Assembly (NCBI RefSeq): GCF_025420485.1
Contig: NZ_JAOEFD010000011.1
Coordinates: forward strand, 32,480 to 96,479
Source: Nesterenkonia marinintestina
Lineage (GTDB): Bacteria > Actinomycetota > Actinomycetes > Actinomycetales > Micrococcaceae
Direction of reading: 5' to 3'
DNA: 64,000 bases
Made by a program: the position numbers and the translations under genes. A model generated the notes under the pieces. That model did not search any database. It saw only the letters and a list, made by a program, of their open reading frames with translations, and was not told the origin of the DNA. Below, one piece after another: positions 1 to 64,000 of the stretch. The first letter of the stretch is position 1; each line of letters begins with the position of its first letter.

Positions 1-570
1 GATCTTGCCGCGCTCCGGGGCGACCGCCGAGACCGACGGGGTCTGATCCCCGGTGAAGTCCTCGTGGATCGAGGTCGTCTCCGGCTCCACCAGCCAGGAC
101 TCCTCGTCCTCCGAGTAGGTCAGCTGAGCCTCGGTGTCGTACTCCCAGGTCTCGCCCTCCGCGCCGACCTCGTCCAAGGCCCAGGCGTGGTGGAGGGACA
201 CCGCGGCCGTGGGCGGGCGGACCGAATCCTCCTCCGGCTCGGTGACCTCCACCTCCGAGACCGTGACCTCCGGGCGCACCTCGCCGAACGCCTCACCGAA
301 GTCCTCGACTCCCGAGGAGAGGGACTCCAGGTCGCCTTCGGTCGCGTCGAGCTCCTCGAAGTCCCCGCTGCTCAGCGCCTCGGCCAGACGCTCCGCCGTC
401 GGCTCCGGATCCGGACGCTCCTCCGCGCACCCCGAGAGCAGCAGCGCGACCCCCAGGCCCAGGGCGCCGACGCCGATCAGACGGGCGGACGGGCGGGCTG
501 ATCGGTGCGCCGGCGGGTGTGCCGACGGTCGTGCTGAGGAGCGGACGGGCTGCGGGGGAGCGGTCATCAT
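1..570 (-). CDS. Penicillin-binding lipoprotein with MecA_N/NTF2-like N-terminal domain, partial
   Basis: The N-terminal 190 codons of a gene that runs off the left edge. The product starts with about 30 mostly Pro/Ser/Arg/Ala residues, then a hydrophobic stretch ending in the lipobox LLSGC (Cys48), so it should be a lipoprotein. The acidic region that follows has the layout of the NTF2-like MecA_N domain found ahead of transpeptidase domains in class B penicillin-binding proteins: WEYDTEAQLTYS, then SWLVEPETTSIHEDF, then the linker APERGKI where the dimerisation domain normally begins. Its expected role is peptidoglycan cross-linking at the outer face of the membrane. The ATG overlaps the stop of the upstream CPBP gene as ATGA, so the two are probably co-translated. 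The catalytic domain lies outside the window, so activity cannot be judged. Confidence 0.75.
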   Translation of the reverse strand, partial: MMTAPPQPVRSSARPSAHPPAHRSARPSARLIGVGALGLGVALLLSGCAEERPDPEPTAERLAEALSSGDFEELDATEGDLESLSSGVEDFGEAFGEVRPEVTVSEVEVTEPEEDSVRPPTAAVSLHHAWALDEVGAEGETWEYDTEAQLTYSEDEESWLVEPETTSIHEDFTGDQTPSVSAVAPERGKI

Positions 571-1649
571 GCCTCAGATCGGCTCGGAGGGACCGGGGTC
601 TCGGGGGTGGTGGTCTCAGGGGCTGTGGTCTCCGGGCCGGCGAAGCTGCGGCGCGCGGTGAGCAGCAGCACCAGCAGAATCGCGGCCGGCACCAGCCAGC
701 CCGACCACCCCTGCAAGGTGGCCTGACGGACGTCGAGGGTGTCGCCCATCGCGGCAAACCAGGTCGGCAGGATCGCCGCCGAGGTGATCATCGACTGCGC
801 GAACGCCGCCGGCCAGATCGACCCCGACCGCATCCGCAGCCAGGCCAGCAGCCCGCCGATCACCACGCAGTAGCCGACCATCAGAGCCCCGGCCACGAAC
901 ACCGGAGTGTTCTGATAGTAGAAGCCCACCGCCAGCAGCGGGGCGAACCACAGCCCGTTGAGCACACCGGTGATCAGCACCGCCGGCACCGCACCCCAGC
1001 GCAGGTGCAGCCGCGGGAACAGATAACCGCGCCAGCCGATCTCCTGCCCCGCGTGGACGAACACGTTGACCACCGCCCAGCCGATGATCAGCAGGAACTC
1101 CACCGCCAGCCCCGTGGTCAGGAACTCCGCGGCGTCATGCCCGAGCCGACGCTCCAGATCCTGCAGGAAGATCGGCATGGACGCATCCAGCGGGAAGACG
1201 CCCAACGCCGCACCCACCGGGATCGCCGCCGCCGAGAGCCCGAGGAACAGCAGCAGCGCCAGCACGCTCCACCCGAACAGTCGGCCCAGCGGACGCAGCG
1301 GGGTGATGCCCAGGGCGTCGGTGATCGTCTGCGGGCGCAGGGCACGCCCCGCGGCGCCGCCGTCGTCGCGTCGACCGATGTGGCCGTACAGGACCGACGC
1401 CGGCTGACGGCGCTCGAAGAGGTAGATGATGACCGCCGCCACCGCGGGGGTGAGGATGAACAGGTTGTAGACCGTGCCGGTGAGTTCGGTGGTTCGCTGC
1501 TGGGGATCCTCGAAGAGCGCGCGGGCGGCGACCGCCCAGCCCAGGGCCAGGGTCAGCAGGGCGAAGCTGCCGAGCAGCACCAGCGGTGTGCGCGGGGTGG
1601 CCGGACTCGTGCGGAGCCGGACGGGCTTCTCGGCGGTGGTCTGCGGCAT
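567..1649 (-). CDS. CPBP family intramembrane glutamic endopeptidase-like protein
   Basis: A 360-residue polytopic membrane protein with several long hydrophobic segments. Near the middle is AGQEIGWRGYLFPRL, the first motif of the CPBP (CAAX protease and bacteriocin-processing, Rce1-like) family. In the canonical motif EExxxR the first Glu is catalytic; here that position is Gln, a variant also seen in family members annotated as CPBP proteins, so proteolysis is uncertain. The C-terminus is a hydrophilic Pro/Thr/Glu tail (PETTAPETTTPETP). It overlaps the downstream penicillin-binding protein gene by four bases, which hints at a cell-envelope role. Family assignment is sound; substrate and activity are unknown. 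Confidence 0.75.
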   Translation of the reverse strand: MPQTTAEKPVRLRTSPATPRTPLVLLGSFALLTLALGWAVAARALFEDPQQRTTELTGTVYNLFILTPAVAAVIIYLFERRQPASVLYGHIGRRDDGGAAGRALRPQTITDALGITPLRPLGRLFGWSVLALLLFLGLSAAAIPVGAALGVFPLDASMPIFLQDLERRLGHDAAEFLTTGLAVEFLLIIGWAVVNVFVHAGQEIGWRGYLFPRLHLRWGAVPAVLITGVLNGLWFAPLLAVGFYYQNTPVFVAGALMVGYCVVIGGLLAWLRMRSGSIWPAAFAQSMITSAAILPTWFAAMGDTLDVRQATLQGWSGWLVPAAILLVLLLTARRSFAGPETTAPETTTPETPVPPSRSEA

Positions 1650-1754
1650 GTGCGGGCTCGGTGCTCCTCACCGTCACGGCCGAACACGGCCGGTCAGCTC
1701 AGGGATCGGGGACAGAGCCCGATGATACTCGCCGCAGCTGACCGCCCCCTCATG

Positions 1755-1826
1755 ATCGAGTCCCCTGTTTCAGGCACAGTTTCGGGTGTTTTCGGCCCGA
1801 CACGCTGCAGGAATCTGGGACTCGAT
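1755..1826 (-). repeat. 72-bp palindromic intergenic element, copy 1
   Basis: Begins ATCGAG and ends CTCGAT, with internal arms forming an interrupted inverted repeat. Read on the minus strand it matches copy 5 (24381-24452) at 60 of 72 positions, most differences lying in the central loop. It sits 27 bp past the stop of the methyltransferase gene, in its direction of transcription. A G-rich tract follows it on the plus strand, equivalent to the C-rich tract preceding the other copies, which sets its orientation. Confidence 0.9.
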
Positions 1827-1853
1827 GGGAGGGGGGAGGGGAGGGTGGGGAGC

Positions 1854-2690
1854 TCAGGCCTCGTCGGGCAGGTGGCGGGCGACGAAGAACAGCCGACGGA
1901 ACGGCAGGATCGTGCCCAGCCGGTTCGGCGGATACGCCTCCGCCAGGGCGGCCTTGTACTCGGCGACGAACCGCTCACGCAGCGGATCCGGAAGCGCCTC
2001 CAGCACCGGACGGGCCGCGGTCGAGGAGATCCAGGTGAACACCGGGTCCTCGCCGGTGAGGATGTGGTGGTAGCGGGTCTCCCAGGCGTCCACCGTCCAC
2101 CCGTCCCGGGCGACGTCGAGCATGTAGTCCTGCAGCTGCGACGTGGGCTGCAGCAGCGAGTCCGGGTCGATGTGGTCGGAGTACGGCGCCGAGGTCGCGA
2201 ACTCCGCCAGCAGCCTGTGGCTCGGGGCGTCGAAGTTCCCCGGCACCTGCACCGCCAGCGCCCCGCCCGGGGCGACCTGATCCATGATCTGCGGCAGCAG
2301 CGCGCGGTGCTCGGGCAGCCACTGCAGCGCCGCATTCGAGACTACCAGATCCGCCGGTTCACCCAGCCGGAAGTCCCGGATGTCCGAGCGGAGATAGCTC
2401 ACCGACGCGTCGTCCGCAGTGGACTGGGCGGCACGCTCGAGCATCTCCGCGCTGGAGTCCACGCCCACGATCGAGGCCTCCGGCCACAGCGCGCGCAGCA
2501 CCGGCATCCCCGTGCCCGGTCCGCAGCCCAGGTCCACGATGCGCCGGGTCTCCGGCACGCCCGCGCGGTGGAGCAGGTCGATGAACGGCTGGAGGCGCTC
2601 ACCTGCGAACGTCAGGTATCGGGCGGGGTTCCAGTGGGTGCTGCCGACGCCGCGTGCCGAGGGGGCGGCGGGGTCCGAGGAGGCGGGCAT
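1854..2690 (-). CDS. tam: Trans-aconitate 2-methyltransferase-like SAM-dependent methyltransferase
   Basis: A class I SAM-dependent methyltransferase of 278 residues. It opens with THWNPARYLTFAGERLQPF, typical of the Tam family (W-x-P-x-x-Y-L-x-F-x-x-x-R), followed by the SAM-binding motif I VDLGCGPGTGMPVL and the acidic strand SIVGVDSS. Tam methylates trans-aconitate, a spontaneous by-product of the citric acid cycle that inhibits aconitase. The ATG at 2690 was preferred to a possible start 57 bases upstream because the N-terminal extension does not look like family sequence and a TACACT hexamer lies six bases ahead of this ATG, consistent with a leaderless transcript. It is monocistronic, diverges from aztD and is followed by repeat copy 1. 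Other SAM methyltransferases are close in sequence, so the substrate is inferred. Confidence 0.8.
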   Translation of the reverse strand: MPASSDPAAPSARGVGSTHWNPARYLTFAGERLQPFIDLLHRAGVPETRRIVDLGCGPGTGMPVLRALWPEASIVGVDSSAEMLERAAQSTADDASVSYLRSDIRDFRLGEPADLVVSNAALQWLPEHRALLPQIMDQVAPGGALAVQVPGNFDAPSHRLLAEFATSAPYSDHIDPDSLLQPTSQLQDYMLDVARDGWTVDAWETRYHHILTGEDPVFTWISSTAARPVLEALPDPLRERFVAEYKAALAEAYPPNRLGTILPFRRLFFVARHLPDEA

Positions 2691-2696
2691 GCTCTC

Positions 2697-2702
2697 AGTG
2701 TA
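2697..2702 (-). promoter_or_regulatory. -10 hexamer of tam, probable leaderless start
   Basis: On the minus strand TACACT is followed by six bases and the ATG of tam. No Shine-Dalgarno lies between, so transcription probably starts at or next to the initiation codon. No clear -35 element is visible. Confidence 0.45.
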
Positions 2703-2803
2703 TGGAGGCCGCGGCGTCCGGCGGCAGGGGCGGACGCAAATGGACACAGGCGCAGGTCGGGACGGTCCGGGAGACTGACCGTCGACACAGTGATGAGAAC
2801 GGT

Positions 2804-2832
2804 TTGCAATAAAGAGTGAGCGTGTTGATAAT
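2804..2832 (+). promoter_or_regulatory. Promoter of the aztD-like gene
   Basis: A -35 TTGCAA (2804-2809) and a -10 GATAAT (2827-2832) are separated by 17 bp, one of the best sigma-A-type promoters in the window. The expected start point, 6-8 bases past the -10, is the A of the ATG at 2840, and no ribosome binding site precedes that ATG. Confidence 0.7.
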
Positions 2833-2840
2833 CATTCTCA
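2826..2840 (+). promoter_or_regulatory. Probable Zur box
   Basis: TGATAATCATTCTCA fits the actinobacterial Zur consensus (TGAnAATnATTnTCA), a near-palindrome bound by the zinc-loaded repressor. It covers the -10 hexamer and ends on the A of the start codon, so occupancy would block transcription. A weaker match, TGAGAACGGTTTGCA at 2794-2808, overlaps the -35. Confidence 0.75.
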
Positions 2841-4234
2841 TGAAGAACTCGACGATGATCATCACACAGACCACCGCCGCCCTGGCCCTGATGGCGCTGC
2901 TCGGCGCCTGCAGCACTGACGACGGGGGAGCCGAGGCGGCTGAGGGTAACACTGCCGAGGACTCTGCGGAGGAGACTGGTAAGCAGTCGGCGGATGAGCC
3001 TTCGGATGACTCCGTGGAGCCGTCCGAGCGGGAGACCTCCGAGGCCGGCGGACCCACGCCCCGCCTCGCGGTGACCTACGACGGCGGCGTCCAGGTGCTG
3101 GAGGGCGCCACGCTCGAGGAGCTCGCCGACTTCCCCGCCGACGGGTTCCTGCGGCTTAACCCCGCCGGCGACGGTCGTCACCTCTTCCTCACCGAGGGGG
3201 AGGGCTTCCGACTCCTCGACGCCGGGACCTGGGGTGAGCCGCACGGCGACCACAGCCACTCCTACACCACCGACCCGCTGCTCACCGACATCACCGTCGA
3301 CGGGGACACCCCTGGGCATGTGGTCTCCCACGAGGGCACCGGCACCCTCTTCTTCGACGGCTCCGGTGAGATCCGCACCTACGACCTCGACAGCCTCGAC
3401 GCCGAGACAGAGATCGACGCTGAGGAGGCCTCCGTCCCCGACGCCCACCACGGAGTCGCCGTCACCCTGGCCGACGGCTCTCGGCTCGAGACCATCGGCG
3501 ACGGAGACGACCGCAGCGGCGCCCGCGTCGTCGACGCCGACGGCGAGGAGATCGCGGCCTCCGAGGACTGCCCCGGAGTCCACGGGGAGACCGCCATGGA
3601 CGACGGCACCCTCGCGCTCGGCTGCGAGGACGGCGCCCTGCTCTACTCCGACGGCGAGTTCACCAAGGTCGCGGCCGAGGACAGCGTCGAGACCTCAGAC
3701 GGCTATGCGCGCACCGGGAACCTGTTCCCGGCCGAAGGATCCACTGTGCTGCTCGGCGACCGGAACCTCGACCCGGACGGGGAGGAGCCGATGACCGAGA
3801 TCGCGCTCCTCGACGCCGAGACCCAGGAGTTCACCGGCGTCGACGTCGGCGCGGCCTACAACTTCCGATCCCTGGCCCGCGGCCCGGAGGGCGAAGCACT
3901 GGTGCTCGCCGAGGACGGAGTGCTGCACGCCTACGACGAGTCCGGCGAGGACGCCTGGGAGCTGGAGATCATGGACCCCTGGACCGAGCCGGAGGAGTGG
4001 CAGGAGCCGCGCCCGGCGATCACCGTCGACGGCGACCTGGCCTACATCACCGACCCGGAGTCCCAGGAGGTGCACCTGGTCGACCTCACCGAGCGGAAGA
4101 TCATCAACTCCGCCGAGCTCGACGTGGTCCCCAACGAGATCGCGATCGCCGACGGCCGCGTACCGAAGGGTGCGGACGAGGACCACGAAGGTCACGATCA
4201 CGAGGAGCATAACCATGAGGATCACGACCACTGA
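2840..4234 (+). CDS. aztD: AztD-like zinc metallochaperone lipoprotein
   Basis: A 464-residue exported protein beginning with a signal peptide and lipobox LLGAC (Cys24), then a long acidic, low-complexity linker. The body looks like a seven-bladed beta-propeller: repeated strands with DG turns and a His-rich loop HGDHSHSY near residues 135-142, as in AztD, the chaperone that passes zinc to the AztC binding protein of an ABC importer. The C-terminus is a second metal-binding candidate, a tail of about 18 residues rich in His, Asp and Glu. The start at 2840 is favoured because the promoter and Zur box abut it; earlier in-frame codons fall inside the promoter. No aztABC genes lie next to it. It is presumably derepressed under zinc limitation, from the operator. 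Confidence 0.75.
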   Translation: MKNSTMIITQTTAALALMALLGACSTDDGGAEAAEGNTAEDSAEETGKQSADEPSDDSVEPSERETSEAGGPTPRLAVTYDGGVQVLEGATLEELADFPADGFLRLNPAGDGRHLFLTEGEGFRLLDAGTWGEPHGDHSHSYTTDPLLTDITVDGDTPGHVVSHEGTGTLFFDGSGEIRTYDLDSLDAETEIDAEEASVPDAHHGVAVTLADGSRLETIGDGDDRSGARVVDADGEEIAASEDCPGVHGETAMDDGTLALGCEDGALLYSDGEFTKVAAEDSVETSDGYARTGNLFPAEGSTVLLGDRNLDPDGEEPMTEIALLDAETQEFTGVDVGAAYNFRSLARGPEGEALVLAEDGVLHAYDESGEDAWELEIMDPWTEPEEWQEPRPAITVDGDLAYITDPESQEVHLVDLTERKIINSAELDVVPNEIAIADGRVPKGADEDHEGHDHEEHNHEDHDH

Positions 4235-4243
4235 GGTCCGCGT

Positions 4244-4906
4244 CTAGGCCCGGCCGTCGTCCTCCCCGAGGGCGGCGGCCACCTGCGCGGTGGCCTGCAC
4301 CAGCGCCTCGCCGCAGCGGGCCAGCCGCTGGTCGTCGATGCGGTAGGTGGGCACCAGGGTGCTCATCGCCGCGACCACCCGGTCTCCCACGGCGATGGGG
4401 GCGCTGATCGCCGTGACGTCGTCCTCGATCGTGTTCTCCAGCGCCACATAGCCCGACTCCGGAGTCTCCCCGCGCATCACCGCGCCGGCGGCGGACTCCG
4501 ACTGGGGGATCGTCCGCCCCACCCAGTTGGTGTGCCGGACCGAATGGGTCCCCTCCAGGATCGAGACATACAGCACCGAGTCCCGGGGCCCCGGGACCGA
4601 GAGGTACACCGACTCACCCGTCGCGTCCACCACATCCTGCATGGGCGTCTCGCTCAGGGAGACCAGCATCTGCCGGGTGAACGCCTGGGCACCCAGCTGG
4701 ATCAGCCGCGGCCCGGCCCGGTAGCCGTTGTCCGGATCACGGGTCAGGAAGTCCGAGGACTCCAGGGTGCGCATCAGCCGCAGCGCGGTGCTCGCCGGCA
4801 GCTCCGAGTCCCGCGCCGCTTCGGCCAAGGTCGCGCTCCCGCGGTCGCACACCGAGGCCAGCAGGGCCAGGGCGCGGTCCACCGTCCGGGTCGAGGACTC
4901 CGTCAT
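4244..4906 (-). CDS. IclR family transcriptional regulator of the hut locus
   Basis: A 220-residue IclR-type regulator. Residues about 5-65 form the winged helix-turn-helix (TVDRALALLASV..., then SELPASTALRLMRTLESSDFL), and the rest is the effector-binding GAF-like domain with the family's SGVPGP/SAPI-type segments (ISAPIAVGDRVVAAMSTLVPTYR). The start codon is embedded in the hutG stop (GTGATG context; ATG at 4906, preceded by GAGG at a suitable distance), so it is translationally coupled to hutG. By context it should control histidine degradation and itself by binding the hutG-hutU divergent region, where an AT-rich inverted repeat lies. The alternative GTG one codon upstream cannot be excluded. 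Confidence 0.85.
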   Translation of the reverse strand: MTESSTRTVDRALALLASVCDRGSATLAEAARDSELPASTALRLMRTLESSDFLTRDPDNGYRAGPRLIQLGAQAFTRQMLVSLSETPMQDVVDATGESVYLSVPGPRDSVLYVSILEGTHSVRHTNWVGRTIPQSESAAGAVMRGETPESGYVALENTIEDDVTAISAPIAVGDRVVAAMSTLVPTYRIDDQRLARCGEALVQATAQVAAALGEDDGRA

Positions 4907-5952
4907 CACGCCACCTCGCTTGCCGGGGCGCCGGCGCCGAGGGCCACGCGGACGGACTCGTCGATCAGTCGGGCCGCAGTCTTCGCCGTGCGGGACTCGA
5001 CGTCCAGCGACGGATTCAGCTCGACCACGTCGAGCAGCGCCAGCTTCCCCGTGCCCGCGGCCGCGGCGACTGCGGCCAGCACGATCGGCGCCGAGACCCC
5101 GAGCGCGGCGGGGGCGGAGACCCCGGGTGCGACGGCGGCGGGCAGCACATCCAAGTCCACCGTCAGATAGAGCACGTCCAGGTCGGCGGCGAACTCCTCG
5201 ACGACCTGCCGCACGCCGGCGGCCCCGGCCTGCTCACAGTCCACGTCGGTCATCCACCGGACCCCGCGGCTGCGGGCTGTGTCGAAGAGGATCCCCGTGT
5301 TGGAGGGCTCAGCGATGCCCAGCACCAGGTACTCGAGCTCGGCGCCGCGGGCGGACTCGGCCTCGGCCATCTGCAGGAACGGGGTCCCCGAGGTGGGGCG
5401 CGGCTCGCGGCGCAGATCGAAGTGGGCGTCCAGATTCAGCACGCCCCAGCGCGGGCGGGTGCCGTCGGCGCGCGGGGACATCAGCTCGGAGTCCACGAGC
5501 CCCCGGTAGGACGGCCAGGCGGTCTCATGCCCGCCGCCGAGCACCACGGTCAGCCGGCAACCCTCGGCGTCCAGAGCTCTGGTGACGGCCGCCGCGGCCT
5601 CATCCTGCCCGGACTCGAGGTCCTCGCCGGCCGTGGTCACATCGCCGCGGTCGAGGATGCCGATCTCACCCGCCGCCGGTGCGCCGTGCAGCGCCATCGG
5701 CGCCAGGGCCCGGCGCAGCGCCTCCGGGCCCTCCGCCGCGCCCGGGCGGCCACCGTTGCGGCGCACACCCTCGTCGGAGCGGAAGCCCAGCAGGGCGACG
5801 TGGTCGGTGGCCTCGGCCGCGCTCCGGGGGTCGTAGGCGGTGTCGGGGAGCTCCGCGAGCACCTGCACGACCTCGTGCCATCGGGCGTGGGGGGCGCCGT
5901 CGCCGTCGTGACGACCGGTCCACGACGTCACGTCGTGAGGTGGGGCCGACAT
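4906..5952 (-). CDS. hutG: Formimidoylglutamase (HutG)
   Basis: A ureohydrolase-family enzyme of 348 residues that hydrolyses N-formimidoyl-L-glutamate to glutamate and formamide, the last step of one branch of histidine degradation. The manganese-binding arginase signatures are intact: GGGHETAWPSYRG, NLDAHFDLR and LTVDLDVLPAAVAPGVSAPA supply the His and Asp ligands of the binuclear centre. The start has a good ribosome binding site (AGGAGA five bases upstream). It diverges from hutU and forms an operon with the iclR gene. Presence of HutG, rather than a deiminase plus deformylase, indicates the four-step pathway. Confidence 0.93.
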   Translation of the reverse strand: MSAPPHDVTSWTGRHDGDGAPHARWHEVVQVLAELPDTAYDPRSAAEATDHVALLGFRSDEGVRRNGGRPGAAEGPEALRRALAPMALHGAPAAGEIGILDRGDVTTAGEDLESGQDEAAAAVTRALDAEGCRLTVVLGGGHETAWPSYRGLVDSELMSPRADGTRPRWGVLNLDAHFDLRREPRPTSGTPFLQMAEAESARGAELEYLVLGIAEPSNTGILFDTARSRGVRWMTDVDCEQAGAAGVRQVVEEFAADLDVLYLTVDLDVLPAAVAPGVSAPAALGVSAPIVLAAVAAAAGTGKLALLDVVELNPSLDVESRTAKTAARLIDESVRVALGAGAPASEVA

Positions 5953-6036
5953 AGGGGTCTCCTGTGACCTGTCGAAGGGGCGAGCGGTGATCCGAATCTA
6001 TCACCTCCCAGGGTTGCGGATGACGTCGATCACAGT

Positions 6037-6066
6037 TTCAATAGGTAGCAGTCATATTTTATTGAA
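6037..6066. promoter_or_regulatory. Candidate IclR operator and promoter region between hutG and hutU
   Basis: The inverted repeat TTCAATA (6037-6043) and TATTGAA (6060-6066), separated by 16 bp, lies in a strikingly AT-rich island 45 bp ahead of hutU. It contains -10-like CATATT/TATTTT sequences. It is the obvious operator for the locus regulator, although its long spacer is unusual for an IclR protein and the two arms may be parts of different sites. Confidence 0.5.
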
Positions 6067-6110
6067 TGGAAGACCGATCGCCTCGTAGAGGTCAAGAGAA
6101 GGGCGCCGTC

Positions 6111-7802
6111 ATGACGCAGAGCTTCACCCAGCACGACCCGTCGCGTGAGATCCGCGCACCGCGCGGCACCGAGCTGACCGCCAAGAGCTGGCAGACCGAG
6201 GCCCCGCTGCGCATGCTCATGAACAACCTCGACCCCGAGGTCGCCGAGCGCCCCGAAGACCTCGTCGTCTACGGCGGCACCGGACGGGCCGCCCGCAGCT
6301 GGGAGGCCTACGACGCCATCGTCGAGACCCTGAAGGACCTCGACGACGACGAGACCCTCCTCGTCCAGTCCGGCAAGCCCGTCGGCGTCGTGCGCACCAA
6401 CCGCTGGGCGCCGCGGGTGCTCATCGCCAACTCCAACCTCGTCGGCGACTGGGCCACCTGGCCCGAGTTCCGGAAGCTCGAGGCCGAAGGTCTGATGATG
6501 TACGGCCAGATGACCGCAGGCTCCTGGATCTACATCGCCACCCAGGGCATCCTCCAGGGCACCTACGAGACCTTCGCCGCCGTCGGCCGCAGGCGCTTCG
6601 GCGGCACCCTGGCCGGCACGCTCACCCTGACCGGCGGCTGCGGAGGCATGGGAGGCGCCCAGCCGCTTGCCGTTACCCTCAACGGAGGAGCGGTGCTCGT
6701 CGTCGACGTCTCCGAGGAGCGGCTGAAGCGGCGACGCTCCAAGCGGTACCTCGACGAGGTGGAGACCGACCTCGACGCCGCGCTGGCCAAGGTCACCGCC
6801 GCGAAGTCCGAGCGTCGGGCGCTCTCCGTCGGGCTCGTGGGCAACGCGGCCGACGTGTTCGCCGAGGTGCTGCGCCGACACCGGGAGGGAGAGATCGAGG
6901 TCGACGTCGTCACCGACCAGACCTCCGCCCACGACCCGCTGTCCTACCTGCCGAGCGAATACACCGTCGACGAATGGGACCGGGAGGCCAAGGCCGACCC
7001 CGAGGGCTTCACCAAGAAGGCCCAGGAGTCCATGGCCCGCCAGGTCCAGGCCATGGTCGAGTTCCAGGACGCCGGAGCCGAGGTCTTCGACTACGGCAAC
7101 TCCATCCGCGATGAGGCCCGCACCGCCGGGTACGCCCGCGCCTTCGAGTTCCCCGGCTTCGTGCCCGCCTACATCCGCCCCCTGTTCTGCGAAGGGCTCG
7201 GACCGTTCCGGTGGGTCGCGCTCTCCGGCGACCCGGAGGACATCCGGGTCACCGACCAGGCCATCAAGGAGCTCTTCCCCGAGAACGAGCATCTGCACAC
7301 CTGGATCGACGCCGCCGGCGAGTATGTCGAGTTCGAAGGGCTGCCGGCACGGATCTGCTGGCTCGGGTACGGCGAACGCCACCGGGCCGGACTCCTGTTC
7401 AACCAACTCGTCGCCGAAGGGAAGGTCTCCGCGCCGATCGCCATCGGACGCGACCACCTCGACTCCGGATCCGTGGCCTCCCCCTACCGAGAGACCGAGG
7501 CCATGCTCGACGGCTCCGACGCCGTCGCCGACTGGCCGCTGCTCAACGCCCTGACCGCCACCTCCTCGGGGGCGACCTGGGTGTCCGTCCACCACGGGGG
7601 AGGGGTCGGCATCGGCCGCTCCATCCACGCCGGACAGGTGGGCCTGGCCGACGGCACCGAGCTCGCCGCCGCGAAGCTCGAGGCGCTGCTCACCAACGAC
7701 CCCGCCATGGGCGTGTTCCGCCACGTCGACGCCGGATACGACCGCGCCGCCGACATCGCCCACGAGCGCGGAGTGCGCGTGCCGATGCACGAGCAGGACT
7801 GA
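6111..7802 (+). CDS. hutU: Urocanate hydratase
   Basis: A 563-residue protein with urocanase features throughout: the N-terminal [17 protein letters not shown] segment, the NAD-binding glycine-rich run [19 protein letters not shown] near residues 180-198, and the active-site region [19 protein letters not shown] carrying the conserved Cys. It converts urocanate to 4-imidazolone-5-propionate with tightly bound NAD, in the cytosol. The start at 6111 was chosen because MTQSF... aligns with family N-termini and GAGAAGGG precedes it; an upstream in-frame ATG at 6066 lies inside the operator. First gene of a four-gene operon with yjiH, the antiporter-like gene and hutI (gaps of 28-32 bp). Confidence 0.96.
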
Positions 7803-7834
7803 CCGGCGCTGTCCCGGTTCCTGAAGGAGTCAAC

Positions 7835-9196
7835 ATGAGTACACGATCGACACACGGGTCATCAGAGGCGCCCAACGGCACCCATGCCGGAAGTGCCAGG
7901 CCCAAGGGCGTCTGGCGGTTCTTCCTCTACTCGGCGATCGGGATCGTGGTGTTCTTCGTCCCGATGACCATCGGGGGAGACACCACGGTCCCCCTCGACC
8001 ACATCGTCAGCGGGTTCCGCGAACTCCTCGGCGGCGCAGCCCCTTACCTGATCCTTGCGATCATCCTCGGTGGCGCGATCTATCCCTTCGCCACCGGACG
8101 ATGGCGGGTCAGCCAGACCAAGACGGTGTTCGCGCTGCTGAACGTCGTCGGGCTCGCCGCCGCGACCATGATGGTCTTCGACGTCGGACCGGGCTTCCTG
8201 TTCGACGAGCAGCTCGGTCCCTTCCTGTTCAACAGTCTGGTCATCCCGGTCGGGCTGATCGTTCCCATCGGGGCGATCTTCCTGGCGCTGCTCATCGGAT
8301 ACGGGCTCATGGAGTTCATCGGAGTAGTCGTCCGACCCCTGATGCGACCCGTGTGGCGAACCCCGGGCCGATCCGCGGTGGACGCTGTGGCGTCGTTCGT
8401 CGGCAGCTACGCCCTCGGCCTCCTGATCACCGATCGGCTGTACCGCGGCGGAACGTACACAGGTCGGGAAGCTGCGATCATCGCCACCGGATTCTCCACC
8501 GTCTCGGTCACCTTCATGGTCATCGTCGCCCGGACCCTGGACCTGATGCACCTGTGGCTCTGGTACTTCTTCCTCGCTCTGTTCGTCACCTTCGCCGTGA
8601 CTGCGCTGACGGCTCGGCTGCCACCTCTGAGCACCATCCCGAACGAGACCTACCCGGAGGCTGAGCCGGACCCGGAGACTCCGATCACCGGAGGTCGGCT
8701 GCGCACCGCATGGTCCGACGCCATGGAACAGCTCGCCCACGCCCCGTCACTTCCGCGGAACCTGTGGATCAACCTCCGTGACGGAGTCGTCATGGTGTCG
8801 CAGATCCTCCCGTCCATCATGTCGGTGGGTCTGATCGCCCTCATCATCGAGAAGTTCACGCCGGTGTTCGAATGGGTCGGTTACCTGTTCTACCCCTTCG
8901 TGTGGCTCCTCAGGCTGCCTGAACCCGATCTGGCGTCGACGGCGGCCGCAGTGGGCATCGCCGAGATGTTCCTGCCCGCCACTCTGGTAGCGGGAGCCGA
9001 GTCAGAGCTGCTCCGCCTGGTGATCGCCGTGGTCTGTGTCTCCGCTATCATCTTCTTCTCGGCAGTGGTTCCGGCGATCATGGCGACCGAGATTCCGCTG
9101 AAGGTCTGGCACCTGGTGGTCATCTGGGCACAGAGGGTGGTGCTCACCCTGGTCCTCACCGTTCCGCTGGCCCACCTGGTCCTGTACCTGGCCTGA
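7835..9196 (+). CDS. YjiH family membrane protein (nucleoside-recognition gate domain)
   Basis: A 453-residue polytopic membrane protein with gate-type helices; it resembles the YjiH family (for instance FLYSAIGIVVFFVPMTIGG at the start, then ADPPFLFNSLVIPVGLIV-like helices). YjiH genes are common neighbours of hut genes in actinobacteria and firmicutes, and a role in substrate uptake or ion coupling is supposed but unproven. Start chosen at the ATG preceded by GAAGGAG; a much longer reading frame exists upstream but is the shadow of hutU. It differs slightly from its neighbours in having somewhat less biased codon use. It sits between hutU and a second transporter, so one of the two is likely the histidine or urocanate importer. 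Confidence 0.85.
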   Translation: MSTRSTHGSSEAPNGTHAGSARPKGVWRFFLYSAIGIVVFFVPMTIGGDTTVPLDHIVSGFRELLGGAAPYLILAIILGGAIYPFATGRWRVSQTKTVFALLNVVGLAAATMMVFDVGPGFLFDEQLGPFLFNSLVIPVGLIVPIGAIFLALLIGYGLMEFIGVVVRPLMRPVWRTPGRSAVDAVASFVGSYALGLLITDRLYRGGTYTGREAAIIATGFSTVSVTFMVIVARTLDLMHLWLWYFFLALFVTFAVTALTARLPPLSTIPNETYPEAEPDPETPITGGRLRTAWSDAMEQLAHAPSLPRNLWINLRDGVVMVSQILPSIMSVGLIALIIEKFTPVFEWVGYLFYPFVWLLRLPEPDLASTAAAVGIAEMFLPATLVAGAESELLRLVIAVVCVSAIIFFSAVVPAIMATEIPLKVWHLVVIWAQRVVLTLVLTVPLAHLVLYLA

Positions 9197-9224
9197 CCAC
9201 CCGCCGCCGACGAGGGAGATCACC

Positions 9225-10571
9225 ATGGACGCGCTGCTGAACCCGGTGCTGCTCTCCGTGCTGGTGCTGTGCGTCCTGGCGCTGAGCGGGGTGCACGTGC
9301 TGCTCGCGCTGCTCATCGCCGCCGTCGTCGCCGGACTGCTCGCCGGGCTCGGGCCCGCCGACATCTTCACCACCCTGGTCGACGGACTCGGCGGGCAGGG
9401 GGAGACCGCCCTGAGCTACCTGCTGCTGGGCGTCCTCGCGGTGATGGTCGCCCGCTCCGGACTCACCGGCAAGCTCGTGCGCACCGTGATGCCGCTGATC
9501 CGCGGTCGACGCGGCGCCGTGCTCTTCGCCCTGGCCGGGCTCGCCTGCTTCTCGCAGAACCTCGTGCCCGTGCACATCGCATTCATCCCCATCCTCATCC
9601 CGCCGCTGCTCACCGCCTTCGACAGGATGCGCATCGACCGACGAGCCGTCGCCTGCGCGCTCACCTTCGGGCTCAAGGCCCCCTACCTGATCGTGCCGCT
9701 CGGGTTCGGACTCATCTTCCAGGGCATCGTCGCCGAAGAGATGAGCTCCCACGGCATGGATCTCTCCCTCGGCGCGATCCCCGCCGCCATGGCCATCCCG
9801 ACCGCCGGGATGCTCGTCGGACTGGTCGTCGCCGTGCTGGTGAGCTACCGCCGCAGTCGGGAGTACGCCGAGGTGGAGACCCGGTTCAGCATCGAGTCCA
9901 GCGAGCCGGCAGGCGACGACGAGACGTCAGGCGACGCCGAGCCCCACGGAGGATGGACCTGGCAGCACGTCGTCGTGCTCATCGCGCTCGCCGTCACCCT
10001 GGTGCTGCAGCTGGTCTTCAGCTCCCTGGTCATCGCCGGTCTCGGCGGCGTGCTCACCATCTTCCTGCTCCGCGGCGAGCGGTGGCGCCGCGGCGACGAG
10101 GCCGTCACCGGCGGTGTGGCCATGATGGGCACCATCGCGTTCATCATGCTCATCGCCTCCGGCTACGCCGCCGTGCTCCGCGAGACCGGCGCCGTCGAGG
10201 ACCTCGTCTCCGCCGCCGGCGGCATCATCGGCGACAGCCACCTCGTCGGCGCGCTGATGATGATGACCGTCGGACTGATCGTCACCATGGGCATCGGCAC
10301 CTCCTTCGGCACCATCCCCGTGCTCGCGGCGATCTTCGTGCCCCTGGCCGCCACCCTCGGCTTCTCCCCGCTGGCCACCGCCGCCCTGATCGGCGCGGCC
10401 GGCGCCATCGGCGACGCCGGCTCCCCGGCCTCCGACTCCACCCTCGGCCCCACCTCCGGACTCAACGTCGACGGCCAGCACGACCACATCTGGGACACCT
10501 GCGTCCCCACCTTCCTGCACTACAACATCCCGCTGTTCATCGGCGGAGTCGTCGCCGCCCTGGTGCTCTGA
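9225..10571 (+). CDS. Na+/H+ antiporter (NhaC/YuiF-type) family transporter, probable histidine permease
   Basis: A 448-residue polytopic membrane protein of the ion transporter superfamily. Recognisable stretches are GLACFSQNLVPVHIAFIPILIPPLL and, near the C-terminus, GAAGAIGDAGSPASDSTLGPTSGLN, typical of the YuiF-like antiporter family. Members next to hut genes are annotated as Na+/H+ antiporters or as histidine permeases. A good Shine-Dalgarno (GAGGGAG) precedes the ATG. The linker between the two halves (about residues 215-240) is strongly acidic. Position inside the hut operon makes histidine or urocanate uptake the most economical role; that is inference. Confidence 0.8.
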   Translation: MDALLNPVLLSVLVLCVLALSGVHVLLALLIAAVVAGLLAGLGPADIFTTLVDGLGGQGETALSYLLLGVLAVMVARSGLTGKLVRTVMPLIRGRRGAVLFALAGLACFSQNLVPVHIAFIPILIPPLLTAFDRMRIDRRAVACALTFGLKAPYLIVPLGFGLIFQGIVAEEMSSHGMDLSLGAIPAAMAIPTAGMLVGLVVAVLVSYRRSREYAEVETRFSIESSEPAGDDETSGDAEPHGGWTWQHVVVLIALAVTLVLQLVFSSLVIAGLGGVLTIFLLRGERWRRGDEAVTGGVAMMGTIAFIMLIASGYAAVLRETGAVEDLVSAAGGIIGDSHLVGALMMMTVGLIVTMGIGTSFGTIPVLAAIFVPLAATLGFSPLATAALIGAAGAIGDAGSPASDSTLGPTSGLNVDGQHDHIWDTCVPTFLHYNIPLFIGGVVAALVL

Positions 10572-10602
10572 CCCGCACCCCGCCACCGAGGAGGACCCGA
10601 CC

Positions 10603-11793
10603 ATGACGTCCACGCTCATCACCGGAATCGGAGAGCTCACCACCGTCGACGCCGAGGCGCGGGTGCTGCACGACGCCGCCGTCGTCGTCGAGGACGACCG
10701 GATCGGCTGGATCGGACCCGCCGGCTCAGCCCCGGCCGCAGACGCCGTCGTCGACGCCAACGGCCGGGCCATGCTCCCGGGCTGGGTCGACTCCCACACC
10801 CACCTGGTCTTCGCCGGCGACCGCAGCGCCGAATTCGAAGCCCGCATGGCCGGACAGTCCTACTCCGCCGGCGGGATCGGCGTGACCACCGACGCCACCC
10901 GGCAGGCCGACGACGCGACCCTGACCCGACTCATCCGCGACCGGGTGGCCGAAGCCGTCGCAGGCGGCACCACCTACCTCGAGACCAAGACCGGCTACGG
11001 ACTCGACACCGACGAGGAGGCCCGGCACGCCCGACTCGCCGCCGACGAGGTCGACGCCGTCACCTTCCTCGGCGCCCACCTGGTGCCCGCCGGAGCCGAC
11101 GCCGACGACTACCTCGACACCGTCTGCGGCCCCATGCTCGAGGCGGTGCGCCCGTATGTGCGGTTCGCCGACGTGTTCTGCGAGACCGGCGCCTTCGACG
11201 AGGCCCAGTCCCGACGGGTGCTCCAGGTCTGCGCCGCCGCCGGACTGGGACTGCGCGTCCACGGCAACCAGCTCGGCGAAGGCCCCGGCGTCCGACTGGC
11301 CGTCGAGCTCGGCGCGGCCAGCGTCGACCACGTCAACCACCTCGCCGACGACGACGTCGCCGCGCTCGCCGGCACTTGGAGCGGTTGGGACGCCGGGGTG
11401 TCCTCCGGGACGCCGGGGACCGTGGCCACCTGCCTGCCCGCCTGCGACCTCTCCACCCGCCAGCCCCTCGCCCCGGGACGCCGGCTGCTCGACGCCGGGG
11501 TGGAGATCGCCCTGGCCTCGAACTGCAACCCCGGCACCAGCTGCACCACGTCGATGAGCTTCAACGTCGGCACCGCCGTGCTGCAGATGCACCTCAGCCT
11601 CGCCGAGGCGCTGCGGGCCGCCACCTACGGGGGAGCGCTGGCGATGCGCGCCCAGGACGAGGTCGGATCGATCGAGGTCGGGAAGCGGGCGGACCTGCAC
11701 CTGCTCGACGCCCCGGCCGCGATCCACCTGGCCTACCGGCCCGGCATGCCGCTGACACACTCGGTGTGGCGTGCTGGCCGCCGCATGGTGTGA
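10603..11793 (+). CDS. hutI: Imidazolonepropionase
   Basis: A 396-residue amidohydrolase that opens the ring of 4-imidazolone-5-propionate to give N-formimidoyl-L-glutamate, the substrate of the HutG encoded divergently. The metal site is visible as the HxH motif in WVDSHTHLVF (His65, His67), followed by the family segments KTGYGLDTDEEARHARL, HGNQLGEGPGVRLAVELGA, DHVNHL and ASNCNPGTSCTTSM. GAGGAGG lies eight bases ahead of the ATG. It is the last gene of the hut operon and ends 19 bp from the convergent EamA gene. Confidence 0.95.
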   Translation: MTSTLITGIGELTTVDAEARVLHDAAVVVEDDRIGWIGPAGSAPAADAVVDANGRAMLPGWVDSHTHLVFAGDRSAEFEARMAGQSYSAGGIGVTTDATRQADDATLTRLIRDRVAEAVAGGTTYLETKTGYGLDTDEEARHARLAADEVDAVTFLGAHLVPAGADADDYLDTVCGPMLEAVRPYVRFADVFCETGAFDEAQSRRVLQVCAAAGLGLRVHGNQLGEGPGVRLAVELGAASVDHVNHLADDDVAALAGTWSGWDAGVSSGTPGTVATCLPACDLSTRQPLAPGRRLLDAGVEIALASNCNPGTSCTTSMSFNVGTAVLQMHLSLAEALRAATYGGALAMRAQDEVGSIEVGKRADLHLLDAPAAIHLAYRPGMPLTHSVWRAGRRMV

Positions 11794-11812
11794 ACCGGTC
11801 TGGTCGACGGCT

Positions 11813-12727
11813 TCAGGTGACCTGCCTGGCGGCCCGGCGTCGCTGGTGACGCTGCGCGGCCGCTGAGGCCCACCAGGCCCCCAGGATGATGATCGCGCAG
11901 CCGATCAGCTGACCCGGAGTCGGGACGTCGCCGAGCAGCACCGCCGCCAGCGCCAGGGAGAACACCCCGGGCAGCAGGAGCAGCACGCTGGCCACCGTCT
12001 CCTGGACCCCGAGCATCCCGGTGTTGATGAACCAGTAGACGACCACCTGACCCAGGAACGCGAGCAGCAGCAGCCACCCCCAGTCCGCGGGTGTGGCGGG
12101 CAGACCCATCCCGCCGGAGACGAGCCCCGCGATCAGCGCGGCCGTGCCGGCGGAGAGCCCCACCAGGGCGAGGACCGTGAAGGGGGCGGGCTTCGTCGTC
12201 GCCGGTGCGGTGCGGCGGATGACCGCCAGATAGCAGGCGTAGCCGGTGCCGGCGATGAGGCCGAAGATGACCCCTCCGATGCGCAGCTCGCCGAGGTCCA
12301 GCGCCCCGGCGACCAGCACCAGACCCAGGAACATGACCGGGATGATCAGCCCCAGCACCGGCATCGGGCGGGTGCCCTCCATGGCCCAGGCGATCAGCGG
12401 CAGCACGATCAGCTGCACGTTCAGCAGCACGGTGGCGATGCCCGGGCCCACCTCGGCGATGGAGAAGTTCCAGAACACGTAGTCGGTGCCGAGGGCGAGC
12501 CCGGCGATCAGCGCGCCGATCACCGTGCGGCGGGGGAGGGCGCTGGAGCGGTCCACGCGGGAGAGCTCCCAGAGCACCATGGGCAGCATCATCGGCACCG
12601 CGAGCAGGCAGCGCAGCGCGGCGATGGCGATGAGGTCTGCGTCGATCACGGAGACCAGCAGCGCGGAGGCGCCCATCGCGGCGGTGCCGCAGATGAGCAT
12701 GAGCGTGCCGCGCAGGGGAGTGACCAT
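11813..12727 (-). CDS. EamA/DMT family transporter (first of two in the window)
   Basis: A 304-residue drug/metabolite transporter with two five-helix EamA repeats (about residues 1-145 and 150-290): MLICGTAAMGASALLVSVI at the start, YVFWNFSIAEVGPGIATVLL in the first repeat and the WWLLLLAFLGQVVVYWF-like segment in the second. Such proteins export amino acids or other small metabolites; substrate cannot be read from sequence. No Shine-Dalgarno is visible; TAGAAC ends seven bases before the ATG. It converges on hutI and its upstream region holds fragments of the 72-bp repeat family. Confidence 0.85.
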   Translation of the reverse strand: MVTPLRGTLMLICGTAAMGASALLVSVIDADLIAIAALRCLLAVPMMLPMVLWELSRVDRSSALPRRTVIGALIAGLALGTDYVFWNFSIAEVGPGIATVLLNVQLIVLPLIAWAMEGTRPMPVLGLIIPVMFLGLVLVAGALDLGELRIGGVIFGLIAGTGYACYLAVIRRTAPATTKPAPFTVLALVGLSAGTAALIAGLVSGGMGLPATPADWGWLLLLAFLGQVVVYWFINTGMLGVQETVASVLLLLPGVFSLALAAVLLGDVPTPGQLIGCAIIILGAWWASAAAQRHQRRRAARQVT

Positions 12728-12790
12728 CAGGCCAGTTCTAGCATGCGCCCGATCGAGACCCAGAAACGCCCCCGCCGAGCCTCAGCCGAA

Positions 12791-12807
12791 CCCCTCCATC
12801 GAGTCCC
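12791..12807 (+). repeat. Solo left end of the 72-bp repeat family
   Basis: CCCCTCCATCGAGTCCC occurs here and again 23 bp downstream at 12814-12830, where it forms the flank and left end of repeat copy 2. A further weaker left-end-like string, ATCGAGACCC, starts at 12752. These look like remnants of decayed or truncated copies. Confidence 0.65.
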
Positions 12808-12820
12808 ACCCCACCCCTCC

Positions 12821-12892
12821 ATCGAGTCCCCGATCTCTGCAGCACTTTGGGCCGATTCGAGCCCGACACGCTGCAGGGATCGGGGACTCGAT
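12821..12892 (+). repeat. 72-bp palindromic intergenic element, copy 2
   Basis: Begins ATCGAGTCCCCGATC and ends GATCGGGGACTCGAT, so its outer 15 bp are a perfect inverted repeat; the inner arms carry PstI-like CTGCAG blocks. It shares its last 22 bases with copies 3 and 4 but differs in the left inner arm. It lies 16 bp past the csoR stop codon in csoR's direction of transcription, preceded by a C-rich tract. Confidence 0.93.
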
Positions 12893-12908
12893 GCGGGTAG
12901 GGGGCCGC

Positions 12909-13259
12909 TCAGGACTTCACGAGCCGACGGATCGCCGCCGAGGCCTCCTGGAGCTTCGCCTCGGCGTCCTCGCCGCCGGACTCCATCGCATGGGCCACGC
13001 AGTGCCGCAGGTGGTCGTCGAGCAGGGCGAGCCCCACGTTCTCCAGCGCCGACTGCAGCGCACTGATCTGGGTGAGGATGTCGATGCAGTAGACGTCCTC
13101 GTCGACCATCCGATGGATGCCGCGGACCTGCCCCTCCACCCGCCGCAGCCGGGTGAGGTACTTCGACTTCTCGCTCATGTACCCGTGCCGGCCGTCCTCG
13201 CAGGCGCCGGCGGGGCCGTCGTCGTCGGCCTCGGATGCTGTGTGATGCTGCTCGCTCAT
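12909..13259 (-). CDS. csoR: Copper-sensing transcriptional repressor CsoR
   Basis: A 116-residue all-helical repressor of the CsoR/RcnR family. The Cu(I) triad C-H-C is present: Cys58 in EDVYCIDIL, His83 and Cys87 in DDHLRHCV, and the signature LRRVEGQVRGIHRMV precedes it. Cu(I) binding releases the protein from its GC-rich palindromic operator. It is divergent from copZ-copA, and the only good operator, a 17-bp palindrome, lies between them. The first 27 residues, hydrophilic with a Cys and several His, extend beyond the usual family start (MSEKSKYL); the upstream ATG was retained because it has a strong AGGAGGAGG site. Followed by repeat copy 2. Confidence 0.93.
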   Translation of the reverse strand: MSEQHHTASEADDDGPAGACEDGRHGYMSEKSKYLTRLRRVEGQVRGIHRMVDEDVYCIDILTQISALQSALENVGLALLDDHLRHCVAHAMESGGEDAEAKLQEASAAIRRLVKS

Positions 13260-13281
13260 GGGGCCTCCTCCTGGAGGAAAT

Positions 13282-13298
13282 ATACCCTATAGGGGTAT
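13282..13298. promoter_or_regulatory. CsoR operator
   Basis: ATACCCTATAGGGGTAT is a palindrome with 6-bp arms (ATACCC, GGGTAT) and matches the known CsoR box. It lies 23 bp from csoR and 50 bp from copZ, where it can control both. TATA-rich sequence within it could double as a -10 region. Confidence 0.85.
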
Positions 13299-13347
13299 GG
13301 TTGTGCCCAGTGGCAGCCCGGATCGAACGTCAGAAGAGGTGCATCCC

Positions 13348-13566
13348 ATGACCGAGACGCGAGAGTACAGCGTAGACGGTATGTCCTGCGCGCACTGCGA
13401 ATCCGCCGTCACCGAGGAGGTCTCCGCCCTGCCGGAGGTCGAGGGCATCGACGTCGACGTCGCCGCAGGAAGCCTGCGCGTGAGCGGGCCGGCCGAGCGG
13501 CTCGACGACGACGCCGTCGTCGCCGCCGTGGACGAAGCCGGCTACACCGCGGTGCGCGCGGCATGA
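13348..13566 (+). CDS. copZ: CopZ-like copper chaperone (heavy-metal-associated domain)
   Basis: A 72-residue single HMA domain with the Cu(I)-binding motif GMSCAHC (Cys14, Cys17) and a typical beta-alpha-beta-beta-alpha-beta pattern. It should carry Cu(I) to the ATPase encoded next. Start taken at the ATG preceded by AGAAGAGG; a longer frame upstream runs through the CsoR operator and is not credible. It overlaps copA by four bases (ATGA), so the two are translationally coupled and share CsoR control. Confidence 0.92.
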
Positions 13567-15893
13567 CCACCACCGGACAGCAGGTCCGCCTCGACATCGG
13601 AGGCATGACCTGCGCGGCCTGCGCCCAGCGGGTGGAGAAGAAGCTCAACCGGCTCGACGGCGTCGAGGCGACCGTCAACTACGCGACCGAGACCGCGCAG
13701 GTCACCGCCGCGGCCGACCGTGACCACGGGCAGCTCCTCGACGAACTCGTCTCCACGGTCGAGAAGACCGGATACACCGCGACAGAACCGGGGCGGTCCG
13801 TCGGTCCCGACGGCGACGGCGACAGTGCCGGTACCGCCGACGACGGAGACGAGCAGGCCGAGGAGCCCGACCGGGAGCTCGGTCTGCTGCGCACCCGTCT
13901 CATCGTCGCCTCGGTGCTCTCCGCCCCCGTGGTGCTCTGGGCCATGGTCCCGGCCACCCAGTTCGACTACTGGACCTGGGTCTCACTGGTGCTGACGGCC
14001 CCGGTGGTGCTCTGGGCGGGGCTGCCCTTCCACCGCGCGGCGCTGATCAACGCCCGCCACGGCGCGGCCACCATGGACACCCTCATCTCCGTGGGCACCC
14101 TGGCCGCCCTGTTCTGGTCCCTCTACGCCCTGCTCTTCGGCCACGCCGGGGACCCGCAGATGCGCCACGCCTTCACCCTGATCCCCGAACGCGGCGACGG
14201 CACCGGGGACGTGTACTTCGAGGTCGCCGCCGCAGTGACCGCGTTCCTGCTGCTGGGCCGGTACTTCGAACGCCGGTCCAAGCGACGGGCGGGTGCCGCA
14301 CTGCGCCGCCTGCTCACCATGGGCGCGAAGTCGGTCACCGTGCTGCGCGGCGGCTCCGGGGACGGCTCCGCAGGTACCGGGGAGGGATCCGAAGAGACCA
14401 CGGTGCCGATCGGCGAGCTCACCGTCGGCGACGAGTTCCTCGTCCGCCCGGGCGAGCAGATCGCCACCGACGGCGAGGTCGTCGCCGGAACCTCCGCGGT
14501 CGACGAATCCATGCTCACCGGCGAGTCCGTCCCCGTGGAGGTCGCCGTCGGAGACCGTGTCACCGGGGCGACGCTGAACACCTCCGGCCGGCTGGTCGTC
14601 CGTGCCGAGCGGATCGGCTCCGACACCCAGCTCGCCCAGATGGCGCAGCTGGTCGAGCAGGCCCAGTCCGGCAAGGCCGAGGTGCAGCGCCTCGCCGACC
14701 GGATCTCCTCGGTCTTCGTCCCCGTCGTCCTGGTCATCGCGATCGTCACCCTGATCGCCTGGCTGCTCACCGGCGCCTCGGCGGAGACCGCGTTCACCGC
14801 CGCCGTCGCCGTGCTCATCATCGCCTGCCCCTGCGCCCTCGGCCTCGCCACCCCGACCGCGCTGCTGGTCGGCACCGGACGCGGGGCCCAGCTGGGCATC
14901 CTCATCCGCGGCCCCGAGGTGCTGGAATCCTCGCGCGGGATCGACACCGTGCTGCTCGACAAGACCGGGACCCTGACCACCGGGGCCATGAAGGTCACCG
15001 CCGTCCACCCGTCCGCCGGCGCCGACGAGTCCGAGCTGCTGCGGCTGGCCGGCGCGCTCGAGGCCTCCTCCGAGCACCCGATCGCCCGTGCCGTGACCAG
15101 CTCGGCGCGGCAGACCCTGGGCTCGGCGCCCGGCACCCTGCCGGAGGTCACGGACTTCCGCGGGCTCTCCGGCCTCGGGGTGGAGGGCGTCGTCGAGGGC
15201 CGTGAGATGCTCATCGGCCGGCCGCACCTGCTCGAGGAGCGGGGGGTCGAGGTCCCGCTCGAGGCCCGCATGCTGGTCTCCCACGCTCAGGCCCAGGGCG
15301 CCACCCCGGTGCTCGCCGCCGCCGACGGAGCGTTCCTCGGGGTCGTCATCGTCGCCGACACCGTCAAGCGCCGCTCCGGATGGGCGGTTCGCTCGCTGCG
15401 CCGGCTCGGCCTCGAGACCCGCATGATCACCGGGGACAACGCCGGCGCCGCGGGGGAGGTCGCCCGAGCCCTGGACATCGACGAGGTCATCGCCGAGGTG
15501 CTGCCCGAGGACAAGGTCACCGAGGTCCGGCGGCTGCAGGACCAGGGCCGGCGGGTGGCGATGGTCGGCGACGGGATCAACGACGCCGCCGCCCTGGCCC
15601 AGGCCGACCTGGGGATCGCCATGGGCACCGGGGCAGACGTCGCCGTCGACGCCGCCGACATCACCATCATCCGGGGGGAGCCGCGCAGCATCGCCGACGC
15701 GATCCGGCTCTCCCGCAGCACGCTGCACGTGATCCGCACCAACCTGTTCTGGGCGTTCCTGTACAACGTGGCGGCGATCCCGCTTGCCGCGTTCGGGCTG
15801 CTCAACCCGATGCTCGCCGGCGCCGCGATGGTGCTCTCCTCGCTCTCGGTGGTCCTCAACAGCCTGAGGCTGCGCCGCTTCCGCGGCTCCTGA
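13563..15893 (+). CDS. copA: P1B-type Cu(I)-exporting ATPase (CopA)
   Basis: A 776-residue heavy-metal ATPase. An N-terminal HMA domain carries MTCAAC (Cys17, Cys20); an acidic linker of about 30 residues leads to the membrane domain. The transmembrane metal site CPCALG is at residues 422-424, the phosphorylation motif DKTGTLT starts at Asp466, the nucleotide-binding SEHPIARA and the hinge [10 protein letters not shown] are intact. CPC with downstream N and M-S-type residues ([24 protein letters not shown]) indicates group 1B-1 Cu(I) specificity. It exports copper from the cytosol. A run of Gly/Ser/Glu in the actuator region (about residues 262-278) is an insertion compared with shorter homologues. 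It ends 14 bp before repeat copy 3. Confidence 0.95.
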
Positions 15894-15907
15894 CCCCTCC
15901 CCCCTCC

Positions 15908-15979
15908 ATCGAGACCCCGATCTCAGCGGCGTGTCGGGCCGAAATCGGCCTCAGATGCTGCAGGGATCGGGGACTCGAC
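15908..15979 (+). repeat. 72-bp palindromic intergenic element, copy 3
   Basis: Sits between the convergent copA and fic genes, 15 bp past one stop and 24 bp from the other. It is a direct repeat of copy 4 on the far side of fic (69 of 72 bases identical). The left outer arm reads ATCGAGACCCCGATC, the right GATCGGGGACTCGAC. In RNA from either strand it would form a long hairpin, so it could terminate both genes. Confidence 0.93.
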
Positions 15980-16002
15980 GGGGACGGTGAAGCTGTCAGT
16001 CC

Positions 16003-17289
16003 TCAGGGACGCTGCGGGACGGGGCGGTTCGGCGAAGACGCCCGAGTGTCGAAGCGCGTGCTGGCCAGACGGCGCTCGGTCAGGGTCACCAGATCCAGCA
16101 CATCGGGGCACAGGTAGGCACGGAGGCCGCGCCCGATGGAGACGGTCGTGAGGACGTCCGCTCCGTGCAGCGACTCCAGTGCCTTGGACGCGGCGTTCAT
16201 CGACACGCCATGTATGCGCCGGACACTCGTGGGCGTCAGGACGGGAGTGCCGGGCAAGCCGTCGACGATGGCACGGACTGCCGAGTCTCTGCGGAGCGCA
16301 CGCCGGAGGCCGGTCGTATCTCGGTGACGTTCGATCCTGGCGAGCCAGTCCTGGTGCAGCTCGTCGACGTCGTCGACCAGGTCGGACGCCTGGGCCGCCG
16401 CGTCGGCGACGGCGCCGGCGAACACCGCGATCCACGTTTCGCGCGCACGGTGAGCCGACTCGGAGTCCGGTGCGTCGTCATGCCGGAACGCAGTGAGGCC
16501 GCCGATGTAGTGGTCGTCGAACGTCGCAAGCACCAGGCTCACCGGCAGGATGGAGGCCTGGGTCAGTCCGCGGCGGGTGAGCACAGTGTGGATCAGCGCG
16601 CGGCCCACTCGGCCGTTGCCGTCGGCGAAAGGATGGATCGTCTCGAACTGGGCGTGGACCAGGGCCGCTTGGACGATCGGAGAGTGGGCAGCCCCGTTCA
16701 TGTATCGGACGAGGTCCTCCATCGCTGCGGGCACTCCCTGGGGAGCAGGCGGAACGAACTCGGCGTCGAGCGGATGGTAGGCGGACCCACCGACCCAGTT
16801 CTGCGTCCGACGCAGACCGTGGAGCCGGGGAGCATCGGTGAGCAGTGAGCGCTGCAGATCGACGAGCTGATCGACCGTGACCTGCTCTGCAGAGGCGATC
16901 GCAGCCGATGCCTCAGTCACGACGGTCATGTTCTGTGCGACCAGCCGAGCCGCCTGGTTCACCCCCGCGACGGATTCGTGCTGACCGAGTTCGGCCAAGG
17001 CCGCCTGTTTGGGGCTGGGCGAGATGCCTTCGATCCTCGATGAGGCGATCGCCTCGGACCTGAGAAGGAGTCGGGCCAGCGGGATCAGCCCAGCGAAGCT
17101 CCTGCGGTCGAGGTCCCGAACCGACTGTTCGGCTCGCGCCACCGCTGCGTCGACCTCAGTTCCCAGACGGAGCGCCGAACCCGTCAGGGGGTCCGGCCGG
17201 TAGGAGGCATAGGGGCCTGACCTCCGGGCGCTCCGCGGCAGCCCAGATCCTTCTACGGGGTTCCAGTGATGCTCATCCCACCCGGCCAT
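16003..17289 (-). CDS. Fic family protein with N-terminal inhibitory motif and C-terminal winged helix
   Basis: A 428-residue Fic protein. The catalytic motif HPFADGNGRVGR (His219-Arg230) is complete, so AMP or another nucleotide moiety could be transferred to a target hydroxyl. An inhibitory motif of the (S/T)xxxE(G/N) type, SSRIEG (Ser83-Gly88), precedes the Fic core, as in class II Fic proteins whose own helix blocks ATP. The last 90 residues look like a winged helix (VLTPTSVRRIHGVSMNAASKALESLHGADVL), pointing to DNA binding and autoregulation. It stands alone, flanked by near-identical 72-bp repeats, with no antitoxin gene next to it, and its codon use appears less GC-extreme than its neighbours, which may indicate acquisition. 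Confidence 0.9.
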   Translation of the reverse strand: MAGWDEHHWNPVEGSGLPRSARRSGPYASYRPDPLTGSALRLGTEVDAAVARAEQSVRDLDRRSFAGLIPLARLLLRSEAIASSRIEGISPSPKQAALAELGQHESVAGVNQAARLVAQNMTVVTEASAAIASAEQVTVDQLVDLQRSLLTDAPRLHGLRRTQNWVGGSAYHPLDAEFVPPAPQGVPAAMEDLVRYMNGAAHSPIVQAALVHAQFETIHPFADGNGRVGRALIHTVLTRRGLTQASILPVSLVLATFDDHYIGGLTAFRHDDAPDSESAHRARETWIAVFAGAVADAAAQASDLVDDVDELHQDWLARIERHRDTTGLRRALRRDSAVRAIVDGLPGTPVLTPTSVRRIHGVSMNAASKALESLHGADVLTTVSIGRGLRAYLCPDVLDLVTLTERRLASTRFDTRASSPNRPVPQRP

Positions 17290-17328
17290 GGCTAGTCTCC
17301 AAAGGTGTCCTTCACGGGCTTCACTTAC

Positions 17329-17345
17329 ACTTTAACCCCTAAAGT
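17329..17345. promoter_or_regulatory. Palindrome upstream of fic, candidate autoregulatory operator
   Basis: ACTTTA and TAAAGT are separated by five bases, 40 bp ahead of the fic start, in an AT-rich patch. The Fic protein has a C-terminal winged helix, so autoregulation is plausible. TTGAAC on the minus strand next to it could be a -35 element. Confidence 0.4.
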
Positions 17346-17390
17346 TCAACGCCGACCTCGGGAGCGGACGGACAACGGCTACCCCGCCCC

Positions 17391-17462
17391 ATCGAGACCC
17401 CGATCTCAGCGGCGTGTCGGGCCGAAATTGACCTCAGATGCTGCAGGGATCGGGGACTCGAT
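17391..17462 (+). repeat. 72-bp palindromic intergenic element, copy 4
   Basis: Direct repeat of copy 3, differing at three positions. It lies in the divergent region between fic and the YeeE gene, so unlike the other copies it does not follow a stop codon. Flanked on the left by CCCCGCCCC and on the right by GGGG. Confidence 0.93.
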
Positions 17463-17551
17463 GGGGCCGGGTGGCGCAACGCGGGTTAACGCGCCGTAGC
17501 AAACCGTCAAGTTCCTTGGTGATGACCCTCGACCAGGTGTCCGATGGGCAC

Positions 17552-18613
17552 ATGATCATCACCGGACTCCTCCTCGGCGCAGTGCTCGGATTCGTCTTCC
17601 AGCGCGGCCGCTTCTGCGTCACCGGCGCCTTCCGTGACCTGTTCACGATCAGGAGCACGCGCTGGTTCACCGCGTTCATGGTGATCGTCGCCGTCCAGTC
17701 GATCGGCGTCTTCGCCCTCGACGCGCTCGGGGTCATCAACCTCGAGGGCGGCACCTTCCCGTGGCTGGGCACCATCCTCGGCGGGTTCATCTTCGGCTTC
17801 GCGATCATCCTCGCCGGCGGATGCGCCACCGGCACCTACTACCGCGCAGGGGAGGGGCTGGTCGGCTCCTGGTTCGCGCTCATCTGCTACATCGCCGGTG
17901 CCGCCGCGTTCCGCTTCGGTCCGCTGGCCGGCACCACCGACGCTGTCCGCTCCGTCGAGATGCAGGACGGCAACCTGCAGGAGGCGCTCGGCGTCACCCC
18001 GTGGATCCTGGTCATCCTGCTGGTCGCCGGAGTCGGCGTCGCCGTGCTGCGCCAGCTGAACCGGGAGCGTCAGATGCACAAGGTGCAGCTGCCCGCACTG
18101 AAGAGCGGGATCTCGCACGTACTGACCGAGAAGGCCTGGCACCCGTTCGTCACCGCCGCGATCATCGGCATCATCGCCATCGCCGCCTGGCCGCTGTCCT
18201 GGGCCACCGGTCGCGAGGCCGGACTGGGCATCACCGGCCCGTCCGCGCAGATCGGCGTGTTCCTCGGCACCGGGGACATGGAGCTCGTCGACTGGGGCAT
18301 GATGCTCGTCCTCGGCCTGCTCATCGGCTCCTTCATCGCCGCCAAGGCCTCCGGCGAGTTCAAGATCCGCGTCCCCGACGCCCAGACCACCGTCCGCTCG
18401 ATCATCGGCGGCCTCGGCATGGGCTGGGGCGCGGCCTGGGCCGGCGGATGCACCATCGGCAACGCCATGGTCAACACGGCCACCTTCAGCTTCCAGGGCT
18501 GGACCGCGCTGCTGTTCATGGTCCTGGGCACCGGCGTCGCCGCGAAGATCTTCATCATGGGCGGCGGACGGAAGGGTGCGACGGCGACGCCGAAGCTCAC
18601 CACGGTCTCCTGA
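17552..18613 (+). CDS. YeeE/YedE family sulfur (thiosulfate) transporter
   Basis: A 353-residue membrane protein of the YeeE/YedE family, which moves thiosulfate or a related sulfur species inward. The N-terminus MIITGLLLGAVLGF followed by QRGRFCVTGAFRD and later GGCATGTYYRAGEG and AGGCTIGNAMVNT are the three Cys-containing motifs thought to relay the substrate. The start at 17552 matches family N-termini; an in-frame ATG ten codons upstream is possible, and any start before 17463 would place repeat copy 4 inside the protein. A tusA gene follows, the usual partner. A hairpin GGCGC...GCGCC near 17472-17494 lies in its leader. Confidence 0.88.
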   Translation: MIITGLLLGAVLGFVFQRGRFCVTGAFRDLFTIRSTRWFTAFMVIVAVQSIGVFALDALGVINLEGGTFPWLGTILGGFIFGFAIILAGGCATGTYYRAGEGLVGSWFALICYIAGAAAFRFGPLAGTTDAVRSVEMQDGNLQEALGVTPWILVILLVAGVGVAVLRQLNRERQMHKVQLPALKSGISHVLTEKAWHPFVTAAIIGIIAIAAWPLSWATGREAGLGITGPSAQIGVFLGTGDMELVDWGMMLVLGLLIGSFIAAKASGEFKIRVPDAQTTVRSIIGGLGMGWGAAWAGGCTIGNAMVNTATFSFQGWTALLFMVLGTGVAAKIFIMGGGRKGATATPKLTTVS

Positions 18614-18622
18614 CCCAGCCCT

Positions 18623-18669
18623 GACCGCCCCGAAAGCACAGATCGCACAGACCGCCCCGAAAGCACAGA
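18623..18669 (+). repeat. 27-bp-period tandem duplication between the YeeE gene and tusA
   Basis: A 20-bp string (GACCGCCCCGAAAGCACAGA) occurs at 18623-18642 and again at 18650-18669, joined by seven bases. It lies in the 100-bp gap between the two genes and looks like a simple replication slippage product; no function is evident. Confidence 0.85.
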
Positions 18670-18713
18670 CCACAGACACCATCAGACCGTCACACGACGG
18701 AGAGGAGAACGAC

Positions 18714-18941
18714 ATGACGCAGCACGTGCTCGAGACCGACGGACAGGTCTGCCCCTTCCCGCTGGTGGAGGCGAGGCAGGCGATGGAGCAGATCGCATCC
18801 GGCGACGAGCTCATCATCAACTTCGACTGCACCCAGGGCACCGACTCCATCCCGCAGTGGGCCGCGGAGAACGGCTACCCGGTGACCGACTTCTCCAAGC
18901 GCGGCGCCGCCGAGTGGAGCATCACGGTCAGGAAGTCCTGA
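18714..18941 (+). CDS. tusA: TusA family sulfurtransferase
   Basis: A 75-residue protein with the TusA fold signature: VCPFPLVEAR contains the CPxP motif (Cys13, Pro14, Pro16) and the conserved Arg21. The Cys carries a persulfide; in YeeE-linked TusA proteins it receives sulfur from the membrane transporter and passes it on for assimilation. AGAGGAGA lies a few bases ahead of the ATG, which was preferred to longer frames. Followed immediately by a strong terminator, so yeeE-tusA is a two-gene unit. Confidence 0.93.
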   Translation: MTQHVLETDGQVCPFPLVEARQAMEQIASGDELIINFDCTQGTDSIPQWAAENGYPVTDFSKRGAAEWSITVRKS

Positions 18942-18965
18942 CCGGCCCGACCGGCCCACCCGCAG

Positions 18966-19003
18966 CGGACCCCCTGCTCCTCGCCCGAGGAGCAGGGGGT
19001 CCG
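18966..19003 (+). terminator. Hairpin terminator after tusA
   Basis: An 18-base perfect inverted repeat (CGGACCCCCTGCTCC arms) with almost no loop, starting 24 bp past the stop and followed by TTCGTCTT. It lacks a long T-run, as is common in actinobacteria. Confidence 0.85.
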
Positions 19004-19037
19004 TTCGTCTTCCGTCACATCTCGTTCTCGGAACAGG

Positions 19038-19056
19038 TTTGGTAAGGCTATACTCA
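19038..19056 (+). promoter_or_regulatory. Candidate DtxR/IdeR box over the siderophore operon promoter
   Basis: TTTGGTAAGGCTATACTCA matches 14 of 19 positions of the IdeR/DtxR consensus (TTAGGTTAGSCTAACCTAA). It covers a -10 TATACT (19049-19054) that ends four bases before the first permease ATG, so iron-loaded repressor would shut the operon. No Shine-Dalgarno lies between. Confidence 0.65.
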
Positions 19057-19058
19057 CC

Positions 19059-20234
19059 ATGTTCCGAAAGTCGGATGTGATGCACCGCCCCGCCGCGACC
19101 TCAGCGACGACGACGGCAGCCGCCGACCCCGCCGCAGCACCGAGGACGCCCGTGACCACTCTGACGCCGGAGGCCGCCGCACCGTCGGCCGACCCCGCGG
19201 ATCCCCAGCGCGCAGCCTCGCCCCGACGCCGCGCCGGCGTCGTGCTCCTCGCCCTCGGCATCCTGGTCGTGCTGGCCTGGGCCAGCCTGTTCGTCGGCTC
19301 CGGGGACATCACCGCCGCCCGCACGTGGGAGATCCTCGGCGCCTGGATCCGCGGCGAGCTGCCCGCCGGTGACCGCGACACCGCCGTACTGATCATCCTC
19401 GAACGGCGCCTGCCCCGCACGGTGCTGGCCGTGCTCGTCGGCGCGGCCCTGGGCCTCTCCGGCACGCTCATGCAGGCGCTGACCAGGAACCCGCTGGCCG
19501 ACCCGGGCCTGCTCGGCGTCAACGCCGGGGCCTACACCGCAGTGGTCATCGGCTCGGCGACCATGGGAATCACCGTCGGCACCGGCCACGTGTGGCTCGC
19601 CCTGGGCGGCGCGCTGGTCACCGCCGTCGTCGTCTACGGGGTCGGCACCTCCGGACGACTCGGCGGCTCGCCGGCCAAGCTCGTGCTCACCGGGGTGGCC
19701 GTCGGCGCGGTGCTCAGCGGACTCAGCTTCGCGATCACCCTGGCCATGCCCGAGGTCTTCGACAAGGTGCGCTTCTGGTCGGCCGGCTCCCTGCAGGGCC
19801 GCACCTTCGACGAGATCACCGCCGTGCTCCCGTTCCTCGCAGCCGGCACCGCCCTGGCCCTGCTGCTGCCCCCGGCGCTGAACGCCCTGGCCCTCGGCGA
19901 CGACGCCGCCGTCGCCCTCGGCTCCCGGCCCGCCCTGACCCGCATCCTCGGGCTGGCCGCCATCACCCTGCTCTGCGGTGCGGCCACCGCCGCGGCGGGA
20001 CCGCTGTCGTTCATCGGGCTCATCGTCCCCCACGCGCTGCGGATGATCCTCGGCCCCGACCACCGGTGGCTGGTGCCGATGAGCCTGCTGGCCGCGCCGA
20101 TCCTCATGCTCGCCGCCGACGAGCTCGCCCGCCTCGTGGTCGCCGCCGAACTGCCCACCGGGGTCGTCACCGCGTTCCTCGGAGCCCCGGTGCTCATCGC
20201 GCTGACCCGCCGGAAGGGGGTGCGTGAGCTGTGA
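19059..20234 (+). CDS. Iron-siderophore ABC transporter permease (FecCD family), first subunit
   Basis: A 391-residue permease of the FecCD/BtuC family, with about nine to ten membrane helices after a 55-residue Ala/Pro/Thr-rich cytosolic N-terminus. Signatures are ERRLPRTVLAVLVGAALGLSG, QALTRNPLADPGLLG and the ATPase-contact and late segment GPLSFIGLIVPHALRMILG. It pairs with the second permease to form the channel for ferric siderophore uptake. The ATG at 19059 is immediately downstream of the -10, implying a leaderless mRNA; the next ATG, at 19080, would also serve. Overlaps the next gene by four bases (GTGA). Confidence 0.92.
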   Translation: MFRKSDVMHRPAATSATTTAAADPAAAPRTPVTTLTPEAAAPSADPADPQRAASPRRRAGVVLLALGILVVLAWASLFVGSGDITAARTWEILGAWIRGELPAGDRDTAVLIILERRLPRTVLAVLVGAALGLSGTLMQALTRNPLADPGLLGVNAGAYTAVVIGSATMGITVGTGHVWLALGGALVTAVVVYGVGTSGRLGGSPAKLVLTGVAVGAVLSGLSFAITLAMPEVFDKVRFWSAGSLQGRTFDEITAVLPFLAAGTALALLLPPALNALALGDDAAVALGSRPALTRILGLAAITLLCGAATAAAGPLSFIGLIVPHALRMILGPDHRWLVPMSLLAAPILMLAADELARLVVAAELPTGVVTAFLGAPVLIALTRRKGVREL

Positions 20235-21364
20235 CGACGACGCTCCACAGCCGCGCACGGACTGAGGCCCGCCCCGAGGCCCGCCCTGAGACCCGTGCTG
20301 AGACCCGCGGAGACACGGGGAACACCGGCGACGGCGCCCGCACCCGCCTCACCGCCCGGCGACGCGACCTCCGGACCCCGATCGTCACCCTCGTCCTCAC
20401 GATCACCGCCCTGGCCCTGGCCTGGTGGGGGCTGAACTCCGGCACCTCACAGATGACCACCGCCGACACCCTCGACGCGCTGCTCGGCCGCGCCGACGAG
20501 GGCACCGCCCGCGTCATCCTCGACTGGCGGCTGCCGCGCGTGGTGTTCACCCTCCTGGGCGGGGCCGCGCTGGCGATGGCCGGAGCCGTGTTCCAGTCCA
20601 TGACCCGCAACCCCCTGGGCAGCCCCGACGTCATCGGCTTCTCCACCGGCGCCTACACCGGGGCGCTGGTCGTCGCCGTCGCCGGAACCGCCGGCGCCCT
20701 GGCCACCCCGCTGGGAGCGGTCGCCGGGGGACTGGGCACCGGTGCGGCGGTGTACCTGCTGGCCCGACGGCGCGGACTCAACGGGGGAGGGCTCTCCGGG
20801 ATGCGGATCATCGTCGTCGGCATCGGGGTGAGCATCCTGCTCGGCTCGGTGAACACCTACCTGATCACCACCATGGACCTCGAGGCCGCGATGTCCGTGG
20901 CCACCTGGGGCGCGGGCAGCGTCAACGACATCACCTGGACCCACGTCGTCCCCCTGACCCTGGCGCTGGCCGTGCTCGGCCCTGTCATGCTCGCCCACGC
21001 CCGCGAGATGACCCTGATGGAGATGGGCGACGACGCCGCCCACGGGCTCGGCGTCAGGTTGGAACGGGTGCGCCTGGTGATGTTCGCCGCCGGGATCCTG
21101 CTGGTCGCCGTGGTCACCGCCGCGGCCGGCCCCATCGCGTTCGTCGCCCTGGTCGCCCCTCAGCTGGCCCTGCGCCTGACCCGCTCCGGCTCGGTGGGCC
21201 TGCTGCCCGCCGCCGCCATGGGCGCGGCGCTGCTCACCGGCGCCGACCTGCTCGCACGCTGGGAGGCGGTGCCCGCCGACCTGCCCGTCGGCGTGGTCAC
21301 CCTGTGCCTCGGCGGGGCCTACCTGGTGTGGCTGCTGACCACCATGGGACGGAGGACGGCATGA
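20231..21364 (+). CDS. Iron-siderophore ABC transporter permease (FecCD family), second subunit
   Basis: A 377-residue FecCD permease starting with GTG inside the stop of the first permease gene. The N-terminal 45 residues are hydrophilic with an irregular repeat of ARPE/ARPET/AETRG units; these may be expendable. Core motifs: DWRLPRVVFTLLGGAALAMAG, QSMTRNPLGSPDVIGF and GPIAFVALVAPQLALRLTRSG. Together with the first subunit it forms the heterodimeric membrane domain, as in FepDG. Coupled by ATGA overlap to the ATPase gene. Confidence 0.92.
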   Translation: MTTTLHSRARTEARPEARPETRAETRGDTGNTGDGARTRLTARRRDLRTPIVTLVLTITALALAWWGLNSGTSQMTTADTLDALLGRADEGTARVILDWRLPRVVFTLLGGAALAMAGAVFQSMTRNPLGSPDVIGFSTGAYTGALVVAVAGTAGALATPLGAVAGGLGTGAAVYLLARRRGLNGGGLSGMRIIVVGIGVSILLGSVNTYLITTMDLEAAMSVATWGAGSVNDITWTHVVPLTLALAVLGPVMLAHAREMTLMEMGDDAAHGLGVRLERVRLVMFAAGILLVAVVTAAAGPIAFVALVAPQLALRLTRSGSVGLLPAAAMGAALLTGADLLARWEAVPADLPVGVVTLCLGGAYLVWLLTTMGRRTA

Positions 21365-22194
21365 GCAGCATGAGCACGATGGACGACGCCCGACGCACTC
21401 CGACCGCGTCGCGCCTGCGCACCGAATCCCTGCACGCCGGCTACGAGGGCCGCCCCGTGCTCGCCGACCTCAGCATCGAGATCCCCGACGGCTCCTTCAC
21501 CGTGATCCTCGGCCCCAACGCCTGCGGCAAGTCCACCCTGCTGCGCAGTCTGGTCCGCCTCATCCGCCCCACCGACGGTTCCGTGCTGCTCGACGGCGCC
21601 TCCGTCGCCTCGATCCCCACCAAGCAGCTCGCCCGGACCGTGGGCCTGCTGCCGCAGTCCTCCCAGGCGCCCGAGGGCATCACCGTGGCCGACCTCGTCT
21701 CCCGCGGGCGCCACCCGCACCAGTCCCTGCTGCGCCGGTGGAGCACCGACGACGAGGACGCCGTCGCCCGGGCCCTGGCTGACACCGGAATGACCGACCT
21801 GGCCTCCCGGTCGGTGGACGAACTCTCCGGCGGGCAGCGCCAGCGGGCCTGGATCGCCATGGCCCTGGCCCAGCAGACCCCGCTGCTGCTGCTCGACGAG
21901 CCCACCACGTTCCTCGACATCGCCCACCAGCTCGAGGTGCTGCAGCTGTGCACCCGACTGCGACGCAGCGGCCGCACGCTCGTCGCCGTGCTCCACGACC
22001 TCAACCAGGCGCTGCGCTACGCCACCCACATCGTCGCCATGCGCGACGGGGAGATCCTCGCCCAGGGGACCCCCGAAGAGGTGGGCACCGCCGAGCTCGT
22101 CGAACGGGTCTACGGGGTGGCCGCGCGGATCATCGACGACCCCGAGACCGGCCGACCGCTGGTCATCCCCAAAGCACCGGACCCCGGCACCTGA
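21361..22194 (+). CDS. Iron-siderophore ABC transporter ATP-binding protein
   Basis: A 277-residue ABC ATPase of the FepC/FhuC group. Walker A GPNACGKST is at residues 51-59, signature LSGGQRQR near 155, Walker B LLLLDEP and the switch His in VAVLHDLNQAL follow. It powers the FecCD permease pair encoded upstream. The ATG overlaps the stop of the second permease (ATGA); a longer open frame upstream is a shadow. The usual FepC-like length (about 260) is met. Confidence 0.93.
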   Translation: MSSMSTMDDARRTPTASRLRTESLHAGYEGRPVLADLSIEIPDGSFTVILGPNACGKSTLLRSLVRLIRPTDGSVLLDGASVASIPTKQLARTVGLLPQSSQAPEGITVADLVSRGRHPHQSLLRRWSTDDEDAVARALADTGMTDLASRSVDELSGGQRQRAWIAMALAQQTPLLLLDEPTTFLDIAHQLEVLQLCTRLRRSGRTLVAVLHDLNQALRYATHIVAMRDGEILAQGTPEEVGTAELVERVYGVAARIIDDPETGRPLVIPKAPDPGT

Positions 22195-22284
22195 CCCCGG
22201 CTGATCCAGGCCGATCCCGAACTGCCCCGGCGCGACCGGGTTCCACCCGACCCCCAGATGTCCCCCAGACAAGGAGAACCCCAT

Positions 22285-23307
22285 ATGCCCACCACCCGCA
22301 CCGCACTCACCGCCTCGCTGGCCGCCCTGGCCCTCGGACTCACCGCCTGCGGCGGAGGCGGAGGCGACGATGACAGCGGCGGCGACGGCGGCTCCGGGGG
22401 CGAGGCCGTCACCGTCGAGCACAACCTCGGCACCACGGAGATCCCCGCCCCGGAGGACGGCGAGCTCGACATCGTCGCCCTGGGCTGGTCGGACGCCGAA
22501 GTCGCTCTGGCGCTGGGCCACGAACCCGTCGCGGTGATGGACTGGCTGGGCTTCGGGGAGGAGACCCACGGCGTCGGCCCCTGGGCCGCGGACGAGGTCG
22601 AGGGCGAGCCCGCCGTGATCGAGCGCGCCGACGGCGAACTCGACTACGAAGAGATCCAGGCACTCGACCCGGACCTGATCCTCAACGTCAACTCCGACTA
22701 CGACGAGGCCACCTACGAGCGGCTCTCCGAGATCGCCCCCACCGTGGCGGGCCCCGAGGGCGCGGCGAACTTCAACCCCGGCTGGCAGAACCAGACCGAG
22801 CTGATCGCTCAGGCCCTGGGTGAGGAGGAGGCCGGTGAGGAGCTGATCTCCGACACCGAGTCGCGCATCGAGGAGGTCGCCTCCGAGCACCCGGACTTCG
22901 AGGGCGTCGAGGCGGTCACCGGCTCCAAGTTCGGCGAGGCCTACGGGCTCTCCGCCGCCGGCGACCTGCGCTGGGACATCATGCAGGACCTGGGCTTCAC
23001 CATGTACGGCCCGGCCGCCGAGATCGCCCCGGAGGACGACTTCTATGCCGACGTCTCCCAGGAGCAGGTGGACGTGTTCGACGCCGACGTCGCCGTGCTC
23101 TTCCCCATCGGCTACACCCTGGAGGACCTGGAGGACGACGACCTGCTGAGCTCCCTCGACGTCGTATCCGAGGACCGCGCGGTGCTGCTGGACCCGGACG
23201 AGGAGCTGGTCCAGGCGTTCTCGGCCGGCAGCCCGCTGTCCATCGAGGTGGTGCTCGACGAGCTCCCCGACCGTCTGCAGGAGGCCGTCGACCGTGGACA
23301 GGAGTGA
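22285..23307 (+). CDS. Iron-siderophore ABC transporter substrate-binding lipoprotein
   Basis: A 340-residue periplasmic-binding-type lipoprotein of the FepB/FhuD cluster. A short signal peptide ends in the lipobox GLTAC (Cys22), followed by a Gly/Asp linker and the two-lobe binding fold, for example DIVALGWSDAEVALALGHEPVAV and EEIQALDPDLILNVNSDYD. It is very acidic. The ATG used has AGGAGAA ahead of it; another ATG nine codons upstream adds nothing family-like. It lies 90 bp past the ATPase gene and should present ferric siderophore to the permease. No siderophore biosynthesis genes are in the window, so the ligand may be a xenosiderophore. Confidence 0.92.
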   Translation: MPTTRTALTASLAALALGLTACGGGGGDDDSGGDGGSGGEAVTVEHNLGTTEIPAPEDGELDIVALGWSDAEVALALGHEPVAVMDWLGFGEETHGVGPWAADEVEGEPAVIERADGELDYEEIQALDPDLILNVNSDYDEATYERLSEIAPTVAGPEGAANFNPGWQNQTELIAQALGEEEAGEELISDTESRIEEVASEHPDFEGVEAVTGSKFGEAYGLSAAGDLRWDIMQDLGFTMYGPAAEIAPEDDFYADVSQEQVDVFDADVAVLFPIGYTLEDLEDDDLLSSLDVVSEDRAVLLDPDEELVQAFSAGSPLSIEVVLDELPDRLQEAVDRGQE

Positions 23308-23331
23308 GACGCAGGAAGGACGTGATCATCT

Positions 23332-24357
23332 GTGAGGGCATTCGACGTCCGAGTGAGCCGCATCCGCCGGCTCAGCCCGCACTTCGTGCGGTTCACCTTC
23401 GGCGGGGAGTCCCTGCGGCGGTTCGCGCCCACCGGACTGGACCAGCGCATCAAGCTGATCTTCCCGCTGGCCGACGGCAGCTTCACCGACCTCGGGCTCT
23501 TCGACGAGCCGGCACCGGCGATGATGACCTGGTACGCCGCGTGGCGGGCCCTGCCAGACGAGGAGCGCAACCCGATCCGCACCTACACGGTCCGACACAT
23601 CCGGCGTGAGCACGGGCAGATCGACGTCGACTTCGTCCTCCACACCGACGACCATGGCGACGACGACGGCGCCGACGGCCCGGCCGCATCCTGGGCGGCC
23701 CGGGCGACGGTCGGCGACCGGCTCATCGTCATCGGCCCCGCCCTGGCGGACGACGCGGTGATCGACGCCCGGGGCTGCACGGTGGCCGACTCGACGGCGA
23801 CCGAGCCGGGCAGCGGCGTGGAGTGGTACCCCGGAGCGGCGCGGCGGCTGCTGATCGTCGCCGATGAGACGGCGGTCCCGGCGGCGGCCTCGGTGCTGGA
23901 GTCGCTGGGACCCGAGTACACCGGGGAGGCGTTCCTCGAGGTCCCGACCGCCGGCGACGTGCTCGACGTGCGCACCGACTCCCAGGTGCAGATCCGGTGG
24001 CTGCCCCGCGAGGGCGGGACCTGGGGCGCGGAGCTGGATCCGGCCGTGCGCGACTGGGGACGCCGACGGGTCCGCACGCTCGTGGGCGCCGGTGTCGGCA
24101 CCGCCGATGGTCCGCAGACCTCCGAGCAGGAGCTGCCCGAGCTCCCGGAGTTCGAGGGCCAGCCGCTGCTGTGGGAGGTCTCCGAACCCGGGGACCAGGA
24201 CCACGGGACATCCTCCGAGGACGACCACTACGCCTGGCTGGCCGGAGAGGCCGGGGCGATCACCGCGCTGCGCCGCCACCTGGTGAAGGACCTGGGGATC
24301 AGCCGGAGACGCGTCTCGTTCATGGGGTACTGGCGCCGCGGCCGCCCCAGCGCCTGA
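23332..24357 (+). CDS. Siderophore-interacting protein (ViuB-type ferric reductase)
   Basis: A 341-residue flavoprotein of the SIP family, which reduces ferric siderophores in the cytosol to release iron. The FAD-binding signature RTYT (Arg83-Thr86) lies in a typical context (NPIRTYTVRHI), and the C-terminal NAD(P)H domain contains ADETAVPAAASVLESL and the closing segment VKDLGISRRRVSFMGYWRRG. GTG start with AGGAAGGA upstream. As the last gene of the siderophore uptake operon it fits the import-then-reduce scheme. Followed 24 bp later by repeat copy 5. Confidence 0.92.
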   Translation: MRAFDVRVSRIRRLSPHFVRFTFGGESLRRFAPTGLDQRIKLIFPLADGSFTDLGLFDEPAPAMMTWYAAWRALPDEERNPIRTYTVRHIRREHGQIDVDFVLHTDDHGDDDGADGPAASWAARATVGDRLIVIGPALADDAVIDARGCTVADSTATEPGSGVEWYPGAARRLLIVADETAVPAAASVLESLGPEYTGEAFLEVPTAGDVLDVRTDSQVQIRWLPREGGTWGAELDPAVRDWGRRRVRTLVGAGVGTADGPQTSEQELPELPEFEGQPLLWEVSEPGDQDHGTSSEDDHYAWLAGEAGAITALRRHLVKDLGISRRRVSFMGYWRRGRPSA

Positions 24358-24380
24358 CCCCACCCCGCCCCCACCCCTCC

Positions 24381-24452
24381 ATCGAGTCCCCGATCCCTGC
24401 AGCGTGTCGGGGCAATTTCGGCCCGAACTGTGCCAGAAACAGGGGACTCGAT
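24381..24452 (+). repeat. 72-bp palindromic intergenic element, copy 5
   Basis: Begins ATCGAGTCCCCGATCCC and ends AGGGGACTCGAT. The left arm matches the common arm type, whereas the right arm has the divergent AGAAACAGGGG type shared only with copy 1 (in inverse orientation). A C-rich tract precedes it. It lies between the siderophore-interacting protein gene and rlmN. Confidence 0.93.
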
Positions 24453-24483
24453 GTGCGGGGAGGGGCGTGGGAGACTGGTGGTG

Positions 24484-25791
24484 ATGTCGAGAACCCAGGA
24501 CGGCGCCGGCGACCGCGCCAAGAGCAGCGCCGAGAACAGCGCTCAGAACCGCCCGCAGGTCCAGCCCAAGGCCGAGGGCTGGAAGCAGGCCGTCGACGCC
24601 GAGGGCCGTCCGAAGCTGCAGTTCGCCCAGTCCCGCCGGGTCTCCCAGCCGCCCAAGCACCTGGCCGACCTGACCCTGGCCGAACGCACCGACTGGGTGA
24701 AGGAGCTGGGCCACCCGGGCTTCCGCGCCAAGCAGCTCTCGGTCCACTACTTCACCCACTACACCTCCGACGCCTCAGAGATGACCGACCTGCCCGCGGA
24801 GACGCGGGAGGAGATGGTCGCCGAGCTCATGCCGCCGCTGCTCACCGAGGTGCGCCGCCTGCGCACCGACGACGGCGCCACCATCAAGTTCCTCTGGCGG
24901 CTCTTCGACGGCGCGCTCGTCGAATCGGTGCTCATGCGGTACCGCAGCCGCATCACCCTGTGCATCTCCTCCCAGTGCGGCTGCGGCATGAACTGCCCCT
25001 TCTGCGCCACCGGCCAGAACGGGCTCACCCGGAACATGTCCACCGCCGAGATCGTGGACCAGATCGTGCGGGCGAACCGGGTCATCGCCGCCGGTGAGCT
25101 CGACGCCCCCTCGGCCGAGGAGGTCGCCGAGGAGCAGGACCACACCGGCCTGGGCGAGGAGGCCGACGAGCCGTCGTCGCCGTCGGGCCCGCAGCGGGTC
25201 TCCAACATCGTGTTCATGGGGATGGGCGAGCCCCTGGCCAACTACAAGCGGGTCATGAACGCGATCCGCCGCATGGTGGACCCCGCCCCCGAGGGCCTGG
25301 GCATGAGCGCCCGCGGCATCACCGTCTCCACCGTCGGGCTGGTTCCGGCGATCCGCAAGCTCGCCGACGAAGACCTGCCGCTGACCTTCGCGCTGAGTCT
25401 GCACGCCCCCGACGACGAGCTGCGCGACGAGCTGATCCCGGTGAACTCCCGGTGGAAGGCCGATGAGGCGATCGACGCCGCCTATGAGTACTTCGAGAAG
25501 ACCGGGCGCCGGGTGTCCATCGAGTACGCGCTCATCAAGGACATGAACGACCACCCCTGGCGGGCCGATCTGCTGGCGGACAAGCTCAACGAACGCGGCC
25601 GCGGCTGGGTGCACGTGAACCCCATCCCGCTGAACCCGACCCCCGGGTCCATCTGGACGTCCTCGGAGCCGGCCGTCATGGCCGAGTTCCTGCGCCGGCT
25701 CGAGGCCAAGGGCGTGCCCACCACGCTGCGCGACACCCGCGGCAAGGAGATCGACGGGGCCTGCGGCCAGCTCGCCGCCGCCGAGGACTGA
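24484..25791 (+). CDS. rlmN: 23S rRNA (adenine2503-C2)-methyltransferase RlmN
   Basis: A 435-residue radical SAM enzyme that methylates A2503 of 23S rRNA and A37 of some tRNAs. The cluster-binding CxxxCxxC is CGMNCPFC (Cys167, Cys171, Cys174). Family segments [36 protein letters not shown] and the C-terminal [18 protein letters not shown] with the second catalytic Cys are intact. It is longer than usual, because of a hydrophilic N-terminus of about 45 residues and an acidic insertion at residues 203-239 between the radical SAM motif and the GEP motif. Either ATG 24484 or the GTG one codon earlier may be used. Confidence 0.95.
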
Positions 25792-25812
25792 GCCGCGCGT
25801 AGGGTGGGGGCC

Positions 25813-27039
25813 ATGAGTCCGACCACACCGCCCGCCGCAGCACGCCGCCTCGGCCCCTCCCACCGCTCCGAGGTCCCCGGATTCCAGGTGGTCGACGTGC
25901 TCGCGCGCATCGAGACCCTGCGCGCCGAAGGCCACGACATCGTCTCGCTGACCGCCGGTGAGCCCGGATCCGGCGCCCCGCCCGAGGTGCATGCCGCCGC
26001 CGCGCGGATCCACTCCGAGCAGACCGTGCTGAACTACAGCCCCGGGCTCGGCATCCGCCCGCTGCGTGAGGCGATCGCCGCCCACGCCCGCAGCTGGTAC
26101 GACATCGACCTCGCCGCCGATCGGATCGCGGTCACCACCGGCTCCTCAGGGGCGTTCATGCTCACGTTCCTGGCCGCGTTCGACGTCGGCGACCGCGTCG
26201 CCCTCGCCCGTCCGGGCTACCCCGCCTACCGGAACATCCTGGCCAGCCTCGGCATCGAGGTCGTGGACCTGCCCTGCGGCCCCGAGGTCCGCTTCCAGCC
26301 GACCGCCGAGCAGCTGCACCGCACGGTCGCCGAGTCCGGACCGCTGGACGGGCTGATCCTCGCCTCCCCGGCCAACCCCACCGGGACGATGGTCCCCGAC
26401 GCGCAGATGGCCGAGCTGACCCGGTGGTGCACGGAGAACGGCGTCCGGCTCATCAGCGACGAGATCTACCACGGCATCACCGACGGCGCGGACTCGGTCA
26501 GCGCCCTGCAGCACACCGACGACGCCGTCGTCGTCTCCTCCTTCTCCAAGTACTGGGGGATGCCCGGGTGGCGGCTCGGCTGGGCGGTGCTCCCCGAGGA
26601 CCTCGTCGACCCGGTCTCCCGACTGGGCGGAAACGTCGCCCTCTGCGCCCCGCACGGCTCCCAGCTGGCGGCGGTGGAGGCGTTCTCGGAGGGTTCGCTG
26701 GAGTTCGCCCGGTCCCAGGTGGCCGAGTACTCACGCGCCCGGACCATGGTGCTCGACGCCCTGCCGCGGCTGGGCTGGTCGGACGCCGCCCCCGCCGACG
26801 GCGCGTTCTACGTCTACGCCCGCATCGGTGAGCACCTGGAGCGGTTCGGCGACTCACCGACCTACTGCCGCGCCCTGCTGGAGGAGGCCGGCGTGGCCGT
26901 GGTCCCCGGCACCGACTTCGACCCGGTCGACGGCGACGAATGGGTGCGCCTCTCGCTGGCCCCGGGCCCCGAGAAGGTCTCCGAGGGCCTGGAGCGGATC
27001 CTGACGTTCCATCACCGCTCCGGCTCGTCCGGATCCTGA
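25813..27039 (+). CDS. Class I/II PLP-dependent aminotransferase
   Basis: A 408-residue fold-type I aminotransferase. The N-terminal TAGEPGSGAPPEV, the glycine-rich TTGSSGAFML, ASPANPTGTMV, the DEIYHG aspartate and the Schiff-base lysine in SFSKYWGMPGWR (Lys246) are all present. Related to aspartate/MalY-type aminotransferases that act on aspartate, aromatic or other amino acids; the substrate is not decidable. A TAGGGT hexamer ends seven bases before the ATG, so the transcript may be leaderless, although the G-run between could act as a weak ribosome site. Its 3' end overlaps the convergent membrane-protein gene by 28 bp. Confidence 0.9.
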   Translation: MSPTTPPAAARRLGPSHRSEVPGFQVVDVLARIETLRAEGHDIVSLTAGEPGSGAPPEVHAAAARIHSEQTVLNYSPGLGIRPLREAIAAHARSWYDIDLAADRIAVTTGSSGAFMLTFLAAFDVGDRVALARPGYPAYRNILASLGIEVVDLPCGPEVRFQPTAEQLHRTVAESGPLDGLILASPANPTGTMVPDAQMAELTRWCTENGVRLISDEIYHGITDGADSVSALQHTDDAVVVSSFSKYWGMPGWRLGWAVLPEDLVDPVSRLGGNVALCAPHGSQLAAVEAFSEGSLEFARSQVAEYSRARTMVLDALPRLGWSDAAPADGAFYVYARIGEHLERFGDSPTYCRALLEEAGVAVVPGTDFDPVDGDEWVRLSLAPGPEKVSEGLERILTFHHRSGSSGS

Positions 27040-27578
27040 TCGGGCTCGCCGGCCTCCGCCCGTCGGCGGTATCCGCGGACGGTCAGCGCCACAGCGACCA
27101 CCCCCAGGACCGCGCCCGCCGCGGCGCCGAGGGCCATGCCCGTTCCGGCCGCCTCCTGCAGTCCGTCGGTGACGAACACCACTCCCGTCGGGACCGGCAC
27201 CAGGCCCTGACCGCGGGCGACCGTGTACCCCATCGCCAGACAGGTCAGGACGATCGTGCCTCCTGCGAAGATCGCCGACCCCAGCCGGTGCCGTCCGCGG
27301 CGGGCCAGCAGCTCGAAGGGTTCGACGCCTCGGCGTCGGCAGTACCAGTGCATCGAGTAGGAGGGCAGCATCGCGACGACGAGGAGGGCCAGCGGGACGA
27401 GGACCTGGCCGGCCACCGCACTCGCCAGCGCCCCGAGCAGGCAGGCGTACAGGGTCAGTGAGGCCGCGAAGGCCCCGGACTCCGTGCAGACGGCGCGTTC
27501 GCGCTCATCGGCGGCCTCGGTTCCTTCTGTGTGGACGAGGCGCTCAGCCCAGCGGTCCAGGACGTTGTTCGTGGTCAT
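27012..27578 (-). CDS. Small membrane protein paired with an XRE regulator
   Basis: A 188-residue membrane protein with four predicted hydrophobic helices and charged loops; the N-terminus ends DERERAVCTESG before the first helix, and the C-terminus is acidic (EPDQDPDEPER). It resembles DUF2178-like proteins and other small membrane partners that commonly follow YozG-like regulators, but I do not recognise a specific family with certainty. It is the second gene after the XRE gene (21-bp gap, GGAGA ahead of its ATG), so the two form an operon. Function unknown; stress or bacteriocin response is sometimes suggested for such pairs. Confidence 0.75.
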   Translation of the reverse strand: MTTNNVLDRWAERLVHTEGTEAADERERAVCTESGAFAASLTLYACLLGALASAVAGQVLVPLALLVVAMLPSYSMHWYCRRRGVEPFELLARRGRHRLGSAIFAGGTIVLTCLAMGYTVARGQGLVPVPTGVVFVTDGLQEAAGTGMALGAAAGAVLGVVAVALTVRGYRRRAEAGEPDQDPDEPER

Positions 27579-27599
27579 GATGACTCTCCTTCTCCGTTC

Positions 27600-27833
27600 T
27601 CAGGCCTCGGTCCGGTCCAGCTGATGTCCGAAGAGGTGCTCGACGGTGGTGTCCAGCTCTCGCGCGATCCGCAGGGCGAGGAGGACGGAGGGGGAGTAGT
27701 CCCCCTGCTCCACGGCGACGATGGTCTGCCGGCTGACGCTGACATGTCTCGCCAGCTCCGCCTGGGTAAGGCGCCGGGACTTCCGCAGGTCCCGGATGCG
27801 GCGGTCGGAGTCGGCGGTGCTGACGTCGGCCAT
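27600..27833 (-). CDS. Small XRE/Cro-type transcriptional regulator (YozG-like)
   Basis: A 77-residue single helix-turn-helix protein: [39 protein letters not shown] is the Cro/CI fold and [17 protein letters not shown] the C-terminal helix, as in YozG-like regulators. The ATG at 27833 is used because the longer frame upstream would run through the operator cluster. It lacks any effector domain, so it probably acts with the membrane protein encoded next. Four TTGACAT-like half-sites lie immediately upstream, indicating autoregulation. Confidence 0.88.
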
Positions 27834-27840
27834 AGGAGAA

Positions 27841-27881
27841 GTCAACTCGGTTTGACATCGTATGTCAAGAGAAGTTGACAT
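27841..27881. promoter_or_regulatory. Operator cluster of the XRE regulator
   Basis: A perfect palindrome TTGACATCGTATGTCAA (27852-27868; 7-bp arms, 3-bp spacer) is flanked by GTCAAC (27841-27846) and GTTGACAT (27874-27881). The four half-sites have about one helical turn spacing and cover the region where the promoter of the XRE gene should be (TTGACA reads as a -35 on either strand). Confidence 0.7.
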
Positions 27882-28030
27882 CATCGATGAGGCAAGTGTG
27901 ACCTTAGGAATCCGTCACAATTAGCGCACATCTGCGTATCCATATACGATGAGGTGGTCCGACGCACCGAGTTCAGCGGACGCCCCACGCACCCGAGGGG
28001 ACCACTCACCCTTGGAAAGGACACGCACGC

Positions 28031-29089
28031 ATGACGCAGACCCCCTCCACCCGCGCCGCTCGGCTCACCGCCGTGACCGCCGTCGGCGCACTCACCGTCA
28101 CCCTCGCAGCCTGCGGAGACGACGGGGGGAACGGCGGCGAGGAGGCCGCCGACCAGGACAGCCTGGTGCTGTACTCGGGCCGGAACGAGGAGCTGATCCA
28201 GCCGCTCATCGACGACTTCACCGAGGAGACCGGAGTGGAGGTCGACGTCCGCTACGGCGACACCGCCGAGCTCGCCGCCCAGCTGCTCGAGGAGGGTGAC
28301 AACACCGACGCCGACGTCTTCCTCGCACAGGACGCCGGCGCACTCGGCCAGGTCGCCTCCGAGGGGATGTTCGACACCCTCGACTCCGAGCTGCTGGACC
28401 AGGTCCCCGAGATCTACCGGGACGCCGACGAGCAGTGGGTCGGACTCTCCGGGCGCCTGCGCACCCTGATCTACAACGAGGACCTCGTCGACGAGGACGA
28501 GCTGCCCGAGCGCGTCGAGGACATCAATGACGAGGAGTACCAGGGCCGGGTCGCCGTCGCCCCGACCAACGCCTCCTTCCAGTCCTTCGTCACCGCCTAC
28601 CGGGAGCTCGAGGGCGACGAGGCCGCCGAGGACTTCCTCTCCGGCCTCGCCGAGAACGACGCCCCCATCCGTGAGAAGAACGGCGAGATCGTCACCGACG
28701 TCGCCTCCGGCTCCCTGGAGATGGGCCTGGTCAACCACTACTACCTCTACGCCCAGGCCGAGGAGTCCGGCGAGGACCCCGAGGACATGGACATCGCCAA
28801 CCACCTCTTCGGCGACGGCGACGTCGGCGCCCTGATGAACGTGGCCGGCGCCGGAGTCATGGACGCAGACCACGAGCCCTCCCAGCAGCTGATGGAGTAC
28901 CTGCTCGGCGAGGACGGTCAGTCCTACTTCGTCGAAGAGACCGCCGAGTACCCGATGATCGAGGGCATGGACGGCCCCGAGGGCATGCCCGCCCTGGAGG
29001 ACCTCGACATCCCCGACATCGATCTCAACCGCCTCGAGGACCTCGAGACCACGGTCGAGAAGATCACGGACTCAGGATTGGCGGGCTGA
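28031..29089 (+). CDS. Iron(III) ABC transporter substrate-binding lipoprotein (FbpA type)
   Basis: A 352-residue binding protein with lipobox TLAAC (Cys28) and an acidic mature region. DSLVLYSGRNEELIQPLIDDF is the typical N-terminal strand of FbpA/FutA proteins and VNHYYLYAQ carries the paired tyrosines that bind ferric iron in this family. It begins the FbpABC-type operon, 10 bp before the permease gene. Transports free or citrate-type ferric iron rather than siderophores. The upstream region holds a short palindrome (CGTAT...ATACG at 27935-27948) but no convincing DtxR box. Confidence 0.92.
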   Translation: MTQTPSTRAARLTAVTAVGALTVTLAACGDDGGNGGEEAADQDSLVLYSGRNEELIQPLIDDFTEETGVEVDVRYGDTAELAAQLLEEGDNTDADVFLAQDAGALGQVASEGMFDTLDSELLDQVPEIYRDADEQWVGLSGRLRTLIYNEDLVDEDELPERVEDINDEEYQGRVAVAPTNASFQSFVTAYRELEGDEAAEDFLSGLAENDAPIREKNGEIVTDVASGSLEMGLVNHYYLYAQAEESGEDPEDMDIANHLFGDGDVGALMNVAGAGVMDADHEPSQQLMEYLLGEDGQSYFVEETAEYPMIEGMDGPEGMPALEDLDIPDIDLNRLEDLETTVEKITDSGLAG

Positions 29090-29099
29090 TCCCACCCCC

Positions 29100-30800
29100 A
29101 TGACCCTGCTGCAGGACTCGCCGCACACCCGGACCGACCGGGCAGCACCGGACGGTCCGGGCGTCGGCGCGCCCGGGACCGGGATCCCCGGCACCGGGGG
29201 TCCCGACGGTCCCGCGGGACTCTTCGGCCGCGGACGCCGCCCCGTCCCGCGCCGCCGAGGTCCCGCCCGCCTGCTGCCGGCCTGGATGGTCATCCTGGCC
29301 GTGGTCACCACCGCAGTGGCCCTGCTGCCGCTGTTCTACCTCGTGGTCCGCGCCGCGGAGTACCCCACCGCAGACTTCATCGACACCGTGTTCTCCGCCC
29401 GCAGCGGACGGCTGGCGGTCAGCTCGGCGATGCTGACCACCGTGGTCACTGGGCTCTGCCTGGTCATCGGCGTCGGACTGGCGGTGCTGGTCACCCGCAC
29501 CCGCATCCCCGGACGGCGCCTGCTCGCCGTGGCCGCCGCCCTGCCCCTCGCGGTGCCCAGCTACGTGGCCGCCTACTCGTGGCAGTCGATGAACCAGCTG
29601 GTCAGCCCCGGCACCACCTTCGAAGGGTTCTGGCCCGCGGTCGCAGTCATCACCCTGGTCACCTACCCCTACGTGTACCTGCCGACCGTCGCCGCACTGC
29701 TGGCCGTGGGCTCCGACCAGGAGGAGGCCGCCCGCTCGCTGGGCCGCGGCCCGGTGCACACCTTCCTCACCGTCACGGTCCGCCAGGCCACCCCCGCCAT
29801 CGCCTCGGGCGGGCTGCTGTGCGCCATCTACGTCATCGCCGACTTCGGGGCGGTGGCGATCCTGCGCGTGGACACCTTCACCCGCGTGGTCTACACCAGC
29901 TTCTCCATGGGCTTCGACAGGATCGGCGCCGTCGCCCTGTCCACCGTGCTGCTGGCCCTGACCATGGGCGTGCTCTTCGTCGAAGGACGCATCCGACGCA
30001 CCGCCACCCGGTACTCCCAGGTCGGCTCCGGATCCGGCGGCCGGCCCGCACGCGCCCCGCTGGGACGGTGGCGCGTCCCCGCCCTGGCGGCCGGCTGGGC
30101 CCCCATCGTCGTCGCACTCGGGGTGCCGGTGGCCGCGCTGAGCCTGTGGTCCGGGCGGGGGGTCTCCCGACCCGGATCCATGGAGGAGGTCCTCGGTGCG
30201 CTGATCAACTCCCTCTGGGCCGCCGGGGCCGGTGCCCTGGCGACCACCGCGATCGCCCTGCCGCTGGCGCTGTGCCTGGCGAGGCGCCCCTCGCTGCTCA
30301 GCCGCAGCCTGGAGCGGATGGCCTACCTCGCCCACTCGCTGCCCGGCCCCGTCGTCGGACTCTCGGTGGTCATGCTCGGCATCGCCGTGCTGCCGATGTT
30401 CTACCAGACCATGTGGATGCTGGTCCTGGCCTACTGCACCCTGATGCTTCCCCTGGCCCTCGGCCCGGCGCTCGCCGCGGCCCTGCACGCCCCGCCCGAG
30501 CTCGAGGAGGCCGCCCGCTCGCTGGGCCGGCCGCCGCTGATCGCCTACCTGCGCGTCACCCTGCCGCTGATGGCCCCGGGAATCGGCGCCGGTGCGATGA
30601 TGGTCATGCTCACCGCGATCAAGGAGCTGCCCGCCACCCTGATGCTGCGCCCCACCGGATTCGACACCCTGGCCACCCGGCTGTGGACCTACACCGGCTC
30701 CGAGTCCTACGCGGCCGCCGCGCCCTTCGCGCTGCTGCTGGTGCTGGTCGCCTCCGTACCCGTATGGCTGCTGGTCTCCCGACTGCTGAAGGAGGTGTGA
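29100..30800 (+). CDS. Iron(III) ABC transporter permease (FbpB type)
   Basis: A 566-residue permease made of two fused homologous halves of about six helices each. Each half ends with the ABC permease EAA-type loop: EEAARSLGRGPVHTFLTV near residue 215 and EEAARSLGRPPLIAYLRV near residue 470. The first 60 residues are a Gly/Pro/Arg-rich cytosolic extension. Forms the membrane channel for the binding protein encoded upstream; the ATPase gene follows after two bases. The 10-bp gap to the upstream gene leaves no clear Shine-Dalgarno, so translation may be coupled. Confidence 0.93.
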   Translation: MTLLQDSPHTRTDRAAPDGPGVGAPGTGIPGTGGPDGPAGLFGRGRRPVPRRRGPARLLPAWMVILAVVTTAVALLPLFYLVVRAAEYPTADFIDTVFSARSGRLAVSSAMLTTVVTGLCLVIGVGLAVLVTRTRIPGRRLLAVAAALPLAVPSYVAAYSWQSMNQLVSPGTTFEGFWPAVAVITLVTYPYVYLPTVAALLAVGSDQEEAARSLGRGPVHTFLTVTVRQATPAIASGGLLCAIYVIADFGAVAILRVDTFTRVVYTSFSMGFDRIGAVALSTVLLALTMGVLFVEGRIRRTATRYSQVGSGSGGRPARAPLGRWRVPALAAGWAPIVVALGVPVAALSLWSGRGVSRPGSMEEVLGALINSLWAAGAGALATTAIALPLALCLARRPSLLSRSLERMAYLAHSLPGPVVGLSVVMLGIAVLPMFYQTMWMLVLAYCTLMLPLALGPALAAALHAPPELEEAARSLGRPPLIAYLRVTLPLMAPGIGAGAMMVMLTAIKELPATLMLRPTGFDTLATRLWTYTGSESYAAAAPFALLLVLVASVPVWLLVSRLLKEV

Positions 30801-30802
30801 GG

Positions 30803-31873
30803 ATGACGACGACGAACCGCGCCGGGACCCTCGACGTCTCCGGGGTCACCGCCCGCTACGGGGCCGAGACCGTCCTCGACGACGTCGCCCTGCACGCAGA
30901 GCGCGGCTCCACCCTGGCGGTGATCGGCCCCTCCGGGTCCGGGAAGACCACACTGATGCGCGTGATCGCCGGCTTCCTGCAGCCCGAGTGCGGCACCGTG
31001 CGCCTGGACGACCGCGACATCACCGCCGTGCCCGCCCACCGGCGGCGCATCGGCCTCGTCGCCCAGGACGGGGCGCTGTTCCCGCACCTGACGGTGACCC
31101 AGAACATCGCCTTCGGGCTGGACCGCCGACGGCTCGGCCGCGAAGAGGTCCGGCGCCGCGCCGACGAGATGCTCGAACTGGTCAGCCTCACCTCCGAGCA
31201 CGGCCGACGCCGCCCCGACCAGCTCTCCGGCGGACAGCGCCAGCGGGTGGCCCTGGCCCGCGCGCTGGCCCGCGGCCCCGAGCTGATCCTGCTCGACGAA
31301 CCGTTCTCCGCCCTGGACTCGGGCCTGCGGGACCGCACCCGCCGGGCGGTGCGCGAGGTCCTCGCCGAGACCGGCACCACCGCGCTGCTGGTCACCCACG
31401 ACCAGAACGAGGCGCTGTCCTTCGCCGACCAGGTCGCCGTGCTCAGCGACGGACGGCTGCGGCAGGCCGCCGCACCCCGGGAGATCTACTCCACCCCGGC
31501 GGACCTGGAGACCGCGAAGTTCCTGGGCGAATCGGTGGTCCTGGAGGCCGAGGCCTCCGCCGGCGTGGCCGAGTGCGTGCTCGGTCAGGTGCCGCTGCGC
31601 GGCCCGGGCAGCCAGGGTCGGGTGCGGCTGCTGCTGCGCCCCGAACAGCTGCGCCTGGTCGCCCCGGGCGACGGGGTCCCGGGCACGGTCATCGACTTCG
31701 ACTACTACGGCCACGACTGCGCGATCACCGTGGAGGTCTCCGGAACCTCCGAACTGGTCCGCGTGCGCGAGCTGGACGCCGAGCCGATCCCGCCGGGCAC
31801 CCCCGTGGGACTGCGCGTGGAGGGCTCCGGGGTCGCATTCGCGCCCGAGTCCCGCCTGCGCTTCCTCACCTGA
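30803..31873 (+). CDS. Iron(III) ABC transporter ATP-binding protein (FbpC type)
   Basis: A 356-residue ABC ATPase. Walker A GPSGSGKTT is at residues 42-50, the signature LSGGQRQR and Walker B LILLDEPFSALD are near 135-165, and the switch His is in LLVTHDQNEAL. The last 120 residues form a TOBE-type domain (RLLLRPEQLRLV), usual for ferric iron importers. GGAGG precedes the ATG, set two bases past the permease stop. A longer frame upstream is a shadow of the permease gene. Confidence 0.93.
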   Translation: MTTTNRAGTLDVSGVTARYGAETVLDDVALHAERGSTLAVIGPSGSGKTTLMRVIAGFLQPECGTVRLDDRDITAVPAHRRRIGLVAQDGALFPHLTVTQNIAFGLDRRRLGREEVRRRADEMLELVSLTSEHGRRRPDQLSGGQRQRVALARALARGPELILLDEPFSALDSGLRDRTRRAVREVLAETGTTALLVTHDQNEALSFADQVAVLSDGRLRQAAAPREIYSTPADLETAKFLGESVVLEAEASAGVAECVLGQVPLRGPGSQGRVRLLLRPEQLRLVAPGDGVPGTVIDFDYYGHDCAITVEVSGTSELVRVRELDAEPIPPGTPVGLRVEGSGVAFAPESRLRFLT

Positions 31874-31940
31874 GCGGCCGGCCTGCCATGATGGAGGGCG
31901 TGACCGCACGCCTGTTCCCGAAGCCGACCAGGAGCTGATG

Positions 31941-32282
31941 ATGAGCGAACCGATCCGCGTCGCCGCCGTCGAGGACATCGACGAGGGCGAGGCCCTGCTG
32001 CTGCAGCCGGAGGTCACCGGCGCCTCGGAGCCCATCTCCGTGTTCCACGGCGAGGACGGGGGCTTCTACGCCCTCGACGACGAGTGCACCCACGAGACCG
32101 CCTCCCTGGCCGACGGCCTCGTCGACGGGGACACCGTCGAATGCCCCAAGCACTCGGCCGCGTTCTGCCTGAAGGACGGACGTGCCCTGTGCCTGCCCGC
32201 CACCCGCGACGCCCGCACCCACAGGGTCGAGGTCCGCGACGGTGAGATCTACCTGCATCCCGGGGTGCCGGCCCAGGCATGA
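31941..32282 (+). CDS. Rieske [2Fe-2S] ferredoxin
   Basis: A 113-residue ferredoxin with the Rieske ligands CTH (Cys49, His51) and CPKH (Cys68, His71). It is close to the small ferredoxins of bacterial ring-hydroxylating dioxygenases, carrying electrons from a reductase to an oxygenase. The ATG at 31941 is six bases past GGAG; an ATG one codon earlier is also possible. The stop overlaps the next ATG as ATGA, so it is coupled to the reductase. No oxygenase gene is present in the window. Confidence 0.92.
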   Translation: MSEPIRVAAVEDIDEGEALLLQPEVTGASEPISVFHGEDGGFYALDDECTHETASLADGLVDGDTVECPKHSAAFCLKDGRALCLPATRDARTHRVEVRDGEIYLHPGVPAQA

Positions 32283-33535
32283 GCGTGGAGAGCGTCATCG
32301 TCGTCGGCGGGGGACCGGCCGGCTTCGCCGTGGTCCAGCGGCTGCGCCGCGGCTTCTTCGATGGGACGGTCACCCTGATCGCATCCGAAGGGGTTCCCTA
32401 CGACCGGCCGCCGCTGAGCAAGGAGTACCTGGCCGGGACCACGGACGTCGAGGCGATCCGCTTCGAACCTGCCGAATGGTTCGCCGAACACGAGGTGGAC
32501 CTCGTGACCGGAGATGTCAGTTCCGTCGAACCGGACACCGGTGAGGTGCGACTGGCCGACGGGCCGACGCTGCGGGCCGACCGCGTCGTATTCGCCACCG
32601 GCGGTGCGGCGGCCCTGCCGCCTATCCCAGGGGTGGAACAGTCTCATGATGCCGGAACGGTGCTGACGCTCCGCAGCCTCGACGACGCCGACGCCCTCCG
32701 CGCCCGACTCGGCCCCGGACGGCGCCTGGCCGTCGTCGGCGGCGGACTCATCGGCGCTGAGGTCGCCTCCACCGCCGCCGGAACCGGCACCGAGGTGGTG
32801 CTCATCGACCCGGTCGACCCGCCGCTGGTCGCCGCAGTGGGACCCGAGCTGGCCCGGCGGCTGCACGACATGCACGCCGCCCACGGGGTGGAGGTCCGCA
32901 CCGCCGCCGTCGCACAGGTCGAAGCGGGGGAGGAGGCGACGGGGCGTGCGCTGCGGATCCACCTCGACGACGGCTCGGAGGTCGCCGCGGACACGGCCCT
33001 CATCGGCGTCGGCATGGTCCCCCGGACCGCGCTCGCCGTGGCCGCCGGACTCGAGGTCGACGGCGGCATCGTCGTCGACGAGACCTTCCGCACCTCCCAC
33101 CAGCGGATCTACGCGGTCGGCGACGTCGCCCGGCTGCGCACCGACGACGGTGAGCTGCAGCCCCGCGCCGAGCACTGGGAGCACGCGGTGCTCTCCGGCG
33201 GCGCCGCAGGTGCCGCGCTGCTCGCCGAGGCCGGACCCTCGGCCGGCCCCGAACCCATCGAGTCCCCCTGGTTCTGGTCCGACCGCCACGGGGTGCACCT
33301 CGAGGCGGTGGGCTCCATGGCCGCCCCCGGACGGACGATCACCCGGGAGATCGACGGTGCTCCCGCCGTCGCCTTCCGCGTGGACGAGACCTCACGGGTC
33401 ATCGGCTGCGCGGCGATCGACGCCTCCCAGGCGGTACGGGTGGCCCGCCGACTCATCGCCCGCGGCACCGTCGTCGACGCGGACGACCTGGCCGACCCCG
33501 ACGTCCCCCTCAAGCAGCTGATGCGCCGGCGCTGA
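32279..33535 (+). CDS. Ferredoxin reductase (FAD-dependent, BenC/HcaD-like)
   Basis: A 418-residue FAD/NAD(P)-dependent oxidoreductase. The N-terminal VIVVGGGPAGFAVVQRL binds FAD, LAVVGGGLIGAEVASTAA near residue 145 binds NAD(P)H, and RIYAVGDVARL is the closing FAD motif. The C-terminal domain contains WFWSDRHGVHLEAVG, characteristic of the ferredoxin reductases of oxygenase systems (Reductase_C). It should reduce the Rieske protein encoded upstream. Ends nine bases from the convergent purB stop. Confidence 0.93.
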   Translation: MSVESVIVVGGGPAGFAVVQRLRRGFFDGTVTLIASEGVPYDRPPLSKEYLAGTTDVEAIRFEPAEWFAEHEVDLVTGDVSSVEPDTGEVRLADGPTLRADRVVFATGGAAALPPIPGVEQSHDAGTVLTLRSLDDADALRARLGPGRRLAVVGGGLIGAEVASTAAGTGTEVVLIDPVDPPLVAAVGPELARRLHDMHAAHGVEVRTAAVAQVEAGEEATGRALRIHLDDGSEVAADTALIGVGMVPRTALAVAAGLEVDGGIVVDETFRTSHQRIYAVGDVARLRTDDGELQPRAEHWEHAVLSGGAAGAALLAEAGPSAGPEPIESPWFWSDRHGVHLEAVGSMAAPGRTITREIDGAPAVAFRVDETSRVIGCAAIDASQAVRVARRLIARGTVVDADDLADPDVPLKQLMRRR

Positions 33536-33544
33536 GTCCGCCCG

Positions 33545-35023
33545 TCAGCCCCGGTCGGACCCGCGCGCGTGCGCGGACGCCAGCCGGGCGGCCAGCCCCG
33601 TGTACCGCTGGGGCGTCAGCTCCCGCAGCCGCGCCGCGGCGTCCTCGGAGAGGCCCAGGCCGTCGACGAACTCGCGCAGCTTCTGCTGGTCCACCCGGCG
33701 GCCCCGGGTGAGGTCCTTCAGACGCTCGTACGGGCTGTCCATGCCGGGCGTCCCGGCCAGGGCCTCGGCGCGCATCACCGTCTGGATCGCCTCGCCCAGG
33801 ACCTCCCAGTTGGCGTCGAGGTCGGCGGCGATGACGTCCTCGGCCACGTCGAGCTGGCGCAGCCCCTTGGTGACGTTGTTCAGCGCCAGCACCGAGTGCC
33901 CCAGGGCGGTGCCGATGTTGCGCTGCCCGGAGGAGTCGGTGAGGTCACGCTGCCAGCGGGACTCCACCAGGGTGGAGGCCAATACGTCGAGCAGGGCGTT
34001 CGAGACCTCGAGGTTCGCCTCGGCGTTCTCGAATCGGATCGGATTGACCTTGTGCGGCATCGTCGAGGACCCGGTGGCGCCGGCCACGGGGATCTGCCGG
34101 AAGAAGCCGATGGAGATGTAGCTCCAGACGTCCACGCACAGCCCGTGCAGGATCCGGTTGAACCGGGCGACGTCGGCGTAGAGCTCGGCCTGCCAGTCGT
34201 GGGACTCGATCTGGGTGGTCAGCGGATTGAACGTCAGGCCCAGCTTCTCGACGAAGCGGCGGGCCACCGCCGGCCAGTCCGCCTGCGGCGCGGCCGCCAG
34301 GTGGGCGGCATAGGTGCCGGTCGCCCCGTTGATCTTCCCCAGGTGCTCCTGAGCCTCGATCCGGCGCAGCTGGCGGGTCAGCCGGTGCACGAACACCGCG
34401 ACCTCCTTGCCCAGCGTCGTCGGGGTCGCCGGCTGACCGTGGGTGCGCGAGAGCATCGGGACCTCCGCCGCGCCCTCGGCCAGCGTCGAGAGCCCCTCCA
34501 GGGCCGTCCGGGCGGCGGGAAGCCAGACCTGCTCGACGGCGTCGCGGATGCCCACCGCGTAGCTGAGGTTGTTGATGTCCTCGGAGGTGCAGGCGAAGTG
34601 CACCAGCGGGGTCAGCTCACCCAGCCCCATGCCCTCCAGGCGGCGGGCGATGAAGTACTCCACCGCCTTGACGTCGTGGACGGTCTCCGCCTCGATCTCC
34701 GCCAGCTCGGCGACCTCCTCCGGCCCGAACTCGGTGACGATGCGACGCAGCTCGGAGACCTGCTCCGTGCTCAGCGGGGGGAGCCCCTCGAGCACCTGCT
34801 CCTCGCACAGGTGCACGAACCACTCCACCTCCACGTGCACGCGGTTGCGGTTCAGCGCCGCCTCGGAGAGGTGGTCGACCAGGGGCGCGGCGTCGCGGCG
34901 GTACCGGCCGTCGAGGGCGCCGAGCGCGATGAGCGGCTCGGCCGCGGCCAGGCTGACGCGCGGCTGTTCGGAGGAGACGGGGGAGTGCTGTGCGGCGTCG
35001 GAAGCGGTCTCGGATGCGGCCAT
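33545..35023 (-). CDS. purB: Adenylosuccinate lyase
   Basis: A 492-residue member of the fumarase/aspartase superfamily catalysing two beta-eliminations in purine synthesis (SAICAR to AICAR, and adenylosuccinate to AMP). The signature GSSTMPHKVNPIRFENAEAN holds the catalytic loop, and LSRTHGQPATPTTLGKE and SLARGRYR-type N-terminal motif (ALDGRYRRD) are present. It belongs to the longer E. coli-like PurB type. The start at the ATG 35023 is favoured: CAGAAT ends seven bases upstream and no Shine-Dalgarno is visible; a GTG two codons earlier is an alternative. Confidence 0.95.
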   Translation of the reverse strand: MAASETASDAAQHSPVSSEQPRVSLAAAEPLIALGALDGRYRRDAAPLVDHLSEAALNRNRVHVEVEWFVHLCEEQVLEGLPPLSTEQVSELRRIVTEFGPEEVAELAEIEAETVHDVKAVEYFIARRLEGMGLGELTPLVHFACTSEDINNLSYAVGIRDAVEQVWLPAARTALEGLSTLAEGAAEVPMLSRTHGQPATPTTLGKEVAVFVHRLTRQLRRIEAQEHLGKINGATGTYAAHLAAAPQADWPAVARRFVEKLGLTFNPLTTQIESHDWQAELYADVARFNRILHGLCVDVWSYISIGFFRQIPVAGATGSSTMPHKVNPIRFENAEANLEVSNALLDVLASTLVESRWQRDLTDSSGQRNIGTALGHSVLALNNVTKGLRQLDVAEDVIAADLDANWEVLGEAIQTVMRAEALAGTPGMDSPYERLKDLTRGRRVDQQKLREFVDGLGLSEDAAARLRELTPQRYTGLAARLASAHARGSDRG

Positions 35024-35239
35024 GGGCACGATTCTGTCATGACCGTGACGCGCCCCCCCCGCGACGAGGTCGGACCGACCCGGGGCCCGACCGACGCTCC
35101 TCCACAGGCGTGCGTGGGCGGTCGGATCCGCGCACCGTCCTCCACAGTCTCGGACCGACGCATCGTCGGGACGACGGCGCCCGCCTACGGTCGTCGCATC
35201 GCCTGATCGTCGGTCCCTCGCCCCTGGAGGTCGGAACCT

Positions 35240-35668
35240 GTGAGCTTCGTCGCCGCCCAGCTGGAGTCCAGCGCCGAGAACGCCGAGCGCACCGCGGCCT
35301 CGGTGCGCCGCGCCGCCGGCCAGTCCGAGGCGATCGTCGGCCGTCTGCTCTCCGCCCGTGAGGTGACCTGGGAGTCCGCGGCGGCCACAGGCTTCCGCGG
35401 CGTCGTCGACACCCTGATGGTCGAGGCCGCCGCCGACCGCACCCTGGCGGAGTCGGTGGCGGACGACCTGCTCGCCGCGGCCACGGACCTGCGCGAGTGG
35501 GCAGCGGGCGCCCGATCGCTCAGCGCGGCCCTCGACGGCGCCTCCCCGGAGGATCTGGCGGAGCTGCCGCTGATCGGCTCGGCCCGGGACGCCCTCGAGG
35601 ATCCCTCGTCCTTCGTCCGCTTCGTCGCCGACGGCGGCGTCTCCACCGTCCGCTCGCTGCTCAGCTGA
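35240..35668 (+). CDS. WXG100-like alpha-helical protein
   Basis: A 142-residue protein that appears entirely helical. Around residues 44-53 it carries WESAAATGFR, the variant of the WxG turn (W...AA..FR) found in actinobacterial ESX/type VII substrates, between two amphipathic helices of about 35 residues each rich in Ala and Glu. GTG start preceded by TGGAGG. It lies 32 bp ahead of a large serine hydrolase gene and points the same way, so the pair is likely a secretion partner and cargo. There is no signal peptide. I do not recognise the family with certainty, and plain Ala-rich coiled coil is the alternative. Confidence 0.65.
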   Translation: MSFVAAQLESSAENAERTAASVRRAAGQSEAIVGRLLSAREVTWESAAATGFRGVVDTLMVEAAADRTLAESVADDLLAAATDLREWAAGARSLSAALDGASPEDLAELPLIGSARDALEDPSSFVRFVADGGVSTVRSLLS

Positions 35669-35700
35669 CCCCCGCCCCGAGACTTCCCAGGAGTGCCCCC

Positions 35701-37284
35701 ATGACCCCGCCCACGGCCGGCTCCGCCGGATTCGAGGAGTTCCCCGCCCAGGTGAAGGGCGGCTCGTGGCTCAGCGTCGCCCTCGACTCCCTGGCCGGGA
35801 CCGTGGACGAGGTCTCGTCGGCGACCGACCTCTCGGCCGAGCAGCTGCGCATGTTCGCCTCCGCCGGATTCGAGCACGTCACCTCCGGCACCCCCACCCT
35901 GCACCCGAGGATCGTTTCGGCCGGGGCGACCTTCGGCACGCTGCAGGCTCGGATGGCGGCCTCCCAGCTCACGTCGCGTGCCTTCGCGCTGATCATGCGG
36001 GAGGTCTACGAGCGCTACCGCGGCGTCGAGGAGTCGATCCTCGGGCTCTTCGACGGCGGCGTGCGCCTGTTGGCCTTCATGGTCAACATCAACCCCGCGG
36101 GCGGCCCGATCGACGGGCTGCGCGCCTTCGACCAGGCCTACGGTGCGATGCCCTCCCTGGTGCGGCTCGGCGCACTGGCCGGCACCCGGGGGATGGGCGG
36201 GCTGGGACGCGCGGGACAGGCGGTGATGGGGTGGTCGCTGATCACCGCCTACGGCCCCGACCTGCGCCGGCCGGGACAGCTCTGGAAGGACGCGGTGACC
36301 ATGGACGTCGGCGAGCCCGCCGACGCCGGATCCCACCGGGCCGAGGGCGGCGCCGCCGACTACCTCGACGTCGTCGGGGAGGCCGACGGAGACATCGTCA
36401 TCAGCACGGTCACCCACGACGACGGGACCGTCAGCCACATGGTCCACCTGCCCGGACTGGACGTGGATCCCGCAGACTTCTCCGCCGAGGACCTGGCCGA
36501 CGGCCGGGGCCTGGTCGCCGGAGCCGACGCGATGGTCGAGGACTCCTCGGTGCACTCCGAGGCGATGGTCGAGGCGCTGGAGGCCGCCGGCGTCGCCGAC
36601 GGAGAATCGGTCTACCTCTCCGGATACAGCCTCGGCGGGAAGCAGGCCACGGACCTGGCCGCCGACGACACGTTCAACGAGCGGTTCGACCTCGGAGGCG
36701 TCATCACCCTCGGCGCGCCGCAGTCGCAGCGCACGACCCCGTTCGGGGTGCCGGTGACCCACTTCCAGGACAAGCACGACCCGGTGCCGCGGTTCACCGC
36801 GGAGCGGGGACGGACGAGCTCGGACCGGCTCACCGTCGAGTTCGACCGGCCGCCCCAGGAACGTGAGGGGCTCACCGCCTTCGGGGACAACCATCCCTAC
36901 CGGCACAACGTGGACGCCCTGCGCTCATTGGAGCACCCGGACAACGACGCCCTCGACCCCGACCAGCGGGCCGCCCTGGAGGCCTTCGCCGAGGCCTACG
37001 ACGGCGACGTGCAGACCCAGACCTTCACCGGCGCCTGGCGCCACGACCTCGACCCGGAGGCCGTCGAGGCGCTGGAGGCCGAGGCGCAGGGCCTGGGAGA
37101 CCGTGTGGAGTCGGGCATCGAGCGGGGCCGTGAGCTGGCCGAAGAGGCCCGTGAGGAGCTCTGGGGAGTCGTCCCGGGGGATCAGCGCCTCAGCGTCCCC
37201 CATCCGCCGGTCGATGCGCCCCTGCCCGCGGAGGTCCCGCCCTGGGAGCTCAGCGAGGAGCCGGGCCGGAGGGCGCCGCGGTGA
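35701..37284 (+). CDS. Alpha/beta-hydrolase (lipase-like) of a possible type VII substrate pair
   Basis: A 527-residue protein. The second half has a hydrolase core with the nucleophile elbow GYSLGGK (Ser310 candidate), a DKHDPVPRF acid (Asp360) and a His in GDNHPYRHNVDAL (His398 or His402), the layout of Lipase_3-like and DUF-type serine hydrolases. The first 240 residues are mostly helical with little similarity I recognise; they include ESILGLFDGGVRLLAFMVN and could be a helper or transmembrane-like segment. The last 80 residues are acidic and again helical. It lacks an N-terminal signal peptide. CAGGAG precedes the ATG. The last 35 bp overlap the convergent holin-like gene. Substrate unknown; effector, toxin or housekeeping lipase are all open. 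Confidence 0.7.
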   Translation: MTPPTAGSAGFEEFPAQVKGGSWLSVALDSLAGTVDEVSSATDLSAEQLRMFASAGFEHVTSGTPTLHPRIVSAGATFGTLQARMAASQLTSRAFALIMREVYERYRGVEESILGLFDGGVRLLAFMVNINPAGGPIDGLRAFDQAYGAMPSLVRLGALAGTRGMGGLGRAGQAVMGWSLITAYGPDLRRPGQLWKDAVTMDVGEPADAGSHRAEGGAADYLDVVGEADGDIVISTVTHDDGTVSHMVHLPGLDVDPADFSAEDLADGRGLVAGADAMVEDSSVHSEAMVEALEAAGVADGESVYLSGYSLGGKQATDLAADDTFNERFDLGGVITLGAPQSQRTTPFGVPVTHFQDKHDPVPRFTAERGRTSSDRLTVEFDRPPQEREGLTAFGDNHPYRHNVDALRSLEHPDNDALDPDQRAALEAFAEAYDGDVQTQTFTGAWRHDLDPEAVEALEAEAQGLGDRVESGIERGRELAEEAREELWGVVPGDQRLSVPHPPVDAPLPAEVPPWELSEEPGRRAPR

Positions 37285-37672
37285 GCAGGAACCGGCCCAG
37301 CACCGCGGAGACCAGCGCGACGATGATCGCGCCGAGCAGCGCGTCCCAGAAGAAGCTGTCCACGTAGAACCGCACCCCGACCACCCCGGCGGTCAGATCG
37401 GTCAGCCATGCGGTGAGCATCAGCATCGCCGCATTGATGACCACGGCGAACAGCCCCAGGGTCAGACAGGTGATCGGCATCGCCAGGAAGGACAGGATCG
37501 GCTTGATGACCGCGTTGACCAGTCCGAACACCGCCCCGACGAAGACGTAGGCCATCATCAGTCCGGCCGGGGTCTCGGTGCCGGTGATGCCGATGCCCGG
37601 CAGCAGCCACGCGGCGGCGCCGAGGGCGAGGGCGTTGAGCAGGGTCGCAAGTAGGATTCTCATCACAGTCAT
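37250..37672 (-). CDS. Phage-holin-family-IV-like membrane protein
   Basis: A 140-residue membrane protein with four hydrophobic segments. NALALGAAAWLLPGIGI, the loop LVNAVIKPILSFLAMPITCLTLGLF and the C-terminal FWDALLGAIIVALVS are hallmarks of the actinobacterial family named after phage holins (DUF360/YvlD-like). Despite the name these chromosomal proteins are widespread and their role is not known. The start is one of three nearby ATGs; 37672 is used because GGTGAG is the only purine-rich sequence nearby. It diverges from hisC and its 3' end overlaps the hydrolase gene by 35 bp. Confidence 0.85.
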   Translation of the reverse strand: MTVMRILLATLLNALALGAAAWLLPGIGITGTETPAGLMMAYVFVGAVFGLVNAVIKPILSFLAMPITCLTLGLFAVVINAAMLMLTAWLTDLTAGVVGVRFYVDSFFWDALLGAIIVALVSAVLGRFLLTAAPSGPAPR

Positions 37673-37691
37673 CATCTCACCGTCGAGATGA
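37672..37691. promoter_or_regulatory. Palindrome between the holin-like gene and hisC
   Basis: TCATCTC and GAGATGA, separated by six bases, lie in the 43-bp divergent gap. The first arm overlaps the start codon region of the membrane-protein gene. It may be an operator shared by both genes. Confidence 0.35.
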
Positions 37692-37715
37692 GAGAACACT
37701 GAGAGGACACCCCAC

Positions 37716-38840
37716 ATGACCGATCAGGTCCCCGGGCTGACGCGCCCCGTCGGTGCCGCCGTCAGCCCGCGCCCGGCCATCGCCGCCCTCCCGAAGTACG
37801 CCGCGGGGAAGCCCCCGCAGGCCGCCGACGGGCTCACCCCGTACAAGCTCTCCTCCAACGAGAACCCCTTCGGGCCCGTGCAGGCGGCCAAGGACGCATA
37901 CCGGGACATCGACATGCTGAACCGGTACCCGGACCCCACCGCGCAGACCCTGCGGACCGCGCTCTCCGAGACCCTCGGGGTCCCGGCCGAGGACATCGTC
38001 GCCGGCACCGGAAGCCTGGGTGCCCTGACCCAGCTGATCACCTGCTTCGCAGGCACCGGGGACGACGGCGTCCCCGACGAGGTCATCTACCCGTGGCGCT
38101 CCTTCGAGGCCTACCCCATCGTGGTCCGCACCGCCGGGGCGCAGGACGTGCAGGTGCCGGTCGACGCCGACGGTCGGCACGACCTCGAGGCCATGCTCGC
38201 CGCGATCACCGACCGCACCCGGGTGATCCTGCTCTGCACACCGAACAACCCCACCGGACCGGCGCTGACCCACCGGGAGGTCAGCGACTTCCTGGCCCGG
38301 GTGCCCCGCGACGTCGTCGTGGTCATCGACGAGGCCTACATCGAGTTCATCCGCTCCGAGGACCCCGTCGACGCCCTCGAGCTGTACCGGAACCACCCCA
38401 ACGCGGCGGTGCTGCGCACCTTCTCCAAGGCCCACGCCCTGGCCGCGCTGCGGGTCGGCTACGTCATCTCCCAGCAGGAGATCATCGGCCCCATGCGGGC
38501 CGCCGCGCCTCCGTTCAGCGTCTCCGCCGCGGCCGAGGCGGCCGCCGTCGCCTCCCTGTCACGACTGGACGAGATCCAGGTCACAGTGGAGAATCTTGTC
38601 TACGAACGACAAAGAGTCCGTGAGGCGCTGCTCGACGCCGGTTGGGACGTCCCGGCCGCCGAGGGGAACTTCGTCTGGCTGCCGTTGGGGGACCGATCCG
38701 CCGACTTCGCGCACCAGGCCGGGGTCCTCGCGCTCTCCGTGCGGGCCTTCGACGGCGAAGGCGTACGGGTGAGCATCGGCGTGTCCGAGGCCAACGATCG
38801 GCTCATCGAGTTGTGCCGGTCCTACAGCCTCCGCGGCTGA
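37716..38840 (+). CDS. hisC: Histidinol-phosphate/aromatic aminotransferase
   Basis: A 374-residue PLP-dependent aminotransferase of the HisC type. The N-terminal KLSSNENPFGP, CTPNNPTGPAL, the DEAYIEF Asp and TFSKAHALAALRVGY with the Schiff-base Lys238 are all typical. In this neighbourhood (holin-like gene, then 2-oxoacid dehydrogenase genes) related actinobacteria carry the same gene, outside the his operon, so it may serve aromatic or branched-chain amino acid transamination instead. GAGAGGA lies ahead of the ATG. It ends 58 bp before the E1 alpha start. Confidence 0.88.
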   Translation: MTDQVPGLTRPVGAAVSPRPAIAALPKYAAGKPPQAADGLTPYKLSSNENPFGPVQAAKDAYRDIDMLNRYPDPTAQTLRTALSETLGVPAEDIVAGTGSLGALTQLITCFAGTGDDGVPDEVIYPWRSFEAYPIVVRTAGAQDVQVPVDADGRHDLEAMLAAITDRTRVILLCTPNNPTGPALTHREVSDFLARVPRDVVVVIDEAYIEFIRSEDPVDALELYRNHPNAAVLRTFSKAHALAALRVGYVISQQEIIGPMRAAAPPFSVSAAAEAAAVASLSRLDEIQVTVENLVYERQRVREALLDAGWDVPAAEGNFVWLPLGDRSADFAHQAGVLALSVRAFDGEGVRVSIGVSEANDRLIELCRSYSLRG

Positions 38841-38898
38841 TCCCGCTGAGAGGATGAGACGGCAGACCCACAAGGTCCTGTCGGAGAGGAGCCCGCTC

Positions 38899-40005
38899 GT
38901 GCAGCCAATCCAGCTGCTCGCGCCGGACGGTTCGTTCGCCGAGGATGAGGTGTACGCCCCGTACATCCGCGCCCTCGGCGACGACGTCCTGCGAGAGATG
39001 TACCGGTCGATGGCGACCGCCCGTCGGCTCGACAACGAGGCGACCTCCCTGCAGCGGCAGGGTCAGCTCGAACTCTGGGTCCCGTGTCTGGGCCAGGAGG
39101 CCGGACAGACCGGAGTGATCACCGCGCTGCGCGAGGACGACATGGTCTTCCCGACCTACCGCGAGCACGCCATGGCGCTGCACCGCGGCATCACCCCCGA
39201 GGAGCTGCTCCGCCAGTTCCGGGCGGCCGGGCACTCCGGATGGGACCCCCTCGAGCACTCCTTCAACGTCTACTCGGTGGTCCTCGGCGCCCAGACGCTG
39301 CACGCCGCCGGCTGGGCGATGGGTCTCCAGCGGGACCAGGCGGCCGGCCGGGCCGAGGACGAGCTCGTCGTCGCCTGCCTCGGCGACGGGGCCTCCAGCC
39401 AGGGCGACGTGCACGAGTCGATGGTCTTCGCCAGCTCCTACGGGCTGCCGATGCTCTACTTCATCCAGAACAACCACTGGGCGATCTCCGTGCCCGTGGC
39501 CACCCAGTCGAAGCACCCGCTCGCACTGCGGGCCCACGGCTACGGGTTCGAGGGGGTGCGGGTCGACGGCAACGACGTGCTCGCCAGCTTCGCCGTCGCC
39601 GCACACCACGCCCCGCAGGTGCGCGAGGGGAACCCGCAGATCATCGAAGCCGTCACCTACCGGATGGGCGCGCACACCACCGCGGACGACCCGACCAAGT
39701 ACCGCACCTCCGAGGAGGTCGAGTCCTGGAAGGCGAAGGACCCGATCAGCCGCTACGCCACCTGGCTCGAGGCCGAGGGCCACGCCGACTCCGGCTGGTT
39801 CTCCGAGGTCGACGCCGAGGCCAAGGACCTCGCCGCCGACCTGCGCCGCGCGGCGATGTCGATGGAGGGGCTGGAGCTCGAGCGCGTCTTCGACACCGTC
39901 TACGCCGAGCCGCATCGCCAGATCGAGACCGAGAAGGCCTGGCTGAAGGACTTCGAGGCCGGATTCGCCGAGCAGACCGGCGAGACCGAGGGGGAGCGCC
40001 GATGA
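38899..40005 (+). CDS. 2-Oxoacid dehydrogenase (branched-chain or pyruvate) E1 component, alpha subunit
   Basis: A 368-residue thiamine diphosphate-dependent subunit. The TPP motif starts at GDGASSQGD (about residues 162-170) and ends at the conserved NN (191-192), and the Lys/Tyr-rich phosphorylation-loop region YRMGAHTTADDPTKYR is present. It decarboxylates a 2-oxoacid. GTG 38899 was chosen because it follows GGAGAGGAG at seven bases; an upstream ATG at 38854 would add 15 residues. Context with HIBCH and enoyl-CoA hydratase genes, and a hisC-like transaminase, favours branched-chain 2-oxoacids; pyruvate cannot be excluded. It overlaps the beta gene by four bases. Confidence 0.9.
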   Translation: MQPIQLLAPDGSFAEDEVYAPYIRALGDDVLREMYRSMATARRLDNEATSLQRQGQLELWVPCLGQEAGQTGVITALREDDMVFPTYREHAMALHRGITPEELLRQFRAAGHSGWDPLEHSFNVYSVVLGAQTLHAAGWAMGLQRDQAAGRAEDELVVACLGDGASSQGDVHESMVFASSYGLPMLYFIQNNHWAISVPVATQSKHPLALRAHGYGFEGVRVDGNDVLASFAVAAHHAPQVREGNPQIIEAVTYRMGAHTTADDPTKYRTSEEVESWKAKDPISRYATWLEAEGHADSGWFSEVDAEAKDLAADLRRAAMSMEGLELERVFDTVYAEPHRQIETEKAWLKDFEAGFAEQTGETEGERR

Positions 40006-41033
40006 CGACGAGCACCGCGGCCGACGCCGTCGAGCGTCCCGAAGACCGTGAGCCGAAGCAGATGCCCCTGGCCAAGGCCATCACCGCCGCCCTGCGCGAC
40101 ACCATGGCCGACGACGACCGCACCCTGCTCATCGGTGAGGACATCGGCGCCCTCGGGGGCGTCTTCCGCGTCACCGACGGGCTGCAGGCCCAGTTCGGCG
40201 CCGACCGGGTGATCGACTCACCCCTGGCCGAGTCCGGGGTGATCGGCACCTGCATCGGCATGGCCATGCGCGGCTACCGTCCGGTGGCCGAGATCCAGTT
40301 CGACGGCTTCGTGTTCCCCGCCTTCAACCAGATCACCACCCAGCTGGCGAAGATCCACAACCGCACCGACGGAAAGGTCACCATGCCGGTGACCGTGCGG
40401 CTTCCCTACGGCGGATCCATCGGGTCGATCGAGCACCACTCCGAATCGCCGGAGGCCCTGTTCGCCCACACCGCCGGGCTGCGGCTGGTCACCCCCTCCA
40501 ACGCGCACGACGCCTACTGGATGACCCGTCAGGCCATCGCCTGCCAGGACCCGGTGTTCGTGCTCGAGCCCAAGCGCCGCTACTGGCTCAAGGGCGAGGT
40601 CGACTTCCAGAACCCGGCCCCCGACGCCTTCACCGCCCAGGTGCTGCGCGAGGGCACCGACGCCACCATCGCCGCCTACGGACCCCTGGTGCCCACCGCC
40701 CTGGCGGCCGCGGCGGCCGCCGCCGAGGACGGACGCAGCGTGGAGGTCATCGACATCCGCTCGCTGAGCCCGTTGGACGACGAGACCATCGCCCGCTCGG
40801 GCGCGAAGACCGGACGCCTCGTGGTGGCCCACGAGGCGCCGACCTTCGGCGGATTCGGCGGCGAGATCGCCGCACGGGTCTCCGAACGGGCCTACCACCG
40901 GATGCTGGCCCCGGTGCTGCGGGTGGGCGGATTCCACATGCCCTACCCGCCCTCGCAGGAGGAGCACCGCTACCTGCCCGACATCGACCGCATGCTCGAA
41001 GCCGTGGAGCGCAGCTTCAGCTACGACCGCTGA
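40002..41033 (+). CDS. 2-Oxoacid dehydrogenase E1 component, beta subunit
   Basis: A 343-residue E1 beta subunit. Family segments are LIGEDIGALGGVFRVTDGL, DSPLAESGVIGTCIGMAMRGYRPVAEIQF, and RLPYGGSIGSIEHHSESPE carrying the His that stabilises the intermediate; the C-terminal half contains the transketolase C-terminal domain (EVIDIRSLSPLDDETI and VAHEAPTFGGFGGEI). The ATG is embedded in the stop of the alpha gene, so the two subunits are made in equal amounts. Forms an alpha2beta2 E1 with the neighbour. Confidence 0.93.
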   Translation: MTTSTAADAVERPEDREPKQMPLAKAITAALRDTMADDDRTLLIGEDIGALGGVFRVTDGLQAQFGADRVIDSPLAESGVIGTCIGMAMRGYRPVAEIQFDGFVFPAFNQITTQLAKIHNRTDGKVTMPVTVRLPYGGSIGSIEHHSESPEALFAHTAGLRLVTPSNAHDAYWMTRQAIACQDPVFVLEPKRRYWLKGEVDFQNPAPDAFTAQVLREGTDATIAAYGPLVPTALAAAAAAAEDGRSVEVIDIRSLSPLDDETIARSGAKTGRLVVAHEAPTFGGFGGEIAARVSERAYHRMLAPVLRVGGFHMPYPPSQEEHRYLPDIDRMLEAVERSFSYDR

Positions 41034-41081
41034 GCGCCGGCGCGCGCATTCAGCACAGACCAGCGACAGGAGGCACAGAGC

Positions 41082-42515
41082 ATGGTCGGCACGTTCAATC
41101 TCCCCGACGTCGGTGAGGGGCTCACCGAGGCCGAGGTCATCTCATGGAAGGTCACCGTCGGCGACGTCGTCGAGGTCAACGACGTCGTCGTCGAGATCGA
41201 GACCGCGAAGTCCCTGGTGGAGCTGCCCGTCCCCTTCGCCGGCGAGGTGCGTGAGCTGCTCGCCGAGGAGGGGGAGACCCTCGAGGTCGGCAGCCCGCTG
41301 ATCCGCATCGCCGAGGCCGGATCCGAGGACGGGCCCGAGGCCGGGTCGGATCAGAAGTCCGACTCCCAGGAGAAGAAGCCCGCCGAGCGGAAGCAGGCGG
41401 ACTCGGGGTCGTCGGGCTCGGGTTCGCCGGAGTCCGGGTCGTCGGACTCCGGAGGAGACAAGGCGCTGGTGGGCTCCGGCCCGAAGGCCGACGCCGCCAA
41501 GCGCCGACCCCGCACCCGTCCGACGACGCTGGACCTGGTCGACGTCCCCGGCGACGCGCAGCGGCGTCCTGCCCGGCGGGACGCCGAGTCCCAGGGACGC
41601 GGTGTGGTCGACGTGCTGGCCCGGACGACGCCGCCGGTGCGCGCGCTCGCCCGTCGGCTCGGCGTCGCCCTGGGCGAGCTCGCCGCGGCCGCCCCGGGAC
41701 GGATCAGCCGTGAGGACGTGGAGCGGTTCGCCCGTGACCGCGGCGGCGACGTCCGTGCCGGGGGACGCCGTGCGGCCGGACCCGACGAGCACGGCTTCAC
41801 CGCCGGGCGGCTGCTGCGGGAGGGCCCCCGCGAGGAGGAGGTCGAGGTGCGCGGGGTGCGCAAGCACACCGCGATCAACGTGACCCGCTCCGCCCAGGAG
41901 GTCCCGCACGTCTCGGTGTTCCGCGAGACCGACATCACCCGCACCATGGAGCTGCGCGCGGTCCTGCGCGAAGACTCCCGATACGAGGGCCTGAGCGTCT
42001 CACCGCTGCTGTTCGTCGCCAAGGCGATCATCTGGGCCGCCCGGCGCAACCCGCAGGTCAACGCCACCTGGCACGACGAGACCTACTCGCTGAAGAACTA
42101 CGTCAACCTCGGCATCGCCGCCGCCACGCCTCGCGGACTGGTGGTCCCGGTGATCGAGGACGCCCAGGCCTACGACACCCGGGGGCTGGCCGCCGCGATC
42201 ACCGCACTGACCAAGAGGGCCCGCGACGGGAAGACCTCGCCGGCCGAGATGCAGGGCGGGACGGTCTCCATCACCAACCTGGGACCGCTCGGGCTCGACG
42301 GCGGCACCCCGATCCTTCCCCCCGGCCAGGCGGCGATCGTCGCCGTAGGGGCTGTGCGCCGGAAGCCGTGGGTCGTCGACGACCAGATCGTCCCGCGCGA
42401 TGTGATGACCGTGGGCGGATCCTTCGACCACCGGCTCATCGACGGCGAGCACGCCGGCCGCTTCGTCGCCGACGTCGCCCGCGTGCTGGAGCAGCCGGGA
42501 CTGCTGCTCGACTGA
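41082..42515 (+). CDS. 2-Oxoacid dehydrogenase E2 component (dihydrolipoamide acyltransferase)
   Basis: A 477-residue E2. A single lipoyl domain has the attachment lysine in EIETAKSLVELP (Lys43), followed by a long Ser/Gly/Glu-rich linker (about residues 83-145), an E3-binding domain (TTPPVRALARRLGVALGELAAAAPGRISREDVERF) and the catalytic domain ending in the active-site motif DHRLIDGEHAG (His450, Asp454). Transfers the acyl group to CoA. GAGG and CAGGAGG precede the ATG. The E3 (lipoamide dehydrogenase) gene is absent from this window and is presumably shared with other complexes. Confidence 0.95.
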   Translation: MVGTFNLPDVGEGLTEAEVISWKVTVGDVVEVNDVVVEIETAKSLVELPVPFAGEVRELLAEEGETLEVGSPLIRIAEAGSEDGPEAGSDQKSDSQEKKPAERKQADSGSSGSGSPESGSSDSGGDKALVGSGPKADAAKRRPRTRPTTLDLVDVPGDAQRRPARRDAESQGRGVVDVLARTTPPVRALARRLGVALGELAAAAPGRISREDVERFARDRGGDVRAGGRRAAGPDEHGFTAGRLLREGPREEEVEVRGVRKHTAINVTRSAQEVPHVSVFRETDITRTMELRAVLREDSRYEGLSVSPLLFVAKAIIWAARRNPQVNATWHDETYSLKNYVNLGIAAATPRGLVVPVIEDAQAYDTRGLAAAITALTKRARDGKTSPAEMQGGTVSITNLGPLGLDGGTPILPPGQAAIVAVGAVRRKPWVVDDQIVPRDVMTVGGSFDHRLIDGEHAGRFVADVARVLEQPGLLLD

Positions 42516-42550
42516 GGCGCCGGCACGCCGCCGCCCGATCCCGGGAGCCC

Positions 42551-43237
42551 CTAGTCCCGGGAGGTGATCTGCGTCAGCTCCAGCGGGTCCGGCTCCTCGA
42601 TGCCCAGCGCCTCGGACAGCGGCTCGCCGTCGAGGAGCAGCTCCGCCTCCGCCGCACCGGAGGCGGCACGAGCCGTGGCCTCGATCTGCGCGTGGATCCG
42701 GGCACCCGCGCAGGCATCGACGGGTGGGGCCTCTCCGGTCAGCTCCACGGTGACCACGTCGTCGTCGAGCTCGGCCGACTCCAGGCTGAGGTCCTCGAAC
42801 TCGGTGAGCAGATTGATGAACTCGGGCTCCCCGTGCGTGGGCTCCTCATCGGCGATCAGGTAGCCCAGGGCCCCTGAGGTGGGATCCTCGGTCACCGTGG
42901 GCACGGTGGTGATGACGCTGATGGTGTCCTCGCAGCCGAAGACGTCGGACCGGGCGCTCTCGATCATCTGGACGTTCTCGGAGTCGTCCTCGATCTCCAT
43001 GTGTCCGTCGTCGTCGATCGGCGTGTTCTCCGCGTGCCCGGCGGGGGTGACCAGGCCCATGGGGAGGCGGACCGACTCGTCGGAGTCGTACTCCGGTTCG
43101 GGCAGCGGCTCGCCGCCCTCGGACCCGCCGTCGCCGTCGTCGCCCCCGCCTCCGTCGTTCCCGCAGGCGGTCAGCAGCAGCGTCGCCCCGAGTGCGGCGG
43201 CGCCCAGGCGTGCGGCGGGGGAGCGGTGAGCAGACAT
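42551..43237 (-). CDS. Small lipoprotein with GerMN-like domain
   Basis: A 228-residue lipoprotein: signal peptide with lipobox LLTAC (Cys25), a Gly/Asp linker, then a region where strands alternate in a GerMN-like pattern (VRLPMGLVTPAGH..., YLIADEEPTHGEPEFINLLTEFEDLSLESAEL, GAAEAELLLDGEPL). The protein is very acidic. Function unknown; GerMN domains are linked to envelope and spore proteins. The start is the ATG preceding the signal peptide; a much longer frame upstream has no family support. It converges on the E2 gene, 36 bp apart, and its upstream side is a gene-free 409-bp region. Confidence 0.75.
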   Translation of the reverse strand: MSAHRSPAARLGAAALGATLLLTACGNDGGGGDDGDGGSEGGEPLPEPEYDSDESVRLPMGLVTPAGHAENTPIDDDGHMEIEDDSENVQMIESARSDVFGCEDTISVITTVPTVTEDPTSGALGYLIADEEPTHGEPEFINLLTEFEDLSLESAELDDDVVTVELTGEAPPVDACAGARIHAQIEATARAASGAAEAELLLDGEPLSEALGIEEPDPLELTQITSRD

Positions 43238-43646
43238 GTCTCCACAGTACGACAGGGCTGGGTCACGGTGCGCGACGGGAGAAGTGTGGTGCGGGCGGAA
43301 GGCGTTGAACGGGGGCGCCTTCCGCCCGCACTGCGGGACTTCGTCGACGGCATCAAGGGGGGTGCGATGCTCATGTCGACGCTCGTGCCCGTCCCGCAGG
43401 GGCGCCGGTCCGGAGGGAACGGGATCCCCGGACCGTCGTCGGACGGAGGGAGCGGTACCGGCAAGGGGGCGTCGCCGGTAGCTCTCCAAAATTTGAACCG
43501 CTGTCCGCCCTCCATGATGCCGATCGGTCCGGCCCTCTGTCAATCGTTTCCTACCGACGAGTTCACATCGGCCCGGAAGGTCCTCCGCCCACCCGGATCC
43601 GGGAGTCTCGGCGGGTCCCGCGGCGACAGGCGATAGGCTGGGTGCC
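43238..43646. other. Gene-free region between the lipoprotein gene and the CitE-like gene
   Basis: Several open frames cross it but none has family-like sequence or a good start, and codon bias does not support them. It contains GC-rich low-complexity sequence, a short AT-rich patch (CCAAAATTTGAACC at 43488-43501) and, at the right end, TAGGCT (43634-43639) seven bases before the citE-like ATG. It should contain the promoters of both divergent genes. The AT-rich patch could be a regulator site. Confidence 0.6.
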
Positions 43647-44492
43647 ATGCCGATCCGGAACCATCGCGCCGCCGCACTGCCTGCCAAGCTCTCTCGGTCC
43701 TGGCTGCTCATCAACGCCGCGCATGAGGAGGACTTCGCCCCCGGCCTCGCCAGCGAGGCCGACTCGGTGATCTTCGACCTCGAGGCCTCGGTCCCGGACG
43801 ATCAGAAGGCCGCCGCCCGCGACTCGGTGGCCTCCGCCCTCGACGACGGCATGACCGCCTGGGTCCGGATCTCGGCGACCACCTCGGAGCACTGGGAGGA
43901 CGACGTCGCCGCCCTGTCACGGGTGCGCGGACTGCGCGGAGTGATGCTCGCCGAGACCGAGGCCCCCGAGCAGGTCACCTACACCGCGATGCGCCTGCGC
44001 GCCGGCACCCCGGTGATCGCGCTCATCGAGTCCGCCGTCGGCGTCGAGCAGGCCACCTCGGTGGCCAACGCCCCCGGCACCTTCCGCCTGGCCTTCGGCA
44101 CCAACGACTTCCGCAAGGACGTCGGCGTCTCCGACGACCCGACCGCGCTGGCCTACGCCCGCTCCAAGCTGGTCATCGCCTCCCGCGTGGGAGGGCTGCC
44201 GGGCGCCATCGACGGGCCCGCCGCCCCGGATGCGGACGAGGAGACCATCGCCGAGGCCTGCCGGGTCACCCAGGCGATGGGCATGACGGGCAAGCTCTCG
44301 CTCGACCGCGCCCAGGTCGACAGCGTCAACCAGGGGCTCTCGCCGTCGGAGGAGGAGCTCAGCTGGGCCCGCGAACTCATCGACGCCCATGAGAAGGGCG
44401 CCTCCATCGGAGACGGCTCCTACCTGCCGCGCCTGGCCCGTGCGCGCAAGATCGCCTCGCTGGCCGACTCCTACGGCCTCTGGAACGCCTGA
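43647..44492 (+). CDS. HpcH/HpaI aldolase/citrate lyase family protein (CitE-like)
   Basis: A 281-residue TIM-barrel lyase of the CitE family. Recognisable parts are SVIFDLEASVPDDQKAAAR with the metal-binding Glu/Asp, RGVMLAETEAPEQV and TPVIALIESAVGVEQA, followed by the LAFGTNDFRKDVG segment. Members cleave citramalyl-CoA, malyl-CoA or related acyl-CoA thioesters. Its place before the acyl-CoA hydrolase and hydratase genes suggests branched-chain or C5 acid metabolism. No Shine-Dalgarno; TAGGCT ends seven bases before the ATG, so a leaderless start is likely. Confidence 0.85.
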   Translation: MPIRNHRAAALPAKLSRSWLLINAAHEEDFAPGLASEADSVIFDLEASVPDDQKAAARDSVASALDDGMTAWVRISATTSEHWEDDVAALSRVRGLRGVMLAETEAPEQVTYTAMRLRAGTPVIALIESAVGVEQATSVANAPGTFRLAFGTNDFRKDVGVSDDPTALAYARSKLVIASRVGGLPGAIDGPAAPDADEETIAEACRVTQAMGMTGKLSLDRAQVDSVNQGLSPSEEELSWARELIDAHEKGASIGDGSYLPRLARARKIASLADSYGLWNA

Positions 44493-44606
44493 CCGGCCGT
44501 CTGACCGGCCGCCTCGTTGAAGGTCGATCTCCGAGGCCGGTAGATTGAGGCGGACACCCGCACCTGTGCGCCGGAGCACATGTGCCACGGACGGCGAGGA
44601 GGCCAG

Positions 44607-45713
44607 ATGGGCAGGGAGACCTACACCGGCGACGTGGCGTTCGAGGTGCGCGGCCACCTCGGGATCATCACGCTGAACCGCCCGAAGGCGCTCAACGCGC
44701 TGACCAAGCTGATGTGCGAGTCCGTGCTCATCCAGCTGCAGGACTGGGCCGACGACGACGACGTCGCCCAGGTGCTGGTCCGCGGCGCCGGCGACCGCGG
44801 CCTCTGCGCCGGAGGGGACGTGGTCGGCATCTACCGCGAGATCACCTCACACTCCGACGACGGCGGCGAGCTGTTCCCCGACGGGACGCCGGGCTACCGA
44901 ACCGACTACGACTCCGAGGAGTTCTGGCGCACCGAGTACCGGATGAATCAGCTGATCGCCCGCTACCCCAAGCCCTACGTCGCCCTGATGGACGGGGTGG
45001 TCCTCGGCGGCGGGATCGGGATCTCGGCCCACGGCTCCCACCGCATCGTCACCGAGCGCACCAAGGCCGGCATGCCGGAGACCACCATCGGCTTCACCCC
45101 CGACGTCGGCGGGGCCCACCTGCTCAGCGGGGCACCGCTGGGCACCGGGCTGCACGCCGGGATGACCGGCGCCCACCTGGGCGCGGCCGACGTGCTCCAC
45201 CTCGGCCTGGCCGACGCGCACATGGAGTCCGTCCAGCTCGAGTCCCTCATCGACGAACTCACCCGCCGACCGGTCGACGAGGTGCTGCCCGAGATGCGCA
45301 CCGAAGCCGGGGAGTCCGCCCTCGCCGCCGCGCAGTGGATCCCCGAGGCCTACTCGGCCGACACCGTCGAGGAGATCCTCTCCCGCCTCGATGCGACGGC
45401 CGAGGCCCACCCCGAGGCCGGGGAGGCCGCCGCCACGCTGCGGACCAAGTCCCCGACCTCGCTGAAGGTCACCCTTCGCTCGCTGCGCGCGGCACAGGGG
45501 CAGAGCCTGGAGGAGGTGCTCCGCACCGACTACACCCTCGGGGTCAACCTCATGCGCTCCCGCGACTTCCGCGAGGGGATCCGTGCGCAGCTGGTCGACA
45601 AGGACCGTGACCCCCGATGGACCCCGGCGACGCTGCAGGAGGTCGACGAGGACCTCGTCGAACGCCTCTTCACCCCCGCACCGGGCAAGACCCTGACCTT
45701 CGACGAGGAGTGA
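44607..45713 (+). CDS. 3-Hydroxyisobutyryl-CoA hydrolase family protein (enoyl-CoA hydratase/isomerase fold)
   Basis: A 368-residue crotonase-fold protein, longer than a typical hydratase. [29 protein letters not shown] and [13 protein letters not shown] mark the fold, [21 protein letters not shown] is characteristic of the 3-hydroxyisobutyryl-CoA hydrolase branch, and [17 protein letters not shown] is the C-terminal signature. It hydrolyses 3-hydroxyisobutyryl-CoA to the free acid in valine breakdown. Start chosen at an ATG following GAGGAGG. It is seven bases ahead of the next gene. Confidence 0.9.
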
Positions 45714-45720
45714 CCCCACC

Positions 45721-46530
45721 ATGGCAGAGCAGATGACCGCCGCCCAGGCCGCAGACCACGACTGGTCCACCATCGAGGTCTCGGTGGCCGACCGGGTCGC
45801 CGTGATCCGGCTGAACCGCCCGAAGGCGCTCAACGCGCTGAACGAGCAGACCATGGACGAGGTGGTGGAGGCCGCGGTCGCCGCAGACGCCGACGACGCC
45901 GTCGGGGCGATCCTGCTGGCGGGCTCGGCCAAGGCCTTCGCCGCCGGAGCCGACATCAAGGAGATGTCCTCCCAGGGGCTGGCCGAGATGTATTCGCGCG
46001 ACTGGTTCCGCCGGTGGGAGGACTTCGCCCGGCTGCGCACCCCGATCGTCGCCGGAGTCTCCGGCTACGCCCTGGGCGGAGGCTGCGAGCTGGCCATGAT
46101 GGCCGACGTGCTGATCGCCGGGCAGGGCGCGAAGTTCGGCCAGCCCGAGATCAACCTCGGCGTCATCCCCGGCATGGGCGGCTCACAGCGGCTGACCCGT
46201 TCGGTCGGCAAGGCCAAGGCCATGGACATGGTCCTCACCGGCCGGCACATCGACGCCGACGAGGCCGAGCGCATCGGACTGGTCTCCCGGGTCGTGCCCG
46301 ACGACGAGCTCGAGGACGCCGCCGCCTCCGTGGCCGCAGAGATCGCGTCGAAGTCCAAACCGGCCGCCCAGATGGCCAAGGAGGTCGTCGCCGCGGCCTT
46401 CGAGACCCCGCTGCAGCACGGGCTGGTCCACGAGCGGCGGGTCTTCCACTCGCTGTTCGCCACCGAGGACCAGAAGGAGGGCATGTCCGCCTTCGCCGAG
46501 AAGCGCTCGCCGCAGTGGCGGCACCGCTGA
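45721..46530 (+). CDS. Enoyl-CoA hydratase
   Basis: A 269-residue crotonase of normal hydratase length. AGADIKEM carries the oxyanion-hole Gly, and [11 protein letters not shown] with the catalytic Glu lies near residue 120; [18 protein letters not shown] completes the active-site loop with the second Glu. Hydrates 2-enoyl-CoA to 3-hydroxyacyl-CoA in fatty-acid or branched-chain catabolism. It shares a 32-nt identical stretch with the upstream hydrolase gene. Eight bases after the hydrolase stop; convergent with ald. A short terminator hairpin follows directly. Confidence 0.92.
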
Positions 46531-46550
46531 CCGACTGAGCGGTCAGTCGG
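46531..46550. terminator. Bidirectional hairpin terminator between the enoyl-CoA hydratase gene and ald
   Basis: CCGACTGA and TCAGTCGG form an 8-bp perfect stem with a GCGG loop directly after the hydratase stop. The right arm begins with the stop codon of ald read on the minus strand, so the same hairpin serves both convergent genes. Confidence 0.65.
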
Positions 46551-47658
46551 CGAGGACCTCCTCCAGGGGAGCGGCCTCCTCGCCCAGGGCCACGGCCACC
46601 GGGGCGTGCACCAGGCGACCGTCGTGGACGTTGAGTCCGGCGGCCAGGTGCGGGTCGTCGCGCATGGCCTGCTTCCAGCCCTTGTCCGTCAGCGCGAAGA
46701 TGTAGCGCAGAGTGGCGTTGGTCAGCGCCGAGGTCGAGGTCTCCGGCACCGCGCCGGGCATGTTCGCCACGCAGTAGTAGATCTGCTCGCCGATGGTGAA
46801 CGTCGGCTCCGCGTGGGTGGTGGGCCGCGATCCTTCGAAGCAGCCGCCCTGGTCGATGGCGATGTCCACCAGCACCGCACCCGGACGCATCCGGGAGGCC
46901 ATCTCCCGAGTGACCAGCTTCGGCGCGTTGGCCCCGGGCACCAGCACCGAACCGATCACCATGTCGGCGGAGGCGACCTGCTCGGCGATGGTCTGGGTGT
47001 TCGACGCCAGCGTGGTCAGGCTGCGCGCCGAGAGCGAGGACAGCTCCCGCAGACGGTCCAGGTTGAGGTCGATGATCGTCACGTCCGCGCCCATCCCCAT
47101 GGCGATGAGCGCCGCCTGCTCGCCGGCCTTCCCGCCGCCGATGACCACGACCTTCGCCGGCCGGGAGCCGGGCACACCGCCCATCAGGATGCCCGGACCG
47201 CCCTGCGAGTGCATCAGGTGGTAGGCGCCGACCTGCGGCGCCAGACGTCCGGCGACCTCGCTCATCGGCGCCAGCAGCGGAAGGCCCTTCGGGCCGGTGA
47301 CGGTCTCATAGGCGATCGCGGTGACGCCGCGCTCCTTCAGCTCGGCGGCGACCTTCGGCTCGGCGGCCAGGTGCAGGTAGGTGAAGAGGATCTGGCCCCG
47401 GCGCATCCGAGGGAACTCGTCGGACTGCGGCTCCTTGACCTTGAGGATCAGCTCGGCGCGCTCCCACACCCCATCGGCGTCGGCGACGATCTCGGCGCCC
47501 ATCTCGCGGTAGGCCTCATCGGTGTGGCCGGAGCCCTCGCCGGCCCCGGCCTGGACCATCACCTGGTGTCCCTTGCCGGTGAGATCGGCGGCGCCCGCCG
47601 GGGTGAGGGCGACTCGGTACTCGTTGTTCTTGACCTCGGTCGGCACACCGATCTGCAT
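46543..47658 (-). CDS. ald: Alanine dehydrogenase
   Basis: A 371-residue NAD-dependent enzyme interconverting L-alanine and pyruvate plus ammonia. Its N-terminus MQIGVPTEVKNNEYRVALTP, TYLHLAAEPKV with the catalytic His, and the NAD-binding VVVIGGGKAGEQAALIAMGMGADV are typical, as is the C-terminal segment IYYCVANMPGAVPETSTSALTNAT. GGAGGAGGA precedes the ATG. It lies next to branched-chain acid catabolism genes, so it may handle amino-nitrogen. A promoter with TTGGCA and TAGCCT lies about 60-90 bp upstream. Confidence 0.96.
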   Translation of the reverse strand: MQIGVPTEVKNNEYRVALTPAGAADLTGKGHQVMVQAGAGEGSGHTDEAYREMGAEIVADADGVWERAELILKVKEPQSDEFPRMRRGQILFTYLHLAAEPKVAAELKERGVTAIAYETVTGPKGLPLLAPMSEVAGRLAPQVGAYHLMHSQGGPGILMGGVPGSRPAKVVVIGGGKAGEQAALIAMGMGADVTIIDLNLDRLRELSSLSARSLTTLASNTQTIAEQVASADMVIGSVLVPGANAPKLVTREMASRMRPGAVLVDIAIDQGGCFEGSRPTTHAEPTFTIGEQIYYCVANMPGAVPETSTSALTNATLRYIFALTDKGWKQAMRDDPHLAAGLNVHDGRLVHAPVAVALGEEAAPLEEVLAD

Positions 47659-47716
47659 GGCTTCCTCCTCCTGCTGAGAATGTGGCGGATCGCCGTCAGC
47701 GCGACGATCTGCCCTC

Positions 47717-47746
47717 AGGCTATGCAGGGGGAGCCCGGGTTGCCAA
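47717..47746 (-). promoter_or_regulatory. Candidate ald promoter
   Basis: On the minus strand TTGGCA (47741-47746) and TAGCCT (47717-47722) are 18 bp apart. The predicted transcript has a leader of about 50 bases containing the strong ald ribosome site. Confidence 0.45.
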
Positions 47747-47817
47747 CACGGTCGGCGACAGGGCTGTGACGGGTGATGCCCCAGCTGATGTCGCAGAGGG
47801 TGTGACAGGCTGTGGGC

Positions 47818-48330
47818 ATGCTCGAATCGTCCGTCTCAGAGGGTCTGGTCAGCGGCGTCGCGCTGGTGCTGCTGATCGTCGGAGCGGCCGGGGTGATCCT
47901 CCCGGTGCTGCCCGGCTCGCTGCTGATCATCCTCACCCTCGCCGCGTGGGCGGTGCTGCTGGGATCCGGGCCCGCCTGGATCGCGGCGCTGCTGGGCATC
48001 GTGCTCGCCGTGGTCGGCTGGAGCGCGGCCACGGTGCTCACCGGCCGGGTGCTGCGTCGGGAGCAGATCCCCCGCGGGCCGATCCTCATCGCCATCCTCG
48101 TCGGACTGGTCGGCATGGTGGTGCTGCCGCCGCTGGGCCTCTTCCTGGGCTTCGCCGCCGGGCTGTTCGGCGCCGAGTACGTGCGGCGCGACCGTGACCA
48201 CCGGGCGGCCCTGTACGCCAGCCTCAGCGCGCTGCGGGCCGTGGGCCTGGGCATCCTCGTCGAGTTCGGCCTGGCCGGCGCCGCAGTGTCCTGCTTCGTG
48301 ATCGGCGCGCTGATCCACCACTTCGCCTGA
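47818..48330 (+). CDS. DUF456 family membrane protein
   Basis: A 170-residue protein with five to six hydrophobic helices. GVILPVLPGSLLIILTLAAWAVL and LIAILVGLVGMVVLPPLGLFLGFAAGLFGAEYVRR are the typical DUF456 repeats of Gly-rich membrane segments. No biochemical function is established. ATG 47818 is used; the GTG two codons earlier is possible. CAGGCT ends six bases before the ATG, similar to the leaderless starts elsewhere. Monocistronic, divergent from ald. Confidence 0.88.
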   Translation: MLESSVSEGLVSGVALVLLIVGAAGVILPVLPGSLLIILTLAAWAVLLGSGPAWIAALLGIVLAVVGWSAATVLTGRVLRREQIPRGPILIAILVGLVGMVVLPPLGLFLGFAAGLFGAEYVRRDRDHRAALYASLSALRAVGLGILVEFGLAGAAVSCFVIGALIHHFA

Positions 48331-48331
48331 G

Positions 48332-48346
48332 CCCCGGGCCCCGGGG
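48332..48346 (+). terminator. Short hairpin after the DUF456 gene
   Basis: CCCCGG and CCGGGG form a 6-bp all-GC stem with a GCC loop one base past the stop codon. It is a weak candidate terminator, as it has no T-run. Confidence 0.4.
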
Positions 48347-48455
48347 TCCGACCCGGTTGCACCGCCGGAGACATGAGGCATGATGTAGGGGACCGCGCCC
48401 CGAGCGTCGGACCGCCTGCACCGGCGGCCGAGCCGGGCCCGACCGGGAGGCCTGC

Positions 48456-49274
48456 GTGAGGACTGAGCCCGATCCTCAGACCGAGCCTCACTCCGAGGCT
48501 CCGACCGCCCCGGACCCCGCCGTGTCCTCCGACGGCGACGATCCGCCCGCGATGCGCATCGCCTCGCCCGTACTGATCTGCGGAGGACCGTCGCCGGCGA
48601 AGTCGGAGCTGGCCGGACGGCTGCGCGGACTGGACGTGAAGGTGCTCGACAGTCCCGGCGCGGAGCATCTGGAGTCCCTGCTGAGCACCGAGGAGCCCCG
48701 GCTCGCGGTGGTCGACGTCCGCGCCCGACGGCGGGTCTCCGAGCTGCCCCGCGCGGTGGGGACGCTGCGCGGCGCCCCCGCCGGCTGCACCTGCCTGTTC
48801 TGGTTCGACGGCGACGCCGAGCCGCCGGAGATCCTCGATCTGCGCCGGGCCGACGACGACCACAGCGTGGGCACCGTCGACGTCGAGGACTCCCTGGTGC
48901 GTCTGCACCTGCTCTCCGAGGCGCTGCCCGAGGACCCGGGGGACCGGTTCGTCGTCGGCGACCTCGAGCTCGACGTCGCCGCCCGCACGGTGCGGCGGTC
49001 CGGCCGCGACATCGACCTCTCCGACACCGAGTTCCGACTGCTGCGGCTGCTCATGCGCCATGCCCGCACGGTGCTGCCGAAGACGGAGATCCTCCACGAG
49101 GTGTGGCAGTACGAGTTCGCCGGTCAGGCCAACATCGTCGAGCTCTACATCTCCTATCTGCGGAAGAAGATCGAGGCGGAGCGCCCCAAGATGATCCACA
49201 CCGTGCGCGGGGCCGGCTACGTCCTGCGGCCGGCCGACCCGGACCTCCGGGACACGGCGGCTACTGATCAGTAG
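48456..49274 (+). CDS. OmpR/PhoB-type winged-helix regulator with degenerate receiver-like domain
   Basis: A 272-residue protein starting with GTG. Residues about 165-262 form a clear OmpR-type winged helix: FVVGDLELDVAARTVRRSG, LSDTEFRLLRLLMRHAR, LHEVWQYEFAGQANIVELYISYLRKKIE and IHTVRGAGYVLR. The first half could be a receiver-like alpha/beta domain (LAVVDVRARRRVS), but the acidic pocket, the Thr/Ser switch and the Lys of true response regulators cannot be matched, so phosphorylation is unlikely. No histidine kinase gene is adjacent. The N-terminal 30 residues are a disordered Pro/Glu/Thr stretch. The role may be phosphate-independent repression or activation of the downstream thioesterase gene. 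Confidence 0.85.
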   Translation: MRTEPDPQTEPHSEAPTAPDPAVSSDGDDPPAMRIASPVLICGGPSPAKSELAGRLRGLDVKVLDSPGAEHLESLLSTEEPRLAVVDVRARRRVSELPRAVGTLRGAPAGCTCLFWFDGDAEPPEILDLRRADDDHSVGTVDVEDSLVRLHLLSEALPEDPGDRFVVGDLELDVAARTVRRSGRDIDLSDTEFRLLRLLMRHARTVLPKTEILHEVWQYEFAGQANIVELYISYLRKKIEAERPKMIHTVRGAGYVLRPADPDLRDTAATDQ

Positions 49275-49307
49275 GTTCTCGCCGGATCCTGTGACAGACT
49301 GACCGGC

Positions 49308-49889
49308 ATGCATCTGCTCCTCCGCACTCTGCTGGTGCTCGGTCTGGCCCGCCGGCGGCCGCTGACCTCCCCCTGGGAGCCCTGCGTGCTGCCCATGCGC
49401 GCGCTGCCGACCGACATCGACGTCGCCATGCACATCAACAACGGCCAGTACTTCTCGCTGTTCGACCTGGGCCGGTTCGACCTCATGGAGCGGGCCGGAC
49501 TGCTGCGTCCCATCCGGGACCGCGGCTGGACCCCCGTGGTCCAGGCCGAGCAGATCGCCTTCCGGCGCTCGATCACGCTGATGCAGCGCTTCGAGATCCA
49601 CACCCTGTTCCTGGGCGTGGACGAGAAGACCCTGTACTTCGAGCAGCGGGTCGTCGTCGACGACGAGATCTGCGTCCGCGCCTACCTGGCCACCAGGCTG
49701 CGCGCCGCCGACGGCCCGGTGCCCGTCGCCGACGTCATGGCGCTGATCCGCGAGGTCGGCTGGGAGATCCCCGAGGACCTCGAGGTGCCCGAGCACGTCC
49801 TGCGCTGGCGCCGCGAGACCGCGCTGCCCTCATCGCGCCGACCGGCGCCGAACCGGTGGGCGCACGCAATCCTGGATCGGGTCCGCTGA
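49308..49889 (+). CDS. Acyl-CoA thioesterase (hotdog fold, THEM6-like)
   Basis: A 193-residue hotdog-fold protein. The segment MHINNGQYFSLFDLGRFDLMERAGL aligns with the 4-hydroxybenzoyl-CoA thioesterase type, where the Asp or Asn in this helix acts in catalysis; VVQAEQIAFRRSITLMQRFEI is the following strand. The N-terminus is hydrophobic for about 14 residues and may anchor it. The acyl substrate is unknown. Follows the regulator by 33 bp; CAGACT lies seven bases before the ATG. It is followed by the DoxX gene after a short gap. Confidence 0.82.
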   Translation: MHLLLRTLLVLGLARRRPLTSPWEPCVLPMRALPTDIDVAMHINNGQYFSLFDLGRFDLMERAGLLRPIRDRGWTPVVQAEQIAFRRSITLMQRFEIHTLFLGVDEKTLYFEQRVVVDDEICVRAYLATRLRAADGPVPVADVMALIREVGWEIPEDLEVPEHVLRWRRETALPSSRRPAPNRWAHAILDRVR

Positions 49890-49906
49890 CCGCTTAGAGT
49901 GTAGGC

Positions 49907-50359
49907 ATGAGACAGCCCTTCAGTGCCGATCTGGGACTCCTGCTGCTGCGCCTGGCCGCAGGCATCTTCCTGCTCATGTCCGGTCTGCGCAAGGCGTCAT
50001 GGATCGGCACCGAGGGCTCCGAAGCCCACGTCGACGCCCTCGGAGTGCCGCTGGCCGAGTACATCGGGCCGGCGCTGCCCTATGTGGAGATCGTCGGCGG
50101 CGCGATGCTCTGCCTGGGCCTGCTCACCCGTCTGGCCGCAGCCGTCCTCGCGCTGCTCGCCGGAGCCGACGCGGTGCTCATGGTCCTGGGGGTCGGAACG
50201 CTGATCAGCATCCAGGAGAGCCGGGACCAGATGCTGCTGCTCATCGGCAATCCGCTCGAGTTCAGCGTCCTGCTCGCCGTGCTGGGCCTCGTCCTGATGC
50301 TCACCGGCGCCGGCGGGATCAGCGCCGACGCACCGCTGCGGCGGGCGCTGCGCCGCTGA
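49907..50359 (+). CDS. DoxX family membrane protein
   Basis: A 150-residue protein with four helices: LLLLRLAAGIFLLMSGLRKASWIG with the family Gly-x-x-Lys pattern, PYVEIVGGAMLCLGLLTRLAAAVLALLAGADAV and two further helices. DoxX proteins are often linked to redox or thiol homeostasis; a specific function is not known. TAGAGT ends six bases before the ATG, so the mRNA is probably leaderless. It stands just upstream of the convergent surface-protein gene. Confidence 0.88.
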   Translation: MRQPFSADLGLLLLRLAAGIFLLMSGLRKASWIGTEGSEAHVDALGVPLAEYIGPALPYVEIVGGAMLCLGLLTRLAAAVLALLAGADAVLMVLGVGTLISIQESRDQMLLLIGNPLEFSVLLAVLGLVLMLTGAGGISADAPLRRALRR

Positions 50360-50386
50360 TCCGGCTGATCACAGAGGCCGGTCCGC

Positions 50387-51619
50387 TCACTGCATGCGGT
50401 GGCGGCGGGCCATCACCAGGGCCCCGGCGCCCAGCAGCACGACCATCACTGCGGAGCCGATGACGAGGTTCGACGCCCCGGTCTCCGTGATCTCCTCAGT
50501 AGGCACGGCTCCCTCAGCCTCGACCGACTCCGACGGGCTCTCCTCCGCGGAGGACGCCGGTGAGGCCGAGGTCTCGTCCTCGGCGGGCTCGTCGGCGTCG
50601 TCCTCAGCCTCGTCGTCACGCTCCGTCGGCTGCGGAGTGCGCTCGGACTCCCCGTCGTCCGCCTCGTCCGTGCCGTCCTCGTCTGCGTCGACCTGGTCGT
50701 CCTCATCCTCCGACCGCTGGTCGGCGGCGACGTCGGCGGCCTGCGGGTCGGTGCCGCCGCTGAGCAGGGTGAAGCTGGCGTGGCAGGTCGCGGTCCGCTC
50801 GCCGTCGGAGACCAGCACCTGCACGCCGTCGTCGACGGTCTGCGCGACGTGGTCCGGGACCTCGAGGGTCAGCGTATGGGCTCCGTTTCCGGCCTCGGCG
50901 AGCGAGGCCTGGACGCGGTGAATGGTGGTCTTGGAGGCGGAGCCGTCGGAGAAGGTCACCTGCGCGGAGGAGGAGTCGGACACCAGCGTGATGGTGGCAC
51001 GGTCCCCGGGGCTCAGCATGGGGCTGCTCTGCGCGGTGCAGGTCAGAGCGCCGGGATCTTCGCCCACGTCGGAGCCGCTGACGCCACCCTCGGCGTCCGG
51101 GTCCTCGGGCTGGCCCTCCGGCTGGCCCTCTGCCGGCGGCCGGTCGGCCGGGGCCTCCGGGGCAGTAGGGCTCGTCTGATCCTGCGGGGCGGGCGGTCCC
51201 TCTTCGGTCCGTGGGGTGGGCGTGGGGGACTGTTCGGTCGGGGTCTGCGATGGGCTGGTGGTCTCGCCGCCCAGTCCGTCGCCTGAACCCTGCTGGCCCT
51301 CGTGCTCGGTCCCTTCCGGGCCGCCCGACTCGGGGTGGGTCTCCATGGGGCTGGAGGAGGAGTCGTCCTGCGAGGGGGAGTACTCGGTATCCAGCTCCTC
51401 CGTCGAATCCCCCTGCTGAGGGGAGAGCTGCTCGGGGGTCGGCGACTCCGTAGGCTCCTCCGGGGTGCTCCCCTCGGTGGGTGTCACGCTGACGGTCGGG
51501 GAGTCGGGGTCGGGCACGGCGATCGCCGGTGAGGCCAGGGACACGCTGATGCCCGCCGCCGCGACCGCAGAGGCGAGCAGCGTCCCCGTGCGGCGTCGTC
51601 CGAGCCTGGTGTCCGTCAT
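50387..51619 (-). CDS. Surface-anchored protein with sortase-like C-terminal signal
   Basis: A 410-residue exported protein. A signal peptide (MTDTRLGRRRTGTLLASAVAA..., cleavage near AIA at residue 34) is followed by about 150 residues of Pro/Ser/Thr/Glu/Gln low-complexity stalk, a beta-rich central region of about 100 residues (SSPMLSPGDRATITLVSDSS..., AHTLTLEVPDHVAQTV) and an acidic Asp/Glu-rich stretch. The C-terminus has the sorting layout: TEEITETGASN, a hydrophobic helix and RRHRMQ. The pentapeptide ITETG resembles the class E sortase motif LAxTG with substitutions. CAGGAC precedes the ATG; an upstream ATG at 51694 is less likely. Function unknown, perhaps adhesion or a stalk. Confidence 0.8.
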   Translation of the reverse strand: MTDTRLGRRRTGTLLASAVAAAGISVSLASPAIAVPDPDSPTVSVTPTEGSTPEEPTESPTPEQLSPQQGDSTEELDTEYSPSQDDSSSSPMETHPESGGPEGTEHEGQQGSGDGLGGETTSPSQTPTEQSPTPTPRTEEGPPAPQDQTSPTAPEAPADRPPAEGQPEGQPEDPDAEGGVSGSDVGEDPGALTCTAQSSPMLSPGDRATITLVSDSSSAQVTFSDGSASKTTIHRVQASLAEAGNGAHTLTLEVPDHVAQTVDDGVQVLVSDGERTATCHASFTLLSGGTDPQAADVAADQRSEDEDDQVDADEDGTDEADDGESERTPQPTERDDEAEDDADEPAEDETSASPASSAEESPSESVEAEGAVPTEEITETGASNLVIGSAVMVVLLGAGALVMARRHRMQ

Positions 51620-51778
51620 GTCCTGGGCGCCCCCGATGTCCCTCTCGACCTGCTTCAGATCATGGCGATGCGCCGCGAACTGCGCATCACTCACAGGTCA
51701 CAATTGGATCACAATTAGGCGCAGGATGCATCGTGGCATGTCTCACACCGCGCTGACCAGGGGTGATGTCGGAGTGAT

Positions 51779-51806
51779 GCCGGCGTCAGGCGGGCCTGAC
51801 GCCGGC
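51779..51806 (-). terminator. Hairpin terminator after the aldo/keto reductase gene
   Basis: GCCGGCGTCAGG and CCTGACGCCGGC form a 12-bp perfect stem with a 4-base loop 22 bp past the reductase stop on the minus strand. It separates that gene from the surface-protein gene. Confidence 0.75.
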
Positions 51807-51827
51807 GTGACGGTGTCCCGTCGAGGC

Positions 51828-52829
51828 TCAGGTCAGGCGATGCTCCGGAGTGCGGTCCAGCGACGGGTCGGTCTCGGCGAAGTGGCCGATCACCGCATCG
51901 ATCCCCTCCATGGTCGACTCGTCGAGCACCACTCCCGCGGCGGCGACGTTCGAGGTGATCTGCTCGGGCCGGGAGGCCCCGACGATCGCCGAGGCGACGT
52001 TGCCGTTCTGCAGCACCCAGGCGATCGCCAGCTGGGCCATGGTCATTCCGTTGTCCTCGGCGATGGTCGAGAGCTTCTGGACGCCCTCGAGCAGCTCGTC
52101 GTCGAGGTAGCGCTCGATCATCCGAGCGCCCTCGTCGTTCGTCGCACGAGATCCTTCGGGCAGCGGCTGGCCCGGGCGGTACTTCCCGGTCAGCACGCCC
52201 TGCGCCATGGGCGACCACACGATCTGCGAGAGCCCCAGGTCCTCACAGGTGGGCACGACCTCTCCTTCGATCACCCGGTAGAGCACGTTGTACTCCGGCT
52301 GGTTGGAGATGAGCTGGAAACCCATCTCCTGGGCGAGGGCGTGGCCGCGGCTGATCTGCTCGGCGGTCCACTCGCTCACCCCGATGTAGTGGGCCCGCCC
52401 GGAGCGGACGATGTCGGCGAAGGCCTGCATCGTCTCCTCCAGCGGCGTGGCGTGGTCGAAGCGGTGGGCCTGGTAGAGGTCGACGTAGTCGGTGCCCAGC
52501 CGCTTCAGCGAGGCGTCGACGGACTCCATGATGTGCTTGCGCGAGAGCCCGGTGTCGTTGGGGCCCTTCGGACCGGTGGGGAAGTACACCTTGGTGAAGA
52601 TCTCCAGCGACTCGCGCCGCTGATCGGCCAGCGCCTCGCCGAGCACGGATTCGGCCACGGTGTTGGCGTAGGTGTCGGCGGTGTCGAAGGTCGTGATCCC
52701 GGCGTCCAGGGCGGCGCGCACACAGCTGCGCGCCACGTCGTTCTCCACCTGGGACCCGTGGGTCAGCCAGTTGCCGTAGGTGATCTCCGAGATCTTCAGG
52801 CCGCTTCGGCCGAGGTGACGGTGCTCCAT
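51828..52829 (-). CDS. Aldo/keto reductase (potassium-channel beta-subunit-like)
   Basis: A 333-residue NADPH-dependent TIM-barrel oxidoreductase. The catalytic tetrad elements are visible: Asp in TFDTADTYAN with the Tyr, Lys in IFTKVYFPTG, and the His in YQAHRFDH. The C-terminal cofactor segment SAIVGASRPEQIT fits the voltage-gated K+ channel beta/YghZ type, which reduces aldehydes such as methylglyoxal. TAGGCT (52836-52841 on the minus strand) ends six bases before the ATG, with no Shine-Dalgarno, so a leaderless start is likely. Substrate not decidable. Confidence 0.92.
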   Translation of the reverse strand: MEHRHLGRSGLKISEITYGNWLTHGSQVENDVARSCVRAALDAGITTFDTADTYANTVAESVLGEALADQRRESLEIFTKVYFPTGPKGPNDTGLSRKHIMESVDASLKRLGTDYVDLYQAHRFDHATPLEETMQAFADIVRSGRAHYIGVSEWTAEQISRGHALAQEMGFQLISNQPEYNVLYRVIEGEVVPTCEDLGLSQIVWSPMAQGVLTGKYRPGQPLPEGSRATNDEGARMIERYLDDELLEGVQKLSTIAEDNGMTMAQLAIAWVLQNGNVASAIVGASRPEQITSNVAAAGVVLDESTMEGIDAVIGHFAETDPSLDRTPEHRLT

Positions 52830-53007
52830 GGGGACAGCCTAGTGGTCCCCGCACCCCGCGGGACAGGGCTCCGAGGTCTGCTGAGGCCAGCCTGTCCTGC
52901 GTGGTCAGCGCGCCGTCGGCTCGCTAGTGTGGCACCGGAGGGATGAGGCGCACCATCTGCACAGGACCACCTGCGGGCGGCCGCAGGAGAAGGAGACGAT
53001 CCGAGTC

Positions 53008-53520
53008 ATGGCACAGCTGAACGGGAAGCTCGAAGAGGCGTTCAACGAGCAGGTCACCCTCGAGCTGGAGGCGGCGCTGACCTACCGGCAGCTCGGCATC
53101 GAGATGGACGTGCTGGGCATGCCCGGCCTGGCCTCGTGGTTCCGCGCCCAGGCCGACGAGGAGGTCGTGCACGCGAACAAGTTCATCGACCACATGGCCG
53201 ACCGCGGGGCCCACCCGCGCATCCGCTCGATCCCGGAGATGAGCGTGCGGGCCTCGAACGTCCTGGAGGCCTTCGAGGCCTCGCTGGCCCACGAGCAGAA
53301 GGTCTCCGAGGCCATCCGCAACCTGTACCGGCTCTCCGAGCAGGAGGGGGACATCGACTCCCGGCCGCTGCTGAGCTGGTTCATCGACGAGCAGCTCGAA
53401 GAGGAGGCGATGGTCGACGAGATCATCGACAAGGTGAAGCTGATCGGCGACGACGGCACCGGACTGCTCAACCTCGACTCGGAGCTCGGCGCCCGCGAAT
53501 CCGGCGGCACGGAGGCCTGA
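53008..53520 (+). CDS. Ferritin
   Basis: A 170-residue ferritin of the bacterial FtnA type, expected to form the 24-mer iron store. Four helices carry ferroxidase residues: EEAFNEQVTLELEAALTYRQL, the ADEEVVHANKFIDHM segment with the Glu and His ligands, then HEQKVSEAIRNLYRL and WFIDEQLEEEAMVDEIIDKV. AAGGAGA lies ahead of the ATG chosen; a longer frame upstream is not family-like. No clear DtxR box was found upstream. With two iron importers in the window this completes uptake and storage. Confidence 0.94.
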   Translation: MAQLNGKLEEAFNEQVTLELEAALTYRQLGIEMDVLGMPGLASWFRAQADEEVVHANKFIDHMADRGAHPRIRSIPEMSVRASNVLEAFEASLAHEQKVSEAIRNLYRLSEQEGDIDSRPLLSWFIDEQLEEEAMVDEIIDKVKLIGDDGTGLLNLDSELGARESGGTEA

Positions 53521-53611
53521 GGAGGCCCTCCGGCCAGCCCCTTTGACACCCATTCTGTGACCCGCATAACATGATGCGACCCGCACGCCGTAGACCCCCG
53601 CGGAGGTGAGC

Positions 53612-54589
53612 ATGACAGTGCAGAAGCCCGTCATCACGGTGCTCTGCCCCGACGACGGCTCGCGGCCGGCGGGACTCTCCTCACTCGACGACGTCGCCGA
53701 GATCCGATGCACCACCGCGGACTCGCTCGCCGAGGACCTGCGCGGTGCCCGGGGGCTGCTGCTGTGGGACTTCTTCTCCCGCGCGGTCTCCGACGCCTGG
53801 GGCTCGGCCGATGAGCTCGAGTGGATCCACGTGGCCGCCGCCGGAGTGGACTCGCTGCTGTTCGACGAGCTCGTCGACTCCGACGTCGTCGTCACCAACG
53901 CCCAGGGCACCTTCGACCGACCCATCGCCGAGTTCGTGCTCGGGGCGGTCTTCTCCCGCGCCAAGGACTTCCCGCGCAGCCTGCGGTTCCAGCACCAGCG
54001 TCACTGGGAGCACCGCGAGACCCAGCGCGTCCAGGGCCTGACGGCCCTGGTCATCGGCACCGGAGCCATCGGGCGGGAGATCGCCCGGCTGCTGCGCGCG
54101 GTCGGCATGGAGGTCTTCGGCGCCGGTCGCACGGCGCGGGAGCAGGACGCCGACTTCGGCGAGGTCATCGCCAGCGACGACCTCGCCCAGCACGTGGACC
54201 GCGCCGACGTCGTGGTCAACGCCGCGCCGCTCACCGCGCAGACCGAAGGACTCATCGACGCCGAGGTGCTGGCGGCGATGAGGCCGGACTCCCACCTGAT
54301 CAACATCGGACGGGGGGAGTCGGTGGACGAGGCGGCGCTGGTCGCCGCCCTCGACGACGGCCCCCTCGGGTTCGCCAGCCTCGACGTGTTCGAGGAGGAG
54401 CCCCTGCCGCAGGACTCCCCGCTCTGGGGACGAGAGGATGTGCTGATCTCGGCCCACATGTCCGGCGACGTCGTCGGATGGCGCGACGCGCTGGCCGAGC
54501 AGTTCCTCGACAACGCCCGCCGCTGGACGGCGGGAGATGACCTGAGAAACGTCGTCGACAAGCGGAAGGGCTACGTCCCCCGACACTGA
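53612..54589 (+). CDS. D-2-hydroxyacid dehydrogenase (NAD(P)-dependent)
   Basis: A 325-residue oxidoreductase reducing 2-oxoacids to D-2-hydroxyacids or the reverse. The cofactor-binding motif is VIGTGAIGREIARLL (Gly149 to Gly154), the substrate Arg is in LINIGRGESVDEAAL, and the DVFEEEPLP Glu and ISAHMSGD His complete the catalytic set, although PH is replaced by AH in the last motif. Related to GhrA-like glyoxylate/hydroxypyruvate reductases. GGAGG lies seven bases ahead of the ATG; a GTG two codons upstream is less likely. It precedes an amidase gene by 26 bp in the same direction. Confidence 0.9.
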   Translation: MTVQKPVITVLCPDDGSRPAGLSSLDDVAEIRCTTADSLAEDLRGARGLLLWDFFSRAVSDAWGSADELEWIHVAAAGVDSLLFDELVDSDVVVTNAQGTFDRPIAEFVLGAVFSRAKDFPRSLRFQHQRHWEHRETQRVQGLTALVIGTGAIGREIARLLRAVGMEVFGAGRTAREQDADFGEVIASDDLAQHVDRADVVVNAAPLTAQTEGLIDAEVLAAMRPDSHLINIGRGESVDEAALVAALDDGPLGFASLDVFEEEPLPQDSPLWGREDVLISAHMSGDVVGWRDALAEQFLDNARRWTAGDDLRNVVDKRKGYVPRH

Positions 54590-54615
54590 AGGCGCGCATG
54601 TGAGGAGGCACCACC

Positions 54616-56034
54616 ATGTCCACCCGTCCCACCACCCTCGCCGATCTGACTGCCGCCGAGCTCTCCGCCGGATACCGGGCCGGAGACTTCAGCCCCGTGG
54701 AGGCGACCGAAGCCGCCCTGCAGCGCGTCTCCGAGCGCGACGAGGCGCTCAACGCCTTCGTGCTGGTCGATGAGGAGTCCGCCCTGGCCTCCGCCCGCGA
54801 ATCGGCCCAGCGGTACCAGGACGGGGCTCCCCTGGGCCCCGCCGACGGTGTGCCGACGTCGATGAAGGACGTGTTCCTCACCAAGGGCTGGCCCACCCTG
54901 CGCGGGTCCCGGCTCATCCCCGAGGACGGCCCGTGGGAGGTCGACGCCCCGGCCGTGGCCCGCCTGCGGGAGGCCGGCGCGGTCCTGTTCGGCAAGACCA
55001 CCACCCCGGAGTTCGCCTGGAAGGGCACCACCGACTCGCCGCGCTACGGCGCCACCGCGAGCCCCTACGACACGAGCACCCACGCCGGAGGGTCCTCCGG
55101 CGGGGCGGCCGCCGCCGTCGGTGCGGGGATGGGCCCCTGGACGGTGGGGACCGACGCCGGCGGTTCGGTGCGCATCCCGGCCTCCTTCACCGGGACGTTC
55201 GCGCTGAAGCCCACCGCCGGGCTGGTGCCCATGTATCCGACGCCGCCCTACGGCACCCTCGCCCACGCCGGTCCCATGACCCGCACGGTCACCGATGCGG
55301 CGATCCTGATGGACGTGATCACCGGCTACGACCCGCGCGACTGGTGTGCGCTGCCCACCCCGCGGACCTCCTTCGTCGACGGGCTCGGCGACGGTGTGGC
55401 CGGACTGCGCATGGCCTTCTCCCGCGACATGGGCTACGGCACCAACGACCCTGAGGTGGAGCGCCTCGTGGAGCAGGCCGTCCACGCCCTGGCCGAGGCC
55501 GGTGCCGAGGTCGAGGAGGTGGACCCGCCGTTCACCGACCCGATCGAGGACTTCCACGTCCTGTGGTTCACCGCCGCGGCGAAGGTCCTGGAGCCCTACG
55601 GCCAGGAGGCCCTGGACATCGTGGACCCGGCCCTGCGCAACGGGGTCGAGGAGCACCGCGGCGACACCGTGATGCAGGAGCTGGCCGCCACGGCGCTGCG
55701 CCAGGCGATGGGCGCGGCGATGGGCGAGTTCCACCAGACCTACGACCTGCTGCTCACCCCCACGATGCCGATCACCTCGTTCACCACCGAGCGGCAGTCG
55801 CCCGAGGGCTGGCGCTCCGACCTGTGGACCAGCTGGACGCCCTACACCTACCCGTTCAACATGACTCAGCAGCCGGCGGCCTCGGTGCCCTGCGGCCTGA
55901 CCTCGGCGGGCCTGCCCGTCGGGCTGCAGATCGTGGGTCGTCGTCACGACGACGCCACCGTGCTCCGGGCCTGCCGGGCCTACGAGGTCGCCTCCGGGGA
56001 GCAGTTCGTGCGTCCCCCGCAGCCGGGTCGGTGA
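54616..56034 (+). CDS. Amidase (amidase-signature family)
   Basis: A 472-residue hydrolase. The amidase-signature triad is complete: Lys84 in SMKDVFL, Ser160 in AGGSSGG and Ser184 in GGSVRIPASF. It hydrolyses an amide to acid and ammonia; the family includes enzymes on aryl, alkyl and hydantoin-derived amides. GAGGAGG is placed nine bases ahead of the ATG. Being next to racemase-like and DUF3830 genes suggests that a small dicarboxylic amide or imide is the substrate, which is inference. It ends 60 bp from the convergent racemase gene. Confidence 0.92.
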   Translation: MSTRPTTLADLTAAELSAGYRAGDFSPVEATEAALQRVSERDEALNAFVLVDEESALASARESAQRYQDGAPLGPADGVPTSMKDVFLTKGWPTLRGSRLIPEDGPWEVDAPAVARLREAGAVLFGKTTTPEFAWKGTTDSPRYGATASPYDTSTHAGGSSGGAAAAVGAGMGPWTVGTDAGGSVRIPASFTGTFALKPTAGLVPMYPTPPYGTLAHAGPMTRTVTDAAILMDVITGYDPRDWCALPTPRTSFVDGLGDGVAGLRMAFSRDMGYGTNDPEVERLVEQAVHALAEAGAEVEEVDPPFTDPIEDFHVLWFTAAAKVLEPYGQEALDIVDPALRNGVEEHRGDTVMQELAATALRQAMGAAMGEFHQTYDLLLTPTMPITSFTTERQSPEGWRSDLWTSWTPYTYPFNMTQQPAASVPCGLTSAGLPVGLQIVGRRHDDATVLRACRAYEVASGEQFVRPPQPGR

Positions 56035-56094
56035 CCGGCCTGCCCGTCCGGGCGCGGGCCCAGGACGTCGCCGTGACGCTCCTGTGCCCTCGGC

Positions 56095-56904
56095 TCAGCG
56101 GGAGGGATCCAGCACGCCGAGCTCGGGGACCATGGGTGCGTGCCGTCCGGCCACCGAGTCCACGGCCAGCCGGATGCCCTCCCAGACGGTGACCTGGTTC
56201 GCGGTGAGCACCGGCTTGCCCAGCGCCTCGGTGAGCACCTCCAGGCGGCCCAGGGTGTGCATCGCGGTGTCCGGGACCAGCATCGCCTCCGCCTCGGGGC
56301 GGTCCGCCGCCCGCACCATCTCCACCAAGGCGTCGGTGCTGAGCTCGCCCACCTCCGCGGCGGTGAAGATGCCCTGGGTCCGGAAGCCCACCGCGTCCAC
56401 GTCGAACCCGGCGAGGAAGTCCCGGAAGTGGGCCGCCAGGCGGTCGGGATAGGAGGCGGCCACCGCCACCCGACGGACCCCCAGGTGGTCCAGGGCGTGG
56501 ACGAACGCCAACGACGTCGACGAGGTCGGCAGCCCGGTGTGGTCGGCCAGGGCCTCCACCTGCCGGTGGGCGCCGCGGGGGCCGAAGACGAAGCTGCCGG
56601 AGGTGCACGCCCACATCACCGACTCCACGCCCTCCACGCCCTCCGCGTCCTCCGCGCCGTCTGCGTCTTCGGCGCCGTCCGGCCCGACCCCCGACCCGAC
56701 GGGCAGCCGGTCCGCCCCCTCGGCCAGCCGCGCCGGGGACCCGGTCTCGGTCAGGGCCTCGGGGGTGTGTTCGTCGACGCCGATGGTGGTGTGCACCAGG
56801 TGCAGCCGCACCCGAGGCGCCACCGCCTCCTCGAAGCGGGGATAGTCGTCCTCGGCGGCGTATCCGGGGTAGAGGATCCCCACCCGGGGTGCGGCGGCGC
56901 TCAT
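56095..56904 (-). CDS. Asp/Glu racemase superfamily protein (maleate isomerase-like), first copy
   Basis: A 269-residue protein of the Asp/Glu racemase, hydantoin racemase and maleate cis-trans isomerase superfamily. VGILYPGYAAEDDYPRFEEA starts the fold and WACTSGSFVFGP carries the first catalytic Cys; the second Cys position of typical racemases is not clear in the C-terminal half, where LVPDTAMHT occurs where a Cys-containing motif is expected. A pseudo-active or isomerase-type reaction is therefore possible. An Asp/Ala/Gly/Val-rich acidic insert lies around residue 70. The ATG overlaps the stop of the second copy (ATGA), so the two form a coupled pair. Confidence 0.8.
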   Translation of the reverse strand: MSAAAPRVGILYPGYAAEDDYPRFEEAVAPRVRLHLVHTTIGVDEHTPEALTETGSPARLAEGADRLPVGSGVGPDGAEDADGAEDAEGVEGVESVMWACTSGSFVFGPRGAHRQVEALADHTGLPTSSTSLAFVHALDHLGVRRVAVAASYPDRLAAHFRDFLAGFDVDAVGFRTQGIFTAAEVGELSTDALVEMVRAADRPEAEAMLVPDTAMHTLGRLEVLTEALGKPVLTANQVTVWEGIRLAVDSVAGRHAPMVPELGVLDPSR

Positions 56905-57725
56905 GCCGGGACCCCCTGCCTCGACGGCTCCGCGGGGTCCCGCAGTGCGGCCCCCGGACCGCAGTAGGGGAGGCCCGCGCGGTGGAGCACCGCCCACACC
57001 GAGGCCTGGTTCGCCGAGACCACCGGCTTGCCCAGCTCCTCGGACAGGGCGTCCAGCAGCCCGTAGGTGGGCAGGTTCGTGCAGGAGACGACCACCATGT
57101 CGGCGGCGGGCGAGTCCGCCTCGCGCACCAGATCGGCGGTGCGGTCGTACGGGACCGTCCAGATCCGACCGGCGAGGTTCAGATGTCCCGAGCTGACCTG
57201 TTCGAAGCCCGCCTCGGCGAAGTAGGCCGCGAACCGCGCGGTGATCTCCGCATCGTACGGGGTCGCCGTGGCGATCCTCCGCCCGCCCGCCGCACGGACC
57301 GCCTCCAGCAGGGCGCCCGAGGTCGTCAGCAGCGGTGCCCCGCCGATGTCGGCGAGCTCGGCCGCGAGTCGACGTTCGCCCGCCAGCCCGTGGGCGAAGC
57401 TGCCGGAGGTGCAGGCGTAGAGGAACTGTTCGACGTCGACGGCGATCAGGGAGCGCACCGCCTCGGCCAGCACGCCGGCGTCGCCGAGGGCCAGCGCCTG
57501 GGCGTCGCTGACGGCGAGCTCCTCGAATCGGGTGCGGGTGAACAGCATGTCGAGCTGCTCGCGGCCGTCCGCGTCGCGGGAGAACCGGCGCAGCTCACCG
57601 TCCAGGGCCATGTCATAGGGGGCGACCACACCGACGGTGGGGGTCGCGCCGGGTCCGTCGGACCTGCGGTCGGATCTGCCGTCGGATCTGCTGGGGGACT
57701 CGATCAGGGGGAAGGCGTCGGACAT
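56901..57725 (-). CDS. Asp/Glu racemase superfamily protein (maleate isomerase-like), second copy
   Basis: A 274-residue relative of the neighbour. VGVVAPYDMALDGELRRF begins the fold; YACTSGSFAHGL carries the first catalytic Cys and VVSCTNLPTYGLLDAL the second, as in maleate isomerase and arylmalonate decarboxylase-type enzymes. The N-terminus bears an irregular Arg-Ser-Asp-Gly repeat of about 20 residues with no clear role. The start follows AGGAGGG at a suitable distance, and that site can pair with an upstream CCCTCC, so translation may be regulated. Functionally this is the more convincing enzyme of the pair. Confidence 0.82.
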   Translation of the reverse strand: MSDAFPLIESPSRSDGRSDRRSDGPGATPTVGVVAPYDMALDGELRRFSRDADGREQLDMLFTRTRFEELAVSDAQALALGDAGVLAEAVRSLIAVDVEQFLYACTSGSFAHGLAGERRLAAELADIGGAPLLTTSGALLEAVRAAGGRRIATATPYDAEITARFAAYFAEAGFEQVSSGHLNLAGRIWTVPYDRTADLVREADSPAADMVVVSCTNLPTYGLLDALSEELGKPVVSANQASVWAVLHRAGLPYCGPGAALRDPAEPSRQGVPA

Positions 57726-57730
57726 GCCGG

Positions 57731-57751
57731 CCCTCCTCTCAGCACGGAGGG
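57731..57751 (-). promoter_or_regulatory. Hairpin covering the ribosome binding site of the second racemase-like gene
   Basis: On the minus strand CCCTCC (57746-57751) can pair with GGAGGG (57731-57736), the Shine-Dalgarno five bases before the ATG. The loop is nine bases. A switch that frees the site is possible. Confidence 0.4.
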
Positions 57752-57877
57752 GAGTCGGAGCGGCCCGACAGGGGACCGATCTCCTAGACTGCTGATGGTC
57801 GGACCCATGGTAGTGGACCCGGATCGCCCGGAGAACCCTCCGGAGGACCCGCCCGAAGCCCGTCCCGAGGAGGACCC

Positions 57878-58411
57878 GTGGCACGTCACATCGTCGTCGA
57901 ACTGACCTCTCGAGGCATCCGCTGCACCGCCCGTCTGCTGGACGAGCAGGCGCCGCGGACGTGCCGCGCCGTCTGGGACGCGCTGCCCCAGGGGGACCAG
58001 GTCTTCCACGGCAAGTACGCCCGCAACGAGATCTACACGCTGCTCCCCGCGTTCGCCCCCGCTGAGCCCGGCCCCGAGAACACCACCGTCACCCCGATCC
58101 CCGGCGACCTGTGCTACTTCGAGTTCGACACCGACATGCTGGGGACCGCCGCCTACGGCTACGACCCCTCGGCGGTACTGGACTCCCCGCAGACGACCGG
58201 GTCCGAACCGGAGGCCCCGCGCCCGGTGATCGACCTGGCCCTGTTCTACGGGCGCAACAACCTGCTGATCAACGGCGACCAGGGCTGGATCCCCGGCAAC
58301 GTCTTCGGCACCGTGGTCGAGGGGCTCGACGAGATGGCCGAGGCCTGTCAGTCCATCTGGATGGACGGGGCCCGGGGCGAGACCCTGCGCTTCTCCCGCC
58401 TCGAGGCGTGA
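57878..58411 (+). CDS. DUF3830 family protein (cyclophilin-like fold)
   Basis: A 177-residue protein that matches the DUF3830 pattern: HIVVELTSRGIRCTARLLDEQAPRTC at the N-terminus, PIPGDLCYFEF in the middle and DLALFYGRNNLLINGDQGWIPGNVFGTVVEGLDEM towards the end. The fold is cyclophilin-like but the residues for prolyl isomerisation are not evident, and no reaction is known. DUF3830 genes are often found beside racemase and amidase genes, as here. GTG start with GAGGAGGA in front. It is divergent from the racemase pair. Confidence 0.85.
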   Translation: MARHIVVELTSRGIRCTARLLDEQAPRTCRAVWDALPQGDQVFHGKYARNEIYTLLPAFAPAEPGPENTTVTPIPGDLCYFEFDTDMLGTAAYGYDPSAVLDSPQTTGSEPEAPRPVIDLALFYGRNNLLINGDQGWIPGNVFGTVVEGLDEMAEACQSIWMDGARGETLRFSRLEA

Positions 58412-58506
58412 GCCACCCTCCGGTGCACTAGGGTGGTGGCCACCGGACCCGACCGCTCCGGCCCCCTCGGGCATCGCCCACGGCCGGTGAGAGAGGAAGC
58501 GACGCC

Positions 58507-61491
58507 GTGACCGCGACCGTCCGCCCCGATGCTCCGTCCGCTTCCGACGCCGCCGACCTCGCCGCGGCCCTGACCGCCGCCGGGGTCTCCCGCGTCTCGG
58601 ACTCCGCCCTGGACCGGGGCATGTACTCCTCCGATGCGAGCCTCTACCGCGTGGTGCCGCAGGTCGTGGCCCGACCCCAGCACGTCGACGAGCTGCAGGC
58701 CGTCCATGAGGTGTCCCGCACCCTCGCGGTGCCGGTGACGATGCGCGGAGCCGGGACCTCCATCGCCGGCAACGCCGTGGGCGAGGGCATCGTCGTCGAC
58801 ACCCGCGATCTGCGCACCATCCACGAGATCGACCCGGAGCGCGGCATCGCCCGCGTCGACCCCGGTGTGGTCCACGCCGACCTGCAGCGGGCCGCCGCAC
58901 CGTTCGGGCTCCGCTTCGGCCCCGACCCCTCGACCCACTCCCGCTGCACCATCGGCGGGATGATCGGCAACAACGCCTGCGGCTCCCGCGCCCTGGGGTA
59001 CGGCCGCAGCTCGGACAACGTGGTCTCGACCAAGGTGCTCTTCGGCAACGGGGAGGTCGCCGGATTCGGGCCCGGCTACGGATCCGAGCAGGGCTCCGAG
59101 CACGGCCCCGGCACCACCGGGCGACGGCTGCTGGACCTGGCCGGCGGGGAGCTGGGGCACATCCGCACCCACTTCGGCCGCTTCGGCCGCCAGATCAGCG
59201 GCTACTCCCTCGAACACCTGCTCCCGGAGAACCGAGGCCGCGTCGAACGGTTCCTCGCCGGCACGGAGGGGACCCTCGGGACGCTGCTCGAGGCCGAGGT
59301 CCGCCTCGTCGCCGACGACCCGCAGCGCATGCTGCTGGTGCTGGGCTACCCCTCGGTGGCCGAGGCCGCCGATGCGGTGCCCGCCCTGCTGCAGGCCGCA
59401 CCGGGACGACTCATCGCCTGCGAGGGCATGGACTCCCGGCTGGTCGCCCTGGTCCGCGGGGCCGGCAAGAAGGTCCCCGACCTGCCGGAGGGCTCCTCCT
59501 GGCTGTTCGTCGAGGCCACAGGAGCCGACGCGGCCGGGGTGCTCTCCGACGTCGAGCGGGTCTCCGAGGCCGTGGGCACCCGCTACGTCGACGACGCGGC
59601 CGAGGCCGCGGCCCTCTGGCGGATCCGCGAGGACGGCGCCGGGCTGGCGGGCATCAGCCTGGAGACCCCCGCCCACTCGGGCTGGGAGGACAGCGCGGTG
59701 CCCCCGGAGCACCTGGGCGAGTGGATGCGGATCTTCGAGCGGCTGATGGCGGAGTTCGGCCTGCAGGGCTACCCGTACGGACACTTCGGCGACGGCTGCA
59801 TCCACTGCCGCATCGACTTCCCCTTCCGCCACGGCGAGCCGGGCAGCACCGGGGTCTTCGCCGAGTTCATGCGCACCTGCGCCTCCGAACTGGCGGCATT
59901 CGGCGGGTCGCTCTCCGGCGAGCACGGCGACGGCCGGGTCCGCTCCGAGCTGCTGCCGATGATGTACGACGCGAAGTCGCTGGACCTGTTCTCCGCGGCC
60001 AAGGAGATCTGCGACCCGCAGAACCTGCTGAACCCCGGGATCATCGTCGACCCGGTCCCGCACACCGCCGACATCCGTCCCACCCAGCCCACCCGCGAGC
60101 TGCCGTGGCCGGGGCTGCGGATGATCCACGACGACGGCGACTTCGCCGCCGCCGCCCACCGCTGCTCCGGGGTCGGACGATGCGTCGCACCGAAGACGAC
60201 CGGAGTCATGTGCCCCTCCTACCTCGCCAGCCGCGAGGAGAAGGACTCCACCCGCGGCCGAGCCCGGGTCCTGCAGGAGGCCATGGACGGCACCCTGGTG
60301 AAGGGTCTCTCGGACCCGGCGGTGCACGAGGCCCTGGACCTGTGCCTGTCCTGCAAGGGCTGCGCCTCCGACTGCCCGGCCGGTGTCGATATGGCCGCCT
60401 ATAAGGCCGAGGCGCTCTACCAGACCTACGACGTCGGCGTCGACGCCGACGGTGCACCGTTGGGGGAGGGGCGACGTCGTCGTCGGATCCGCCCGCGGTC
60501 GCACTACCTGCTGGGCCGGCTGCCGATGTGGGCCCGGATGGCCGCGCCCCTCGCGCCGCTGCTCAACGCCCTGATGCGCATCCCCCCGGCCGCCGCCGCG
60601 GCCAAGTGGACCGCGGGGATCGATCCGCGGCGCTCGGTTCCGCAGTTCGCCGTGCGCACCCTGAGGCGGGCGGCGAAGCGTGCCGGAGTGTCCGCCGGGC
60701 ACTCACGGGGCGAGAGCGCCCCCGAGGTCCCCGACGTGTGGATCTGGGCGGACTCCTTCACCGACCACTTCTTCCCGCAGTCCGGACTCGCCGCGATCGA
60801 GTTCCTCCGCTCTCAGGGACTGACCGTCGCCCTGGTGGGGGAGAAGGGGTGCTGCGGGCTGCCGTGGATCACCACCGGCCAGCTGGACCAGGCGCGCCGC
60901 CTCTCCGAGCAGACCGTGGAGACCCTGCACCCCTATGTGACCTCCACCGCGCCGGTGATGGCGCTGGAGCCCTCCTGCCTGGCGACCCTGCGCAGCGACC
61001 TGCTCGAGCTCTCCGACCGGCCCGAGGCCGCCGAGGTGGCCGCCGGAGTGCGGTCCTTCGCCGAGGTCGTCACCGCGCTCGCGGCCGAGGGACGGGTCCG
61101 GCTGCCGGACCTGACCGGCGTCGACGTCGTCGCCCAGCCGCACTGCCACCAGCGCTCCATCGTCGGATGGGCCGAGGACGAGGCGCTGCTCAGGCGCGCT
61201 GGGGCCTCGGTGCAGGCGGTGCCGGGCTGCTGCGGCCTGGCCGGGAACTTCGGCGTGGAGAAGGGGCACTACGAGATGTCCGTGGCGGTCGCGGAGACCG
61301 CACTGCTGCCGGCCGTCCGGGAGGCGCGCGGCCGGCGGCCGGAGACGGTCATCCTCGCCGACGGGATGTCATGCCGGATCCAGCTCGACGACCTCGCCGA
61401 TGTGCAGACCCTGCATCTGGCGGAGCTGTTCGCCGCCCGGTCGACGGGCCGGGTCGGGGAACGGTCGGCCGACGCGGCGCGAACCGGGTGA
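58507..61491 (+). CDS. FAD-linked oxidase with Fe-S and CCG domains (D-lactate/glycolate dehydrogenase-like)
   Basis: A 994-residue membrane-associated or cytosolic oxidoreductase. Residues about 30-220 form the FAD-binding domain (TMRGAGTSIAGNAVGEG, TIGGMIGNNACGSR), 220-500 the FAD-linked C-terminal domain (HFGDGCIHCRIDFPF, GEHGDGRVRSELLP), 553-625 the two 4Fe-4S clusters with CSGVGRC, MCPSY and CLSCKGCASDCP (Cys613, 616, 619, 623), and the end has the two heterodisulfide-reductase CCG motifs GEKGCCGLPW and PGCCGLAGNF. It is the YdiJ/Dld-II type of two-domain D-2-hydroxyacid dehydrogenase. GTG start preceded by GAGAGGA. It may oxidise the D-2-hydroxyacid made or consumed by the dehydrogenase encoded upstream. 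Its 3' end overlaps the convergent EamA gene by 143 bp. Confidence 0.93.
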   Translation: MTATVRPDAPSASDAADLAAALTAAGVSRVSDSALDRGMYSSDASLYRVVPQVVARPQHVDELQAVHEVSRTLAVPVTMRGAGTSIAGNAVGEGIVVDTRDLRTIHEIDPERGIARVDPGVVHADLQRAAAPFGLRFGPDPSTHSRCTIGGMIGNNACGSRALGYGRSSDNVVSTKVLFGNGEVAGFGPGYGSEQGSEHGPGTTGRRLLDLAGGELGHIRTHFGRFGRQISGYSLEHLLPENRGRVERFLAGTEGTLGTLLEAEVRLVADDPQRMLLVLGYPSVAEAADAVPALLQAAPGRLIACEGMDSRLVALVRGAGKKVPDLPEGSSWLFVEATGADAAGVLSDVERVSEAVGTRYVDDAAEAAALWRIREDGAGLAGISLETPAHSGWEDSAVPPEHLGEWMRIFERLMAEFGLQGYPYGHFGDGCIHCRIDFPFRHGEPGSTGVFAEFMRTCASELAAFGGSLSGEHGDGRVRSELLPMMYDAKSLDLFSAAKEICDPQNLLNPGIIVDPVPHTADIRPTQPTRELPWPGLRMIHDDGDFAAAAHRCSGVGRCVAPKTTGVMCPSYLASREEKDSTRGRARVLQEAMDGTLVKGLSDPAVHEALDLCLSCKGCASDCPAGVDMAAYKAEALYQTYDVGVDADGAPLGEGRRRRRIRPRSHYLLGRLPMWARMAAPLAPLLNALMRIPPAAAAAKWTAGIDPRRSVPQFAVRTLRRAAKRAGVSAGHSRGESAPEVPDVWIWADSFTDHFFPQSGLAAIEFLRSQGLTVALVGEKGCCGLPWITTGQLDQARRLSEQTVETLHPYVTSTAPVMALEPSCLATLRSDLLELSDRPEAAEVAAGVRSFAEVVTALAAEGRVRLPDLTGVDVVAQPHCHQRSIVGWAEDEALLRRAGASVQAVPGCCGLAGNFGVEKGHYEMSVAVAETALLPAVREARGRRPETVILADGMSCRIQLDDLADVQTLHLAELFAARSTGRVGERSADAARTG

Positions 61492-62389
61492 TCCCCACTC
61501 CGATCAGGCACAGCACGCCGCCGACCACGGCGAGCACCGGCGGCACCTCCGCCAGGAACACGGCCGAGAGCAGCAGGGCGACCGCCGGGACGGCCAGCGA
61601 GCTCGCGGCGAGCCGTCCGGTCCGCATCCGCGTCTGCGCGAACGCCCAGAGGCTGAAGCCGGCCGCGGTGGCGCCCACACCCATGAACACCGCGCCGGCC
61701 ACGGCGGAGACCGGTGCGTCGGGGAGCTCGGTGCCCAGCTGACCGAGGTAGGGCAGGCAGACCAGGGTCCCGGAGGCGCATCCGGCGAAGACCGTGGTCA
61801 GCGGGTCGACCTCGTCGAGGACCCACCGCTGCAGCAGCATGCCCCCGGCGTAGAGGACCGCGGCGAGCAGGGCCAGGCAGACGCCGAGCATCGACACCTG
61901 CCCCACACCGCCGGCGACGCTGATCAGGACCACTCCGCCCAGTGCCACCCCCATGCCGACGAACAGGCTGCGCGGCCAGCCTTCGCCGAAGAGCAGGCCG
62001 GCCGCCGCGGCGACGAGGATCGGCGCCAGGTTCACCAGCATCGCGGAGGTCCCGGCGTCGAGGTGGCGCGTGGCGAAGGCCAGGACGATCGTGTAGACCG
62101 CGAACCAGCTGACCCCGTAGAGGACCAGGAGCACCAGCGCCCGCCGCCCGACCGGTCGCAGCCGGATGCGGCCCGTCGCGATCAGCACGGCCAGCAGCAC
62201 GCCCAGGGCGAGGGTGGCCGCAGCCAGGCGCAGCAGCGTCAGCGGTCCCGGGGAGAGGAACGGGGCGGCGCCGCGCATGATGACGAAGGACGAGGCCCAC
62301 ATCAGCACGGTCAGGGTCACAGCGATCCCCGCGCGCAGGTCGGGGCGCGAGGTCTGCTCCATCTCCGCCATGGGACGATCATCCCCCAT
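61349..62389 (-). CDS. EamA/DMT family transporter (second of two in the window)
   Basis: A 346-residue transporter with two EamA repeats (about residues 15-150 and 160-300): GIAVTLTVLMWASSFVIMRG at the start, GTSAMLVNLAPILVAAAAGLLFGE, and SSLAVPAVALLLSAVFLAEVPP in the second repeat, typical of YdcZ/RhaT-like exporters of small metabolites. The last 45 residues are Arg/Pro/Gly-rich, cytosolic, and lie antisense to the end of the FAD/Fe-S gene. The ATG chosen follows GGAGG; two ATGs further in are alternatives. Substrate unknown. Confidence 0.85.
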   Translation of the reverse strand: MGDDRPMAEMEQTSRPDLRAGIAVTLTVLMWASSFVIMRGAAPFLSPGPLTLLRLAAATLALGVLLAVLIATGRIRLRPVGRRALVLLVLYGVSWFAVYTIVLAFATRHLDAGTSAMLVNLAPILVAAAAGLLFGEGWPRSLFVGMGVALGGVVLISVAGGVGQVSMLGVCLALLAAVLYAGGMLLQRWVLDEVDPLTTVFAGCASGTLVCLPYLGQLGTELPDAPVSAVAGAVFMGVGATAAGFSLWAFAQTRMRTGRLAASSLAVPAVALLLSAVFLAEVPPVLAVVGGVLCLIGVGITRFAPRRPTVPRPGPSTGRRTAPPDAGSAHRRGRRAGSGMTSRRRG

Positions 62390-62453
62390 CTGCGCCCTCC
62401 GCCGCCCCACAGCGTCGAGCAGAGTAAGCTGGGTCACAGAGGAGTTGATGGTC

Positions 62454-62720
62454 ATGGCGACGTTCCACCTCACGATGCGGCTCACCACGCAGGGCTCCAC
62501 CCTGATCAAGGAGGAGGAGCACCCCACCTCGATCATCGACGGCTTCACCGGGGAGCATCTGCTGCGCGGGGCCGAAGGCTTCGTCTTCCAGGTGGACAGG
62601 GTCGAGCAGGACGGTGACCACGTGGTGGTCACCCTCAGCGATCCGGTCGACGAGGAGGGGCTGAACCGGGACCCGGTCCGCGCCCTGTTCCACGAGGGGT
62701 GGCGCGAGGCGACCAGGTGA
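62454..62720 (+). CDS. Small protein of unknown function
   Basis: An 88-residue protein that I do not recognise. It alternates short beta strands and charged turns (FHLTMRLTTQGSTLI, GFVFQVDRVEQDGDHVVVTLSD), with an acidic, hydrophilic character and no signal peptide or membrane segment. Coding support comes from codon bias, the GAGGAG placed before the start region (ATG 62448 or 62454) and its isolated position between the EamA gene and the ribosomal operon. Could be a small OB-like or DUF protein. Confidence 0.6.
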   Translation: MATFHLTMRLTTQGSTLIKEEEHPTSIIDGFTGEHLLRGAEGFVFQVDRVEQDGDHVVVTLSDPVDEEGLNRDPVRALFHEGWREATR

Positions 62721-62768
62721 GCGACAGGGGTGAGCGACCGGGTGACGGAGGTCTCCCGGGCCCCCGCG

Positions 62769-62798
62769 TTGCAGCCGGTCGCGGATTCCCGCTACCAT
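62769..62798 (+). promoter_or_regulatory. Promoter of the rpmB-rpmG-rpsN operon
   Basis: TTGCAG (62769-62774) and TACCAT (62793-62798) are 18 bp apart, a near-consensus sigma-A promoter. The predicted start near 62805 leaves a leader of about 300 bases before rpmB. Confidence 0.65.
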
Positions 62799-62804
62799 GG
62801 ACAG

Positions 62805-63106
62805 TCGCAGCCGGGCTGTGCTGTGCTTCTGCGCGTGTCGACACGGCGGGCGTCGGAGTGCGGCGCAGAGAAGCAGCCCGGTGGATGTGAAGCCTGGATT
62901 CCAGCGCACCGCACGTTCAGCACCACCGTCTTTCATCCGCGTGAGAAGGCACTTCGGTTGGATCTCACCCAGCCTGGTCCGTCCTCGTAAGTAGCGAACG
63001 GTGTCACAACTGGTGGCGGGACTCGGCTCAACGACTGCACATGCCCCTGCGGCGTGTGTGCTCGCGGGTTCTGCCCGTACTACGTACTTATGTTGGAGGA
63101 GTGATC
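62805..63106 (+). other. Long structured 5' leader of the ribosomal protein operon
   Basis: About 300 untranslated bases. The first 80 contain an interrupted stem: 62811-62833 (CCGGGCTG...GCTTCTGCG) pairs with 62864-62881 (CGCAGAGAAG...CAGCCCGG), with the smaller palindrome CGTGTCGACACG inside. A second stem, GTGAGA...TCTCAC, lies at 62940-62967. Short open frames cross it but have no ribosome sites. It may be a ribosomal-protein feedback site, or a cold- or zinc-type regulatory leader; none of the Rfam families I know fits by eye. Confidence 0.5.
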
Positions 63107-63343
63107 ATGGCAGCACGATGCCAGGTAACCGGAGTGGGGCCGCAGTTCGGCCACAACATCTCCCACTCGCACCGCCGCACCAAGCGTCGGTTCGACCCGA
63201 ACATCCAGAAGAAGCGCTACTGGGTGCCCTCGCTGGGACGCCACGTGACGCTGTCCCTGTCCACCAAGGGCATCAAGACCATCGACGTGCGCGGCATCGA
63301 CGTCGTCGTCGCCGAGCTGATTCAGAAGGGTGAGAAGCTCTAA
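63107..63343 (+). CDS. rpmB: 50S ribosomal protein L28
   Basis: A 78-residue L28. It reads [12 protein letters not shown] at the start, then [18 protein letters not shown] and [15 protein letters not shown]. Unlike zinc-ribbon L28 it has only one Cys and lacks the CxxC pairs. It closely resembles the Arthrobacter-type housekeeping L28. GGAGGAG lies seven bases ahead of the ATG; a longer frame upstream has no ribosomal sequence. The stop overlaps rpmG by one base (TAATG). Confidence 0.96.
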
Positions 63344-63510
63344 TGGCCAAGGACAAGGACGTACGTCCCATCATCAAGCTGAAGTCGACGGCCGGCACCG
63401 GGTTCACCTACGTGACCCGCAAGAACCGCCGCAACAACCCTGACCGCATCGTGCTGAAGAAGTACGACCCGGTCGTCCGTAAGCACGTCGACTTCCGAGA
63501 GGAGCGCTGA
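63343..63510 (+). CDS. rpmG: 50S ribosomal protein L33
   Basis: A 55-residue L33 beginning [20 protein letters not shown], with [21 protein letters not shown] and ending HVDFREER. There is no Cys at all, so this is the zinc-independent form. Its ATG overlaps the rpmB stop codon and its stop lies two bases before rpsN. Too short for many gene finders but unmistakable. Confidence 0.96.
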
Positions 63511-63512
63511 TC

Positions 63513-63818
63513 ATGGCCAAGAAGTCCAAGATCGCGAAGAACGAGCAGCGCAAGGTCATCGTCGAGCGCTACGCCGAGAAGCGCGCGCAGCTGAAGAAGA
63601 CCCTGATCGACCCGAACGCCTCCGACGAGGAGCGCGAGGCCGCCCGCGTGGGCCTGCAGAAGCTGCCCCGCGACGCCTCGCCGGTCCGCGTGCGTGACCG
63701 CGACTCGATCGACGGTCGTCCCCGCGGCACCTTCCGGAAGTTCGGCATCAGCCGTATCCGCTTCCGCGACATGGCGCACCGCGGCGAGCTGCCCGGCATC
63801 ACCAAGTCCTCCTGGTGA
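63513..63818 (+). CDS. rpsN: 30S ribosomal protein S14 (long, zinc-independent type)
   Basis: A 101-residue S14 of the long, Cys-free type: [65 protein letters not shown] and the typical TKSSW end. The short 61-residue zinc form has CxxC pairs that are missing here. The arrangement rpmB-rpmG-rpsN is conserved in Micrococcaceae. A strong hairpin follows. Confidence 0.97.
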
Positions 63819-63853
63819 TCGCGGGCGGCCGCCGAGCCGCATGACGCCTCAGC

Positions 63854-63892
63854 ACGAGGGCGGGTCCTCCCACACGGAGGACCCGCCCTCGT
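63854..63892 (+). terminator. Terminator after rpsN
   Basis: A 17-bp perfect stem (ACGAGGGCGGGTCCTCC with its complement) and a 5-base loop CACAC, 35 bp past the stop codon. There is a short pyrimidine-rich run after it. Confidence 0.9.
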
Positions 63893-64000
63893 CGTGTCTC
63901 CACCCCCACCCACCCCACCTACCCCATCCACCCCATCGGTTGGGCGTTCCGCGTCGCCCAGAACCGGGATTCGGTGACGTTGGGCGCCCCGGAACCCCCA
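63893..64000. other. Non-coding right edge with repeated motif
   Basis: A pyrimidine-rich run of CACCC/CACCT units is followed by two copies of GTTGGGCG (at about 63939 and 63979), the first facing CGCCCA. No open frame looks real. It may be the start of another intergenic repeat element, cut by the window edge. Confidence 0.45.

What the first reader, a model, noticed from the sequence alone, without database searches (positions are those of the whole stretch)
1755..24452. Family of five 72-bp inverted-repeat elements
Five intergenic sequences at 1755-1826, 12821-12892, 15908-15979, 17391-17462 and 24381-24452 are each exactly 72 bp from ATCGAG to CTCGAT/CTCGAC. Each is an imperfect palindrome with conserved outer 10-15 bp and a variable core, with a C-rich tract on the left and a G-rich one on the right (copy 1 is inverted). 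Two arm types combine: the CTGCAGGGATCGGGG type and the AGAAACAGGGG type. Constant length with mosaic arms is unlike simple decay. I do not recognise a described family; REP/BIME-like or MITE-like elements mobilised in trans are the closest concept.
Basis: partly seen in the sequence, partly recalled or inferred. Interest (0 to 1): 0.85.

Follow-up and report, generated by a model that had tools for sequence, protein, structure and literature searches.

The report
Palindromes spread by a DNA-cutting enzyme
In a bacterium that is likely a Brachybacterium, 72-letter DNA palindromes scattered behind genes match the palindromes on both sides of a gene for a predicted DNA-cutting enzyme, which likely uses them as landing sites to spread itself and other genes; the same layout, with other palindromes, recurs around related enzyme genes in further bacterial families.

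Summary
In detail: five exact 72-bp imperfect palindromes. The genome holds 27, every one 72 bp. Related palindromes with species-specific arms occur across the genus, mostly within 36 bp behind stop codons. Two copies, often in direct orientation, bracket one- or two-gene cassettes; one orthologous junction shows zero, one, two or three copies in different relatives. One cassette carries a gene for an AbiEi-like DNA-binding part fused to a nuclease domain whose best structural match is the EDxHD homing endonuclease I-Bth0305I. Searched from the protein side, homologues of this gene have matching repeats on both flanks in 31 of 49 genus loci (27 of the repeats palindromic) and 32 of 40 loci from the wider order (16 palindromic, in nine families), against about 1% of unrelated flank pairs. 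A second nuclease in the same genome has its own, different palindrome with seven more copies elsewhere. A Y1/RAYT transposase is absent. I propose a REPIN/RAYT-like arrangement run by an unrelated enzyme: the palindrome is the nuclease's long dimeric target, and repair of cuts copies palindromes and whatever lies between two of them. Association and architecture are shown; cutting and movement are inferred. My literature searches found no description.

The parts
1755..1826 (-). 72-bp palindrome, copy 1 (minus by arm type)
12821..12892 (-). 72-bp palindrome, copy 2 (minus by arm type)
15908..15979 (+). 72-bp palindrome, copy 3; left border of the Fic cassette
17391..17462 (+). 72-bp palindrome, copy 4; right border of the Fic cassette; 96% identical to copy 3 in direct orientation, flanks not similar over 60 bp
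24381..24452 (+). 72-bp palindrome, copy 5
16003..17289 (-). Fic/DOC-family gene (428 aa) bracketed by copies 3 and 4 as a one-gene cassette

Best explanation
The window's 72-bp palindromes are dispersed copies of the palindromes that flank a gene for a predicted AbiEi-like/EDxHD (Vsr-fold) nuclease elsewhere in the same genome, and they are likely that nuclease's target sites, through which it would spread itself, its palindromes and neighbouring genes. Shown: the nuclease gene (G000 C3:13137-14177, about 18 kb before the window starts) sits between two copies; 27 copies exist, all 72 bp; homologous nuclease genes in the genus and the order carry their own matching flank repeats in most loci tested; a second nuclease in this genome has its own second palindrome family; copies bracket variable gene cassettes. 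Inferred: a nuclease dimer binds the two arms of a palindrome and cuts it; repair of the break from another palindrome homogenises the copies within a species and shuffles arms; repair from a palindrome-gene-palindrome template copies in the nuclease or any other bracketed gene. How a copy reaches a fresh site is not explained.
Against: No cutting or movement was seen. 18 of 49 genus loci and 8 of 40 order loci show no matching pair above threshold, and in 16 of the 32 order loci that do, the repeat is not palindromic by my test. 6 of 85 and 2 of 23 control genes also pass the threshold. Foldseek gives no significant whole-model match (best E 0.013). Some cassette losses did not go through the palindromes: degraded nuclease remnants in G019 and G022. 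At one insertion the duplicated unit includes about 43 bp beyond the palindrome. G009's element by dnaK scores only 31 against the best of three nuclease loci of G009 tested, with unrelated loci at 20-25. Copies are clustered by region, which the model does not predict. Direction (gain or loss of cassettes) is mostly unresolved.
Confidence: 0.5

Rival explanations
1. The palindromes are MITE-like ends moved by some other, classical transposase, and the nuclease gene is only one frequent passenger, like composite structures bounded by two miniature elements.
For: Two copies bracket many unrelated genes (Fic, diaminopropionate lyase plus M20 peptidase, glyoxalase, OmdA, QuiC-like, gltS, S9 peptidase). 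Composite structures bounded by two MITEs are known (PMC13367494, start of abstract in listing).
Against: Nuclease genes of this family carry a pair of flank repeats in most loci tested, in many families, with different sequences; a passenger should not be so constant. No target-site duplication was evident in the flanks read. I made no search for classical transposases in G000.
Confidence: 0.2
2. The palindromes are selected transcription terminators or 3'-end hairpins that happen to be alike.
For: 72 of the 83 elements with a facing gene 3' end lie at most 36 bp behind it; 44 of 94 lie between convergent genes. Stems are strong.
Against: Runs of four or more T beside the element on only 2 of 180 sides; no copy-level pairing beyond shuffled arms; exact length and sequence shared within species; pairs around nuclease genes not explained.
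Confidence: 0.1
3. The palindromes are operators: an AbiEi-like protein represses its own gene through the upstream palindrome, and the other copies are regulon sites.
For: N-terminal part matches AbiEi. That AbiEi antitoxins bind inverted repeats in their own promoter is recalled, not taken from a call.
Against: Elements sit behind 3' ends; only 11 of 94 lie in divergent (promoter) gaps; it does not explain the second, downstream palindrome or the cassettes.
Confidence: 0.1
4. The palindromes are attC-like sites of a site-specific recombinase that inserts gene cassettes.
For: Cassette arrays: 16 direct, 5 inverted and 1 tied among 22 consecutive pairs under 5 kb (counted; test); zero-, one-, two- and three-element states at one junction.
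Against: The constant partner found is a nuclease; several losses did not go through the elements. No recombinase family was searched for, so this stays open.
Confidence: 0.08
5. REPIN/RAYT system with a Y1 transposase.
For: Same layout: enzyme gene beside its own palindromes, dispersed copies (PMC3116915, passages).
Against: Y1_Tnp absent from this genome and from 29 of 30 genus genomes; the same search rings in 5 of 14 control genomes, E. coli among them.
Confidence: 0.02

Closest known systems
REPIN/RAYT systems (REP-associated tyrosine transposases)
   Same: An enzyme gene beside its own palindromes, many dispersed non-autonomous palindromes, class-specific sequences, extragenic, more than one class per genome (PMC3116915 passages).
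   Different: Enzyme is a predicted AbiEi-EDxHD/Vsr-type nuclease, not a Y1 transposase; unit is one 72-bp palindrome of near-constant length; copies bracket gene cassettes.
EDxHD homing endonucleases (I-Bth0305I)
   Different: N-terminal part is AbiEi-like; gene is free-standing between palindromes in a chromosome; targets would be many dispersed sites.
AbiE type IV toxin-antitoxin antitoxin AbiEi
   Same: N-terminal DNA-binding part.
   Different: Extra C-terminal nuclease domain; the G000 cassette holds one called gene, so no toxin partner lies within it.
MITE-bounded composite elements (TIME-COMPs)
   Same: Two short inverted-repeat elements bracket passenger genes (PMC13367494, start of abstract in listing).
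   Different: Derived from Tn3 transposons there; here the ends match those of a nuclease gene.

Membership tests
REPIN/RAYT | Y1 (HUH) transposase gene associated with the repeats | tested here: not met
   PF01797: none in G000, 1 of 30 genus genomes
REPIN/RAYT | enzyme gene flanked by its own palindromes plus dispersed copies | tested here: met
   Met in layout only, with a different enzyme
EDxHD homing endonuclease | EDxHD/Vsr-type nuclease fold | tested here: met
EDxHD homing endonuclease | conserved E, D, H, D catalytic residues | tested here: inconclusive
   E244 nearly invariant, D277 and D303 invariant in 35 homologues; an H near position 294 in most, by my reading of the alignment; equivalence to the I-Bth0305I active site is my inference
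EDxHD homing endonuclease | cuts a long specific site and homes by repair | not testable with these tools
   needs biochemistry
PF18741 MTES_1575 / PF04480 DUF559 | profile match over the curated cut-off | tested here: not met
   Gene A: no Pfam match at E 0.001; eight homologues match PF18741 or DUF559 only below the cut-offs; more distant database relatives carry these domains
AbiEi antitoxin | AbiEi profile and fold | tested here: met
Intrinsic terminator | hairpin followed by a T run | tested here: not met
   2 of 180 sides; none called at window 12000-25000
Integron attC | IntI-type tyrosine recombinase | not tested
   no search made for it
Known Rfam RNA | match at gathering score | tested here: not met
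   0 matches in the window

The most novel reading that the evidence does not exclude
A new kind of bacterial selfish system, palindrome homing: AbiEi-EDxHD nucleases, each paired with its own palindrome, cut dispersed copies of it, and repair copies palindromes, the nuclease gene and any gene lying between two palindromes, building integron-like cassette arrays without a transposase or integrase. It would account for many orphan DUF559/AbiEi-type genes of actinobacteria.
Probability: 0.4. Interest if true: 0.95.

Novelty: categorically new. Interest (0 to 1): 0.85.

Why it matters
REPIN/RAYT is the best-known case of an enzyme keeping a population of short palindromes in a bacterial genome. 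This would be a second, unrelated invention of that arrangement, driven by a homing-type nuclease, present in several families of one order, and coupled to the gain and loss of ordinary genes. It gives orphan AbiEi/DUF559-like genes a testable role, offers nuclease-site pairs that can be read directly from sequence, and could explain cassette-like gene turnover.

Tried and rejected
RAYT/Y1 enzyme: rejected. Known RNA family: none. Intrinsic terminator as the main function: disfavoured. Presence in viruses: exact pattern, 0 in viral contigs. Exact pattern in GTDB genome contigs: two stretches, of which L031 (KLAP8) is a chance match and L032 a real one. A strict palindrome scan lost many flank palindromes and was replaced by local alignment of the two flanks. 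My first two controls for that were spoilt by near-identical or duplicate loci (99th percentile 760, 277, where no locus passed); one search uses unrelated flanks instead (threshold 37, maximum 38). The 600 mismatched pairs also give 37 as 99th percentile, with one extreme value of 696. I dropped L196 (a fragment) and L201 (same locus as L197), and tested 49 of the more numerous hits. A nucleotide-exact empty site without any element was not obtained; the ALDH-dnaK gaps differ too much. Arms as independent haplotypes: left-right distance correlation 0.25 (p 0.025), 0.10 (p 0.18) without near-identical pairs, so mosaicism is supported but weakly measured. Not in print: my ten searches cover only an open-licence library.
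Full report
WHAT IS THERE. The five sequences are as described: 72 bp each, imperfect palindromes. The window lies in an unnamed 2.58-Mb genome, G000, at C3:32480-96479. Two proteins of G000 are 96-97% identical, and a third 98%, to those on a contig titled Brachybacterium sp. MAG S5R_Sa_40 (L032), so the host is likely a Brachybacterium. A pattern that allowed spacers of 42-66 finds 22 copies, all with a 52-base spacer, and one unrelated 67-bp match. A covariance model built from 22 G000 and 2 L032 copies raises this to 27 in G000, all matched over the full 72 positions; best-strand scores end at 58.5 bits and the next match has 26.7. So truncated copies were not seen in G000 at this sensitivity; a weak 70-bp match of the second model in G000 (C8:19071, 25.9 bits) is a palindrome with other arms. 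Short forms do exist in relatives: a 58-bp element in G021 and a 38-bp palindrome in G003.

A GENUS-WIDE FAMILY. The same model finds elements in relatives whose arm sequences differ by species. An alignment of 33 elements (A4) shows the recurring frame RTYGAG-N5-GAT, and in 18 of 19 stem pairs some sequences are changed on both sides with pairing kept. A second model hits 19 of 149 genomes of the family at E 0.005, some weakly; G000, G011, G019, G021 and G022 have 31-33 strand-matches each, and only 33 candidates per genome were scored, so these are lower bounds. Of 90 elements collected from 9 genomes, 83 are 72 bp, 5 are 71, 1 is 73 and 1 is 58.

WHERE THEY SIT. With my own simple gene caller, 94 elements have a called gene on both sides (orthologous copies in different species counted separately; 3 fall inside a called gene): 44 between convergent genes, 39 tandem, 11 divergent. 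Of the 83 with a gene 3' end facing them, 72 lie at most 36 bp behind it (a few overlap it) and 75 at most 77 bp. A T run is almost never present (2 of 180 sides).

ARMS. Within G000, shuffling right arms among the 27 copies leaves stem pairing unchanged (0.883 v 0.879, p 0.37); G029 (0.852 v 0.871) and G011 (0.854 v 0.851) agree, while G021 is 0.889 v 0.870, p 0.07. Arm identity within a copy is 0.712 against 0.725 between copies of the same genome. Each arm thus follows the species consensus on its own, as two half-sites of a protein dimer would, and not as one selected hairpin.

CASSETTES. Elements less than 5 kb apart are more alike than distant ones (0.823, n 26, v 0.738, n 679; p 2e-6). 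Of 22 consecutive pairs, 16 are direct, 5 inverted and 1 tied (counted; p 0.027 without the tie). Four near-identical pairs in G000 are 96-97% identical over the 72 bp; over 60 bp outside it identity is 0.28-0.45, though one pair keeps 10 of 10 bases on one side. In the window, copies 3 and 4 are such a pair and bracket a Fic gene. At the ALDH-dnaK junction, G021, G004 and G014 have no model-recognised element and the two genes adjoin; G003 and G009 have one element; the sister contig L032 has two, with one gene between; G000 has three, with one gene and then two genes between. Other relatives (G025, G008, G027, G024, G002, G020) show no model-recognised element in this gap but other genes or a longer gap, and G029's contig ended short of it. 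Further junctions show one element against element-genes-element among closely related species, including G022's two-gene cassette and the nuclease cassette of G011 and G021. G011 and G016 align over most of 200 kb, mostly at 88-95% identity: a 2.35-kb G011 segment ends in two elements where G016 has one, the duplicated unit including about 43 bp of an adjoining hairpin. Some losses did not use the elements: G019 and G022 keep remnants of the nuclease gene beside a single element.

THE NUCLEASE. The gene between the first two elements at the G000 junction (C3:13137-14177) has no Pfam or NCBIfam match. Among all called genes of the loci then held, five members of its family (itself included) were found: four lay between two elements and the fifth, a remnant, beside one; those loci were chosen around elements, so this is biased. 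A search from the protein side is not: 28 of 30 genus genomes have homologues. Of 30 loci returned, 7 (G000, G011, G012, G016, G018, G021, G028) are flanked on both sides by well-scoring model elements, and others by one or by weak matches; one G029 copy is flanked as well. Others carry palindrome pairs of quite different sequence, for example in G002, G003, G008, G009, G020 and G025. Scoring the two flanks of each gene against each other, 31 of 49 genus loci exceed the 99th percentile of 500 unrelated flank pairs (37) and 27 exceed the best of 85 control genes (42; 6 of the 85 exceed 37); 27 of the 31 repeats are themselves palindromic (p at most 0.01 against shuffled letters). Several of these loci come from sister species and are not independent. 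For 40 loci taken down the PF18741 list (single genes of about 300-470 codons; a few on short contigs skipped), 32 exceed 37 and 29 exceed 42, against 2 of 23 control genes there; 16 of the 32 repeats, from nine families, are palindromic by the same test and 16 are not, some of them being longer or tandem repeats. Repeat similarity follows protein similarity only between close homologues (Mantel rho 0.16, p 0.001, 31 loci).

SOLO COPIES OF OTHER NUCLEASES. A second G000 nuclease (C37:69265-69954) is flanked by its own palindrome of about 74 bp (C37:68849, C37:70028); that palindrome has seven more places in the genome (75-92% identity) and a partial one at C3:96412, the end of the window. In G199, from another family, the flank palindrome has one further good copy and two weak partial ones. 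G003's element at dnaK matches the palindrome of one of its own nucleases (score 60, against 21 for the other one tested); G009's does not clearly match any of three tested (22, 23, 31; unrelated loci 20-25).

INTERPRETATION. Shown: nuclease gene plus its palindrome pair, dispersed copies, fixed length, species-specific sequence, cassette bracketing, absence of Y1. Inferred: the palindrome is the nuclease target; breaks are repaired from other copies, which homogenises them and mixes arms; a palindrome-gene-palindrome template copies in the gene between. Not explained: how a palindrome reaches a site that had none, and why copies cluster (8 of 27 on the 96-kb contig C3, none on the 512-kb C1). 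Not tested: other transposases and site-specific recombinases.

LITERATURE. REPIN/RAYT work (PMC3116915, passages) is the nearest in layout. The MTES_1575 Vsr-type domain is mentioned in PMC3710099 (passages) in the context of large fusion proteins. In a 2025 survey of REP sequences (PMC12306157), a term search of the main text finds neither nuclease nor RAYT. None of my ten searches found the nuclease-palindrome association.

Noticed in passing
window 63933-64000: A partial match to the second, unrelated palindrome family (that of the nuclease at G000 C37:69265) begins at the very end of the window, which is the contig end.
   Followed up: partly
G000 contigs C1 and C3: Elements are regionally clustered: 8 of 27 on the 96-kb C3 (P 4e-6), none on the 512-kb C1 (P 0.003).
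   Followed up: partly
window 16003-17289: A Fic/DOC gene bracketed by two near-identical elements; among the other genus genomes only G007 and G026 have the neighbouring sulphur-transport gene at E 1e-60, and in G007 my gene calls next to it show no Fic homologue.
   Followed up: partly
L108:4795-13688 (G021): A segment of nearly 9 kb with eight called genes lies between two elements; in G016 the corresponding pair encloses only the last gene, and in G011 about 0.4 kb with no called gene.
   Followed up: partly
L251 and L265 (G209): Tandem-looking or long repeats flank two nuclease genes of another genus, instead of a simple palindrome pair.
   Followed up: no
L032 (JAUNUA010000147.1): The only well-scoring element copies found in that 2.6-Mb MAG are on this one 6-kb contig, so the contig may be misbinned or the repeats lost in assembly.
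   Followed up: no
L299-L300 (G011 C4:182560-185290): The element lies behind what looks like a tRNA 3' end and a hairpin, and the hairpin is duplicated together with the element around a 2.35-kb insert in which no gene was called.
   Followed up: no
L035:11072-11141 (G000 C8:19071): A further 70-bp palindrome with unrelated arms, possibly of yet another family.
   Followed up: no
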